Source of the DNA: Styela clava
Lineage: Eukaryota > Chordata > Ascidiacea > Stolidobranchia > Styelidae
NCBI RefSeq assembly: GCF_964204865.1
Contig: NC_135251.1
Span: 15,314,001-15,378,000, forward strand
Length of the DNA stretch: 64,000 nucleotides
Direction of reading: 5' to 3'
This document shows, piece by piece, positions 1 to 64,000 of this stretch. The position numbers and the translations under genes are program-made. Numbering within the stretch: the first letter of the stretch is position 1; every line of letters begins with the position of its first letter. A model generated the notes under the pieces. The model made no database searches. It saw nothing but the letters and a program-made list of their open reading frames with translations, and was not told the origin of the DNA.

Positions 1-33
1 ACGAGTAGCAATTCCCATTTTCTTCGTGTTTAG

Positions 34-748
34 GTAAGGTATGGAGCGAAAAGGAAGAATGTCTGAGGCTAGAAAATGATGAGAAGATATCTGAAACAGT
101 ACGGAAAGCAAAAATGATTATGGAACGAGAGTTTGAGATAGAAAAAATAGAAATGAGAAAATCATTTGAAGCAGAAATGAACAAAAACATCACAGATGCA
201 GTTAATAAAATTTTGTCATCCATGATAAATGGTCAGTTTATTTATATTGTTTATAATGTGTACCAGACAAGACAAAAGCAAAATGTATTATTCTTAGAAT
301 TGCCACAACATACTTCAATTATATTTTACATACTTTAATATAGGTTTTCAATTCAGATACAAGAAGTGGAAGTGAGCTTGGGCTTATCGAGTCTTTTCAA
401 GCTATGGAACTTGATAATCAATTAATAGATCAATTGGCAGATCAGGATAAGGAGTCCAGCAGCAATGCTCTTATTGAGAATGATAATATACATGAAAATG
501 AAGTGACTAAAGAAGGAAGTTCGTTGAATGTTTTGTCTCAGATAATGGAACAATCTGATCAGGTTGAAATTCAGAAAGAAAATTACGATGGTGAGAAAAC
601 GTTGGAAAATCAGATCTTGAAAGAAATAATTGAGGAAGAATTAGGTGTGATAGGTTCAGATACATTGCAAAGTTCTTCAGATACACCGAGAGACTCTGAA
701 ATACACAATTTAATCTTGGAGAATTTGTCAGATGATGAGGTTCAGTAA
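34..748 (+). CDS. 3' terminal exons of an unidentified charged coiled-coil protein (partial)
   Basis: This is the end of a gene that enters from the left edge. Two exons join in frame: 34-231 (acceptor AG at 32-33, donor GT at 232) and 357-748 (acceptor CAG at 354-356), with a phase-1 junction that forms a GAT codon and a TAA stop at 746-748. The first exon encodes a K/E-rich, probably helical stretch (core REFEIEKIEMRKSF) of coiled-coil type. The second encodes about 130 residues rich in Glu, Asp, Ser and Gln with no Cys, probably disordered, ending ENLSDDEVQ. I do not recognise the family, and the domain that would identify it lies upstream of the window. The exon structure is well supported by phase; function is unknown. 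Confidence 0.6.
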
Positions 749-897
749 TACATCCATATCTGGCAGGGATATTGTGATTAAAAAAACTATATGAACATTA
801 ATTTGTTATAGTGACTAAACAACTAATTTATTTCTATCTTATTCGATTATTTGTGTTGCGCAATAATTTTGTTACCCATCTCTAATATGTTATATTA

Positions 898-1007
898 GGT
901 ACTCCTGAAGTATGCGCACCAAGATGTCGCATAACCTGAACCCTAACCTGGTACGCAATCTGAGTTCAGGTTGTGCACCATCTTGGTGCGCATACTTCAG
1001 GAGGTCC
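898..1007. mobile_element. Short foldback element, copy 1 (8-bp TSD)
   Basis: A 110-bp near-perfect inverted repeat. The left arm starts GGTACTCCTGAAGTATGCG and the right arm, read in reverse complement, starts GGACCTCCTGAAGTATGCG. It is flanked by exact 8-bp direct repeats TTATATTA at 890-897 and 1008-1015. Related copies lie at 27613-27771 and 47034-47248, with a fragment at 60078. It is non-coding and non-autonomous; the superfamily is not clear because the ends do not show the usual hAT CAG. Confidence 0.85.
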
Positions 1008-1315
1008 TTATATTAAATGTATCGACGCCAGAAAATATATTTCTGTTGAAGTATTGTTTGGATTCACTACCTAATGATTATCTATATAAAAAATGAGTTT
1101 TAGTTTTTTCGTGATACAACCTGAAATTTATACTATTAGTGACTTCATCAAACCTCTTGTCTATAGTTAACCGGAGAAATTCTACAGTTTTAGAGACACA
1201 TTTTAATAAAAGTAATAAAAAAGCTCAAAACATTTTGTTAAATATGGTTTGAAGTCTCCCTCTGTACACCATATATATTTATTCAATATTTTGTAGATCA
1301 GGTTATAATAATAAA

Positions 1316-2095
1316 ATGGGTAAGGTCAAAAAGGAAATCCCTGAAGATACTGACGCAGACAAATCAGCTGATGCAAGCTTTCTTACTGAGAATAAAAAGA
1401 CCTACGATGAACTTCTGGTACATTTGAATCCAATATCGAAACCACTTGCTTCAAGGAAGCTCACAAGGAGATTGTACAAGTGAGTATTATGTTTCAATAC
1501 TTAAGGTCGATACCTCGTTCTCAACCTAAGACTTATCAGTCTTAGTTATTAGGTGGCAGTTGTGTATGTCACCTACAGTATATTCGTAATATAACATTGG
1601 CTAGATTCCATCCTCTTAATTATGAAGTGGAAATAAACTTGATTTCTTCTTAAAAAATCGTGTATTACGTTTAGTTATATTTTAAACGGTATTCCTGGCA
1701 TTACCAGTTGTAGGTAGAAGTGATTTTAAGATCATTTGTTGGGAGTAAGTCTCAGAAATATATGTTTTTACTTATTCAGATGTGTCAAAAAGGCATCTAA
1801 GGAAAAAAAATTGCGAAGAGGGGTCAAAGAAGTTCAAAAGTTTTTGAAGAAAGGCGAGAGGGGGTTTGTGGTGTTTGCTGGAGACACCAGGCCAATTGAA
1901 GTGATGTGTCACCTGCCAATATTTTGTGAAGAAACGGACATTCCATATTGCTATGTGCCAGCAAAAGCTGATCTCGGTTCAGCAACAGGATCGAAAAGGC
2001 CAACATGTTGCCTCCTAGTAAAGGAGGATTCTGCATATGAAGACAGTTATAAAGAATGCCTGAAAGATATAAAAAAGTTGCCACCACCTGTTTGA
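1316..2095 (+). CDS. NHP2: H/ACA ribonucleoprotein subunit NHP2 (L7Ae family)
   Basis: Two coding exons, 1316-1479 and 1780-2095 (donor GTGAGT at 1480, acceptor CAG at 1777-1779, phase 2), give 159 residues, close to the usual 150-160 for animal NHP2. NHP2 is a core protein of box H/ACA snoRNPs and telomerase RNP; with dyskerin, NOP10 and GAR1 it supports rRNA pseudouridylation in nucleoli and Cajal bodies. The L7Ae RNA-binding fold fills most of exon 2, with the family signatures VFAGDTRPIEVMCHLP and DLGSATGSKRPTC and the C-terminal KKLPPPV tail. The N-terminal 30 residues are charged and variable, as in other NHP2 proteins. The ATG at 1316 is the first in frame and gives the family length. 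A TTTTGTAG acceptor-like motif lies just upstream, so a 5'UTR intron or a spliced leader site is possible. Confidence 0.96.
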
Positions 2096-2194
2096 CATAT
2101 GCCTAAAAACAGATATATTCAGCATGGATACATCAACTGACTTGAATCCAATGCCATGTCCGATACTTTACATTGGACCCAATGATATTTTACT

Positions 2195-2200
2195 AATAAA
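2195..2200 (+). terminator. Likely NHP2 poly(A) signal
   Basis: Canonical AATAAA about 100 bp downstream of the NHP2 stop codon and on the same strand. No direct evidence of cleavage. Confidence 0.5.
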
Positions 2201-2602
2201 TATCTGATAATGAATTTTCGAGACACTGCCAGTTTAATATCAACTAACTTTTTTTTAACAAGGCAAACAATCATTTTTTTGAAAAATATACACTGAATTG
2301 GACAAGACATGATTAAGAACTTGGATGTTATAGTTGGGGACATACTAAGAGATTAGAAATAAGCAGTTTATTTTGGACAGCCCCCTGAATTTCCCAGTTT
2401 TAAATATGCTGGTACACGAAATGGTAGAACGCATAGCTTTCAAAATTTATTTTTCTCAACGATGATCACCATAGAAGCTACTTTGGTTCATTCAACTACA
2501 TGTCAATATAAAATGATACATCTGTTCACAGGATTTCATTCGAATCGGCATACACTGGCTGAATGCGACTATTGCTTAGGGTTCACAACTAATGGTCCAA
2601 AG

Positions 2603-3352
2603 TATAGATGTACCGATACTACTTTTGTCACCGATACCAGCTAAAAACGCTGATACCGATATTTAAAAAAAACGATACTCCGATGCTATGTAATTATTAC
2701 CTCAAGTGTGCAGGGCAGACTGGTTGAAACAATAGTCCATGAGCATCATTCATAGTGCCCATCATTTCAAATTGAATGTTGAAAAAGAGATATATCACAA
2801 AATAAAAAAATTGATGTTTGGGATTCAGATGCATTGTGTACTGACGCTAGTAATCTCCGTGTTCATTTAGAAAACTCTTAGAGTTAGCTACCATGAGTAG
2901 TAATATAAATACATATTTAGCCTATTATTCCTATCAAACTGATACATTGAGTAAGGTACGCAGGATTTTTTGCCAATAGAATGTCGTATTTTGTATTTTA
3001 CGCACTGGAAAATCCACTAACATTCGATTGATATATTTCTTCAAAATTACCATGTAATATTAAAAATGTCAATATAAAACTTTAACAACTAAAATAGCCA
3101 TATTATTCGAGCTAGTTTGACTGATAAATAGATAAAACAGGTCAGAATCCTATTCCCGTTTCTACGCGCCGGGGTAGGACGTGCATGGCTCATAGTTCAC
3201 GATCTCTCCATGCAAAATAAAATTTTAACACCGGTTTTCTGACTTTTAAAACATTCTGTATCTTATTAAAAGATAAACATATCAGTATACATTTAGCCGA
3301 TACAGATACAATACCGATATCGAACAATTGGCCGATACCCGATACATCTCTA
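2603..3352. mobile_element. Non-autonomous hAT-like element, copy 1 of a tandem pair
   Basis: Begins TATAGATGTACCGATAC and ends with the inverse, GATACATCTCTA, with subterminal CCGATACCGATA repeats, the style of many hAT elements. Flanks are GTCCAAAG (2595-2602) and CTCCAAAG (3353-3360), 7 of 8 identical. Internal sequence is clearly homologous to the adjacent longer copy. No transposase reading frame is visible. Confidence 0.8.
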
Positions 3353-3360
3353 CTCCAAAG

Positions 3361-4602
3361 TAGAGATGTACCGATACCACTTTTGTCGCCGATACCGATA
3401 CCGATCCGATACCAGCTAAAAAAGCCGATACCGATACCGATATGCCGATACTACAGAAAGGCCGATATTACCGATATTCCGATACCGATACTATGTAAAT
3501 ATTACTTGATTAGGTGTGCTGTGTAGGGCAGACGGGTTAAAACAATGGTCTTTGAGCGTTGTTCATAGTACACATTATTTCAGATCGAAAAAAAGATATA
3601 TCACATAATATGAAATTAATGTTTGGTGTTTGCTTTAACTGGTTAAGATACACTGTACAGTAACGCTAGTAATCTCGGTGTTCAATTAGAAAACTCATAA
3701 GCCGGGATGTCCAATTTGAATTTAATGTTAATATCGCGTCCTTCGAATATCTTTATTCGTGTTTAAAAGAATATCGAATATCACCCACACATTCTAGAGC
3801 CGCCGTCCTACGTTCAAATTGAAAGCATTTTTCAAATATTTTATTTCGTGGCTAATCGTAATCGTCGACGCAATAAGTCAAAGCCAACATGAAAGAATAT
3901 CAATCAGCACCGACCAAAAGAAGGCCTACATATAACCGTCGAGGATGTTTTTTTACTTTACTATTTTATATTATTATACAATTGCCATCAGATATTTTGA
4001 GACAGTCTAGGACTCTAGGCCCTCTGGGACTAGGCGGTCATGTCAATATATCTATAAAGAAATTGTGTAGTTAAACAAAATTAATATCTGCGTAGAGGGA
4101 TAATTGTGTCGGAATTCAGTTTATCGATGTCGCCGGACTAAATGACACTCGTACTTGACGACAAACAGTCAAGAATTTATACCCGTGCCAAAAGTCCATG
4201 TGCCGTTAATAAGGACCCCAATTCCACTGTATGATTTAAAACTGGGCGCCTAATTTCTTTTTGTTATGTGCCGTGTTGATATATTTCTTCATAATTACTA
4301 TGTAATATTAAAAATGTCAATATAAAAATTTGACAGCGAAAATAGCTAAAAATACGTGAATCCTATTCTCTCGCGGGGGTAGGGACATGTATGGCTCATA
4401 GCTCACGATCTCTCCAGACAAAAAATGAATTAAAAAGTAGTATTCCAACTTATCTTTTAAAACATTCTGGACCATATCAAAAAGGTAAATATATCGGAAA
4501 TATCGGCCTTAATCTAACCGATACCGATACATGGCCGATACCGAAAAAATGACCGATATTGCCGATACCGATACCCGATACCGATACATCGGTACATCTC
4601 TA
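3361..4602. mobile_element. Non-autonomous hAT-like element, copy 2 of a tandem pair
   Basis: Starts TAGAGATGTACCGATACC and ends GGTACATCTCTA, again with CCGATA-type subterminal repeats. Exact 8-bp duplication CTCCAAAG at 3353-3360 and 4603-4610. It shares left and right portions with copy 1 (2603-3352) but carries about 500 bp of extra internal sequence around 3700-4260. The longest internal ORF (about 3889-4074) looks like noise. Confidence 0.88.
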
Positions 4603-4610
4603 CTCCAAAG

Positions 4611-6489
4611 TAGTTGACAGGATTGTCCAAAACTAATAGAATATCAGAGTATTCGAATAATTTTTTCAGCTAATTTTAGAAAAATGGCCACCTTTCGCCG
4701 ACATCGAGGTGTTTTGTTTTCGAGGAATACCTTCAAACGATTTTCTGCACTTTGTCAAGTATATATTGTAATTGTAACGACGATTAAATAGAACAGTTCT
4801 CTTCGTTCTATTTTTCTGTGCGACACATATTGTTGCGACATATTTGCACGGTTGCGTCGTGGACATCGCCGACAGTTCCGTGCAAGGCTTCCACCTAATT
4901 TACGTATTTATTTCCAGTTACGTTGAAAAATTGAGAATTGTGTAAAGCCCCAATCAATAATCAAACGCCCTCTCATTTAGAAAGAATCCACTCCAGCCTA
5001 TCCCGTGCCACTACATCGGTCCTGCACTTCGCCAACCAAAGTGGAATCAAAATTTGATGAAATAAGTATCATGTACTTTTAAATGAAGCGCGTTTGACAC
5101 AATTCAGTAAATTTCTTGAAAACGATGCAACCAAGGTCAGATATTAAATAAGTTGTGTTCATGTGATTATAATACCCATACCATATGATACCCAATAAAT
5201 CGTCGCAAGTCCGAAAAAACAAGTTGATTTATAAGGAAACATATTTTTTTCCATTTCCCGCAAATAATTTTGATAACAATATTAAAAGAATCGACTTTCC
5301 CATGGGATGATTCTCTATTGCGAAAAATATTCAAATCCATGACCGATGCCATCATTTAAAATGCCTCTTTTATTAATTTAATTATGTTCAAGACAACTCA
5401 CGGTAAATTAAAGCATTACTCCTGGACTACTCTGGACATAAAATTTGTGGTAAACTGCCCAATTATAATCAATTTTTGATACTTATTTACGTACCTATGA
5501 AAAAATAAAGTTATTACTACTCGTATTCTTGCGATGTTATGATCGCCGGTGAAAAAATACCAAGATCCGTAATAGAATCTCAATGAATACTATCTATTTT
5601 AGTACAATAATAAATTGATTCAATCTACCTAACATTGGTTAGCTTACATCCATCATGATTCGAAAAAACACGAAATTTTGGCGATTTACAACGTCTAAAA
5701 TATCGTTTTTATTTGTCACTGTGCTGTTGCGTTTAAGGACGATTTTGCAGACTTGGATTACTTGCAATTGAAACACATTCTTCCAGGTTTTATCTTAAGC
5801 TACTGCGATTCATTCTTTTCATACTCTCCAACAGTTTTTGAAGAGGTTTCATGAGTAATATCAAAACAAAAATTAAAAATAAATTTGAGGAAATGCTGGT
5901 CGAATTCTAATAGCCAGGTCGGAGATAACAGTTATTCCGTTATTTACTGTATGGAAATCCCTCCATACACTAAGAAACGCTTCTATTGCTTGATTTATTT
6001 TAGAATATTGAGATCAATAATTTCGAATGTATTCAAAGTAGTTAATTATTCCCGGCCAACCATGGTAGTTCGATTTTCACAACCAAACTACGTTAATTTT
6101 TCAAAGTATAATCGGATTTTGAGTAGGTTTTATTTGCAAGCAGAGTAGAAAATATTCGCAGTTTAAGACAGATCGATGGATTATTACACTTAATCATGAT
6201 TATATATTAGCAAAATAAAAAGTCATTTAAAAGAACATGAATAATCTGAACAAGTACTGGAATTCATATTTGATTCAGTCTGTGAGCTCTAAAACACAAC
6301 CAGCACAGATGAAGTGCAGGATAAGGAACTCAAATAATAGGATTTTGACATCGTGTGGCAGGTTGTTCGACATTCCATCAGTGCCTTGTAGTCGATTACC
6401 AAGCAGTTTGGTAACGAACTTCCGGCACAAACATTCCAGCAGTTGAGTCCTTTCAATTCAATGATATCAACCGTTTGGATACTACATGA
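4611..6489. other. Intergenic region, no gene recognised
   Basis: AT-rich sequence between the tandem hAT pair and the VPS33B stop codon. Only short ORFs without splice support or recognisable motifs are present on either strand. It should hold the VPS33B 3'UTR. Confidence 0.5.
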
Positions 6490-9400
6490 CTAGTTATGTG
6501 AAGGTCGTTCTATAAAAGAATTCAACATCCTTGTTCCATTGATAATTGCAGTGGTAGCAATAATAAATCTGTATCCATTTTTCCTTCCCAAAAATCTTAA
6601 TGCCGCTATTTCAGAGTATGTAACACCTCCAATAAAATAAACCAACACCACTTTTGATGACGAGTCTGTTCCAAATCCCCCACTCCCAGCACCTTTGCCT
6701 TTCGCAGATTTAGCTTCTAAACGTTCAAAGCACTTTCCTGGTAAATGGCGCATTACATCTTCTAGTCCACCCCAACCTTGTCTTTGCAATGCTTGCTCCA
6801 CGAGCCTGTCATAATGAGAAAAAATATAATTCAGACCCAAGTTAAAAACAATAGTATGGTATAATGATCATTCAATTAATTATTAGTGAGCAAATACAAA
6901 TCGCATTTGTGTAAGTTAGAGTTATAGTATATCTTGATATCATATATTCATGATCTTGTACCGTAACGGAAGGCATGTGATGAGGCAGAGATAGGAACAT
7001 GGAGTTACCAAGTTAAACTATTAAGTATATATATAGCCTAAACCAGGAGTGCTCAGCATGGGGCATGCATGCCCTATGTGGCACGCCATAAGATTAAACG
7101 TGGCACGCCAAAGGTTTGGTACAAAGTAATGTATCTATTTATAATAAATCATATTAACTCAAGTTAAAACAAAAAAACTTAAATCGTTGTGTTTATTCAC
7201 ACATTGCTAGATTGTGGCCGTGTTATCAAAAGGTAGTAGGTAAAAATAAGGCCAACCTACAGTAGCGAGCAGTTACTAGTTAGGTATAGGTAAAACATGA
7301 TTATTCTGACTAGTAAAATAAACCCTGTTGGGTGTTTTAATAATTTAAATCAGCAAATTCATTCAAACATGCAGAGCATTTAGATTCAGTAGTTTGCATC
7401 TCTATCTCCTCTGAATCCCAACATTTCAAATTTGGCCCATCACAAATATCATCAAAACAGCAGTTTTTCATGACATTAAAATATTTCAGTAAATAGGTAT
7501 TCATTATTATGTTTACAATACCAACAATTATTTAAAAATTTCAAACGTGACATGGCACAAGAAAAGATTATTCTGACAATTTTGGCATGTATGCTCATTT
7601 GAGTTGTGCACCCCTGGCTCAAATCATGTTATACTGATATTAGAAGGTGGAGATTTTGATACAACAGCTCAAAGAACAGGTCCAACAATCAATTCAGTAA
7701 TTTGGATTAGATAATGTAACTGTTCAAATGCAATTTGTCAAATATTTGCTGTATTTTTAAAATCAAAGCTTAACAAAATTACTAAAAACTCAAATATTAA
7801 TCTATTATTATCAAATATTATTTACTTCACTTGTTTTATATGAAAACTGCCAACATGTCAATATCCCAAATATACACCTGCTTAAATCAAATATATTTTG
7901 TCCTTATCGTTATCCATCTCCGTCACAGAAACCACCACTCACCTGCATGTCAATGGAACGTACGCACCACCAAAAACATAGGCCATATCTTCTGGATTTT
8001 TCAGGTTATATTGTCCCGCAGTATTTTTTGGAATGAGACTTAACTTCTTACTGACGGTTCTAAACCAGTCTCGCTTCTGTAGAGAAGCTAATGAGCTAGC
8101 AACGTATGATACAGCAGGACCCATCACTGCCTTTTCAGCATATTTATTGAGGTTTGCTTCAATGGAAGTTGTTGACTGCCCTTCTTTTTGTGCCTCTGTT
8201 AACAAGCCTGCCTGTAAAACCAAAATTTGGTGGGATGACAAGTAGGCAAGAAACGCTAATAGGTAAATTTTCTTGTTCTCACTGATACTTTAAAACTCAT
8301 ATCAGGCTTTTCTCAATGTGATTGGCACTATGTCTACATAATAAAGTCGTGTTAAATGCCACATAGCTAAACAATTCCTTTGTAATCTGAATTTCTTTTA
8401 CTAGAATGCAGTGAATACATTTAAGTCATACAAGAATCAATTAGATTTTAACACAAATTTGAAAAGCTTCTTACCTTCTTCAAATTAAATAAAGTCAACA
8501 TATATTCATAGCCATAACTCTGGAGAAATTGGTGTCGAATGTTTTGTAGATCCTTAGGTAATAAACCACTAGATGTGCATGAGAGTAAGCAAATCAACCT
8601 TAATGTTAACAATATGTCATACTGTCGATGAATGCATTCCTCCACATAAGACATGCACTCTCTTGACTCAACTCCTTCTAGTAGGTCTGAAATCATAAAA
8701 TACAGGTACAATTGGTTAACTTAATCTATTATACAACTTGATTGTTAAAAACTAGAATTATTGAGAATCATTAACATTTTCTATTGCACTGATGATGTAT
8801 TGTACCCAGATGGAGATTAGCCAGATAATCCTGATTAGGTCTATATTTGATCAATACAGAATTTATTTTCTATACCCAATACCAAGAATTTATTTTCTAT
8901 ACCCAATACCATGGTGTGGTTCGACACCGATATCAAAAATATACCATAAATAAAATTAATGACAAACTCATATTAAGAGAATAGAAAAATAAAGAAAAAA
9001 TTTTCATCTCTATAATATTAAGGTCTGTTTCATGGCCCAAAATTTATTGAGAAGCATCAAAATACTGTATTTTTGGTCCTGATTATGTATCTTTGATATA
9101 GATAGAATCACCCATACAATACACTTACAGTAGACACACTGCAGTGAAGCGAAAACTTGATATTTTGATAGTATGGGTATAAACAATTTGATGGCAAAGA
9201 TATAAATTTACTTCACATTGACACAGGAGTCCATACATTATGATTATGCTATCACCAGCTCAATACATGACATAGGAAATATTCAAAATAAGCGAAATAA
9301 GATGAGAGTCGCTAAAATATGCACTTCAAAGTATTTATCACTTACGATGCTCAATCCTAAGAACATCTTGTAGATCCCCTTTCTTGAGCGAACCTTTCGT

Positions 9401-11879
9401 TTTGCTTTTCAGAATCACCTCACTAGCACCTATGTGTAATGTTATTGATCTATGCACCTGCTTTAATCCCTTCAGATCTTCTTGGACAAATTTCTGCATG
9501 GAGTTAGAAAATTGACAAAATTTAGTTATGGAAAAATCCCCATAATAAATATATTTACATGTTAAATGGGTAAGGATGACCCAGGAATGCTTATAAAGAT
9601 GAGTTTGAGGAAGTTGGCGCAACAGAAACACACCATCAATAACAATAAAAACAATAGATGCATGGATATGAATACTCTTGAATGCCAAAAACGTCAAGTT
9701 TTTCAGTTGGACCTTCGTAAAATTGCTAAATAATAATGCCTCTCCATCTTACCATATGTGTCATGATGAAGAGTCACTCTTTCATGAATAATGGATCAAA
9801 ACAAAATATAAAACAAAAAGTACCTTCAAATTGCTCAATTCTTTCATGTCATGTCTCTTGTCATATCCAGCTTGAACCTCTTTTGCTTTCACACTCAAAA
9901 ATTGAAACACATTAGTGAAATGTCTGAAAAGAAATAATATTATGAAATACGTCAGATTTATAGCTGAGTATAAAATATTTTGTGAGTTATTTTGTATTTT
10001 AAACTACATATTACCTATCTCTTATTTCTTGAAAAATCTCATCACTAGAATTTAACACAGTTTTAACACTCTTCTCTGACCCAGTCACCTCTTCTCCAAA
10101 TTCTATCACTCCACATTTGATTTCAAATATGTCATCCAATAAGCCTTCATATGTGACCTACACAATAAATTGACATGAACATTACATTGCAAAGTATATG
10201 GCAGCACTGTGGCATTTCACTTTCAGGTTTATTGAACATATCCAGTGGTCATCAGCATGCAAATGTTGGCATGTTGCTTTCATCACTTAATTAAGAATCA
10301 ATCTTCAAATGTTTTCCAGGGGGGTAATTTTTTGCATTCATACATTTTTAATTTCAAGAGGTTGATTGTGATCATGTTACAACTTCAGCATATCGATAAT
10401 TGAAGAGACCTACATATCTAGTAAGCTGAATATATCTAGTAAGCATGTTGGTGAAGACCTAAAATTTAGGCAATTTTAGACAAGATCATAAAGAAAACAT
10501 CTGCTTCAACCACATTCTTTCAACAAATGTATGTACCTGTGAACAAAGTGGTGTAACATAGTCGACATCTCTATCTATCAATACAAGATGTCCAATATTG
10601 GTCTCCAATGAAGTTCGTTTTTCTTCCAATTCAACTGTCAGTGTTTTAACAAGATCATCAACCATCGAAGCAGAATTTCCTTGACCATAAATGTTTGGAA
10701 TAGAACCAAAAATCGCTTGCAAGTTTACAATAGATCGTGCAACTGTGTGCAACCATGTCTGATCTCCATCCTGAATTACAAAATAGAAAACTGGTAGCCA
10801 TCTTTTAGCTCTTAGTTTCGAATTAGGGGGTGCCTCCTCTCCATATTTAGGTCTGCCTGTTAGAACTAAATTATTACAAAAATATGATTTTCTTAAAACC
10901 TTGAAATGTGACATAAGCTAATTTGCATTGTGTAGGTTAATAGTTGCTTTAAACCGAATCCCATATGATCAGAGAACAAATTGCATGGAACTATGCAATA
11001 AAAAATAAACGATACTTTCATATGCATCATAAGTGAAATAAAATGAAAGAATGGTAGGAGCTTGATTAGTTTTGTGTTAATCTCCATCCCTAATTGGTGT
11101 ATGCCCTTACATAGGGCCGCCAATGAATTGAGTGCCCTTTCGAGTGGGATTTATTCATATAGGCTCAATAACTTCTTTAGTTTTAAATAAATTACCATAA
11201 AAAATGAGTTTAAGAGTTGAGGTAATTCCAGTGACACAATATCAACATCTACAGGGATTAAATCAATATGTAGATCTTCTATTGTTAAAAATCCTATAAC
11301 ACCTTCTTGTTCTAGCACCATTTCACAAATAGACAAACGTCTTGGAACCATCAAAACTCTATATTTTCGAAGTTTTTCTGAAAAATATCAAAGAAAATTA
11401 AATAATAATTTGATGTTTAATAATAATTTGAAAATTTTGATGTGCAAATCAGTACAGTAGTAGGTGCTTTCATGAATCACTATGTCATGATGTGGATCTG
11501 CAGCTATTGTCTGTCAGGTTTCACGGGAATCTGAACTTATATTGTCATAACAGGTAATAATAAAGAAATTTTCACCTGATCGTTTGTCCGATAGTACATG
11601 TGCAGCAATATGCTTCATATTGTTTATTTCGGGACGTACAATATAAACTCGTTGATCACATCCTCCAAGTATTTCCTTATGCTCCAATTTGAATATTTTA
11701 TCTACTCCTCGTTGCTTTAGAAAAGTTAAGCCAGTCAGCCGATCAAGAGGTGTCATAAGATCTGGATCTATGACCAAGTCCTTTTTTCCATAGAAGTTTT
11801 CAAGCAAGACTGTGAGCTGTTCTTGAGCATAATCCTTCAACACGCTCATATCAGGAATTTTCGGTTGCATAGACGACAT
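6490..11879 (-). CDS. VPS33B: VPS33B, Sec1/Munc18-family tethering protein
   Basis: Complete gene of nine coding exons: 11879-11576, 11377-11196, 10770-10537, 10157-10015, 9923-9824, 9493-9346, 8686-8475, 8211-7943 and 6805-6490. All junctions are GT-AG and phase-consistent, giving 635 residues (human VPS33B is 617). VPS33B is the SM-protein half of the VPS33B-VIPAS39 complex, which acts in late endosomal, lysosomal and granule/apical trafficking by engaging SNAREs. Matches run along the whole length: an N-terminal [20 protein letters not shown] segment, [27 protein letters not shown]-type [34 protein letters not shown] and C-terminal [20 protein letters not shown]. The LKGLKQ and AGLLTE signatures favour VPS33B over VPS33A. 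A Gly/Ser/Lys-rich loop before the last block (about residue 565) is lineage-specific. Intron 8 contains a hAT-like insertion. Confidence 0.95.
7044..7616. mobile_element. hAT-like non-autonomous element in VPS33B intron 8
   Basis: Begins CAGGAGTGCTCAGCATGGGG and ends in the inverse of CAGGGGTGCACAACTC, so the termini match the CAGGnGTGCnCA pattern. Flanking octamers GCCTAAAC and GCTCAAAT agree at about 6 of 8 positions, an aged target duplication. It contains GTGGCACGCCA motifs but no transposase frame. Confidence 0.65.
8858..8911. repeat. 27-bp direct tandem duplication
   Basis: The unit, starting AGAATTTATTTTCTATACCC, occurs twice back to back at 8858-8884 and 8885-8911 with no mismatch. 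It lies inside VPS33B intron 6. Confidence 0.9.
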
Positions 11880-12639
11880 CTTTCAGTCTTTCCTTTAATA
11901 TTGAATTACATGAATTACTGGATCACAAATCACATGAAATTATAGATTCACATTCCTCCAATACTAGAAAACCAGGATGTTTTATGATATCTTATTATAT
12001 TATCAGACTACCGTACCTGTGCTGTTGATATAACCAAGTTTCGAATATTAATTAATTGAATCTTTAAGCAAGGTCACACACGCATTCTGACATTCTTTCT
12101 GTTCTTTTGGAAATCAAAATAAATAACCTCAATCTATTGCCTTATTGCAGTATTGGGCCAGGCCCAAATACTGAAATATATTGAGCCACCGCCATACTCC
12201 CATAGCCATGGCCCATACTGCCATAGGCAACCCGGTCTCGGAAACTTAAAGTTAAAGCAGTCAAGTCAATACAGCAATACTGCAAAATGCAGATATGGTA
12301 AATGAAATCAAATTCAGAAATTAACGACTGGCAGACTGGAATCAATTGAGATACGGTAGCATATGAACTGTATACAAGACTGAAATGGTGAAAGAGGGCA
12401 TCAATGTTTATGTGGTACCGGTACAGTTTTATGCCCACAATCAGACAATGAAATGTTAATGCTGTGCCGTAATATATGAGAAAAGAGACAATCTATCCAC
12501 ACGCAATTTACTATTATTGCCAAAATTGAGCTTACATATTACAGTATTCCAGTATTATCAAAATAAGTCGAAGCTTTATAGAAGATAAGCTTACTCGCAA
12601 TGCGAGTCCGCAATGCAGCAATGGAACTCAACACTGTGC
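11880..12639. other. VPS33B upstream region
   Basis: Should contain the VPS33B 5'UTR and promoter. There is an odd run of CCATA/CATGGCCCATACTGCC motifs at about 12150-12240. No gene or clear TATA box seen. Confidence 0.35.
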
Positions 12640-12960
12640 TTTTTTTACCTATCGATATCGATCGGTAAGTACTTTGATAGGTATATGTCTGTCTGTTTGT
12701 TGTTAGACACTTTCGTATGTTACGCGATATCTCACGAAAGCGAGTGTGAATCTGCTCCAAATTTTGCATGTGCATTCATCATATCTCTGACCAAAAGCCT
12801 GTTGATTTTGGATGAATGATAATTCGATGTCGTATAATTAGCGAGTTATTAATTAATTAGTGATGGGACACGCGGTGTCGCTATCGAGTCAGAGCGGAGA
12901 ATACACACCGCTAGATCGATAAGTCGGCGGTCTTCGATCGCTATCTCGTTTCCTTCATCA
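12640..12960. repeat. Dispersed repeat 'TATCGAT/GTCTGTCTG', copy 1
   Basis: Starts near CTATCGATATCGATCGGTAA, runs through a GTCTGTCTGTTTG tract, then GCGATATCTCACG, TCCAAATTTTGCATGTGC and GTCGTATAATTAGCGAGTTA blocks, and ends near AGATCGATAAGTCGGCGG. The same blocks in the same order recur at 24075-24850 and 25317-25570. ATCGAT-rich ends suggest a non-autonomous DNA element; no clear target duplication was found. Confidence 0.75.
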
Positions 12961-13114
12961 ATCTGTCAATGAACTTGATTAATCCTGTAATCAGAGTCAT
13001 ACTTTCTTACTACAACTCTTCGAGTTTTCCTTTTTTTTTTTTTACTTGATCGTTACCTTTTCTTTTGGAAAAATTATCCATGTTGTGGCTTACAAGAATC
13101 AAACAAAGTCGTAA

Positions 13115-13327
13115 ATGTCTACCCGAAACCCAGAAATTAATAATCTGCCTAGTAGTGTACCGATACTGAAATTATTAAGGGAGATACGACGAAAATTTTT
13201 TATTGTTACCGGTCTCATTTTCGGGGAAACACTGTATATGTCAGACATGTTCGCATGTTTGAAGCGCTTACGGTCCCGTAATACAAAAGTACAGAAGTCT
13301 TTGCAACCGCCTACGGTTAATTCTTAA
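13115..13327 (+). CDS. Hypothetical 70-residue single-exon ORF
   Basis: An ATG-started ORF between VPS33B and coiled-coil gene A, encoding a basic protein with one hydrophobic segment (FFIVTGLIFG, about residues 28-37) followed by a Lys/Arg-rich tail. It could be a small membrane protein, but no family is recognised and no splice sites or strong poly(A) signal support it. It may be chance. Confidence 0.25.
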   Translation: MSTRNPEINNLPSSVPILKLLREIRRKFFIVTGLIFGETLYMSDMFACLKRLRSRNTKVQKSLQPPTVNS

Positions 13328-13832
13328 TTTTTATGTGGACCGATATCCGATCACGGCGATACATAATATAAAACTTTGAGAGCGTAATTAGATCCCAAGA
13401 TAAGTTTACAAAAAATCGTGTTTACCTCATATTATTTTTACTTACTCTAATTCCTGACACTTTAAATCATTCTTAACTTTCATTGAGCAAGTAAATTGAA
13501 GAGATAGAAATACAAGAAAAAATCTATTATCACTCATCAACAACCTTTTATTAAAAATACTACCGGGAAGATGAAAATTTCTCTGTATAACTAATATTCA
13601 TGAAATTGATAAAAATAATCATAAAAAATATGACACTGGCAAACAAATATTCACCAAATTGGCATGTTACTTTATTAAAATCATGGTCTAATAAACAGTT
13701 CAATAAAAATAAATAGAAAAAATAAAAAAGCCGAATGAAGATAAAAAAAAACGGCCAAATAAAATATACGTTAAATGGGAAGCATCATTGCATAGAATTA
13801 GCGATGTTCACATGACATTAGAGTAAATGTTT

Positions 13833-16800
13833 TCATAGCAAGTGTTTCAGTTCTAACCAATCTGACGACTTTCCAAGTGAATGTCTTTTGCACCAGTCTG
13901 GATCATGGTCCAATTCTAGAGCTACTTCAGCTAAAAAGTCAATAAACTTGTGCATTTCTTCCTGAGAATCAGAAAATCCTTCGTTCCATGAAATGTGACG
14001 CATTTGCGTTATATTAAACGATGCTACATCAAATGTAACTCCTCTATACGTCACCAAGTACTGATCGCTGATATTTTTGTGTGGTATTTTATGAGTACGA
14101 TTGATCCGTCCTGAAGTTTTATCTTTCAACTCAGGTGCAGAGGATATTAGACTAAAGGAATTTGAATTAATACGCGTATTTGACATTGAGGCATGAGCTG
14201 ACTTCATTTCATGATCCGTATCAGATAAAGTATGATATCCATCGTCCTTCAAGGTGGAATTATCTTCGTTCATCGATCCGACTAGTCTCTGAAATTCTTG
14301 TTCAGACATGGGAATGCCTACAAGACGATTTTTTGGTCTATCCAATATAGGAGAGCGAATCATGCCAAAATTTCCTGGCTTTCTATTCAAATCATAATCC
14401 TTTATAATATTAGATCCCGTTACATGAATGTCTTCGTCACACGATTGCACAGTTTTTCGATTAAAAACGGATCTGCTATTTTTGTCTTTCTTTCCAGTGG
14501 GACGTTTATCATCGGTATATCTGGTTTCATTTATTGTCTGCTCAACTGCGCTCTCTGAACGCCCACGTCTTGCTGAAGTTTCAGATCGGTCAGAATCGAT
14601 GGAAGGACATATTGCGGGAACCGTGCGAGGTTTCAGGTTTTGTTTTAAGGTTCTTTTCACCGGTGTAGATGTCGCAAAATTTTCCACCGGTTTTGTCTTT
14701 TCTTCGGAAATGTCAGTGATGCTACGACTTCCTTTCTTTAACAGACAATTTTTTATTGACGACAATTCCAGTTTTTCCAGAGTACCATCTCTTTTGTCGA
14801 GATTAGTTGTGGCAGATTCTCCTACAATTTTATCACAAGGTACAGTCAATGGTTGACGTTTACAAACCGGATTCTCATTATCAACGGTCTGCCGTGGAGA
14901 CAGTTCTCTATTGGTATCCGAGGCGCCTTGATCTTTTCTTTCAATGGATTTGCGCAACGCTGAATTGTCAGCTTGTAGATGTTGAAAAGTCAATTCTTGT
15001 TGATGATACGCCGATTTCAGACGTTGGAAGTTGGAATACATTCGGTTATATGTATTGTTTTTTCTAACAAACTCTTTCCTGACATTAGTCAAAGATTGCT
15101 TCATATTCTCATTTTCCTTCATCAAATCATGTTTTTGTTTTTTTATTTCATCATATTGCATGATAGGAACGTTACACTCGATTGATTTGTCTTGTTTCTG
15201 AATGTTTCCTGGTTTGAACTCATTTGTCATCTGAATGAGAAGAGATTCAATTCTCTTCATGTCGACCCGCAGATCAGCATTTTCTTTTTCCATTGATTGA
15301 CAGATTTTAGTATTTTTCTCCAATAACACTTTCATTGATGAATGCGATTGAGACAACAAGGTATAGTTTTGTTTGCTAATGCACCCAAGCATTCCTATTT
15401 TATAAGCATCATTCTTAAATATCTCTTCACTTTCATCTTTCTCTCGTCGATGTAAATCTCTTGTCTGTTCTACTGTTTCATGCGCTGCATTCAATTCTTC
15501 TTTCAACTTGTTGTTCTCATATCTTAGTCGGATCATCCTGGCTTCACAAACTTCATCTTTGTTTTTTAAAAGATTTTGCCAGACACATTTCTCACGTTCA
15601 AATGCTTCAGTACGTTCCTTCAGTTGTAGTTCATGAGCAGTAGCGGCAAGTGAAGCTGCAACTTGCACGTGATCGACAAAATTGAGCAGATTTTTAACTT
15701 TGTTCCACATGAACGTTGAGCTTTCATTAATATTTTGTAAAGACAGTTTACATTCGAAAAGTTCACCAAGCTTCTCATATCCACGTTGAAAAAGCTTCAA
15801 ATCAGTCTCTAGATTTTGCAAGAATCTTGCTCTACTCTCTTGGTTTTTTATTCTTCTCAAAACGCCCTCTTTCAGAGAGATTTCCTCTTGCCACTTTTTC
15901 TTGTATTCCTCCACTTTATCTAAAGCTGACGATAAAGCACGTGATGAGATACGAAGATCATCGGTTTGTTCCTTCAAGGTGGATGAACATGAATGCAACC
16001 GATTGCGCATTTTATCTGCATGAGCTCGTGTGATGTTAAGTGCCATCAAAGCATCTTCCAGCTGGCGTCGAGACGTGTTTGTGCTGGAACGATCATTACT
16101 TTCCTGAATATAACAAATATATTTTTATCATTTTGCTCTTAGCAGATTTCTTTTTTTTTGTTCTATATTCGACCTCTCAAACTTACCATTACAGTCTGAT
16201 CCGCAGATTGACCAGTGTTGTTTTTGGTCTCCAGATTAACAAATTTTTGTTGTACTTTCAAACGCTAAAATAAACACAATAAATGTTAATAATTTGATAC
16301 CATTGGGTTACTATTTTCATGCATATTGCAGTCGTAGTGAATTGAAATAAAATAATTACCTTGTCTTCGCAAGCGTTTGACATGAATTTAACTTCGGATT
16401 TTATTTTACATCCAGTACTTGCATCTCCACCATCTCGTTCCACACGAGGTGTATTTTTGACGACCGCTGACAACATACTCTCTTTTTCAATTGGTCGGCT
16501 ATTCCAAGAAAGCTTTCTATCGGTTTCTGAAATGTGCAATTGTGAAGTTATATATTTGGAAATTCTTTGCTCCGTTACAAATGTTTCAAATATGATATTT
16601 TTGAAGAATTGAAAAAATCATACGTCTGAATTGTGCATACAACATTAACAGAATTTGTGAAAAAAATTCATCTTATATTAATAATCTATTCATTGAAAAT
16701 ATATATTATTTTTCAAACAGAATATGAATTATCAACGCAACATTAAACTGATTCTTGGCAAGAAATAAAACTGCAGACCAAGTAGTCAATTTTGTGTCTA

Positions 16801-17018
16801 ACATCTATATTTGGATAAAATAAAAATCAGCACATAGCTTATTTATATAAATACAATGACCCCAAGTCAAGTGTATACATACCATCGTATTTACATGCCG
16901 ATTCATTTGTACTTTTCTGAAGATGTATGCCAACGCGGGGACAGAGTTCATCCTTATTATCAAACTCTTCATCAGTAGCTGACATATTTGAGGATCTTTC
17001 AACAGTTTCCTCATTCAT
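13833..17018 (-). CDS. Coiled-coil protein, tandem paralog A
   Basis: Four coding exons: 17018-16883, 16526-16360, 16264-16187 and 16103-13833, with GT-AG junctions in phases 1, 0 and 0, giving 883 residues. The ATG at 17018 begins MNEETVERSS. Exon 1 is acidic and disordered. From about residue 140 (ALMALNITRAHADKMRNRL) to about residue 480 there is long heptad-rich coiled coil. A Ser/Lys-rich disordered stretch follows, then a short conserved block VGIPMSEQEFQRLVGS near residue 720, then a conserved C-terminal module (about 808-883) with YRGVTFDV, FNITQMRHISW, FIDFLAEVA and SLGKSSDWLELK. No signal peptide or membrane segment. I do not recognise the family; scaffold or adaptor function is only a guess. 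Relative to paralog B, exon 1 lacks six codons (KIPLSI). Confidence 0.88.
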
Positions 17019-18330
17019 ACTTACAGATTTGTCTGCAAGTTTTTCGATTTGTATTCCAACGAGTGAATTTTATTCAAGCAATTGGCGTCTAAAAACAACC
17101 TTGAAACGTGAATGTTCAATTGTATTTAGTACCAAACGGAGATAAAAAAAATACATAATAAAAAACGAAAATGTGCCAATTGTGTCCAAAAGTTATTTTG
17201 GACCTGACACACAGAACTTTTGGCACAAGCATTGCGTTCGCGTTCGATCTTGCGTCAGCAGTTCTATCACAAAAGTTTCCAGAAATGGATGATACTTTTG
17301 TGGGTAGATTTCATGTCTGTTTCTGTTATAATATTTGCGAATATATATTTAATAAAACTTCGTCTTGTATCGAGTTTATCAATGTATATTTCCATATTTC
17401 TGACATGTTTTCAGTGGTTCAACGTTGCAATACGATATACATCGTTACAAAACCACCTCTATGCAAATTGATCTAGGTATTTATATTTTTCATAAGCCTA
17501 ACGTTATATTTAATTAGATTCATTTTACCTGTTGGTGGATATCGGAAGCTGGTTAATCTTTTTAACGATTTCTCACAATTTGAAGTGCAGTTTAGCAAAC
17601 AGCAGAAATCAAATTTATAACGGAAATCTGATCTTCTGTTACCAGGGAAACTCAGAACAATGGAAATATTATTTCGTCCAATCAGAACGTTACATTCGTA
17701 ACTATGCCTGAGAAGTTACCTCCTTATATGTTACCAGATAATTCAACTTGGTTCCAAATGACAAAGGTAAAAAATATTTAAAAAAAGGCTACATTCAAAA
17801 AAAAAAAGCTTACTCCGTGCGTAGAATAAGGATAATCAAAGTTGATGTTTTGAAATATATTAGTAATTTTATTCTTTCAACATAAACTAGTTTTCTTGGT
17901 TTATTCATATTTTTGTTCTGGCATACTACCTATTGGATTCTTTGACAATAGTTACGTTTCTGACGTCACAGTGGCAGTCAGTCAAGTTGATCAGGATGAA
18001 TTTTGAAATCACGTGATAATAGTTTCAGTACTTCTTGAAAACATGAGAAGAATGTCCAAATATATGTACATCAGAGGTCAGCAACATTTTTTCGCATGCG
18101 GGCTAAAATTAAGGGTTTCAAATCTTGGCGGGCCGCACATATTTTTTTAGGAAAGCTAAACAGCGAACGGGTGGCTGACGAATCACATTTTTACCCAGAT
18201 CGGAAGTTGAAATTTTAAATAGCGAGCACCCAGATAGCACAACTACGTCGGAACAACCATGGCCGAACGTTGTTCGAACCACCGGCCCAATAATGGCGAA
18301 CAACCATGTTCCAGCGAAGATTTGGCCGCT

Positions 18331-18545
18331 GGGCCAACGTCGGTCCTTTCGCTGTAATGCAACCGTGGCAAATGGTCGGGCCAACGTGGGCGATACGTTG
18401 TAACACAATCGTGAAATATGGCCGGTCCAACGTTGGCGATACGTTGTAACACAATCGTGACATATGGACGGGCCTACGTAGGTGACACGTTGTAATACAA
18501 TCGTGGCACATGGTCGGGCCAAGTTAGGCGATGTGTTGTACAGAC
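18331..18545. repeat. 46-bp subterminal tandem repeat (about 5 units)
   Basis: Units start at about 18334, 18381, 18427, 18473 and 18519, each with a GGGCCAACGT-like core, a GCGATACGTTGTAA block and a CAATCGTGnnATATGG block. It sits just inside the left inverted repeat of the nested element, where binding-site arrays for transposases are commonly found. Confidence 0.8.
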
Positions 18546-19688
18546 AGGGTATGGATCTATACTACATAGAAATTTCCCACTAATCTAACATTATTTATAT
18601 AATAAAAAACAAAAGATAACAAAATGTCTTTATTTTACAAATATGTATACATGTAATAAAATTAATCGGAGTTCGTTGCCAGATCATCCAGAGCTGAAAA
18701 ATATTAAAATTCTGTGTTAAATTGCAGTATTAGCAAATTACAGCACCAGAGTTCAAAGCCTAGTCTGAATGACTGCATCCCAACAAATTTTCAGAGTAGG
18801 AATCTTAAGCCAAGTTTCTGCAGTCGCAAATGTGTGAGTGAAGCTTACATTGACAAGACAATAATAATTGAGAAATACAGAAATTCTTGATTCCGCAAGG
18901 GGGGCGTAGACAATGTTTTGAGGGGAATATTTGTTGGAGGGAATAATGATGATTTGAGATTTTATCTGACTAAAATGTCTTCAAATATTCCTTGTTGAAA
19001 TTCATCTATATTATTAGAAACATCATGCACCATGATTAGTCTATTTGTTTAATTGATTTAAAATAAATTAATTTGTAACTTCATAATTTGCTGTTGTGCT
19101 AGGGGGGGATGATAATGTAAAAAGTACTGTACGGGAGCGATGATACAAATAAGTTCGAAAACCACTGTTCGCCATTATGCACCAAACTCTGGCAACATTG
19201 GATTGGCAATTTGGCACTTGACTCTAACCATAATCAGCTTGGCGATATCTCCTTAATAAATATTTTTCTATACTGTTCACTTTTGTATACAAAATCTACA
19301 TTCAATTTCTTTACTGTTCACAGTTGTTTACAAAATCATTATTCAATTTGACAATCATAATGATAAAAAATGAATGGTGTGGCAACTGGCAAGTACATTT
19401 TGTTTACTACCAAACTTATCTAAATTTTCTCGCCTGTTTTTATTTTATTATATCTCTGTTGTTGTTGTGTGTGAGTAACTTAATTTAATTCATGAACACG
19501 ATAGGCATCTTTTTGGCAAAACCTTATATTCTTTACGCTTCAATCTTAATTAAGGTTTTGTTTTCACTCCAGATTGTCAGATTCTATTTAATCAATTTTT
19601 GTTCATTTCCCTTATGAATTATCTTAAGCTGATTTGGAGTCAAAATAATCTTATACTTATAAAATAGAAGAGGGTAGAGCAGAGAAAG

Positions 19689-19898
19689 ATGGTGGTACAA
19701 TATGATAAACATATTACATACGTACCTTTAATAGCAGAAACTAAGGGCGTCCCACTCACTCCTTATCCACCGCGTCCTGCACAGTTGAAAGAGCGGGAGA
19801 GTAAATTTGTTATAACTGAGCTCATGATTCTCCAATCCAGTCTTTCTCGGAGCAACCTCCAAGACTTGACAAATATCTTATCTGGAATGAGTAAATAA
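19689..19898 (+). CDS. Short ORF inside the nested element, origin unknown
   Basis: ATG-started 69-residue ORF with a plausible Kozak context (AAAGATGG) and compact protein-like composition (PLTPYPPRPAQLKERESKF, then a helix-like C-terminus). It could be a piece of an element-encoded protein or of a captured host gene. No family is recognised. Confidence 0.25.
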   Translation: MVVQYDKHITYVPLIAETKGVPLTPYPPRPAQLKERESKFVITELMILQSSLSRSNLQDLTNILSGMSK

Positions 19899-20649
19899 GC
19901 ACAATTATAAGAATACATCTAATGAAAAGGTTTTCATCCGTTGCAAAAGCTCTATGTTAAATTATCGCGAGTATCTACTCTAAAATATACACATATGTGT
20001 TTTGTCCACATCCCATTCTTATAAAAGTGAACAATTTTAATATTGCAATCAGATCGTATTTAGACATTTAAATAATCTTCCTTGAACACGAAGCGAAAAT
20101 ATTGGGCATATTGTATTTCATACACAAATTCGAAGCGCTTCATGCAGTCAAAAACAAAACGACAAAAAATAAAAGGCACTCAATAAGATGAGACCCAGCA
20201 AGGGTATTTTCACCTATTTTACTTTCATGTTCTGTTTGGCTTTCCAATTAATTATGGAGTAATCTGCAATATTTTAACATTGTACTAAAACTAAACAAAT
20301 ATTCTGAATCTCAGAGATTTATACATCGTGGTCTTCATACGATGGCATGTGTTACCGGTCAGCGAACTCTTAAATTAATTTTGCTTGCCCGCTGGCCGCT
20401 GGGGTAAAAAGGTTGGGAACCACTGAACTTAAGTACAAGTACAACCACGTTGCACTAATGCCCCGCAAACTTACAGTTGATTTTCATCAGAATGATTGAA
20501 TAGAATAAATTGATTTTTAATGTTTTCTCGTTGTGGGGTCACAAGTATCTGTAGTCTGTGATTTTACAAAAATTGGGGTCGCGGAAAAAAAAGTTTGGGT
20601 ACCACTGCCGTAAAGTGTATGTAATCAGCCTATAAAAGTATTCAACTTA

Positions 20650-20860
20650 CGAGCGATTTTTTCATCCTTGAATGTTTTCTGGATCAAAATGTAATCAGAC
20701 AATGAATTGACAATGAATTTCATCAATTCCTTTATGTCCGAGTCCACACTATAATCAGTGGAAAGTTGCAGATGCCGTAGCTTGTAGCATAAGAGTTTCT
20801 ACCGCCTGTCCCAACAATTTTTCCATGGACTGGATTGGAGCATGGCTTGATCTCTGAAAA
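20650..20860 (-). pseudogene. Degraded exon-like fragment inside the nested element
   Basis: Read on the minus strand, an AG acceptor near 20857 is followed by protein-like sequence (SMEKLLGQAVETLMLQATAS) that breaks at a stop. In another frame it continues as DIKELMKFIVNSLSDYI up to a GTAAGT donor near 20651. A second minus-strand piece near 18672-18700 (acceptor then LDDLATNSD and a stop) may be its terminal exon. One frameshift makes it non-functional as read. Whether it is transposase or captured host sequence is not clear. Confidence 0.4.
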
Positions 20861-20968
20861 TCAAGTTAGTGTTACACAATATATAGTACATGATTGTCTT
20901 TCAGATGATAAACGTGAACGAATGGCCTATACTAATTACCAGAATATAAATTTTTCATTAATATTAGT

Positions 20969-21434
20969 TACCGTATTTTCCGGTGAATAAGACGAGGCCT
21001 GTTTTTAAGCCTGAAAAAATGGGTTTTTGCATATAACCGGCCGATGAGTCGGGGTAGTAAAATCGCATCAACGTCGGGAATCTCAAATTACCATGCAATG
21101 CCTTTCGAGCGGTCGCCGCGTTTGCGCATTGGTTAAAATAGCCTATGACTTTTTTTTGTAGCGTAATATTCAGTCCATATATGATAATGCAAATATGATA
21201 ATCACAGCATTGAAATTTCAGATTCACAGCACGAGAATGTCGATTTCATTAAACTAAACTGATGAGGACGTGGGGGATGCTATCGCCGAAGGTATTTTAT
21301 TGTCCGGGTTCAATAATAGGGCAACAAAAAAATGAAAATGATCATACTCGCCTAATAAGACGACCCCCCCCCCCCCAAAATCAGGCTAAAAATTTGGGTC
21401 TAGAAAAGCGACTTATTCGCCGGAAAATACGGTA
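20969..21434. mobile_element. MITE with TACCGTATTTTCCGG termini
   Basis: Left end TACCGTATTTTCCGGTGAAT and right end CGCCGGAAAATACGGTA form a perfect inner inverted repeat, bounded by TA on both sides. The GAATAAGACG motif next to the ends is a common feature of this widespread MITE type. It contains a 14-bp poly-C run near 21363 and is nested in the 4.95-kb element. Confidence 0.75.
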
Positions 21435-22450
21435 TTAACCACATGATGTTGTACTAGGTAATTATTCAACCGATATATCTAGCTATTGTGCAATATTTTA
21501 TGGCACAGATATGCAAGGAGCTACTATCAAACTATAAAACAAAAACACCTGTTTTGGGCATTGTACGCATTGAAACATTGAGATGCTTGAAATGACACAG
21601 TGTATGATTGCGTGAAAGAGGGAATTGAAGCAGGTGAATTTTCCAGTCCATTGTCATAGGGCCTATTATAAAAATGGTATATATCATTAAACTTACAATG
21701 GTAATATTGACACTTGACAGAATATCTAATCGGTAATAATTATTTAGAACCGGAAAAAAATGGATATTACACAAAGGATGTGTCGTACAATACTTCATGC
21801 TTTTAGAGTCGCTGGGCATTGCACAGTTGCATGCACATTTGGCAGTCATTGTACAGAGATAGGCTTCATCCCAATCGCCCGAATCTTTTTTGCTAGCGGT
21901 CTACTTTCCAATTCACTTTAAAATATAATAACACTTAATTAAGGTTGGTTGGGTAAGATTACATAGCATACATACTGAAAATAAATCATATTAATATATA
22001 TGATTACCCAATATAATTCTATTGAATTTTAAAACAAAATAGATATTATTCAAAAATCAGTAATTTATTTCCCAACAAAGCTGAAAATATGAAATAGAGC
22101 AGGGTTGGACAAAGTTCTCGGACCTCGGACAAAAATTTAAAAAAAAATTTAAAGTGTTACAAAAACAAAAAGGGAAAACAATAATCCTTGAGCTATTTTT
22201 TACCCAAAAACATCAAATTTTGGTTTCAGTTTGATTGTGGCAATTGTTAAAACATATTTTAGATTTCAGCCAATTGAGATCTGTATTTAGATTTGTTGAA
22301 ATTCATCAGACAGAAGGTTCACAAATGTACAACTATTCAGATCACTGGATTAAGTCGTTCAACGGGTTGGATTTGGGCTGCGGAAATGTTTGCACTTATA
22401 CAAATAAAGTAAATATAAAAAATCATATCCAGGGATGAAGGCCCAATACC

Positions 22451-22820
22451 GGTATCGGTACTCGATTACGAATACTGGTAAATAAGAGATGGCAACCTCA
22501 GAAAGTTTAACAAAAAAATGTGCCAAAAGACCAAGTACGGTAATGTACTGTACGGTACCTCATCTCGTTCTGTCGTTACCGGTACCTCCGGTGTCCAGGA
22601 TAAATATGTAACTTTTACCGGTATCTACCATACTGCCATAGGTACCGGTACGGTACTCGATAACGAATACTGGTAAATGAGAGATGGCAACCTAAAAAAG
22701 TTTAACAAAAAAATGCCAAAAGACCAAGCACGGTACCGTACCTCATCTCGTTGTGCCGTTACCGGTACCTACGGTATCCAGGGATAAATATGTAACTTTT
22801 ACCGGTATGGTACACTATCA
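22451..22820. repeat. 195-bp tandem dimer, GGTACCGGTA-rich
   Basis: Two diverged copies about 195 bp apart, marked by GAATACTGGTAAATnAGAGA at 22470 and 22665. Each carries several KpnI-like GGTACC palindromes and GTACGGTACCG motifs. Nested in the 4.95-kb element. Confidence 0.7.
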
Positions 22821-24074
22821 CCCTTATGAACCGTGACCTGACAACGCACTTAGGGTACCGGTACCATGAGATTAACTTAAACGGTTACAACTAGGCTATC
22901 TCTACTTTGAACTACTACTACTATGAAAGCATTAAAAGTTCAATGTCACTGTCCCATCCACGGCAAAAACCTCGTAACAGGCTATCGATTACGAGTACCG
23001 CCAAAATGAATGGCGACCTCATGTGCTATATTCGAATCGCGCGCGCATTTCTTCGCATAATGGAGTGTTTCGTTGAAGGCCAATCATGGCCTTACCATGG
23101 TAAATGGTTGTAAAACCGCGTACAACGGTTGCCGGCGGATTATAACGTTGGCCCAACGTAGTTGTGCTATCTGGGCAGTCACTGCGACGACTCGTAAACT
23201 CAAGCCGTCTTACAAGACAACAAATTTACAAATAAAATTTAATGTATAGCTTTTCGACATCAGGCGACGCACCGGACGAAACCAAGATAATAAAAAAACA
23301 TTTTTCAAATGGGCATGATGGAATGTTAGTCGTTGGGCATCAGTAATCCTAGTTCTCCGCTTGTTCTTTGTAATGTTCAGTTTCGAAAATAAATTTTCTG
23401 CACGCATATGTACTACCAGGCATCGATTTGAATTTTTTCGCATAGTTAGTCACGGTTTGTCTGGATCTGGATAGAGATTTCCTTCAAGTATATAACATTT
23501 TATAAAATCAAGCTTCACACATCTCTCGAATAAATATGGATTTTATTGCATCCCAAGAAATTCGCAGCCGCCGTTTTGTCTCCAAATTTCAGTGAAGCAT
23601 CGCTGGCAGGATATGGCCCGCGGGCCATAGACTTCCGACCCCTGATGTACATGGAGGTCGCGTTTCGGTACATGTAGACGTGTGCGGTAAGGCCTTATCT
23701 TCTTGACTGGGCACCAAGTTTGCAAAATAGATGGACAAGCGAGACGCTTTTAATAAGTGTTCCAGTGAAAAACGACTGCAAAATATTGGGTGAAATATAG
23801 GCTTTTACAAAAATCAGAGGAAATTTATAACCTTCTATTCTATATAATTAATCTAAATTAAGTGATTGCTCTACATCAGCATATTGAAAACTGTGCAAAT
23901 CCACTATTGTGCCAAGGGCTTCAAATCCGACAAATCATGGGGCTTTTGTACTTGGTAAAATTGTTAACTCATTCTGGCTTTTCTATGTCTTGATTTAACT
24001 TTTTTCTTATCGTTGGGATCTGGCAACCTTGCCCATATTCCGATTGGTTCACAGACAAGAGACTATGATCACCT

Positions 24075-24850
24075 AATTACTTATCGATCTTAAGATCGGT
24101 AAGTATGTTGATAGGTATTTGTCTGTTTGTCTGTCTGTCTGTTTGTCTGTTAGATGAACGCGATATCTCACGACGGCGAGCTTGAATCTGCCCCAAATTT
24201 TGCATGTGCATTCATCATATCTCTGACCAAAAGCCTATGGACCTTTCCCTGAACTTTGACCCCGAAAAATTCTTCCTATACTTTACCATTGCAAAATTTT
24301 TGGGGCTATTTTAAGAGTGCTTTGGCAAGTTGGCGCCTGTTAAATGGGGTGTGTGTTTCAAATCATCATTATGATTCGTCGCATACAACAATCTAATTTT
24401 TAAAAGTACCGGTAAAGGATTTTAGCCTAGTCTATCACAGCTATTTCTACACTAATTTTTATTACTGCAATTAAATTAAAACTCCTAGGAAGACAGAGTG
24501 ATCATTGAGTTATCTGATTTAGATTTAAGTTTCCGAAACACAACTGAAAACTAACAAGTAGAGTTCAAAAATGCAAAATCGAGGTAATGTTTACGACCAC
24601 ATTTGAAAATATGTCTGAGTGAGAAAAGTGTCTGAGCGGATGCGAAAAGGGAGCATTGTTACGTCACTTTTTGCATCTTGCTGATTGGCCAATGTTACGA
24701 AGTAAACAAGGAAAGTCGATGCTTGGGGAAAGGTCCATTGGATGAATTATGTCGTATAATTAGCGAGTTATCAATTAATTAGTGATGGAACACGCGGTGT
24801 TGCTAGAGGTTCAGAGAGAATTACAATGCCCTCTCTGCGATGCGATCGAA
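24075..24850. repeat. Dispersed repeat 'TATCGAT/GTCTGTCTG', copy 2, interrupted by a MITE
   Basis: The left part, 24075-24238, has ACTTATCGATCTTAAGATCG, the GTCTGTCTG tract and the TTTTGCATGTGCATTCATC block. The right part, from 24737, resumes with GTCGTATAATTAGCGAGTTA. The 498-bp element at 24239-24736 separates them; comparison with copies at 12640 and 25317 shows that the two parts are contiguous in the repeat. Confidence 0.8.
24239..24736. mobile_element. 498-bp MITE with GGACCTTTCCC termini and AT duplication, copy 1
   Basis: Begins GGACCTTTCCCTGAAC and ends GGGGAAAGGTCC, with AT on each side (24237-24238, 24737-24738). It is the same element, in opposite orientation and of the same 498-bp length, as 41354-41851. 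A 2-bp AT duplication fits the ISL2EU group of transposons as I know it; that assignment is inference. Confidence 0.85.
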
Positions 24851-25316
24851 ACCGCAGTTTCTGTTTTGGGGGATCCCCCTTTTCGTGCGATTGTGTGTGT
24901 GTGTGCCAAGAGCGTTTGGTTAGGTATTTTGGTTACACGCCGCTTCGACATCAATGATCTGGAAGCGTTGTATAAAGCTAATTCGGATACAATCGGAATC
25001 ATCCGTCGTATACTATCTTTGCGTTTGACACAAACTATAGGATAATCGACGTTCGCCATTACCGGTGGCAAATAGGCTATTGGCTGAAACCAAATCTAAT
25101 TCTTCACTAAAATATCGCTAGGCTGTGGTTGAATAGCCGTCGCAATTGCGGTTAGCGCCGTTTTATTTGACACAAAATATAGGATAGTTGGCGTTAGCCA
25201 TTTTCGGTGGTAAATTGGCTGTAAACTGATCAAAACGATCCAGTTCGGCTTTGCAAGATTCTTCATAAAAGTATTTCCTCAAGTAGCATTTCGGCGGCTA
25301 CGTGGGGAGTTGTTAC

Positions 25317-25570
25317 TTATCGATCTTAAGATCAGTAAGTATATTGATAGGTATTTGTCTGTCTGTGTGTATGTATGTCTGTGTGTCTGTTAGATGAACG
25401 CGATATCTCACGAACGCGTGGTTGAATCTGCTCCAAATTTTGCATTTGCATGCATCTTACACAGGACCAGAAGCCTATAGATTTTGGGTTAATTATGTCG
25501 TATAATTAGCGAGTTATTAACTAATTACCGATCTAAGATCGATAAGTCTTCGGTCTCCGACCGATATTCT
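25317..25570. repeat. Dispersed repeat 'TATCGAT/GTCTGTCTG', copy 3
   Basis: Uninterrupted copy from CTTATCGATCTTAAGATC through GCGATATCTCACG and GTCGTATAATTAGCGAGTTA to ACCGATCTAAGATCGATAAG. Between copies 2 and 3 a degenerate pair of TTTGACACAAAnTATAGGAT blocks (about 25020 and 25152) forms a further local repeat. Confidence 0.8.
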
Positions 25571-25689
25571 CGTTCAGATATTATTGAGTTCCGTTAGTGG
25601 CTTTCCTTTTCCCCAGGAAAAATTACAAACCCTTCAAGTCTAAATGTTCTCAGCCAAGAGTCCAACGATGGCTTCACACACTGTAGTTA

Positions 25690-26740
25690 AAAATGGCTAT
25701 GTCCCTGCTAAAATGGTTATGTCCCTACTAAAATGGCTATGACCCTTCTGAAATTGCGATACCGATATTTTCAAACTAAAATGGCTATGTTCCTTTTTAA
25801 AATGCAATCGCAATATTTTCCTACTAAAATGACTATGTGCCTAATAAAATGGCTATCTCCCCGATATTTTTCTACTAACATGGCTATGTCCCTTCTAAAA
25901 TTGCAATCTCGATATTTTTCTACTAAAATGGGTATGTCCCTTCTAAATTGCGATCCCGATATTTTCCTACTAAAATGGCCATGTCGTTACTAAAATGGCT
26001 ATGTCCGCTATGTCTCTACTAAAATGGCTATGTCCCTTTCTAGAATTGCGATCACTATATTTTCCCAGTAAAATGACTATGTCCGCTATGTACCTTCTAA
26101 GTTGCGATCCTGATATTTTACTACTAAAATGGCTATGTCCCTTCTAGAATTGCGATCCCTATATTTTCCTACTAATATGGCTATGTCCGCTATGTACCTT
26201 ATAAATTGCGATCCCGATATTTTCCTACTAAAATGGCTATGTCCTTTTTAAAATGCAATCGCGATATTTTACTACTAAAATGGCTATGTCCCCGATATTT
26301 TTCTACTTACATGACATAGCCATGTTAGTAGGGACATAATTAAATTAGAAGGAAAATATCGATATTTCAATTTTAGAAGGAACATAGGCAGTGGTGGGAT
26401 TCAGTCGGTTCGCGCCGCTCCACGGAATTTTATGAGATCAGCGAACCTGTTAGCTTTACTGGTTACTATCGATGTTCTGTTTGTAACAGAACCGGTTGAA
26501 AAATATGACGTTTGTGATGTAACCGGCTGACAAAAAATTTGAATCCCACCACTGGACGTAGGTCCTAGGTATTTTAGTAGGGACATAGAAGACATAGCCA
26601 TTTTAGTAGGGACATAGCGAACATACCGTAGCCATTTAAGTAGGAAAATATCGGGATCGCAATTTAGAAGGGTCATAGTCCAGTAGTCATTTTAGTAGGG
26701 ACGTAGCGGACATATGGAACATAGCCATTTCATAACTACC
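25690..26740. repeat. Inverted minisatellite array, ~48-bp unit
   Basis: Degenerate units built from CTACTAAAATGGCTATGTCC, CTTCTAAAATTGCGATC and CGATATTTTC run forward from 25690 to about 26308. They then run in reverse complement (GGGACATAGCCATTTTAGTA) to about 26740, so the array has a palindromic centre near 26308. The reverse arm is interrupted by a MITE at 26389-26554. Unit length 48 is a multiple of three, which produces repetitive spurious ORFs. Confidence 0.9.
26389..26554. mobile_element. hAT MITE with CAGTGGTGGGATTC ends, copy 1
   Basis: Begins CAGTGGTGGGATTCAG and ends GAATCCCACCACTG. Flanking octamers AACATAGG and GACGTAGG agree at 6 of 8. The interior carries AACCGGTT-type motifs and matches the copy at 42880-43038 in inverse orientation. 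Confidence 0.88.
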
Positions 26741-27612
26741 CTTCCACACCTATGGTATGACAGAATGGGTGGCGACAAGGAGAAAGTGACAGTGACGCGA
26801 ATCATCAGGATGTAAAACTTCCTCATTTTGAACAAAATCTGAAAATGGCCGATAATGAATTATCGAGTCTATAGAGTGTGACAGTCTTCATTAGTTGTAG
26901 CATTGTTCTTTCGGATCCTTTTATTATTAGCCTAGATTAAATGAAAACATTTACATAGACAGGAATAGAAAAATCCTATTGCAGTATTGAGCCTTCAAAT
27001 TTGTTTTCATTTTTTTGTTTTACATGCATGGACTCGTCAACAGCCTCCCAGTTCACAGTTCCTACCAAAACCACCCTCATTCTGTCATTGCAGAACCAGA
27101 TATTTATCCATACCAAAGTACTGTTCATATTAAATAGGGACTACTGTGTTAGTTTTTATACATGTTGCATTTGTATAACTGTATAAAGAAAGAAATTAGA
27201 CAAAATGCCAGGTTGGCTTTTGTCAGAGTTTTGAATTTTGTTCAAGCATAGAGAATGTCTGAATGTATTTGACTGAGTTCTAGATGAATTATTACAATTG
27301 GAAATTGAGAGTCAATATAGTAATCTGTTTATAAGTTGGGGTTAGAATATTTTAGCAATTCAAATGATTGTTAGTGCAGTACATCACAGTTCTCCGATTC
27401 CAAGAATAGCCCCCACAATAAAAGACATCAGGTATAACAGTGAGTGCACCCCTCATTTACGGGATAGACCTATAGACAGGGTCTTTATATCGGCCCAAAT
27501 CGCGGAACCGATACCTAATGTGTTAATCGTGCTACTATTTGTAGCTTAAAATTAGAATTACGATTTGTAAATACTGCATAGGCTATAGTTGCTATATTAT
27601 GTTGAAAATATT

Positions 27613-27771
27613 GATACTCGTGTAGTATGTGAATCAAGTTAGGGTTAGGCGATAATTTCAGGTACAAATACTACGGGAGTCACTTGGCTATACCCCAAAC
27701 TCTCAATAGAACTAAAATAAGGAAAATTGGAATAAAATTATGTTCTAACCTTTTAATACAACGGGAGCGCC
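27613..27771. mobile_element. Short foldback element, copy 2 (8-bp TSD)
   Basis: Left end GATACTCGTGTAGTATGTG, right end ACGGGAGCGCC; exact 8-bp duplication AAAATATT at 27605-27612 and 27772-27779. The interior shares GTTAGGGTTAGGCGATAATT and CGGGAGTCACTTGGCTA with the other copies. Confidence 0.82.
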
Positions 27772-27910
27772 AAAATATTTTACCTGTTTAACTATTTATT
27801 ATGTATTTTGGGGCAACTGACCTTGATGACCTTAACGGTCGTATTGTTACAATCAAGTCATTTACCGAAAACTTTGCATCGTTATTTTGTATATATATAT
27901 ACCTTATGTC

Positions 27911-29681
27911 CAGGGGCGCAGCCAGGATTTTTTCAAGGGGGGGGGGGGTTACGGTGAAATAAAAACGCGTTTATAGGTCTTTAAAAAGATGTTCCGACGA
28001 TGGCAAAACAACATGTGCGTCGCTGTGTCTCATTAGCCTTTCTTTGCATGTCCTACTTTCAGCAATCGCCGACCATTCTCTTTGGTCAAAAAAAATCAAT
28101 CAACTTTTCATTTCAATGCGCCGTTAACTATATTACTGAAAGTGAATTCGTCGCAAATTCAAATTCCTGTGATATTTGCACATAACGCTTCTCTACTTTT
28201 AGCGGCGATTTATCAACATATTATTACCAGTTTGTTAATAATGCATGCTATTACTTTTGGCAACAGGGTTAAATTGGTTTATCGTTGTTTCAAGCAAGAA
28301 AACAAGCATTTGTTTTTTTCGCTTATTCAGCAATCGTAATTCAAATATTTCCCTATTCAAAAGAAAGTCTTCACTCCGCGGGGTGTCCTTGCGTTTTAGA
28401 GTTTCAAAGTGATGCCGAAAATGCCGATGATAGAGAAACACCGACACATGTGGCTATTTGTCGCCAGACCCTGCCCCCTTTGACAGGCGTCAATTCGTTT
28501 ATTTTGTTTTGGCATGTCCCATTTCAACCTTTTAGTAATCGCCGATTACTACCCCATTGTCAACAGTTAAATAAAATGCCATCGTCATGATTTTAATTGA
28601 AATACCGCAAAAAATGTAAAATAAGAATAGAATGAAATATTAGCAATCATGAAACATTAAGAAATAGCATAAATTAATGATATTTGCCAAATGCCAATGG
28701 TTCATAAACTATTTTTGAGTGCGTCACGAAATATCAATCCATTTCCAAAATAAATATATTTGATGTTCCCGTATTTATAACTTCATAAAACGATTACAAT
28801 CATTTAAAAACAAGCTCATGTATCGTACTGATTGGGAACGTCTTTCAATGTAAAACTCTTGCTTGTTGCAATTAACTGTTAATAAATTCTAATTTTTATT
28901 GCAACGCATCGAGACCTATATTACTGAAAGTGAAATCGTCGCGAATTTGAAATCCCGCGCCCGTGATAGCTGCATTCTGCGCATAGCGCTTCTTCACTTT
29001 CAGCGATAATTTAACTATAATAATTTAATTATAATTTAATAACATATTGTTACCAGTTTATTGAAAAGATCTGGAAGACAACGCATGTAACTGCTTTTCG
29101 CAGACAGACGATTCCAAACGAGTCTTGGACGAGTTTGCTACCCAAAAATCTCGAAGATTGAACATTATTCTTTAAAAAAAAATTTCCATAAGATTGAACA
29201 TTATATTACGATACTTTTTACTCGAAGATTGAACATTATTTTGCAATGCTTTGTTTTCGAAGATTGAATATTATTTTATGACACCTTTTTTCGATGCTGC
29301 CACATTTGGCAATCCTTTGTTAATGAACCATACATTTCCAATAATTCATTTTGTTATTTGCTTATGATCCTGGTGCCATCGCTTGTTAAAGATGCACTAC
29401 AATTACATAACTAAAATTCGTAATTAGCGATAAGCCGATAACCAACGATAACATATGTGATTAAAAGTATGGATGCGTTGAATGTGGCGAGGCGAGAGCG
29501 CGCTTGTGGAATAGTTTTGACGGCAATAGTGTGATACGTCCGTTGCTATTTGTGTCAAGTGAAAGGTAGTACAATTGTATTTAAAAATGTTTAGTGTAGA
29601 TTGTCACAAAGTGTAGATTCCAAAGGGGGGGGGGGGGGGGGGGTTACGACCCATGTAACCTCCCCCCTGGCTGCGCCCCTG
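27911..29681. mobile_element. 1.77-kb hAT-like element with G-tract termini (8-bp TSD)
   Basis: Begins CAGGGGCGCAGCCAGG and ends CCTGGCTGCGCCCCTG, with exact 8-bp duplication CTTATGTC at 27903-27910 and 29682-29689. Poly-G runs lie just inside both ends (near 27938 and at 29624-29643, about 20 G). The interior contains a diverged internal direct repeat (blocks near 28120 and 28918 sharing TATATTACTGAAAGTGAA) and four tandem CGAAGATTGAACATTATT-type units near 29140-29280. No transposase frame. Confidence 0.92.
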
Positions 29682-30494
29682 CTTATGTCTGTATGTTTTG
29701 TTTTCTGGTTTGGCAAAAGCAATAAATTCCCTCATGTATATCTTATATCTATATGCCACATATATATTACCAAACTGCAAAAGATTCTCATATTTACCAT
29801 GAAAAATGGTTTTCACCATTTTTGGTGGAGCTGAAATCCAACATTTCAGAAGCTTGGATAACCCCTGTTCAATTGTTAAATAAGTTAACTACTGTAGATA
29901 AATAAAAAAAAGTTTCAGAACTTTCTAAGTGAGGGGGGGGGGGGGCTCACAAAAGGCTTGCGGGTATAGTTTAGATACATGTTCATAAGGATAGACAAAG
30001 GTCATCTTCCAGGATTCCTGTAATGGTTTCAATAACTATTTGGTTCTTTTTGCTTATATTCATCTGCATCCATGCCCGAACAAATTGTTGGCAAACTTGT
30101 CATGCCTGTATTCACATGTCTCTCTTTGAAGCAGGCAAGATGGTACCAAATAATTTCAACAAATTTATTTCGGGTATAACTTGTATCTATTCGATTGATT
30201 GATTTACCGATAACCAGACCTTTTTTGACTTACTACCGACCCTTTCTCCAAATGAACCAACTAAGATAGGTGAAGGTAGGTAAGATAGGCGCTTGTATAT
30301 CTAAGATATCTACGACAGCAATGTAAGATATCAGTGGCTGCCTGTACCCGGCTTTGTTATGAGCGAAATGTGCGAGTAACCGCCAAACTGGAATGAAAAA
30401 ATTTCAATGAATAAAACATACACTAAAAATGACTTAATCTTATAGACCTACAATTTACACAAATTCAGTATAAACTTAATGTTTTTTATTACAT

Positions 30495-31032
30495 TTGTCC
30501 AGATGTTTGGCATCTCTTTTGGGCTGATTTAGCTGTGCTTTTACCTGCAACAGTTTCATGGTTCGAAATTGATCTTTAAATTTGTCATATTGACTGCTGT
30601 GCTTATTCTGATAATGTCTAATTAAATTGTATTTTTTTTATTGTACTGATAGGAAAGTGACAAATTGAACAGTGTGCTTTGAAATTTTGAAAAATGCATA
30701 GAAATATTGCAACACCCATTTTTATTGAAAATGCGACCTTCTTATGTACTTTGCATTTCTTCTTAATCACTGAAGTGTTTTTTTGCTAGCTTGAGGTGTG
30801 TCCATAATCTCGTCAAAACGAAAACAAAAAAATTTGTAATTTTTTAAAACTACTTTCTGTAAATTGTTGTGTTCTGCGTGGATAATCAATTTCAATTAAA
30901 AGGTATGAAAAAAGTATTACATTTAGATAAAAAAAAACTTACAAAATGTAACAATCATTGTTTATCGCTCGAGGACGTTGGAAGTTCCATGGGGCTGCAT
31001 GAGCACCGTGGGCTGCGAGTTTGAGACCCCTG
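30495..31032 (-). pseudogene. Decayed hAT transposon 5' part with BED-finger transposase fragment
   Basis: The element end at 31032, read on the minus strand, is CAGGGGTCTCAAACTCGCAG. About 340 bp inside it on the same strand is a BED-type zinc finger: HCSIC (about 30670-30685), then after one frameshift NLIRHYQNKHSSQYDKF (about 30580-30635) and a basic tail. This C-x2-C...H-x4-H pattern is that of hAT transposases of the ZBED/GTF2IRD2 kind. The frameshift and an early stop make it a pseudogene. The opposite end was not found. Confidence 0.7.
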
Positions 31033-31062
31033 GTATAGATATAGGTAGTTTTAAACTGCAAT

Positions 31063-34000
31063 ATGGATAAAAGCGACAGCCATAAACAGGAAACTGAACA
31101 GAATCGGCTATCAGGTACGCACGTTGCATGTTTTAGCTTTGCTCGAAATATTTTCACATTCTTCCTGAAACGGGGAATTTTTGTGTATACCTATGGAAAG
31201 CCTAATCTTTTGTTTTCCAGAGAATGGAAGCCAGGCTCCATTATCAGACCGAATGAGAGAAGAACCGTCATCAAATGTTGTGCCGGAAGTAAATGATGCA
31301 GGTGAGAAGCTTTTGTGAGATTTCAAAAAAATATAGAGGCTGACTCTTTGTTTGTGATTCGTGCTAGCGTTAACAATACGCTCGCTACCACACCCTGCGT
31401 GGGTTCGAATCCCGTTAGAAATAATAATGTGCGAGAAGATTGCTAGACAGTCTAATCAATTAATTGTTATTATTTGTATTCACATTTCGGCACAGGCACT
31501 GTCACATAACTATTTGTTTTTGTATTCTACACAACTTTCAATCATCACAATATTTACAACATTACAAGTAAGCTTTGCCCGTGAAATTTATTTTCTCGGG
31601 ATTATGTAGGCCTACTCTGTTCATTAATTTATTCCAGTATGATTGTCATGATGTGTTTTCACTTGTGTGAGTGTGGGTGAATGGACAAGCGCTGGGTACA
31701 GCATTCTTTTTAAACCTGTATACAGGTTTTGCCCATTTTCCCGATCTTTAAGTTGTCCTGAACTGTGTTTTTTTTTTTATTTGTGTTTTGTGTTGTACAC
31801 GAAAGTTCGAAATAAAATTGTATTGTATTGGTTCACGTAATCGCTGGTCGGTTCGACTTCCTCTGGCATCAAGTTCATGCATCTAAAACAAATAACTGGT
31901 TTACTATCTCATACCCCACAAAAACTGTTAACCGGACGAGAGGCTGTGATTCGTCATATGCTTATGTCGTCTAATTGGCCTTCCTCTTTTCCGGGATAAA
32001 TAGCCTATATAGGTTAATCCTTTTGTACATACCGGTATATCGTGATTTTATTTGAGACTGGTTCTGAACCATGACCTTTTGTCTAAAACTAGTAGAATGA
32101 ATCATTTGAAGATATCTAGTTTTGAGTTTGCTTATACACTTATTTTTTCAGCTTGATAATCATGCTTAGCTGATGCTTTGTTTAATTGTCGTCAAATTTT
32201 ACAGATGCAGCAAAAACGTTCAAACCTGATGATAAACAACAGGCAATCTGCTCTCAAACCTCAGAAACTGGAAATCTCGTAGAATTATCAGCAGGTAAAT
32301 TTGTACAGGTTTCTACGGGTCTCGAGCTTGAAGGTATGTTTCATTGTATAATGAAATTATATTCTCAAAGTCTTTTACCAGAGATTAAACTTTGATCGCT
32401 CGAGTTGAAAACTAAAACTATGCTTTATCGTTTTTGATATTGCAACAAATCGGGGCTGTGATCCAGAAACAAATACCATTTCAAGTGTGGATAACTTTCT
32501 AATAATCTCAATATTTTTTGTTTCAAATCCTGTTTAATTAGATAGCCTACATCTCAATTTCAGTGGTTGAAACATATTTGCTTGAAGCTAACTACATCTT
32601 GTCATGCTTTTGTCTGAATATCGTGATATTCAAGATTTTGTCTTACAATCTTCGAGTTGTGTACCCTATTCCTAAATATTTCTGATCTCTAGACCAGGGC
32701 TTCCCAAACTATGGAAATTTAGGTTCCGCGAAGAAAACACCATTTTTATTCAAAGCACAATATCTATTGTACTTTTTAGACTCTTGATTCGAAACAAAAT
32801 TATTAAAACTAGTGTAAAACTAAAATCTCACGTTCCGAGTGAATGCATCATTATATCGTGTTTCCCCGGAAATAAGATATTGTCTTCAATTTTCTTCCGA
32901 AAAAAAACTAGGGCTTATTTTTAGGGTCTTTTTTAATTTTTCAAAAACAAAATTACAAAGTAGAGAATTACAACTTACAAGAATATTAATAATACAAAAT
33001 ATGAAAAACGATTTCGATTCACTTATAAATAACAGGTTTTTATACAAAATAACTGCTAAACACAAATTACAATCAATTTGAAACAAGTAGGAAAGATTTC
33101 TTACTATCGACTAGATCTTAAAAAAATTTGCTTTATCGACTAGGTCTCATTTTAAGGGGAGGGCTTATATTAAAATTCAGCCTAGCTCGTATATTCAGGC
33201 TGGGTCCTATTTTCTGGGAAGCACAGTAGAATCATGGCGCTTGCATAACAATGCCTATTCTTATCGTAAGACCCGATTTGCTGAGTGCGCTTCGAAAATT
33301 AAGAGATTTGTGTTGAATATTAACTACCGTAATATATACGAGGAAATATTAACATATTTTATTTATTCTAAGTTTTATTGTTCCTTATTATTGTAAAGGA
33401 TGTGTATAATAATCAATGAATTCATTTTACCTTTCTATGTTGTTTAGTTTCGGTTATGTATTGTTACGTAACAGTAGAGGTAAACCCTACTTGCTGCAAT
33501 TTCGTTGGCTGCAGTTTATTTTTTTTACTGAACAGAGATTAGCGAATAGGAGTGATTTTTTAGCATTTTGAAGAAAATAAGGAAGAGAAGTTAACCTTTT
33601 GCCTTTATTCATTAGGCTCACATGTTTATAAACTTCAGAAGGCATAAAGTACACATTTACGATGATAAAATTGTATTTTATTCGAATGCACCTTTTTTTC
33701 GTGTAGGTGCGCCTCGAGTTTATTTGGCGCCGCATGAACCACTGTCTTGTGCTAAATTTGATCATTAAGAGTGAGTAACAATGTCGGATATAGACCATGT
33801 CGTCGGTGGCCAGACATCGTAATTCATAATCATTGAGGCCTGCATCAACAAACATTGAGCCACGGCTGGACTTGTGATGCAGCAAAAAACATTCGCACCC
33901 ATCACACTGAGTAATTGAGTAACGTTAATCTGAGTGAATATATGTTTGTTTAGGAAGCCCTGCTCTGATCAATAAATTGCGATATTTGTAATTAGTACAC

Positions 34001-35531
34001 AGATTGCAATCTCTGCTAAACGTGAAATAACCCTCGCACAAAATGTTAGAAAATGGTTGTTTTTACATTCACAGAAAACAAAATTGAAGATGGAACCTCT
34101 ACAATCATCTATAATACAAATAAGTGCCTGGGAAAAAGAGTTTATGCGGGAAAAATAGTAAGGCAAGTGGTCGTACAGGATAAATTAGCTGTCAAACTTC
34201 GAACTATTGATAGAAGCTTGTCACAAGAAGATATTGATAAACAGTATTTGGATGAAATAAAAATTGCAATTAAGTTGCTTGCACATGACAATGTGGCCAG
34301 ATATGTAAAACATCTCACATGCTACCTTTCCAACGAACTTACTGTTGTTATTGTCACAGAGCTATGCAACCACGAGAAATTAGAAAGCCATTTGCCTGGA
34401 TTCTCAATAGAAGAAAAAAAAATATTGCTTGTACAACTTTGTCATGGTCTAAAACATATCCATGCAAAGCAGATTACCCACAGAGATCTCAAACCAAGCA
34501 ATGTGCTGCTTTCAATAGATGGAAAACATATCAAAATTATTGATTTTGGAATCAGCAAGGAGTTTGCATTAGATGAAAATAAAACAATTACCAGATCATC
34601 CGGGTTTAGTGGAACCCTTGGTTGGGTTGCATCAGAAATGTGTCCAGACGACCGATCCAAAGAATTTGAAGCTTGGGTCAAGGCTGATTTATATTCATTA
34701 GGTCTTGTTATTTATTTTATTTTCACTGATGGAGAACACCCTTATCAAGGAGATCGTTTTGATAAGCATCAAAGTATAAAGATGAAGAAAAAACCAAATT
34801 TTTCTGTCATTGAAGATGCCAAACAATTCCATGAAAGGTATTTACTTATTGATCTCCTGAAGATCATGCTCAGTCATGAACCAGACGCTCGTCCTGGAAT
34901 TGAAAAAATACTTCAGCATTGCTTTACATGGAAGGAAGAAAAGAAAATGAACTTCATTCATGTTTGCCATCGATATTTTGAACAACCATGTGATGAAGAC
35001 AAGGAAATGCCAAAGAGAAAAGCAAAAAGAAAATTAGAGAGCAATGGATCTGTGGAACAGAGAATGGCATACGTTGTCAAAGAAAGCATTGATACTTATA
35101 GCAGTGATGACAGTCAAGATTCAGTCCAGTTTGACCCTCCAAATGAAGAGGTACCACAGGACAATAACGAACTTGTGCGGACCGAAAAAGAAGATGAAGC
35201 GTTGAAAAGAATTTATGAAATTGTTAGCGAGAACTGGGTTGAATTGATATTGAAAAAACTGGAAGATCCCAACGATGGAAATTGCAACCCATATAAGAAC
35301 AGCTTTACTGATCTAGTTCGTTGTATTCGAAACACTCATGAATATTATGATAAGAAATCAAAAATAGTGAAATCCAAACTTGGTTCAAAAGATAGAGGCA
35401 TGTGGAACTTTTTCGCTTTAAACTTTCCAGAGCTCTTCATATACCTATTCCATCTCATGAAAAATGGATTAGAAGGAGATGACAAGAAAAACTACTTGCA
35501 AAAAGAGGCAAAGAATTGTGCATTGCCGTAA
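31063..35531 (+). CDS. IRE1/RNase L-like protein kinase with C-terminal KEN domain
   Basis: Four coding exons, 31063-31114, 31221-31301, 32205-32333 and 34075-35531, with all junctions in phase 1, give 572 residues. Residues 1-90 are polar and disordered; no signal peptide, membrane segment or ankyrin repeats are present, unlike IRE1 or RNase L. The kinase domain (about 100-380) keeps the ATP-binding Lys of LAVKL (about 128), HRDLKPSNVLL (Asp about 225), IDFGISK (Asp about 244) and the GTLGWVASEM activation segment typical of IRE1. The C-terminal KEN nuclease fold (about 380-560) shows NPYKNSFTDLVRCIRN and FALNFPELFIYLFHLMKNG. A roughly 65-residue acidic insertion with a basic PKRKAKRK patch splits its N-terminal part. 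KEN Tyr, Arg and Asn are retained (494, 506, 507), but the catalytic His position is Tyr 511. Kinase activity is plausible; RNase activity is doubtful. Introns 2 and 3 hold a SINE-like repeat and a hAT. Confidence 0.92.
31340..31835 (+). mobile_element. Probable tRNA-derived SINE in intron 2 of the kinase-KEN gene
   Basis: The head contains an RNA polymerase III B-box-like GGGTTCGAATCCC (about 31399-31411) and an A-box-like GCTAGCGTTAAC about 40 bp upstream, as in tRNA-derived SINEs. The 3' end is a short AAATAAAATTGTATTGTATTGG tail of LINE-like TTGTA repeats. No clear target duplication was found, and only one copy is in the window. Confidence 0.5.
32695..33962. mobile_element. hAT-like element in intron 3 of the kinase-KEN gene
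   Basis: Begins CAGGGCTTCCCAAACTATGG and ends GGAAGCCCTG. Flanking octamers CTCTAGAC and CTCTGATC agree at 6 of 8. The right half (about 33470-33720) is related, in inverse orientation, to sequence at 47270-47540. Another MITE is nested at 32857-33225. No transposase frame. Confidence 0.75.
32857..33225. mobile_element. MITE with GTGTTTCCCCGGAAATAAGA ends, nested
   Basis: Left end CGTGTTTCCCCGGAAATAAG, right end CCTATTTTCTGGGAAGCAC (its approximate inverse), with AGGGCTTATnTTnA motifs inside both ends. These termini are typical of a widespread animal MITE type. Confidence 0.65.
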
Positions 35532-36899
35532 GAATCCCTTATCGAATCGTGTCTTTGGCATTGAAAAACTATTTCATGACCACATATATCTAAAAAACAA
35601 GAAATCTCACTTCATTCATCTCTTCGGGACACAAGAGCGTCAAGGGATGAATATGAAGTTTAGGGATTATAAATCTTTCATTCATTGTTTAAATCCTTTT
35701 TAGTACTTGATATTTTTTCAGAATTTGATCATACATGGCCAATTATGTCATCAACAGACGAAAAATCACCAAATTATAAGTTGACACTTTTTTAGTTGGC
35801 TTTTCTGGTATGCATCATACAAGGCTGAGAAACACATAACATCGTTGTTTAATTTGGATTTTAATTGTTAAAACAAAGAGATCTCATCAATGACCGTTCA
35901 TTTCAGTCACTCGCTGTTATTCAATCAAGAATTGGCTGATTTTCTCGATTATTAAGCATGCGTCACTCCCATAGTTTTACACTGATTGTTTAAATATGCA
36001 TTAAACTACCTTTCTTCTTATAGTCAAACTATGTATGTCTGAGAAATTCTGACCTTGGGGCGACTAATGACATTAGGCCGACGAAACGTTACAGAAATAT
36101 ATTGGTGTTAGTTGGCAGCAAGACTCTTGGAATTACTAAAGAAATTGCAAAACTGTAAATCATCGAATATCATTGTCAGGAGATACGAAGCGTTAGAAAA
36201 AAGGGGTTTGAATCTCGGGATCCCAACCCCAGTTGGAATAGCTAGAAAAAACTCAAAAACGTTCTGCTATTAGATATAAATATACGCTAAAATTGTTCTG
36301 TGGGCCGCACGGAATGCATCGGCATGACAGGGTTTGGACTACCCTGGTCTACCTTATTAAAAGACTCTTAGACTCACTACTAGATCGTTGAAATGCGATC
36401 GTGGAACCGCCACATAGTGCAAATAGTTCATTGGTCCAATTGTTGAGGAGAAAAAAGATTTTTTTTTTAAACAAAAATGCAACAACAAGAAATACTAAAA
36501 AGAAATAACAATTTAAGTAAACGACAGTCTTTTTTTTCATCCAAAATAGGAAATTATTCTTTAATAATTATAATGACTTCTCTGCGATCGCCAGGAGTTG
36601 CGTAGATTCCAAACCTACCATACGTTTACAAAATTCATGGTATCCTGCCTACAACACTAAAATATTTTTCAATTACCATCACTCATTCCTTACAGGTTTG
36701 ATTCACAGGGTCTAATCTAGTTACTTCTTAATTAGGAAGACAATGTTTGGAACTAGTAATTGTATCTCACAGTTACTTCGTCTACAAAAATGAGGCTTGA
36801 TGGTTTTGTCTATAACTTACTCTATTTTTTACTCTTCAAATTTTACTCAAATTGAATTGTAAAAGTAAATTAAACAACCAGAAAAAAAAAAAAAATAAT
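35532..36899. other. Intergenic region between kinase-KEN gene and paralog B
   Basis: The two genes converge here, so both 3'UTRs must lie within it. A single hAT-like right terminus (GTGGGCCGCAC...GGACTACCCTG) is visible at about 36300-36345 without a partner. No gene recognised. Confidence 0.45.
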
Positions 36900-37046
36900 T
36901 CATTATCACTATTCAACAATTTATATTAAAAAAAATGCAAAAATCGAATAGATGAAATAAAAACACAGCCAGATGATATGGACGTTAAATGAGAAGCATC
37001 ATTGCATAGAAATGGTCATGTTCACATGACATTAAAGTAAATGTTT

Positions 37047-40000
37047 TCAAAATAAGTCTTTCAGTTCTAACCAATCTGATGACTTTCCAAGTGAATGTCT
37101 TTCGCACCAGTCTGGATCACGATTCAACTCTTGAGCTACTCCAGACAAAAAGTCAATAAACTTATGCATTTCTTCCTGAGATTCGGAAAACCCTCCGTTC
37201 CATGAAATGTGACGCATTTGCGTTATGTTAAACGATGCTACATCAAATGTAACTCCTCTGTACGTCACCAAGTACTGATCGCTGATATTTTTGTGTGGCA
37301 TTTTTGGATTACGATTGATTCGTCGTGAAGTTTTATCTTTCAACTCAGACGTAGAGGATATTAGACTAGAAGAATTTGAAGTGTTACGCATATTCAATAT
37401 TGAGGCATAAGCCGACTTCATTTCATGATCCGAATCAGATAAAGTATGATACCCATCGTCATTCGAGGTGGAAATAATATCTTCGTTCATCGATCCGACT
37501 AGTCTCTGAAATTCTTGTTCAGACATGGGAATGCCTACAAGACGGTTTTTTGGTCTATCCAATATAGGAGAGCGAATCATGCCAAAATTTCCCGGCTTTC
37601 TATTCAAATCGTAATCCTTTATAATATCAGATCCCGTTACATGAATGTCTCCGTCACACGATTGCACAGTTTTTCGATTAAAAACGAATCTGCTATTTTT
37701 GATTTTCTTTTCAGTGAGACGTTTATCATCGGTATATCTGGTTTCATTCACTGTCTGCTCAACTGCGCTCTCTGAACGCCTACGTCTTGATGAAGTTTCA
37801 GATCGGTCAGAGTCGATGGAAGGACATATTACGGGAACCGTACGAGGTTTCAGGTTTTGTTTTAAGGTTCTTTTCACCGGTGTAGATGTCGCAAAATTTT
37901 CCACCGGTTTTGTCTTCTCTTCGGAAATGTCAGTAATGCTACGACTTCCTTGCTCTAACAGACGATTTTTTACCGACGACAATTCCAGTTTTTCCAGAGT
38001 ACCATCTCTGTTGTTGAGATTAGTTGTGGCAGATTCTCCTACAATTTCATCACAAGGTACAGTCAATGGTTGACGTTTACAAATCGGATTCTCATTATCA
38101 ACGTTCTGCCGTTGAGACAGTTTTCTGTTGGTATCCGAGGCGCCTTGATCTTCTTTTTCAATGGATTTGCGCAACGCGGAATTGTCGGATTGTAGATGTT
38201 GAAGAGTCAATTCTTGTTGATGATAAGCCGATTTCAGACGTTGGAAGTTGGAATACATTCGGTTATATGTATTGTTTTTTCTAACAATCTCTTTTCTAAC
38301 ATTAGTCAGAGATTGCTTCATGTTCTCATTTTCCTTCATCAAATCATGTTTTTGTTGTTTTATTTCATCAAATTGCAATATAGGAACGTTACATTCAACT
38401 GATTTGTCTTGTTTCTGAGTATTTCCTAGTTTGAACTCATTTTTCATCTTAATGAGAAGAGATTCAATACTCTTCACGTCGACCCTCAAATCAGCGTGTT
38501 CTTTCTCCATTGATTGACAGATTTTAGTATTTTGCTCCAATGACACTTTCATTGATAAATGCGATTGAGACAACAAGTTATAGTTTTGTTTGCCATTGCA
38601 TTCAATCATTCTCATTTTATCAGTATTATTCTTAAACATCTCTTCAATTTCATCTTTCTCTCGTCGATGTGAATCTCTTGTCTGTTTTACTGCTTCGTGC
38701 GCTGCACTTAAATCTTCTTTCAACTTGTTGTTCTCGTAAATTAGTCGGATCATCCTGGCTTCACAAACTTCATCTTTGTTTTTTAGAAGATTTTCCCAGA
38801 CACATTTCTCACGTTCAAATGCTTCGGTACGTTCCCTCAGTTGTAGTTCGTGAGCAGTAGCGGCAAGTGAAGCTTCAACTTGCACACGATTGACAAAATT
38901 GAGCAAATTTTTAACTTTGTTCCACATGAAAGTTGAGCTTTCCGAAATATTTTGTAAAGGAAGTTTACATTCGAAAAGCTCACCAAGATTCTCATATCCA
39001 CGTTGAAAAAGCCTCAAATCAGTCTCTAGATTTTGCAAGGTCCTTACTCTACTCTCTTGGTCTTCCATTCTTCTCAAAACGCCCTCTTTCAGAGAGATCT
39101 CCTCTTGCCACTTTTTCTTGTATTCATCCACTTTATCTAAAGCTGACGATAAAGCACGTGATGAGATACGAAGATCTTCGGTTTGTTGCCTCAAGGTGGA
39201 TGAACATGAATGCAACCGATTGCGCATTTTATCTGCATGCGCTCGTGTGACGTTAAGCGCCATCAAAGCATCTTCCATCTGGCTTCGACACAAGTTTGAG
39301 TTGGAACGATCATTATATTCCTAAATATAACAAATATATTTTTATCATTCTGCCCTCAGCAGATTTCTCTATACATATATTATATATTCTCCTCCTCAAA
39401 CTTACCATTACAGTCTTAGCCGGATATTCACCAGTGTTGTTTTTGGTCTCCAGAGTATCAAATTTTTGCCGGACTTTCAGTCGCTAAAATAAACACAATG
39501 AATGTTAATAATTTGATACCATTGGGCTACTATTTTCATACATATCGCAGTCGTAGTGAATCAATATAAAATATTTACCTTGTCTTCGCAAGCGTCTGAC
39601 ATGAATTCGATTTCGGATTTTATTTCACATCCAGTACTTGCATCTCCACCATCTTGTTCCACATGACTATTTAGTGTATTGTTGACGGCCGGTGGAAACG
39701 AATTCTCTTTTTCAATTGGTCGGCTATTCCAGGTTATCTTTCTATAGGCGTCTGAAATGTGCAATTGTGAAGTTATTTGGAAATGCTTTGCTCTGTTACA
39801 AAGGTTCCAAGTATATTATTTTGAAAAAACTGGCAAAATTTTATGTCAGGATGTTGCATACGAGTCCGACATTATCAATAACAAAATTCGGGAAAGGAAT
39901 TTACCAAATACATCTAATAGTATTCACTCCTCTCATTGAAAGTATATACTATGATCAATTTTGTTTCTCCAATCCCCTATTTTTGTCAATATTTGTAAAA

Positions 40001-40367
40001 ACACAACTGAAGATTTTTCAAAGAGTCCAAAATTAGGTATGAACAGAATGTTAATTATCAACGCAACATCAAACTACTGTAATTGTTTAACAAAAATTAA
40101 AACTGCAGACCAAGTCATCAATTTTGTGTCTAACATGTATTGCTATATTTGGATGAAAAACCGCACATTAGCGCATAGGATATTTATATAAATATGAACT
40201 AGTGTGTACATACCATCGCATTTACATGCCGATTCATTTGTACTTTCCCGGAGATGCATGACCACGCGAGGACTGAGTTCATCCTTATCATTAATAGATA
40301 AAGGAATTTTAAACTCCTCATCAGTATCTGACATATTTGAGAACCTTTCAACAGTTTCCTCATTCAT
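37047..40367 (-). CDS. Coiled-coil protein, tandem paralog B
   Basis: Four coding exons, 40367-40214, 39751-39579, 39483-39406 and 39320-37047, GT-AG with phases 1, 0 and 0, give 892 residues. It is the close duplicate of the gene at 13833-17018: most of the large exon aligns without gaps and differs by scattered substitutions. It keeps the long coiled coil, the VGIPMSEQEFQRLVGS block and the C-terminal module (about 817-892: YRGVTFDV, FNITQMRHISWN, SLGKSSDWLELK). Exon 1 retains EEFKIPLSIND, which is partly deleted in A and aligns with DWFEIPLSSDDED in the third paralog. The intact frame after duplication suggests it is functional. Family unknown; probably an intracellular scaffold. Confidence 0.88.
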
Positions 40368-41353
40368 ATTTACAGATTTGTCTGCAAGTTTTTCGACGTG
40401 TAATCCAACGGGTAGGTTTTATTCAAACAATTGAAGCTTAAAATGAACCCTGAAACGTGAATGTTCGATTTTAATTAATACCAAACGCAGATGAAAATAC
40501 ATAAAAAAAACAAGATGTGCCAATTGTGTCCAAAAGTTATTTTGGACCTAATACATAAAACTATTGGTACAAGCATTGCGTTCAATCTTACTGCAGCAGT
40601 CCTATTACAAAATATCAGATTTTTTCATTTCCAGACATAGATTAAATTTTTGTGGATGGATTTTATGTATGTTTCCATTATAATTTGCGATTATATATTT
40701 AATAATCTCTCGTCTTCGATCGAGTTCATCAATGTATATTTTCATATTTCTGAATTGTTGTCAGTGGTTCAATGTTGCGGTACAAAACCACCTCTATATG
40801 CCAATTAATCGAGTTATTTATATTTTACATGAGCTTAACGTCATATATATGTAATTACATTCACTTTACCTGTTGGTGGATATTGGAAGTAAGTTACTCT
40901 TTTTAACGATTTCTCACAATTTGAAGTGCAGTTTAGCGAACAGCGAAAGTCAAATTTATAACTGAGATCTGATCATCTGTTACCAGGGAAACTCTTAACA
41001 ATGGAAATATTATTTAGTCCAATCAGAACGTTACATTCGTAACTATGCCGAGAAGTTGCTTTATTACATGTTGCCAGATAATTCAATTTGGTTCTTAATA
41101 ACAGAGGAAGAAATATAAAAAAAGCTACATTCAAAAGAAAAAAGCTTGTTCAGTGCTTAGAGTAAGAATAATCAGAGTTAATGTTTTCGCACGGTTGACT
41201 AATTTTATTTCATTAACATAACTAGTCTTCTTAGTTTATTCATATTATATGCTTTGGTCTGGCATACTCTTATCGAATTTTTTAGCCATAGTTACGTTTC
41301 TGACGTCACAGTGGCACTGTTTCTTGGGTTGAATTTTAAAATCAAATGATAAT

Positions 41354-41851
41354 GGACCTTTCCCCGAGCATCGACTTCCTTGTTTACTTCGTGACAATGG
41401 CCAATCAGTAGGGTGCAAAAAGTGACGTAACCTTGCCCCCTTTTCGCATCCGCTCAGACACTTTTCTCACTCAGACAGATTTCAAAGCGTGGTTGTAAAC
41501 ATTACCTCGTTTTCGCGTTTTTGAACTTTATTCGTTAGTTTTCAGTTGTGTTTCGGAAACTTGAATAAAATTCAGATATTTCAATGATCACTCTGTCTTC
41601 CTAGGAGTTTTGATCTAATTGCAGTAATATAAATTACTGTAGAAATATCTGTGATAGACTAGCCTGAAATTCTTTACCGGTACTTTCAAAAAACAGATTG
41701 TTGTATGCGATGAATCATAATGATGGTTTGAAACACATAACCCATTTTACAGGCGCCAACTCGCAAAAGCATTCTTAAAATAGCCCCGAAAATTTTGCAA
41801 TGGTAAAGTATAGAAAGAATTTTCCGCAGGTCAAAGGTCGGGGAATGGTCC
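41354..41851. mobile_element. 498-bp MITE with GGACCTTTCCC termini and AT duplication, copy 2
   Basis: Begins GGACCTTTCCCCGAGC and ends GGGGAATGGTCC, flanked by AT at 41352-41353 and 41852-41853. The paralogous site at 18019-18020 reads GATAATAGTTTC without the element, so the target AT was duplicated on insertion. Reverse-oriented relative to the copy at 24239-24736. Confidence 0.93.
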
Positions 41852-42060
41852 ATAGTTTCAGCACTTCTTAAAATAAGAGAAGAATGTCCATGATATGTAC
41901 GTGAAGGTCGCGTGTGGGTACATGTACAAGTGTGCTGAAGGCTAACTGAGTATCGAGTTTGCAGAAAAGATGGACGAACAAGCGCGACGCTATTAAGTGT
42001 TCCCGTGAAAAAACTTCAGTAAAATATGGGGTCTTACAAGAATCAGAGTGAATTAATAAC

Positions 42061-42879
42061 GTCGTCAGTCATAGGTAAACACTGAAATTTAAATGGATTA
42101 GTCTTTTAGTTGTAGAGTAAAGCTATTTTCACAACAACATCAAGAATTCAGGAACACGATTTATGGACCCACTTCGTTTTTAATAATTTTACTGTGTTAT
42201 AATTTTTATAATTTTTCGTAATTTTGCCAAAACATTTATCGATTGCAGAATATACATATTTTCTATAAAATAATCCCACCCGTTTACTAATGTCATTTTT
42301 TCGAAAATCAACTCTCAAAATATGCAGGAAACAACAATAATACTACAAATAATTCCTGGTTTTTATTATCTCCGTTTATAAATTCTTGGTATATACTGAC
42401 AATTACTTACTAAATTGTAAAATACTTTGATTATACCCTCAAATATATATTTTGCTTAAATGTATATAACAGAATTTCATGCATAGTGTGATATATATTA
42501 ATTAAAAAGAGTTTAAATTTGCATGCAGGCTGCAACTTAAGCTGATAATCTTTTGAAATGCAGTTCGAAGCGAGGGGCGTAACCAGAAATTTTCAACCTG
42601 TTGTTCGGAAATTTAGAATTGTTATGTCCTACCGGAGGCTGGAAAACGTTTCCAGGAGTCTTGAGGGTCTAAAAAACGTTTCAAGCTTCGAAAAAATCCT
42701 CATATATGGCACAGGAAAGAAAGTACCAATTTTGGCGACAATGACAATGCCTCCAAAGTAAGTAAGTAACAATGTAATTTAGTGCTTGATTTATGAAGTA
42801 AAATGTGAATAGCTGATACACTGTTAAACAAAGCAATCCATGTTGATTACAACAAGTATTTGACAAAAAGGTATTAGGT
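42061..42879. other. Intergenic region, no gene recognised
   Basis: AT-rich. A GAGGGGCGTAACCAGAAATT motif near 42571 resembles a transposon end but has no partner. ORFs here have no protein-like features. Confidence 0.4.
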
Positions 42880-43038
42880 CAGTGGTGGGATTCAAATTTT
42901 CTGTCAGCCGGTTCCATCACATATTTTTCAACCGGTTCTGTTACAAAAAGTCATGTTTTTTCAGTAATGCTAACCGGTTCGCTGATCTCATAAAATTTCG
43001 TGAGACGGTTCTATAGAACCGGCTGAATCCCACCACTG
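42880..43038. mobile_element. hAT MITE with CAGTGGTGGGATTC ends, copy 2
   Basis: Begins CAGTGGTGGGATTCAA and ends GAATCCCACCACTG; flanking octamers TATTAGGT (42872-42879) and TTTTAGGT (43039-43046) agree at 7 of 8. Inverse-oriented homolog of 26389-26554. Confidence 0.92.
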
Positions 43039-43467
43039 TTTTAGGTTAATATGGAAGCAAAACGTTCAGTATAAGCTAAGAAATACTTCTATTTCATTAT
43101 AGCAGTCGTGATGTTCGTTCTCGTCTTCAAAGATTACGTCAACTTGTTGAAGGTTTTCAATCTTTTTTTCAAAAATGTATAGCAGAACAGTTGCTTTTCT
43201 CAAGTAGAGTCATTGCGTTTGCTTCGATCAATGAATTTCTTATGTTTAATATATCTTCAGCGCTCATTATTGGTTTAGTAGTAAAAATTGAGTTGGTGAC
43301 TTTACCTAGAAAATAACATTGCGACGTTGTAGCTTAATAATCATCGGTTTTTAGTTGGAACTATTATCAATTCATTATTCATGTATGGTGAAACGCAATA
43401 TAAATCGAAAATTTAAGAATAAAAATATGGAAATAGATTGCACAAATAGGTAAAAACCGTGTATTTT

Positions 43468-45528
43468 TTACAATGTGTATTTTGAGTGTATTTTGAGAGT
43501 ATCGATGCTACCATTACCTTCACGGGAATTGCAGAGTGAAACAATTAAATACGTCATATAATCCGTCATAAACACGGTTTCTTCCTTTAGTTCTCCTCTT
43601 GCTACAGCTGATAGAACAAAAGACATAAGTGAATAAAATGTTACAATTTTATTTCATGACATTACTATATATTACTTTTATGCTTTTTTAATAATATTTG
43701 CCCAATTCTAAGAATACAATATCATATGTCTTCAATGGCACTACTTTACAAATATATATAGCTGAAACAACTACATTGCACTATCGCTTAAAAAATATAA
43801 AAATTTTCTGAAGTGCCCGAGGGATCTCGAATTGTCCTAATTTTAAGGTGTTAGTTGACATCATCAAATATGATACGCAATGCTTTTTAAAAATATCGTT
43901 GTTGGTTATATTGTACCTGTCGTAACCTGTATTTGCATCATATATATATAATTTAAATGCTCAGGATGCAACTTGTATATTGATGAGTATATATTTGATT
44001 AAAACGTGATTTGAAGTTTTATAAATTATACTGTATTGCGTAACTTCATTTTATATGTTGTTGAATTTCAGATAATCGTGTTTACTTACCTTCTGCTATG
44101 GCATTCATGTCGTACTCGGATGAGCCAAGCATCGATGAGACGTAGGCTGGCCCACCTACAATGAAATTCGGAAGTGTTAAAGTTTTTTAAGCTAGAATTC
44201 ATTTAGGCTGAGACTCCCTCTCATCATTTTGTTGATTGCCCCTTTCTTGTGATAGCTCAAGATATATTACTCCATTCATTTTTTTTTCAAACAGGGGGCA
44301 ATTAGGAAAATAAAGTTTTTCCAAATTTCCAGCCTGAAAATCAAGCAATTTATTTTGTTTTTTTGCAAATACTGCACTATAAAATGTTCGATAACGGTTT
44401 TATAGATAAAATAAATTGCCACAATTTATTTGTAATCTTTATCCTTCTGATTTTAAAATTAATACTTGTTGCACGAGGTCTTCCACAGTATCCATATATA
44501 ATTTTCTCATAACTTGAAGAGATCGCAGAATAACTGTTGGTCTGGATGGAGGTCATCGCATCCTTGTAAGTTTTATATAAATCTTTCTATCTTACGCCAT
44601 GCGCGTTTATTTATAATTTTCATTCAGAACCTAAAAGGTTTAAAACCTTACCGACATTAATATAAACATTCCTTCTGGATAGTTTTACGTTGTGGACTGC
44701 AAACTTCTTTGACATTTGTCTGAAAAAGCCAATATATATATTATATATGCACGAAACCATGTTTGTTTTGTGTTTTCGAATCAAAAGTTAAGGTATAGAT
44801 TATACTGCGCTTGCATATAACACTAAACCGCAAATTGCCATGTTATTAAAAGCAAAATGTTTTGTTCTCAGGCTGATAAGTAACGATGAAATTTATTTTT
44901 ACCTATAATTATGTCAGCTTCATTACAAACTGCAAGTCCCAAAATAAAAACAAAATTATAGCTGATTTGTGATTACTCACCCCGATGCGTAATAATTGTA
45001 AAGGTTCGTTCTCACTCCGTATGGTATCTTTGTTATATTTTCTGCTATTTGGCAACCGACTATGTTTGAAAATATTTCATCCGGTGTATGAAGAGTTTGA
45101 AACCAGATATTCTGCGGCAACTTATATAAAAAGATATTATATATATACGTAAAAAGTTAATGAATTCTGAAGAACTATCGAGCATAACTATTTCACGAAC
45201 GTGACTATTTCGCAGGATTTTCTTTCAACCATGCCAAGTCGATTTTTTAATTTCCGATTTTATTCATGGGTCCTTCATAGGTTACGAGTCTGAGTAACGA
45301 TCAATGATTACTCTATGTAACCAAGTAAACCGGAGGTTATGTGAACCGTCATGAAATGATTGGAATCAAATCATAGTTAAAATCATATTCGATCAAATTG
45401 ATTATCCCTATTATAATATGATACCAGTATATCAAATTAAGTTACAGAGTACCTTTGTAAAGTCAATATCGTAAGTTGGAGGTATGGTCCCACAGCCTTG
45501 TTCACTCGAAGTTGAAACGATCGTATAT
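43468..45528 (-). CDS. Lipocalin (apolipoprotein D-like), 5' end unresolved
   Basis: Five exons chain in phase on the minus strand: 45528-45453, 45120-44981, 44719-44652, 44155-44090 and 43607-43468 (stop TAA at 43470-43468), about 163 residues so far. Lipocalins are secreted beta-barrel carriers of small hydrophobic ligands. The first exon has EQGCGTIPPTYDIDF and then LPQNIWFQTLHTPDE, matching the Cys, PP and Gly-x-Trp region of ApoD-type proteins (Asn replaces Gly of GxW). IVGCQIAENIT follows the usual position of the next Cys. The last exon has TDYMTYLIVSLC, the lipocalin TDYxxY motif. Upstream of 45528 an in-frame hydrophobic run (KVFVAALLTCF) could be the signal peptide, but no ATG is in frame there, so a further 5' exon is expected. 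A GTAATG donor-like site at the end of the REG codons leaves the exact C-terminus open. Confidence 0.75.
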
Positions 45529-45600
45529 CTGAAGCAAGTTAATAAAGCAGCAACGAAAACCTTAGCCAGAAAAATGATTTGCGTATACAAGTTTGAAATA

Positions 45601-46980
45601 GCACTGTTTATTAGCTAAACAAAAAGGCACACTTAAAAAAATTTCACACGAAGAAAACTATTCTGCTGCTGTTTCGTTTCCAATATAGGATTGCAAACGA
45701 GGCCTCAAAGAAGTTTCTGCAACACGTGGCTCTGCAGCAGCGTGTAGCAGATTTCGCTTTAATTAAAGCTAGTGATGAGCATGTTTTTTTGCATAAAACT
45801 GGTTGAAAATACGGACAACAGTTTAACTGCTCGATTACTTAGCGATGGGCATTCGTTAAAAAGAGATATCCAAAATTGTGACAGTGATTGGTTTTGAAAT
45901 CTGGACTGTAAAGTAGAATCACAATTTTAATCAAGCTTTTTTATTTTCATCGGGTTTATCATATTAATCCCTCTGCAGTTGATCGACGCCTCAAACGAAA
46001 TACATTACAATGACAAATTCGTCCGTCGGTAACTTGGCACCAGGCTCAAAATCCTACTGCCCCTACTCAAAATACTGGGAAAGAGCTCTGCGGCCCATGC
46101 TTTTTTGCGCGTCTCGTGACCACCTGCAAGTTCATATCTTACTGGAATATTATACTTTTCTTGACTGTTTTCTGGTTTAAACGAAGAAAAATGCATAACG
46201 TTTTATATGAATAGTCATATTAATCAGGAAAAGCACGCAGACTAAAAAAAGCACGCGTGCCGATTTTTAGGTTTCTGAATCTTGCGAGATTTGTTGAAGC
46301 GCATTCTCGATGAATCGGAGTTCGAAAAGTGTGATTACTCGGCGCCAAGATGTCGCGATAGACGTCGCCAAGATGTCACGATCACGAAAGACGTAGCAAT
46401 ATGACGTCGGAAGAGAAAGTGCGTAATAAACCAACGCAACCTCGTCTTCGGTAAAGCGATTGAGACGGCATAAAAACAACAAAATAACGAAATTTACTCG
46501 CGGACGGGCGGTTGGGAACCACTGACTTAGACTGAGTTAACGGAGCGACGTGTGTCTCCAGTTTTTCAGCTTGGTATGAAGCCGGACGAAATTATACTCA
46601 GATGATCGATTATTTTTCATCTTTATAAACACGATTGATTTTACCTTGATGTGGGCGTTTAATTTAAATATAAAGCATGCAATGCAAAAACGATCTATTG
46701 ATTTAATGTTTACATGATGCACACTTTATACTAGTGTAGAAAATAAATTGAGAATAAATTACATCAGGTGGCATTCGAAAAACAGTCACGCTCTTATTAT
46801 TGATTGCAACAACAACAACCGAGTGAGAGTAGACTGGTTTGCCATTTTGGCAATATCAGTATTTAGTTGAAAATTTAGAAAGCATATATTAACGTGGCCA
46901 GAATGAAAAATGTTTTACGCAACCAATTTTAGAATTTCCTATTCAAATGAACTAGAAGTTTGATAAATGTCGTTATCAAT
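45601..46980. other. Region upstream of the lipocalin exons; transposon remnants
   Basis: No convincing first exon of the lipocalin was found. A hAT-like right terminus GCGGTTGGGAACCACTG ends at about 46524 without an identified left end. The rest shows only unsupported ORFs. Confidence 0.4.
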
Positions 46981-46990
46981 ATAGGTTACG

Positions 46991-47540
46991 CCAGCGGTTC
47001 CCAAACTTTTTCTTCGTGCGGCGCCGAATTATCGGTACTCCCGTAGTATGTATATCAGGTGAGGGTTGAGCCATAATTTTATTTCGAATTTTTTTTAATT
47101 CAGTTCTATTGCGAGTTCGGGGACTGTCTGTGTAGGCCAGGCGAATATACCCCCTGTCCACAGGCTTCAGTTCTTTAACACAACTTGATCTAGGATAGTC
47201 GAACAAAATTAGTTACCTCCATATTGGCATACATACTTCTGGAGCGCCAAATTATCAGGGAGAAAACTCACGGCGCATTTACACGAAAAAAAATTTGCTG
47301 CCTTTAAATAAAACTTCATTTTGTGATCATTGTGAACATGTATGCCTAAGGAATATTGACAAAAGTTCAACTCTTCTTTCTCATCTATGTCTGAATTTCC
47401 TCTGAAATACTAAAAAAATCACTCATATTCTCTACGCTCGGTTCAGAAGATAAATAAACTGCAGCTTACGAAATTGCAGCAAGTTGCGTCTGGATCTATT
47501 TTTTATTGTTAAGTAATAATAGAGGCAAACCTACGTAACA
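46991..47540. mobile_element. hAT-like remnant containing a nested foldback element
   Basis: Starts with a hAT-like end CAGCGGTTCCCAAACTTTTT at about 46991 and includes sequence (about 47270-47540) related in inverse orientation to the right half of the element in the kinase-KEN intron. The right boundary is uncertain. It is split by the foldback element at 47034-47248. Confidence 0.55.
47034..47248. mobile_element. Short foldback element, copy 3 (8-bp TSD)
   Basis: Left end GGTACTCCCGTAGTATGTAT, right end CATACTTCTGGAGCGCC (inverse GGCGCTCCAGAAGTATG). Flanking octamers GAATTATC (47026-47033) and AAATTATC (47249-47256) agree at 7 of 8. Interior GGTGAGGGTTGAGCCATAAT matches the other copies. 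Confidence 0.82.
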
Positions 47541-47672
47541 GAAAGTAAACGACATGGAAAGGGAAAATAAATTTATTGATTCATATACATAGCACCTAAA
47601 AAAGGATCAAACAAACTATCAAACAAAATACCTTTTCATAGGTCTACTCTAAATTTCCTTCAATTGAGTAAA

Positions 47673-47888
47673 TTAGTGACAAGTCTTTCTAAAGCCAGCC
47701 GAATTGAAACTCCCGTATATCGTTATTGGCAGTTCTATTACTGAAATAGACTCGTACGCGACTGTTAGTTTCCACTCTTCCATCAGCGATCTGTCTGTTC
47801 TCAAGATAGGACCTTTCACATGTACTGTAAATTTTTCGTAATTGAATTGATAATTGAAATTATTGCTTGTCAACGTCCAAGCTACCGT
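47673..47888 (-). CDS. Possible orphan terminal exon
   Basis: After an AAG acceptor-like site at 47889 the minus strand encodes about 70 residues of protein-like sequence (WTLTSNNFNYQ, then EEWKLTVAYESISVIELP) ending in TAA at 47673. It lies just downstream of paralog C, in the same strand. No partner exon was found; it could be a fragment of a secreted protein gene or chance. Confidence 0.25.
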   Translation of the reverse strand, partial: TVAWTLTSNNFNYQFNYEKFTVHVKGPILRTDRSLMEEWKLTVAYESISVIELPITIYGSFNSAGFRKTCH

Positions 47889-48184
47889 CTTGTATATTTC
47901 TTGTGAATATAAAAGATATTCATGTAATAAATAATACTGTAAATAGGTAAGTGCAAGTTGGCTTTCGTACATCTATTAATTGCTCGCTGCGGCAAAACAC
48001 ATCAAGATGATGAATGGTTACGAATAAAAAAATCAATGAAAATTGGTACGCTATGTTTTGATGTACCGGTACGTTGTACGCATAATACATAACTCGGAAA
48101 TATAGATAAACTGAAGCATTGCAATTGATCAAGAAACACGCGCTCCGATCAGGCGAAGTAATCACATGGTGAAGTGGAACGTTA

Positions 48185-51100
48185 TCATTGGAAAAGTCCT
48201 TTGAGTTGCAACCAATCTGACGATCTCCCCAGTGAGTGTTTACCAGTCCATTTAGGATTATCATCTAAATCTTGGGCTACTTTTGCTAAAAAGTCAATAA
48301 ATTTGATCATTTCAGCTTGTGAATCGGAGAATCCGACGTCCCAGGCAATTTGACGCATTTTCGTAATATCAAATGAAGATACATCGAATGTCACTCCTTT
48401 GTACTTAACTAAATATTGACTTCTCGAATTTTCGTTCAAACTGGATATAGATGCACGTCTGTTATCCTGCGAAAGTGTATCATCAGAGCAATCGTCAGCT
48501 ACACTATTGTACGGGAACAATAAATTTGCGTGTAGCTGGTCCGACGCTGTCGCGATACTGTCATTGTATGTCGATCGGTCATTCTGTATTTCACTCAATT
48601 GTCTTCGACAATTTAAGTCCTCTGACGATGAAGAGTAACCGTCGTCCATCCAGCTTGATTCTCGTAAGTTTCTGTGACTCACATTATTGAGTTCAGATGA
48701 CGTGACTGGTTTCTGGTCTATGTTCAATGATCCAACTAGTTTTTGAAATTCTTCCTCAGACATTGGAATTCCCACAAGCCGCTTCGGTTGCTTATCTATC
48801 TGAAGAGAAGTGAGGGTAGAATTTTTTGATTTTCGTGAACAGGTTGATGAGGTATGACTATTTAACTTCGAAGAAGACGAATCACGACACATTCCAAACA
48901 CTTCTTCAACCTCACTTCCACTATTAGTTGCCAATTGTGAAATACCATTTCTAGTTGTCCCACATGAATATTTATTCTCTGGATTTTCTTGTCTCCATAT
49001 GGGCAGCTTGTAACCGTTCTTTGTGCGTTTATACTTCGGTGGTCGCCTGAGATTTGTTTGACTATCTGAACAGGAAGAAGAACTGCTGCTTGGAATGTGA
49101 TCACGAGCAGGACGTGACAAGGAAGTTCTCTTCCGCACTGGTGTAGAGGTTTTGAATTTATTTGCTGTATTATCTTCAGGTTCAGAATTGGTTTTATTAA
49201 AATTTAGTGGGTTCGTTCGAGTAAATTCTGATTCAAGGTTTCCCATGAGGTTACTAGGTTGAGCTACGCTATGTTGCAAGTGCTCGCCATTAGCTTCCTC
49301 GTTATCAGAAAAATTTTCATCTGCGCTTTCAGGTATGGTTTGAAGTTTGATTCTGTCGGTGTCCGACTCACTGTCAGGTTTTTCGAAAGACCAGAATAAT
49401 CCGCCTTTCTGCCGCAATCGTGGCGAGTCATTGTTACCTGTAAGAGATTTTTCATCTGAACTAGATGTACTATGCCCACTTCTTTGACAATCATCGTTAT
49501 TTTGTAACATTGTAACGGAGTGATTTAAAGAAGCATTATCGGCACGAAGATGTTGAACATTAATTTCCTGTTGATGAAAAAGCCATTTCAAATGTCGGAA
49601 ATCAGAATAGATTCTGGCATATTCGTCGTCTTTTAAAAGTAATTCCCTTTTTCGAAAGTCGATGATTTCTCTCATTTCAATAATTTGCTCTCGTAATTGA
49701 GAATTTTGATTTTGCAAATCTTGAAATCTTTCAGCGTCAGTATTCACTGATGATCGAAGAGAAGAACTATCAACACAGTCGGCAAATTGATGAATTTGTG
49801 CGTCATTATAGGTAAAATTACACTCAACCGATTTGTCTTCTTTTTGTTCGACTTTCACTTGAAATTTCTGTATGGCAAGAATGTTTTGAATATTTGTGTT
49901 CTCCTCGTAAAGTTGATTCTTTTCATTTTCCAGCGTTTGACAAAAATTTTCTTTTTCTTTCAACGATAATTCCATGTCTGAAATAGATTTTAAAAATTCT
50001 TCTTGATTCTGCGAAATAATGCATTCCAGTTCTTTTATTCGAATTTCGTATTTCTGCAATTTTGACTCTTTATTATCACCCTCATCATTCGTCTTGCGCA
50101 ATAAAGATCGCATCTCATTGAATTCATTTTTAATCGATGTGATTTCAGATCTCAGTTTACCGTTTTCAAATTGAAGTTTGTTGATTTTGGATTCAAAATT
50201 TTCAGTTTTGTTTTTATGAAAGGTATTCCAAGTGTGTTTCTCTGCCTCATGCGCCCCAAGACGTTCATTCATTTCGACTTCATGAACTTTCTTGGCGACA
50301 GCAGACTCCACTTGCAATCGCTCAACTAAATCAAGTAAATATCGTACTTTGTCTGATACCAGAGTAAGTTGTTGAAACGCGGTCTGTGACTGGTCATCGC
50401 ACTGCAAAAGTCCGCTCAGCCTATCATAACCTTGACGGAATAGTTTTAGCTTTGCTTCTTCAGCTTTCAACTCCTCTATTTTGGATGCTTGTTCTTCAGA
50501 TATTCGTATCATGTCTTCTTTCAACATTTTTTCTTCTCTCCATTTAGCTTTGTATTCTGATACTTTATCTAACGTTGACGACAATGCTCGAGACGACGAA
50601 CGCAAATCTTCTGCTTGTTGCTTCATGCTAGATGTGTAAGTTCGCATACGATCACGCATGTTGTCGGCATTGCTTCTCGTTATTTCAAGCGCCTTCAAAG
50701 CATCTGCCAGTTGACGCTGTAGAGCTGATTTTGTATCGGAGAAGTCATCTTTGACCTGTAAGATTCAGTGAAGTTATTTATTTTCCATATATATTCAGTT
50801 ACAATGATGTGTTTTTCAATCCACAAAACTTACCGCATCAGTTTGAACACCCGCATGCGTATTTTGTACAGGTATCTGAGCCATCTTGACTTCGTCAACG
50901 TCACGAGTTACTTTTTCTATATTCTAAAGTGTAAATTGAATAAATTCGATTTAAGATTGACATTTGACAGCTTGTAATAATGATTCGCAAAATCTAGAAT
51001 ACTGGATCAATAAATCATGCACACAATCACTTTTTTTTAAATTCGATCATTACCTTTTATTAAATTTTCTTAAGAAACATTATGGTAACATATCAAGAGG

Positions 51101-53196
51101 GAAATGAACAGCAACATAATGGCAAAATAGAACGACTGAATACGGGTAGCATTGAAGATGTTTTTTTACATATGGGCATTTCGACTTCAATTAATGTATT
51201 CATATAAATTTTCAAACAAATTTCCGTTTTTATGGCAATTAAAAGTTTACATGCCTTCTGTACAAAGTCTTCATCTGACAAATTCGTTTCAACTAACTTT
51301 ATCTCCCGATTTTCCTCAGGCGATTCATTTTTCGTTTTTTCAATATCCTGCATAAATGTAAAGAACACCGATTCTTTCGATTTTTACTGTCATTTGAATT
51401 TCATCTAGTTGAACATTCAAGTTCTACAATCCATGAATAATAGTTAATATAAGATCATACCACATAAAAGCTAAGAACAAAAATTAAAAATACAATTTAG
51501 AATACCTATAATTATTGTAATCATAATCCCGATTCCCGATCATCATTATTCCAAATTTTCTGAAGTAATTTTTGGTATATAAAACTCTTGCTGAAAATTT
51601 TAGTAAGTTTACTGCACTACATCTACCTTCACATGTAAATCGAGCAGTCCAAGATACTAATGCATTACAGTAATAAAGTTCAGTTACTTGTTCATGACTG
51701 ACCCAACGTATCTTTCCGAACGTTGGCTACTCTCATTCGTAACTGATGTGAAAATTTCCCGATTTTCGGAACCAATTCTTATTGAAAATATAAATCCAAC
51801 GCAATCCAAAACTTGGGTCGTGCTACATAGCACATTCCCATATAACCAAGTATATATTACATGAAGTGATCGGCGACGTTGCCGATAAGCCAAAATTTAC
51901 AAACGCTGTCTAATAATACCAACTATTGTGTATTTAGTGGGTGGGAGATACATTCATAATATTTTTTCCTGATAGTTTATGCGCATACGCGGAATGCCAA
52001 CTATTGTCAGATAATATTATAGTCAAACAATCTTTGCAATTGTAAATATGATGTCTCAGGTAGAAAAATATTCACTTTGTTGACTATTACTATTGACTGA
52101 CTATTTTTGTCTTTGTTTTTGTCCATTTTTAATTTGCTCATTTTAAAATTGGAACTAAATGACGAAGATGTAAAAACTGCGCTACCATCGATGTTATGTT
52201 TACATAATCTTATATATGTAGCCTATATATATACCTGATATTCACCCTCTGGTGTTAGGAAATATTTCTCTGCGTTCCCACACGATGTTAAATTTTCCTT
52301 TATTGTTGCAATATCATTTCTATGAAAAGCATTCTCTGTGACGATCGACGGTAGTTCAGGGACGCTGGTGGGTATTGAGTCGAAGATTGGGCCTGTTTCG
52401 TGATATAAAAATTTATGGAGTACATGTTTATTCTGTTGACTAATCCCGAGTATTTCATCACATTCACAATCATCTGAAAAAAAGAAACTGGTAAATTATT
52501 TCGTTCTGGTAAATATCTGCAAAAGTCGAAGAAATTATATATTCGCGTCTGCCCGGTTTAAATTGGAACCTTGACATAAACCAATGACACGTTAAAAACT
52601 ACATATACACTGGTAAAGTAGATTTGCTGAAATCTCTGGGAAGGAGCAATGGCGTAAAATTCAGACGGTCATATCCGTTTACACGCAAATAACCATGAAA
52701 ATTATAATGAAAAATAAACTAACCGCGTGGTGTTAAAGAAGATTCGCATTCGCTAATTCTTTGAAACTCCAAAACTCCACGCGGACTGAATCTATCTTCG
52801 TCGTCTGAAGATAGAGGGATCTCAAACCAATCTCCAGGCTGCTTTATGCTCGGAGAGATCTCAGAGATAAAATCTGATGGCTTTGAAGATCGATCAGGTA
52901 GATCATTACAATCCTCACTACTTGTTGTTGTAACGTTGTTTTCTGAAAACACAGCAACAGGAACCCAATTCCAACCTGAAAGCAAAATGTAGAGCTGGTG
53001 TGGAAGAGTAGGCTACCGACTAAGGAAATGTCACACTTATAATCGAATGCTTTAAACTAGAATGGTACAGTTTCAGTTTGGAACGACAAGGAAATGACTT
53101 GGTCGTGTTTCATTAATTATATACTTATAACGTACCTGATGAATATTGAAATAACACATTTGGTGACTCACTTGCTTTCTGAAATGCAGCAAACAT
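48185..53196 (-). CDS. Coiled-coil protein, paralog C (longer founder-like copy)
   Basis: Six coding exons, 53196-53136, 52975-52724, 52473-52235, 51347-51255, 50923-50834 and 50755-48185, chain in phase to 1101 residues. The intron after 51255 has a GC donor (AAG|GCATGT); all others are GT-AG. The start ATG at 53196 begins MFAAFQKASES. Residues about 65-70 contain GDWFEIPLSSDDED, an aromatic-x-x-Ile next to acid residues, resembling an LC3-interacting motif (inference only). A long coiled coil spans about 245-620. VGIPMSEEEFQKLVGS lies near 902, and the C-terminal module (1025-1101) has YKGVTFDVSSFDITKMRQIAW and SLGRSSDWLQLKGLF. Exon 2 aligns with exon 1 of paralogs A and B, so those two have lost the N-terminal part. 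Family and function unknown. Confidence 0.88.
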
Positions 53197-56100
53197 TGCA
53201 GAATGCTACTCATGTACTGACTTAGTGGCGACTTTTCGCTTTCTTTTCTTATTCTCCAGCAATACTCAACTAAGCCATTGCAATAACTTTATTACGTCAC
53301 AGATGTATCCATGCTAAAAAAACAATGAATTAGCATTTTAATGAAAATGTTTGACTCAAAAACAAAACAAACGATTTTTGGTTGTCAGTCTTGAGCATGC
53401 ATTAGCAATGGAAATGAATAAATCGACTGTTTCAAATGGTTTACCCACTAACGATGAACTTGGGTTGGGCATCCGCATAGTTTCACTCACTTTCACAAAA
53501 GGGAGGGGTGAAATGTAAAAACAAGACAAATGTATATTTTCCGTTCGAAGCCCTGAATCAATTGGGCTGCTATAAGCGGTGACATGAATGCTAGATGTAT
53601 TCACAGCGACATTCACCTACAATCGCAACTCGTGTGATTACGCAATATTTCATTCAGTGTGGTATTTAATCAATTTTGCAGCATGTGATGCATTAATCCA
53701 AAGTTCTTATCGATCTAATAATAAAAACACAACGTAGTTCATAAATAGAATCACATTGCTTCATGACCCACCCCCCAACCCTCTTTCTAAAGCTTATTAC
53801 AGTTTGGGCCGGAAAGCCAAAGCCCGGTCGAAACACTGTACGCTTCAAATGAGCTTTTGTACAAACAGTTTTGAACCTCAAATAGGTTCTTGTATCCAAT
53901 TAACTTATGCCATGAAATACCTATAGCTGCTAACTGCTTCACAAACCTATGTTTGTCTATAAAAGTTATAAATATTACCCGAAGTATTTCTTAACCGACA
54001 ACTCCACTACGTTTTGTTTGAAGAGGTCTGTTGTTGAATCGTCTGTTGTAATATAAACGAATTCCACGACCCATTGTTTGAATCCAGTTCCATTGTTTGT
54101 TCTTGGTTACGCGTCGTAAGGATAATGCTATTTGCCTGTCATGCGATTTTATCCTTGGGTATTGGTTATATCTAGCTCTAAAGTGCATCAATAATATATG
54201 TGTGTATGTATGTATAATAAATATGTACAGTCAAAACCAAATAGAATTGGACTTATTTGCGTAGCCCTAAAGTATTAACAATTGCTGTCTTTAAAGTTAG
54301 TTATGTGTGTGATTTTGTAAAGCTCATGTTTTCTAGCACCTAACTATCGACTGCTTGTAATTAAAATATAATTATTGCTCATTCGCTTTATCACATCGCT
54401 AAAATCATGTTTAAGGGACTATATGATATTTTTATGAGTGTTAATGATACCAATCTCTAGTATCAATTCATTTTGAAACTCATAGTTGCATCCGATGACA
54501 CGGGATATCTGAAGGTAAAAGATGGTTAGTTTTTATCTGATGTTTGTACATACGTTTTTGTCACAAAACCCACGTTTGATTTTTGAAGATGAAACAGACA
54601 TTCGAATTATGAGTAGAATTTGAATATAAAATTTCATTGAGGTTTTCGATTAAAATTTATTTTATATTCTAAGACAGGCCTGCCCAACCTTTTTCGTCTC
54701 GCGGGCCACTTTCAAGTGACGAAATTCGTTGCGGCCGCAAACGTTTGTACCAATACCAGCTAAGTCCTGATTTCGGTGTAGGTAATTTACATAATCAATA
54801 AAAGGCAAGTTTATTAACATCAAATCAATCAATTTAATTACTGTTTTCTGGTTACTGAGTGGGGCTGGCAAATTAGTCGAAAATCTAGTCGAATATTAGA
54901 ATAGCAGTTTACAACTCAATATCTGGTAACACGGGGCGTGAACAATGTTCAAATGAGCATAATGTGCGCCACTGTTGCGAGAATATCAAGTTTAAGTGGG
55001 CCGTTTCGTAAAATTTGAAACACCAATACAAAAATTTAATGAAGTAACATTACAAAGATTTCTGAGTGAATAGCCTATATATACTTTTCGTGACCAATAT
55101 GCAGCAATGCCATTAAGTCAATTTTATCAGAATTATTGACGGATACGCAGTGACGATATTTCCGAAATCTTATTTAACCTAAACATTTGATAAAAAAAAT
55201 ACAAACATAAAAGGACAACGAGTCCCAGGACCAGTACCAAAGATATTGTTGACATTTTATTTTACGCTGGCGATGAAGACGATCAAAGCAGACACGTAAG
55301 AAAACAATCAGAATGAAATTAATTTGCAAATTTAGGCTCCAAATTCATTCCTATAATTGCGCTCAGCGTTCGTCCTCAATGATCGCACAATATCTTTCAA
55401 AACTGACGTCGATGTCTACCAGGGTGCAAGACTTGACACATACGTAATAATAGGAACCGGCATTTGAATATAGATAGATGGCAGGAATAATCACACCAAA
55501 ATCAGAAACGTACTCAACCCTATATATTGATATATAACATAGTAAAAACATAAAAAGTCTGCTTACAAACTTTATAGTGCGGGCCACATACTTGAGATAG
55601 GTTACAATGCGACGTTCACAAATCTCACAATTTATTTTAGGGTGATAACACATGGCAATCAATGTGGAAGTGTTTAAAGAACTGACTTATACCAAATACC
55701 ATATAAATCAGGAAACATAATTGTTAAATCTTTTAGAATTTAGGAAAACGCCCTTTTATGAGTATGATCAACATACTCCACAATATATATATTTTATCAA
55801 AAATGTAGTCTTGATGATATACAATTTGGATTTAAATGCGTTTCAATTACGACTAAAAGTTTGCGTGTATAATAAAAATTGTAGCATAAGGTCTTTCACG
55901 ACAGGCTATATGGACGGAATTAATCATGGTTATTAGAAGCCAATCGGATTTGTCGTTAAATTATGCATTAGCGGATTAACATGAGCCAAAATATAACCAT
56001 ACATTAACATTGACAAGCAACATACACATACATAAAAAGGTCATTACATAAATTAAATATTAACCCTACTAGGTTGCAATTTCGCGTCCTGGCATTCAAG

Positions 56101-58918
56101 CTCATTTTATTCAGAGTGTCGTGTTGCTTCGCACTAAAATCCCGGAAGCCGTTTCGATAATGCGTTGCATTGATTGACGCAAAGTGAAAAATGACACCTC
56201 ACTTGTTCCATAATGCATTTACGCATGTTTCATATATCAAAAATGCTTGAAAAGTTGTGTTATCAGTTCTCCATGCTTGCAAGAACATACTTTGAAACCA
56301 TACAATTCGTTTTATTACACAGTATTTTAGGCTCGGAATTTTGTTATCCATTACAATAATAATAATATTGTCACGAACTGAAGATCGTACCTAGAAAAAC
56401 GGTATATCCAAATAAGCATATATGCACCTCATATATTGATGTTTTCTCGACATTTACCGATTTTTCCAGAGTTTCATTAGTGGACTTATATTACTCCTAA
56501 TTATTATTAGTTGGTTTGGATTCACCATCACGACACCCTGAATTTCTGACTTATTCTGATAAAAGAATTTGCTATACAATAAACATATTGTAGAATCTTT
56601 CCATGAAATTAAGATACCTTAGATTTAGACAACAGGGTCTCAATCAAAAGTGTTTCTGATAAATATCCAAGCGATCAGTGAAACGCTGTATAGTGTGTAC
56701 TGTATAGAGTTGCTGCTGTATAGTGTGTACTGTATAGAGTTGCGGCTGTAACGGAGTGTCCAGTTTGTGACGTAACTTGAACTCAGCTCAAGTTTCATAT
56801 TGTTTTATGCTAAGCTAAGGTATATAAGTGAACCGATGACATTGGTTAGGTCTAACGCTTGATTTTAAGTGCGATTATTCCGTACTGTAGTGAACAGCTG
56901 TTAAAAATGCGCTTAATCGAAGAGAATGGGTCTGCTGACTTACGTCGAGATTAAAATAATTGCACACAGGCGAAGCATGAATGTTGTTATATAAGGCTGG
57001 AGAAAAACATATGTTTGATAATCGCGTTCGTCGTTTCCTACAGAACCTACAGACTTGTTGCCGAGGCAAGTTAATTGTTTACTGGATTATAGAGCAGTAC
57101 CGTTATCGATTTAACGCCGAATAAAATTGGAGGAAATATGCCAATTTACAGCCGCACAGATCAGTACAAATTTCAGGCAGAACCACTCACTGCTAAAGCA
57201 TATCTTACGATTTGTTAGTGTGTGTTAGCCTTCAGGCTCAATTTTCCAAAACATTCTCACGTGTATAGTTGCTCGCAAATAAAGTTAGTTTGAAAGAATA
57301 CGTAATACTTGGGTATGGAATAGGCTACACGAGACCGGCACTATTCATATTCCACGAATAAATTAAACAGTACTAACTATTTATAAAAAAAATGCCAGAA
57401 CAAAATAGATACTATACAAAAAGGTTTTTTAGACACATTCAGACATCGTTTTTTAGTTGACACGAAAAGCTATGGTAGTCATGACACGATGTTAAACAGG
57501 CGGAAGGAAGAGCTGGCATATATGCAAGAGAATACATAAAGTAGGGCTTCATTTGTATAGTCGTAAGATATTTGGAGCCAGATAAAAGCTTTCATGGACT
57601 TGGTTCAATCGTAAAGAGTGGAGTGCGTTAATAATACCAGGGTTATGGTCATGCGAACTGAGGTAATGTACTTACAGTATAAAAATATAATGTTACAGTA
57701 TGATATCATCGAACAGTGATCCGCAACACCGAGTATCCGACCCTTCCTAGACATAGGGATCAGTTAGTAAAAATATCTTAATTGTTGGTCACTGTCACAT
57801 CTAGATTTATGAAATATGTAGCCAATTGCATATCTTTTGAAAGTAAAAATACCTGACCTGTAGTGCTGTGTATTATCCGCTGCATGATTATGAGTTAAGG
57901 TTTTATTACTCATATTTTAAATGCCTTCTATTCTACGCTACGAAAGACCTGAGTTTCAATAGTATGTCAGTTATAGCCAAAACGTAGAGTCTAATGTACG
58001 GGCAGCTGGATCGCAATATATGTGATATGACTGAAATATATTGAGAATAACTATAAATATGCTACATCAGAGCAATGCCGGGGTCGTAGTTAATTAATTA
58101 ATTAATTACTGTACTGGAGAGGAGAGTTTGTTGGTGGATGTTAAACTCGAGCTAATCAAGAGTATTTTATTCGATGCCCAGCAGTGCAAGTACACACAGA
58201 GCTATTCGGTAATAATTTAATTTGCATACATAACAACAAAACGCGACCAATATAAGCAGGTATAAATTTACATGGCTATTTCGTGACATGTACATCCTTG
58301 TGGATGTAATTTATAGAAAGTGATTTATTTGAGAAAGGTATTATCAACGGTCATAAATGTTAAACAGAACGGTTTAGACTTGTCAAAAAATATCAATAAA
58401 TAAATAAAACTACGTGAGTGGGGAAAAGGGAAAATGAAAATAAAAACGACCGACATAATATTATGTATAAAATGATTGGTGCCACTTTGGTCGAGTTTGA
58501 TCGAATCATTTGGGACAATATTGCGACTTATCCACCTAAGTCCTAAGCGATGTTGATTTATTTTATTACTTTGAAATTTGTGGTAGCACAGAAGCAACCA
58601 TACCAAGCTGACAATTTTGTTGTTGCAATATGCTTAATTTCCTGTTTATACGGTATTATTCCATTCAATTCATATATTAAATTGCGTGATGCGCGAATAT
58701 TGGAATTGAGCGAGATGTTATATACTCGTATAGATTTTAGTTAATTTATCGTTGCAACAAACGAGCCATTTTATCCATTTTAATGCGAGAAATCTGAATC
58801 TTTTGAATGTATATACGAATTTTTGAATGTGTATACTGTATTTATATTTTTATAAATCCTCATCGGTTCCACACTCGGCGGCGTATGATAATGCGTAAAA
58901 CGTTGCCTGACATTAATG
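53197..58918. other. Long intergenic region, no gene confirmed
   Basis: Contains a hAT-like left end (AGGCCTGCCCAACCTTTTTC, about 54676) without a clear partner, and a TTAA-type microsatellite at about 58091-58108. A minus-strand stretch at about 55363-55513 encodes protein-like SYYYVCVKSCTLVDIDV before a stop and might be a terminal exon, but has no partner exons. Nothing else recognised on either strand. Confidence 0.4.
56685..56750. repeat. 30-bp direct tandem duplication
   Basis: Unit GCTGTATAGTGTGTACTGTA... occurs at 56685 and 56715 with one mismatch, and a third partial unit starts at 56745. Confidence 0.9.
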
Positions 58919-60077
58919 CAGTGGTTCTCAACCACCGGTCCGCGGACCGGTGCCGGTCCGCGGCAACGTTGCTGCCGGTCCGCCAAATATCTTTCTGATA
59001 TTAATATATTAAAATCAAATTGCAAAATAAAAAGTATTGACGGCATATCCATTATTTTTGTGTTTTTTTCCCGAACTCTTATTGATTCGTAGTACCGGTA
59101 TTCGTCTAACAACCGAATTTGGTTAGAAGTCCTCTGCCCATTTCAATCCCTGAACGGCTGGATTGTTTGTTAAGCCTACGGCCTCAAAACAGCGGCTAAC
59201 GTCATACCGGAGGAGTTTGATAGCACACAGTTAGGGTTTTAGTTTTTATCAAGGCTAAAAAAACATCCTGTTTTAAAACAAGGGCTTGTTTTGAATCAAT
59301 TTTTTTTTGTATTTGCTTTATTGAAAAAAAACCTTGCACAGCCGTGAAACTACGCCAGAACGTTGCGTTCTGGCAGCCGCATAAGCTGCCGGAATTATAG
59401 TTTCAAAAATGTAAGTAAAAATTCTTGTATTGACTTTCACTCCTATTGCGTAGATCTATTGCCAAGTTTGTATCTATACCAAAGTCATACGATTTTAACA
59501 GGAATATTTATCCGAGATACCAGAGAGACCTTTTGAGTGAGAAAAATCATGAAACTTATTTAATCAAGGGCAGCCATCGGCAAAACAAGTGCGGTATGAT
59601 GATGAAGAATATACTTACATCGGCGGCAACCTGATTTATTAAACGACGAGACAGGCTATACTAATTGCAAGACCCCTCTGATGCAGTGGTGTCAAAACTA
59701 TTCTGTTATGACCCCATAATAGGGATTTCGAGTTTCTGTATCGACTTTTTTCTCATAAAAAAAAGGCATTATTACGGTTAAAACTGTTCGGTTAATTTAT
59801 GCTTATTTATGTTCTTAAGGTTAAAGTGATAGAGTTTTCCAAAGTTATACAAACTCATTTATTCGGTCGTATTTAAATTTTGGTTCTCGTCACAGGGTCG
59901 TTCACGTAATGTCTTATCTGATGCGTCTCCTTGCGCCAACCACGTTTGTGAACGCCTTGAACTAAAGCTTGAGAAGGCGTGTATGGGCCTTCATCGATAG
60001 TTGTGGCGTTTCAAAAGCTTTATTGCGAACGGGAAGCGCTTGGCATGTTTTCACATCCATTTTTCCCTAAACTATTC

Positions 60078-60275
60078 GGAACTCCCGAAGTATGTGAACA
60101 AAGATGGCGGACAACAGAACGTAGTATGTGTACCAGGTTGGGGTAAGCCATAATTTCAGGTTCAACTAATACGGGAGTCACTTGGCTAGTCGTCGAACTT
60201 GTGATAGAACTAAAATAGGGAAAATTGAAATAAAGTTATTCCCTAACTCTAACCTGCTACACATACTACGTTCTG
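60078..60275. mobile_element. Foldback element, fragment (copy 4)
   Basis: Starts GGAACTCCCGAAGTATGTG and shares CCAGGTTGGGGTAAGCCATA and CGGGAGTCACTTGGCTAG with copies at 27613 and 47034. An internal inverted pair GCGGACAACAGAACGTAGTA (about 60106) and its inverse (about 60255) is unique to this copy. The canonical right end is missing. Confidence 0.65.
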
Positions 60276-60470
60276 TTGTCCGCAGCAGCAAAGTTGATCT
60301 GGTATGATAAGAAGTATTTGTGGCTAGGTTTCACTATCGCTCCCAGTAGCGAAAAAGGAAAGCTTCCCATGTGCCAAGTTTGCGCCAAAATTCTTTCAAA
60401 CCACGCAATGATACCCGCAAAGCCAACGAAAAATATAATATCAAAAAGACAGCAGCAATTTTCTCATTAA
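60276..60470 (+). pseudogene. hAT transposase BED-finger fragment
   Basis: Encodes KKYLWLGFTIAP then MCQVCAKILSNHAMIPAK, matching the start of hAT transposases of the ZBED5/FAM200 kind (YL-x-x-GF, C-x2-C, LSN-x-x-M-x-P-x-K). The following Lys/Arg-His-Leu half of the zinc finger is lost and the frame stops soon after, so it is dead. It lies within the hAT at 58919-60634 and on its + strand. Confidence 0.7.
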
Positions 60471-60760
60471 ATTGGATTGTATTATTTTGCACCGCCTACT
60501 TTTGGCGTAATTGCATTCTTTTGATTATGTTTTTTGTTCATGACATTTTTGGTTAATTTTGAAGATCTGCCGGTCCGCGAAATATGTTTTAAAATTTTAC
60601 CGGTCCGCGAACTGAAAAAGGTTGAGAACCACTGCAATGGATGCAATGCTTAATAGTGAAGTGCAGTTTAATTCATTCAGACATAGTTATTGGTACGGTG
60701 TCTGAACATTTGAAAATTCTAACTTTATTTTCAATAAGCAGCTTTTATGTTTAGTTTGTA

Positions 60761-63700
60761 ATGGAAAGAAGATCCTCCAATCCCGGTAATCGCGACAATG
60801 ATACTTTCAACGAAAATAAGCAAATAAGACAAGCATATAGTACGGATTCTGTGTTCAAAACTACCGGATTTATTGAAGAAAACGCAGAGAAACAAGTCTT
60901 TGCTGCTCCCGATGTGAATACCGATGATGACAAAAGGAGCAAGTACGACGCTTGGTACACCGTCAATATATTCCTCTTCTTCCTGGCTAGTTTCCAGCTT
61001 CTGAACCTTTTGACGCTAACTTACACCGATAGCGTTTTGAACTTCATATCTAAACGATTTCACATCCCAAACACTATGGCATCATTTATACCTAGCAGTT
61101 ATCAAGTTGGAAGCACAGTTGCAATTATACCAGTTTCGTACTTTGGAGCAAAGTGGCATCGGCCTCGCGCTATATGTGTCGGAGTTATGTTTATGTTGCT
61201 AGGATTGGGTTTTTGCATTCTACCTCATTTTATAATGGCATCCGATAAGGGTGCCATGGCAAGTGGTAAAGATGGGAGGTGTCATAGAACTATACCTTCA
61301 GCGTTTGTTATGAGAAAATATGCAAGGGAATTTAAGGCACACAACATAACACTACCTACAACGAATTGGACTATCATTGAATCCGAGCTTTTTGGAAATA
61401 AAACAAAATCAGACGATGATGACACTGAAAAGTCAAAATCAACTTGGTGAGGTTTTATTTCTGTTTTAAGTTCTTCCAAAACGTGATATGCCGTCCCAAA
61501 ATATTAATTGGCTCTAAAACCGCAACCAACTGAAAATAAATATTATTATTTTGTATTATTTGCGATGTATCAATTGGACTCCATTATATAATTTTTATGA
61601 ATATATATATATAATTGTATAATTTAAAAATATTGTGCGAATTTAGCTTTTACGAATATATACGATACGAATAACAAATGATATTTCATCGCTTTTTTGT
61701 TTTATTTGGTGACCAAATATTATGATTATGTGTTTACATGCACAATTGTTGAATAATTACTTTGCGTTGAAAAAACTTCCAGATACAATCGGGCGGATAA
61801 CTACAAACCTATTTCTAACAATAACCAAATCCAGATTTCTACTATTACTTTCATTATCATTTACTCACTTTACTCACCACTTACTGAAACCAACTTAATT
61901 CATAGGAATTTTTGCAATTGAAAATGTAAATAAAAATGTTGAATAGTAAACTGAAATATTTCGTTTTTGCTGAAAATGATGCTGTAAATCTACTCTAATG
62001 TCACAATCAGAATCATGTTTCGACTGAATCGGATTGAATATACGATTTATACTAAAATACTAATATATTTTAAGGTTTACGAGGATATTGCACAATTTAG
62101 CATCATATTATCACTCATCGAATAGGCTAATAAAACCAAGTCTTACTACACCTCAAGAATTACCATGTAACGCTAATGCCACCATGTATAATCCATCTGT
62201 TCTTCTAATATTAGGTAAGTATCCTTGTAATTTATATTGGATTTGAGCAGTGCCAGTAAGAAACAATAGTGGTCTTGTGGTATGGTTGTGTGATAGTTGT
62301 ACTATAGTCGGGTCATTGTCTTTAGTATTTGACGAAACTCTCTATAGCAGTGGTTTCAAACCGGGGGCCTGTGACCGCCTCCATAGGGTTTGGTTTTACA
62401 GAATATTTTCACTCTGTTTTGCATGAATTGTTTGAACATAATGGGATTTGGAATCTATCAATCAAAATACACTTTAAAAACCACTGGAATGATAAACACG
62501 GGAGACAATCAAGGGAGTGCTAAAAGCTTACAGAAGGGGGCCACGAGCTCTAGGGGGTTGGGAACCATACTGACTGCTCTATAGAGAGAATACATGGAAT
62601 ACCAAAGAAAATCGAATTTAAGATCGAGGCGTGTATAGTTATACAACTTTTATCTTGACAAAGCCCTGGCTCCACGCGCGATCACTAATACGTCGGGAGC
62701 TGCTACAATATTTGACTTTGAAGCTATTACAAGTAATTGTAGTGCGCAAACGTGATGGCTGCTGGATTGAACTAGGCTCCAGGTCTAGATTCCCAAATTC
62801 AATGCCAACAAAGTCAGACCAAATCGATAACTTACTTAGCAAAATTATTATGCATATTAACTGTAAGTTTGAGCGTATAATAAGAGAGTCAGCGCAAAAG
62901 AATCTTAGTTTTATATAAAATTCTAGAATGGTGAGTAAGTGATAAATTGAAAATATAGTGTGTACTGTAAAACGTTAAAGCTAAAAGTATATCTTTCAGG
63001 TCATGTCTTTATCGGAGCAGGTTCTACGCCGTTGTGGCCTCTCGGAGTCGCCTACTTAGATGAACATCTCGTCAGCAGAAAGTTGCCAATATATTTAGGT
63101 GAGCTTTGAAATTGTCTAAATTTATCTATTATTGACATTATTCTAAAAATCATGCGTAATATCTTGTTATGTTTTTTTACCTTTGCTGACAACTTCTATT
63201 TCCAACATGCGGCAATTTTAACATATTGCAGTTACGTGGAATTGTACAATTGCTGACGGTTGAATAGGAGAATGCATAGATAACTACATTTTTCCACTTT
63301 TAGCTTTAGCGTTTATGGGTTCTTATCAACTTGATACGCATGCAAAAAATCGGTGAAAATAAACAGAAAAGCGTACAAAAGTATATATTTTAGAATCTTA
63401 TTCCGCCAAATGTATTTCTGTAACCTTTTGTCTGACTAAAATTCTACTTCTTGAGACAGGCATCTTCCAACTAAAGCACATTGGATATGTCATACATTAT
63501 AGTGGGTAAAATAATATAAAGCAATAATGTTTTAATTTGCAGGTATTTTTATTGGCATTACGTTAACTGGACCAGTAGCTGGATTTCTGCTTGGAAGTTT
63601 GAGTTCTGCTATTTATGTATCAATAGACGCACACGACCTCAAGCCATCTGATCCAGCATGGATTGGTGCATGGTGGCTCGGTAAGAAAACTATAAAATTT

Positions 63701-63939
63701 TATTTGATCTTATTTTTGTTCACTGTACCTTGTTTTATATTTGTATTTTCAGAAATCTTACCATTTTACAACTAAAATTTATATTCATTTAAAAAACTAT
63801 AGGATATGTCATCGCTGCTACATTGATGGTGATACTGCTTGTACCGTTTTATTTTTTCCCCGAAAAATTGAAACTGTCCCACGAAAAAATAAAAGAAAAT
63901 GAAGAATATCAAATTCTAATAGCAGAGGAAATAAGTGCC
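60761..63939 (+). CDS. Organic anion transporting polypeptide (SLCO/OATP family), 5' part
   Basis: Five coding exons, 60761-61446, 62075-62214, 63000-63098, 63543-63680 and 63803-63939, chain in phase to 400 residues; the gene continues past the right edge. OATPs are 12-helix plasma-membrane facilitators that take up amphipathic organic anions such as bile salts and hormone conjugates. Residues 1-68 are cytosolic. Helix 1 (WYTVNIFLFFLASFQLL), helix 2 (SYQVGSTVAIIPVSYFGAKW) and helix 3 (VGVMFMLLGLGFCILPHFI) follow, with KRFHIPNTMASFIPSSYQVG a family hallmark. The next loop has possible N-glycosylation sites NIT, NWT and NKT. Exon 3 has GAGSTPLWPLGVAYLDE. The OATP signature DPAWIGAWWLG (about 345-355) spans the exon 4/5 junction, with Ala where Arg is usual. 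Subfamily not assigned. Confidence 0.95.
62348..62576. mobile_element. 229-bp hAT MITE in SLCO intron 2 (8-bp TSD)
   Basis: Begins CAGTGGTTTCAAACCGGGGG; the right end GGGGGTTGGGAACCATACTG is followed by ACTG. Exact 8-bp duplication CTCTATAG at 62340-62347 and 62577-62584. A 4-bp oddity (CTGACTG) at the right terminus suggests a small end duplication. Confidence 0.85.
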
Positions 63940-64000
63940 GTAAGTTTTCGCTTTCTTATATATACTGCGGAATTAATTTGCTGCGTTTCATAGCTAAATA

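Follow-up and report, generated by a model that had tools for sequence, protein, structure and literature searches.

Three related genes for long, helix-rich proteins in Styela clava share a constrained C-terminal module

The closest described systems for the three genes analyzed here, A, B and C, are of two kinds. Generic coiled-coil scaffolds of the centrosome, the cytoskeleton and the Golgi share with them a long helix-rich middle, weakly conserved Ser/Thr-rich linkers, a short conserved motif and a C-terminal module. This likeness is one of architecture and of general kind, with no named family matched significantly. The second kind are the CCT/PF2-like domains (OSR1_C PF12202, CCTL2_WNK PF24889) of OSR1, SPAK, WNK1-3 and NRBP1. 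The C-terminal module of A-C is likewise predicted to form a hairpin followed by two helices, is of similar size (58-60 aligned residues) and lies at the C-terminus as in SPAK and OSR1. OSR1 has acid-pair residues equivalent to Glu484 and Glu492 of NRBP1. In contrast to the CCT kinases, no kinase domain was found by Pfam in the last-exon frames of A-C. In NRBP1, Glu484 and Glu492 form the acid pair to which the RPhi motif binds through its Arg (PMC12266122). In the window, i.e., the whole analyzed stretch of 64,000 nucleotides, A, B and C are intact, constrained genes built in four layers. The N-terminus, the helical middle and the linker make up the first three; the fourth, late in the protein, comprises the RLVGIPMSEEEF block and the C-terminal module, both conserved. 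We consider it somewhat better than even, at a probability of roughly 55%, that A, B and C are protein-coding genes of one long scaffold or adaptor family, in which the helical middle dimerises, the linkers are flexible and the module binds a partner.

When gene models were constructed from the raw sequence, all three genes gave open in-frame coding sequences on the minus strand, and the gene ends of the original prediction were reproduced. Gene A (13833-17018) consists of exons 17018-16883, 16526-16360, 16264-16187 and 16103-13833 and encodes 883 amino acids, with GT-AG introns. Gene B (37047-40367; exons 40367-40214, 39751-39579, 39483-39406, 39320-37047) encodes 892, and gene C (48185-53196; exons 53196-53136, 52975-52724, 52473-52235, 51347-51255, 50923-50834, 50755-48185) 1101 amino acids. 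Splice sites were GT-AG in 10 of the 11 introns, the fourth intron of C being GC-AG. The exon phases had been predicted to be shared; intron phases are 1,0,0 in A and B and, with two extra introns, a compatible 1,1,0,0,0 in C. All introns lie within the poorly alignable N-terminal third, and the last one of each gene precedes the helical region. Since introns 2 and 3 of C are located 6-8 alignment columns or less from introns 1 and 2 of A and B, the three genes probably inherited their intron pattern from a common ancestor, short of column-by-column proof. The expected tandem arrangement was found as far as the common strand is concerned; the copies are, however, spread across 39 kb, with at least one kinase frame between A and B. 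No fourth copy was detected in the window by tblastn with the three proteins (E<=1e-3).

The kinase frame (34050-35531, plus strand) is one uninterrupted frame of 493 codons, encoding a protein kinase (Pfam Pkinase, E 7e-38; motifs VKL, HRD and DFG visible) followed by an IRE1/RNase L-type KEN nuclease domain (Ribonuc_2-5A, E 2e-12). No sensor domain was matched in it by Pfam. The spacing from its KEN RN motif to the next His looks unlike that of IRE1/RNase L, so that nuclease activity appears doubtful. Further frames were observed at 10486-11882 (minus strand), where 10486-10917 gave a hit to Sec1/Munc18 proteins (Pfam Sec1, E 3e-12) and the neighboring 11517-11882 reads like VPS33B, and at 60755-61450 (plus strand), which corresponds to the beginning of the organic anion transporters (OATP, E 1e-25) and presumably represents a single exon of a larger gene. 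Short direct repeats at 2596-4423 (71 bp 92%, 43 bp 93%, 59 bp 85%, about 180 bp 74%) with a spacing of roughly 750-1250 bp are possibly duplicated exons or repeats. A tandem array at 25724-26292 has a unit of about 48 bp in 11.5 copies with 73% matches, was also scored with a period of 104, and shows inverted matches at about 26571-26699. Upstream of B, an insertion of about 500 bp (~41353-41853) is missing at the matching site upstream of A (near 18020). Its inverted termini ATGGACC(T/A)TTCCCCGA, an apparent 2-bp (AT/TA) target duplication and an inverted 89% copy at 24235-24739 make it look like a MITE inserted after the A/B duplication.

At the protein level, A and B are 83% identical, while C shares 36% with either. 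The DNA of A and B is 90% identical along a 2.9-kb stretch that comprises the last three exons, their introns and the 3' flank; another 1.3 kb, with the first exon and ~1 kb upstream of it, is 80% identical. For the whole coding sequence of A versus B, Nei-Gojobori counts gave a Ka of 0.079, a Ks of 0.145 and a Ka/Ks of 0.54; Ks was 2.9 for A/C, a value near saturation, and not computable for B/C. Judged from these sequence comparisons, B is a recent local duplicate of A and C a paralogue much older than the A/B split. The duplication would have included ~1 kb of upstream sequence; C would have diverged long before. The changes between A and B depart from neutrality in the protein-preserving direction, both in the whole coding sequence (72.2 synonymous changes at 546 sites, 156.8 nonsynonymous at 2103 sites; Fisher p 5e-5) and in the module, and the synonymous skew persists when the module is removed (Fisher p 0.002). 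Outside the module the constraint is moderate: by region, Ka/Ks was 0.97 for the N-terminus, 0.42 for the helical region, 0.75 for the first and 0.61 for the second linker, against 0.19 for the module. These high values in the four computable regions outside the module (0.42-0.97), together with the element ~1 kb upstream of B, would speak for A and/or B being decaying duplicates, i.e., pseudogenes or untranslated copies. We regard this as highly improbable, as both reading frames run uninterrupted through 883 and 892 codons, the splice sites are intact, and the A/B substitutions are skewed toward synonymous ones, most of all in the module. Opposite the linker regions of A and B, antisense open frames of 142 codons were noticed at equivalent places (14428-14856 and 37645-38073, plus strand), most likely as a side effect of the coding sequence having been duplicated.

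The C-terminal module comprises amino acids 808-883 of A (13836-14063, minus strand), 817-892 of B (37050-37277, minus strand) and 1025-1101 of C (48188-48418, minus strand). Its identity is 87% for A/B and 67-68% for A/C and B/C, with a BLASTP E of 1e-40 for A versus C. Between A and B, 11.0 changes at 45 synonymous sites compare with 10.0 at 183 nonsynonymous sites (Fisher p 0.0004); Ka/Ks was 0.19 for A/B and 0.10 for A/C, the latter a rough ratio because Ks is near saturation. On these counts the module is under strong purifying selection and behaves as a domain, and this constraint supports the earlier proposal of a functional unit. It had also been considered more conserved than the rest. 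Among 76-column windows of the A/C alignment the module indeed scored best (0.68; median 0.34), but the 21-residue VGIP block exceeds it. One of the motifs ascribed to all modules, FDITKMRQIAW, is present in C; A and B read FNITQMRHISW.

Besides the module, two conserved islands were found, the RLVGIPMS block and the start of the helical region. The block, predicted to be common to A, B and C and confirmed as such, is the 22-residue RLVGIPMSEQEFQRLVGSMNED element of A (14262-14327, minus strand; first 21 residues scored) and B (37479-37544, minus strand), without a single nucleotide difference over the scored 21 residues, and the RLVGIPMSEEEFQKLVGSLNID element of C (48716-48781, minus strand), where a helix is predicted at residues 10-18 of the modelled stretch. 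Identity of A/B to C over 21 residues is 81%. The start of the helical region provides the best A/C 76-column window upstream of the module (A 140-215 versus C 259-334; 0.59), and a further island, KS[VI]ECN, is common to A, B and C inside the helical middle. The latter spans amino acids 139-514 of A (14943-16070), 147-522 of B (38160-39287) and 258-659 of C (49514-50719), all on the minus strand. It had been described as a long coiled coil. Many helix formers and few Pro and Gly residues agree with that description; heptad periodicity, judged by a shuffle test on 42-residue windows, was significant at p<=0.05 in no more than 5 of 41 windows in A, 7 of 41 in B and 8 of 51 in C. All 5 and all 7 of these lie in or overlap the middle region in A and B, as do 6 of the 8 in C. 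With such a patchy signal the middle is probably coiled-coil in part. The linkers are rich in Ser, Thr and charged residues and fast-diverging (24-30% identity for A/C and B/C), and the N-termini are poorly conserved. Islands of conservation between diverged linkers are as expected of domains or motifs joined by flexible linkers. An LC8-type VQT motif occurred in C alone (aa 241) and was dismissed as a family feature.

Pfam searches covered the last-exon frames, the start of the helical region and the N-terminal parts of B and C. In none of them did a family pass its curated cut-off, and the matches obtained were of coil or chance type. The lowest E-value among these searches was 0.0086 for DUF4763, at 15.8 bits versus a cut-off of 30.1. 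With the three modules, one NCBIfam family appeared at E 0.066, which was taken as chance. In the PDB, phmmer yielded no match with the last-exon frame or the module of C, and profile searches yielded 3 (best E 0.27) and 34 matches (best E 0.074), again taken as chance. No relative of the last-exon frame of C was found by tblastn in phage records, and of 97 and 155 stretches fitting a pattern in scans of prokaryote and viral contigs none was confirmed as a relative. As these collections contain no animal genomes, they served as controls only. Six exact conserved-motif strings had no occurrence in the literature searched, and in literature searches on tunicate or lineage-specific coiled-coil domains the A-C family was absent among the matches listed. 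The module is without a convincing match in the libraries searched, which hold no animal proteomes, and homologues in vertebrates or other invertebrates may exist. The original prediction of an unclassified module stands to the extent that Pfam, NCBIfam, the PDB and Foldseek returned no significant name; a novel domain is not established by this. The architecture of A-C is generic for animal coiled-coil scaffold families. Only part of the animal proteins is included in Pfam and the PDB, and A-C could be rapidly evolving members of a known family of animal coiled-coil proteins (e.g., centrosomal, ciliary, kinetochore or Golgi scaffolds) that has vertebrate members but no Pfam model for its C-terminal domain. 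We give this explanation a little less than an even chance, with the sub-threshold Pfam (0.0086) and PDB (0.074) values speaking against it. It overlaps with the scaffold or adaptor explanation and bears on novelty, not on mechanism.

For the module, structure models were obtained, as had been suggested. AlphaFold2 (AF2) predicted strands 6-9 and 12-15 and helices 21-30, 37-56, 60-63 and 71-79 for the module alone (mean pLDDT 62), and strands 125-128 and 131-134 and helices 140-149, 156-175 and 188-198 for the stretch from the RLVGIP block to the end. In the latter, residues 121-199 had ten-residue block means of 64-86 (overall about 76), the RLVGIP block (residues 1-20, helix 10-18) 53-64 and the linker 22-40. 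Each job was built on three sequences and no residue reached a pLDDT of 90 in either; both gave the same strand-strand-helix-helix order. The higher values for the module in the presence of block and linker would fit an interaction in which the block docks on it, but may also be run-to-run variation. An undescribed small interaction domain of hairpin and helices, possibly a CCT/PF2-like offshoot outside kinases, with the RLVGIPMSEEEF block as built-in ligand, so that the protein would alternate between self-docking (closed) and partner binding (open), is unlikely.

Foldseek searches of the PDB gave no significant match (model 1, 37 matches, best E 1.6; model 2, 11 matches, best E 5.4), nor did BFVD with model 2 (47 matches, best E 1.1). 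In one structural comparison by VIA-align, CCT/PF2-like domains headed the results for model 1 with a weak resemblance. A divergent domain of this fold outside kinases, resembling WNK1 CCTL2 most in its incomplete Arg-binding acid pair and binding a non-RPhi ligand as part of a coiled-coil protein, was favored at that stage. It was demoted after the hhalign comparison with known CCT sequences (probability 0.55%, 20 of 300 shuffles at or above the observed value, at a low power that gave NRBP1 only 8% against five of these sequences) and after the second model, with which the resemblance was gone in VIA-align and Foldseek PDB. Sequence or profile support is lacking as well: for the A and C modules, Pfam returned no family at all at E<=10, neither OSR1_C nor CCTL2_WNK, while recovering OSR1_C from OSR1 and WNK1 fragments as positive control. 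The acid pair is not evident, its positions being Phe and Ile in A, B and C if the hand-placed ungapped alignment is right, and no site for the WNK-type RPhi ligand R[FW]x[VIC] was found in the three proteins. We now regard the CCT relationship as quite unlikely.

Returning to the preferred scaffold or adaptor reading, the helix-rich middle would dimerise the protein, the Ser/Thr/charged linkers would be flexible and phosphorylatable or otherwise regulated, and the C-terminal module, a hairpin followed by two or three helices, would recruit a partner. The RLVGIP block may dock on the module of its own or the sister chain or represent a second partner-binding motif. A most constrained module next to drifting N-termini of A and B is as expected if partner binding is shared while other inputs diverge. 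A cellular process for A-C was named by no match in the libraries searched. If a vertebrate scaffold homologous to A-C has been overlooked, the locus would represent a routine annotation gap. If the module is CCT-like, the fold that binds RPhi motifs in the WNK osmotic pathway would also occur in scaffolds that are not kinases. Should the module lack homologues beyond the lineage, it would represent an animal domain restricted to that lineage, and its clear conserved core would suit structure determination and a search for its partner.
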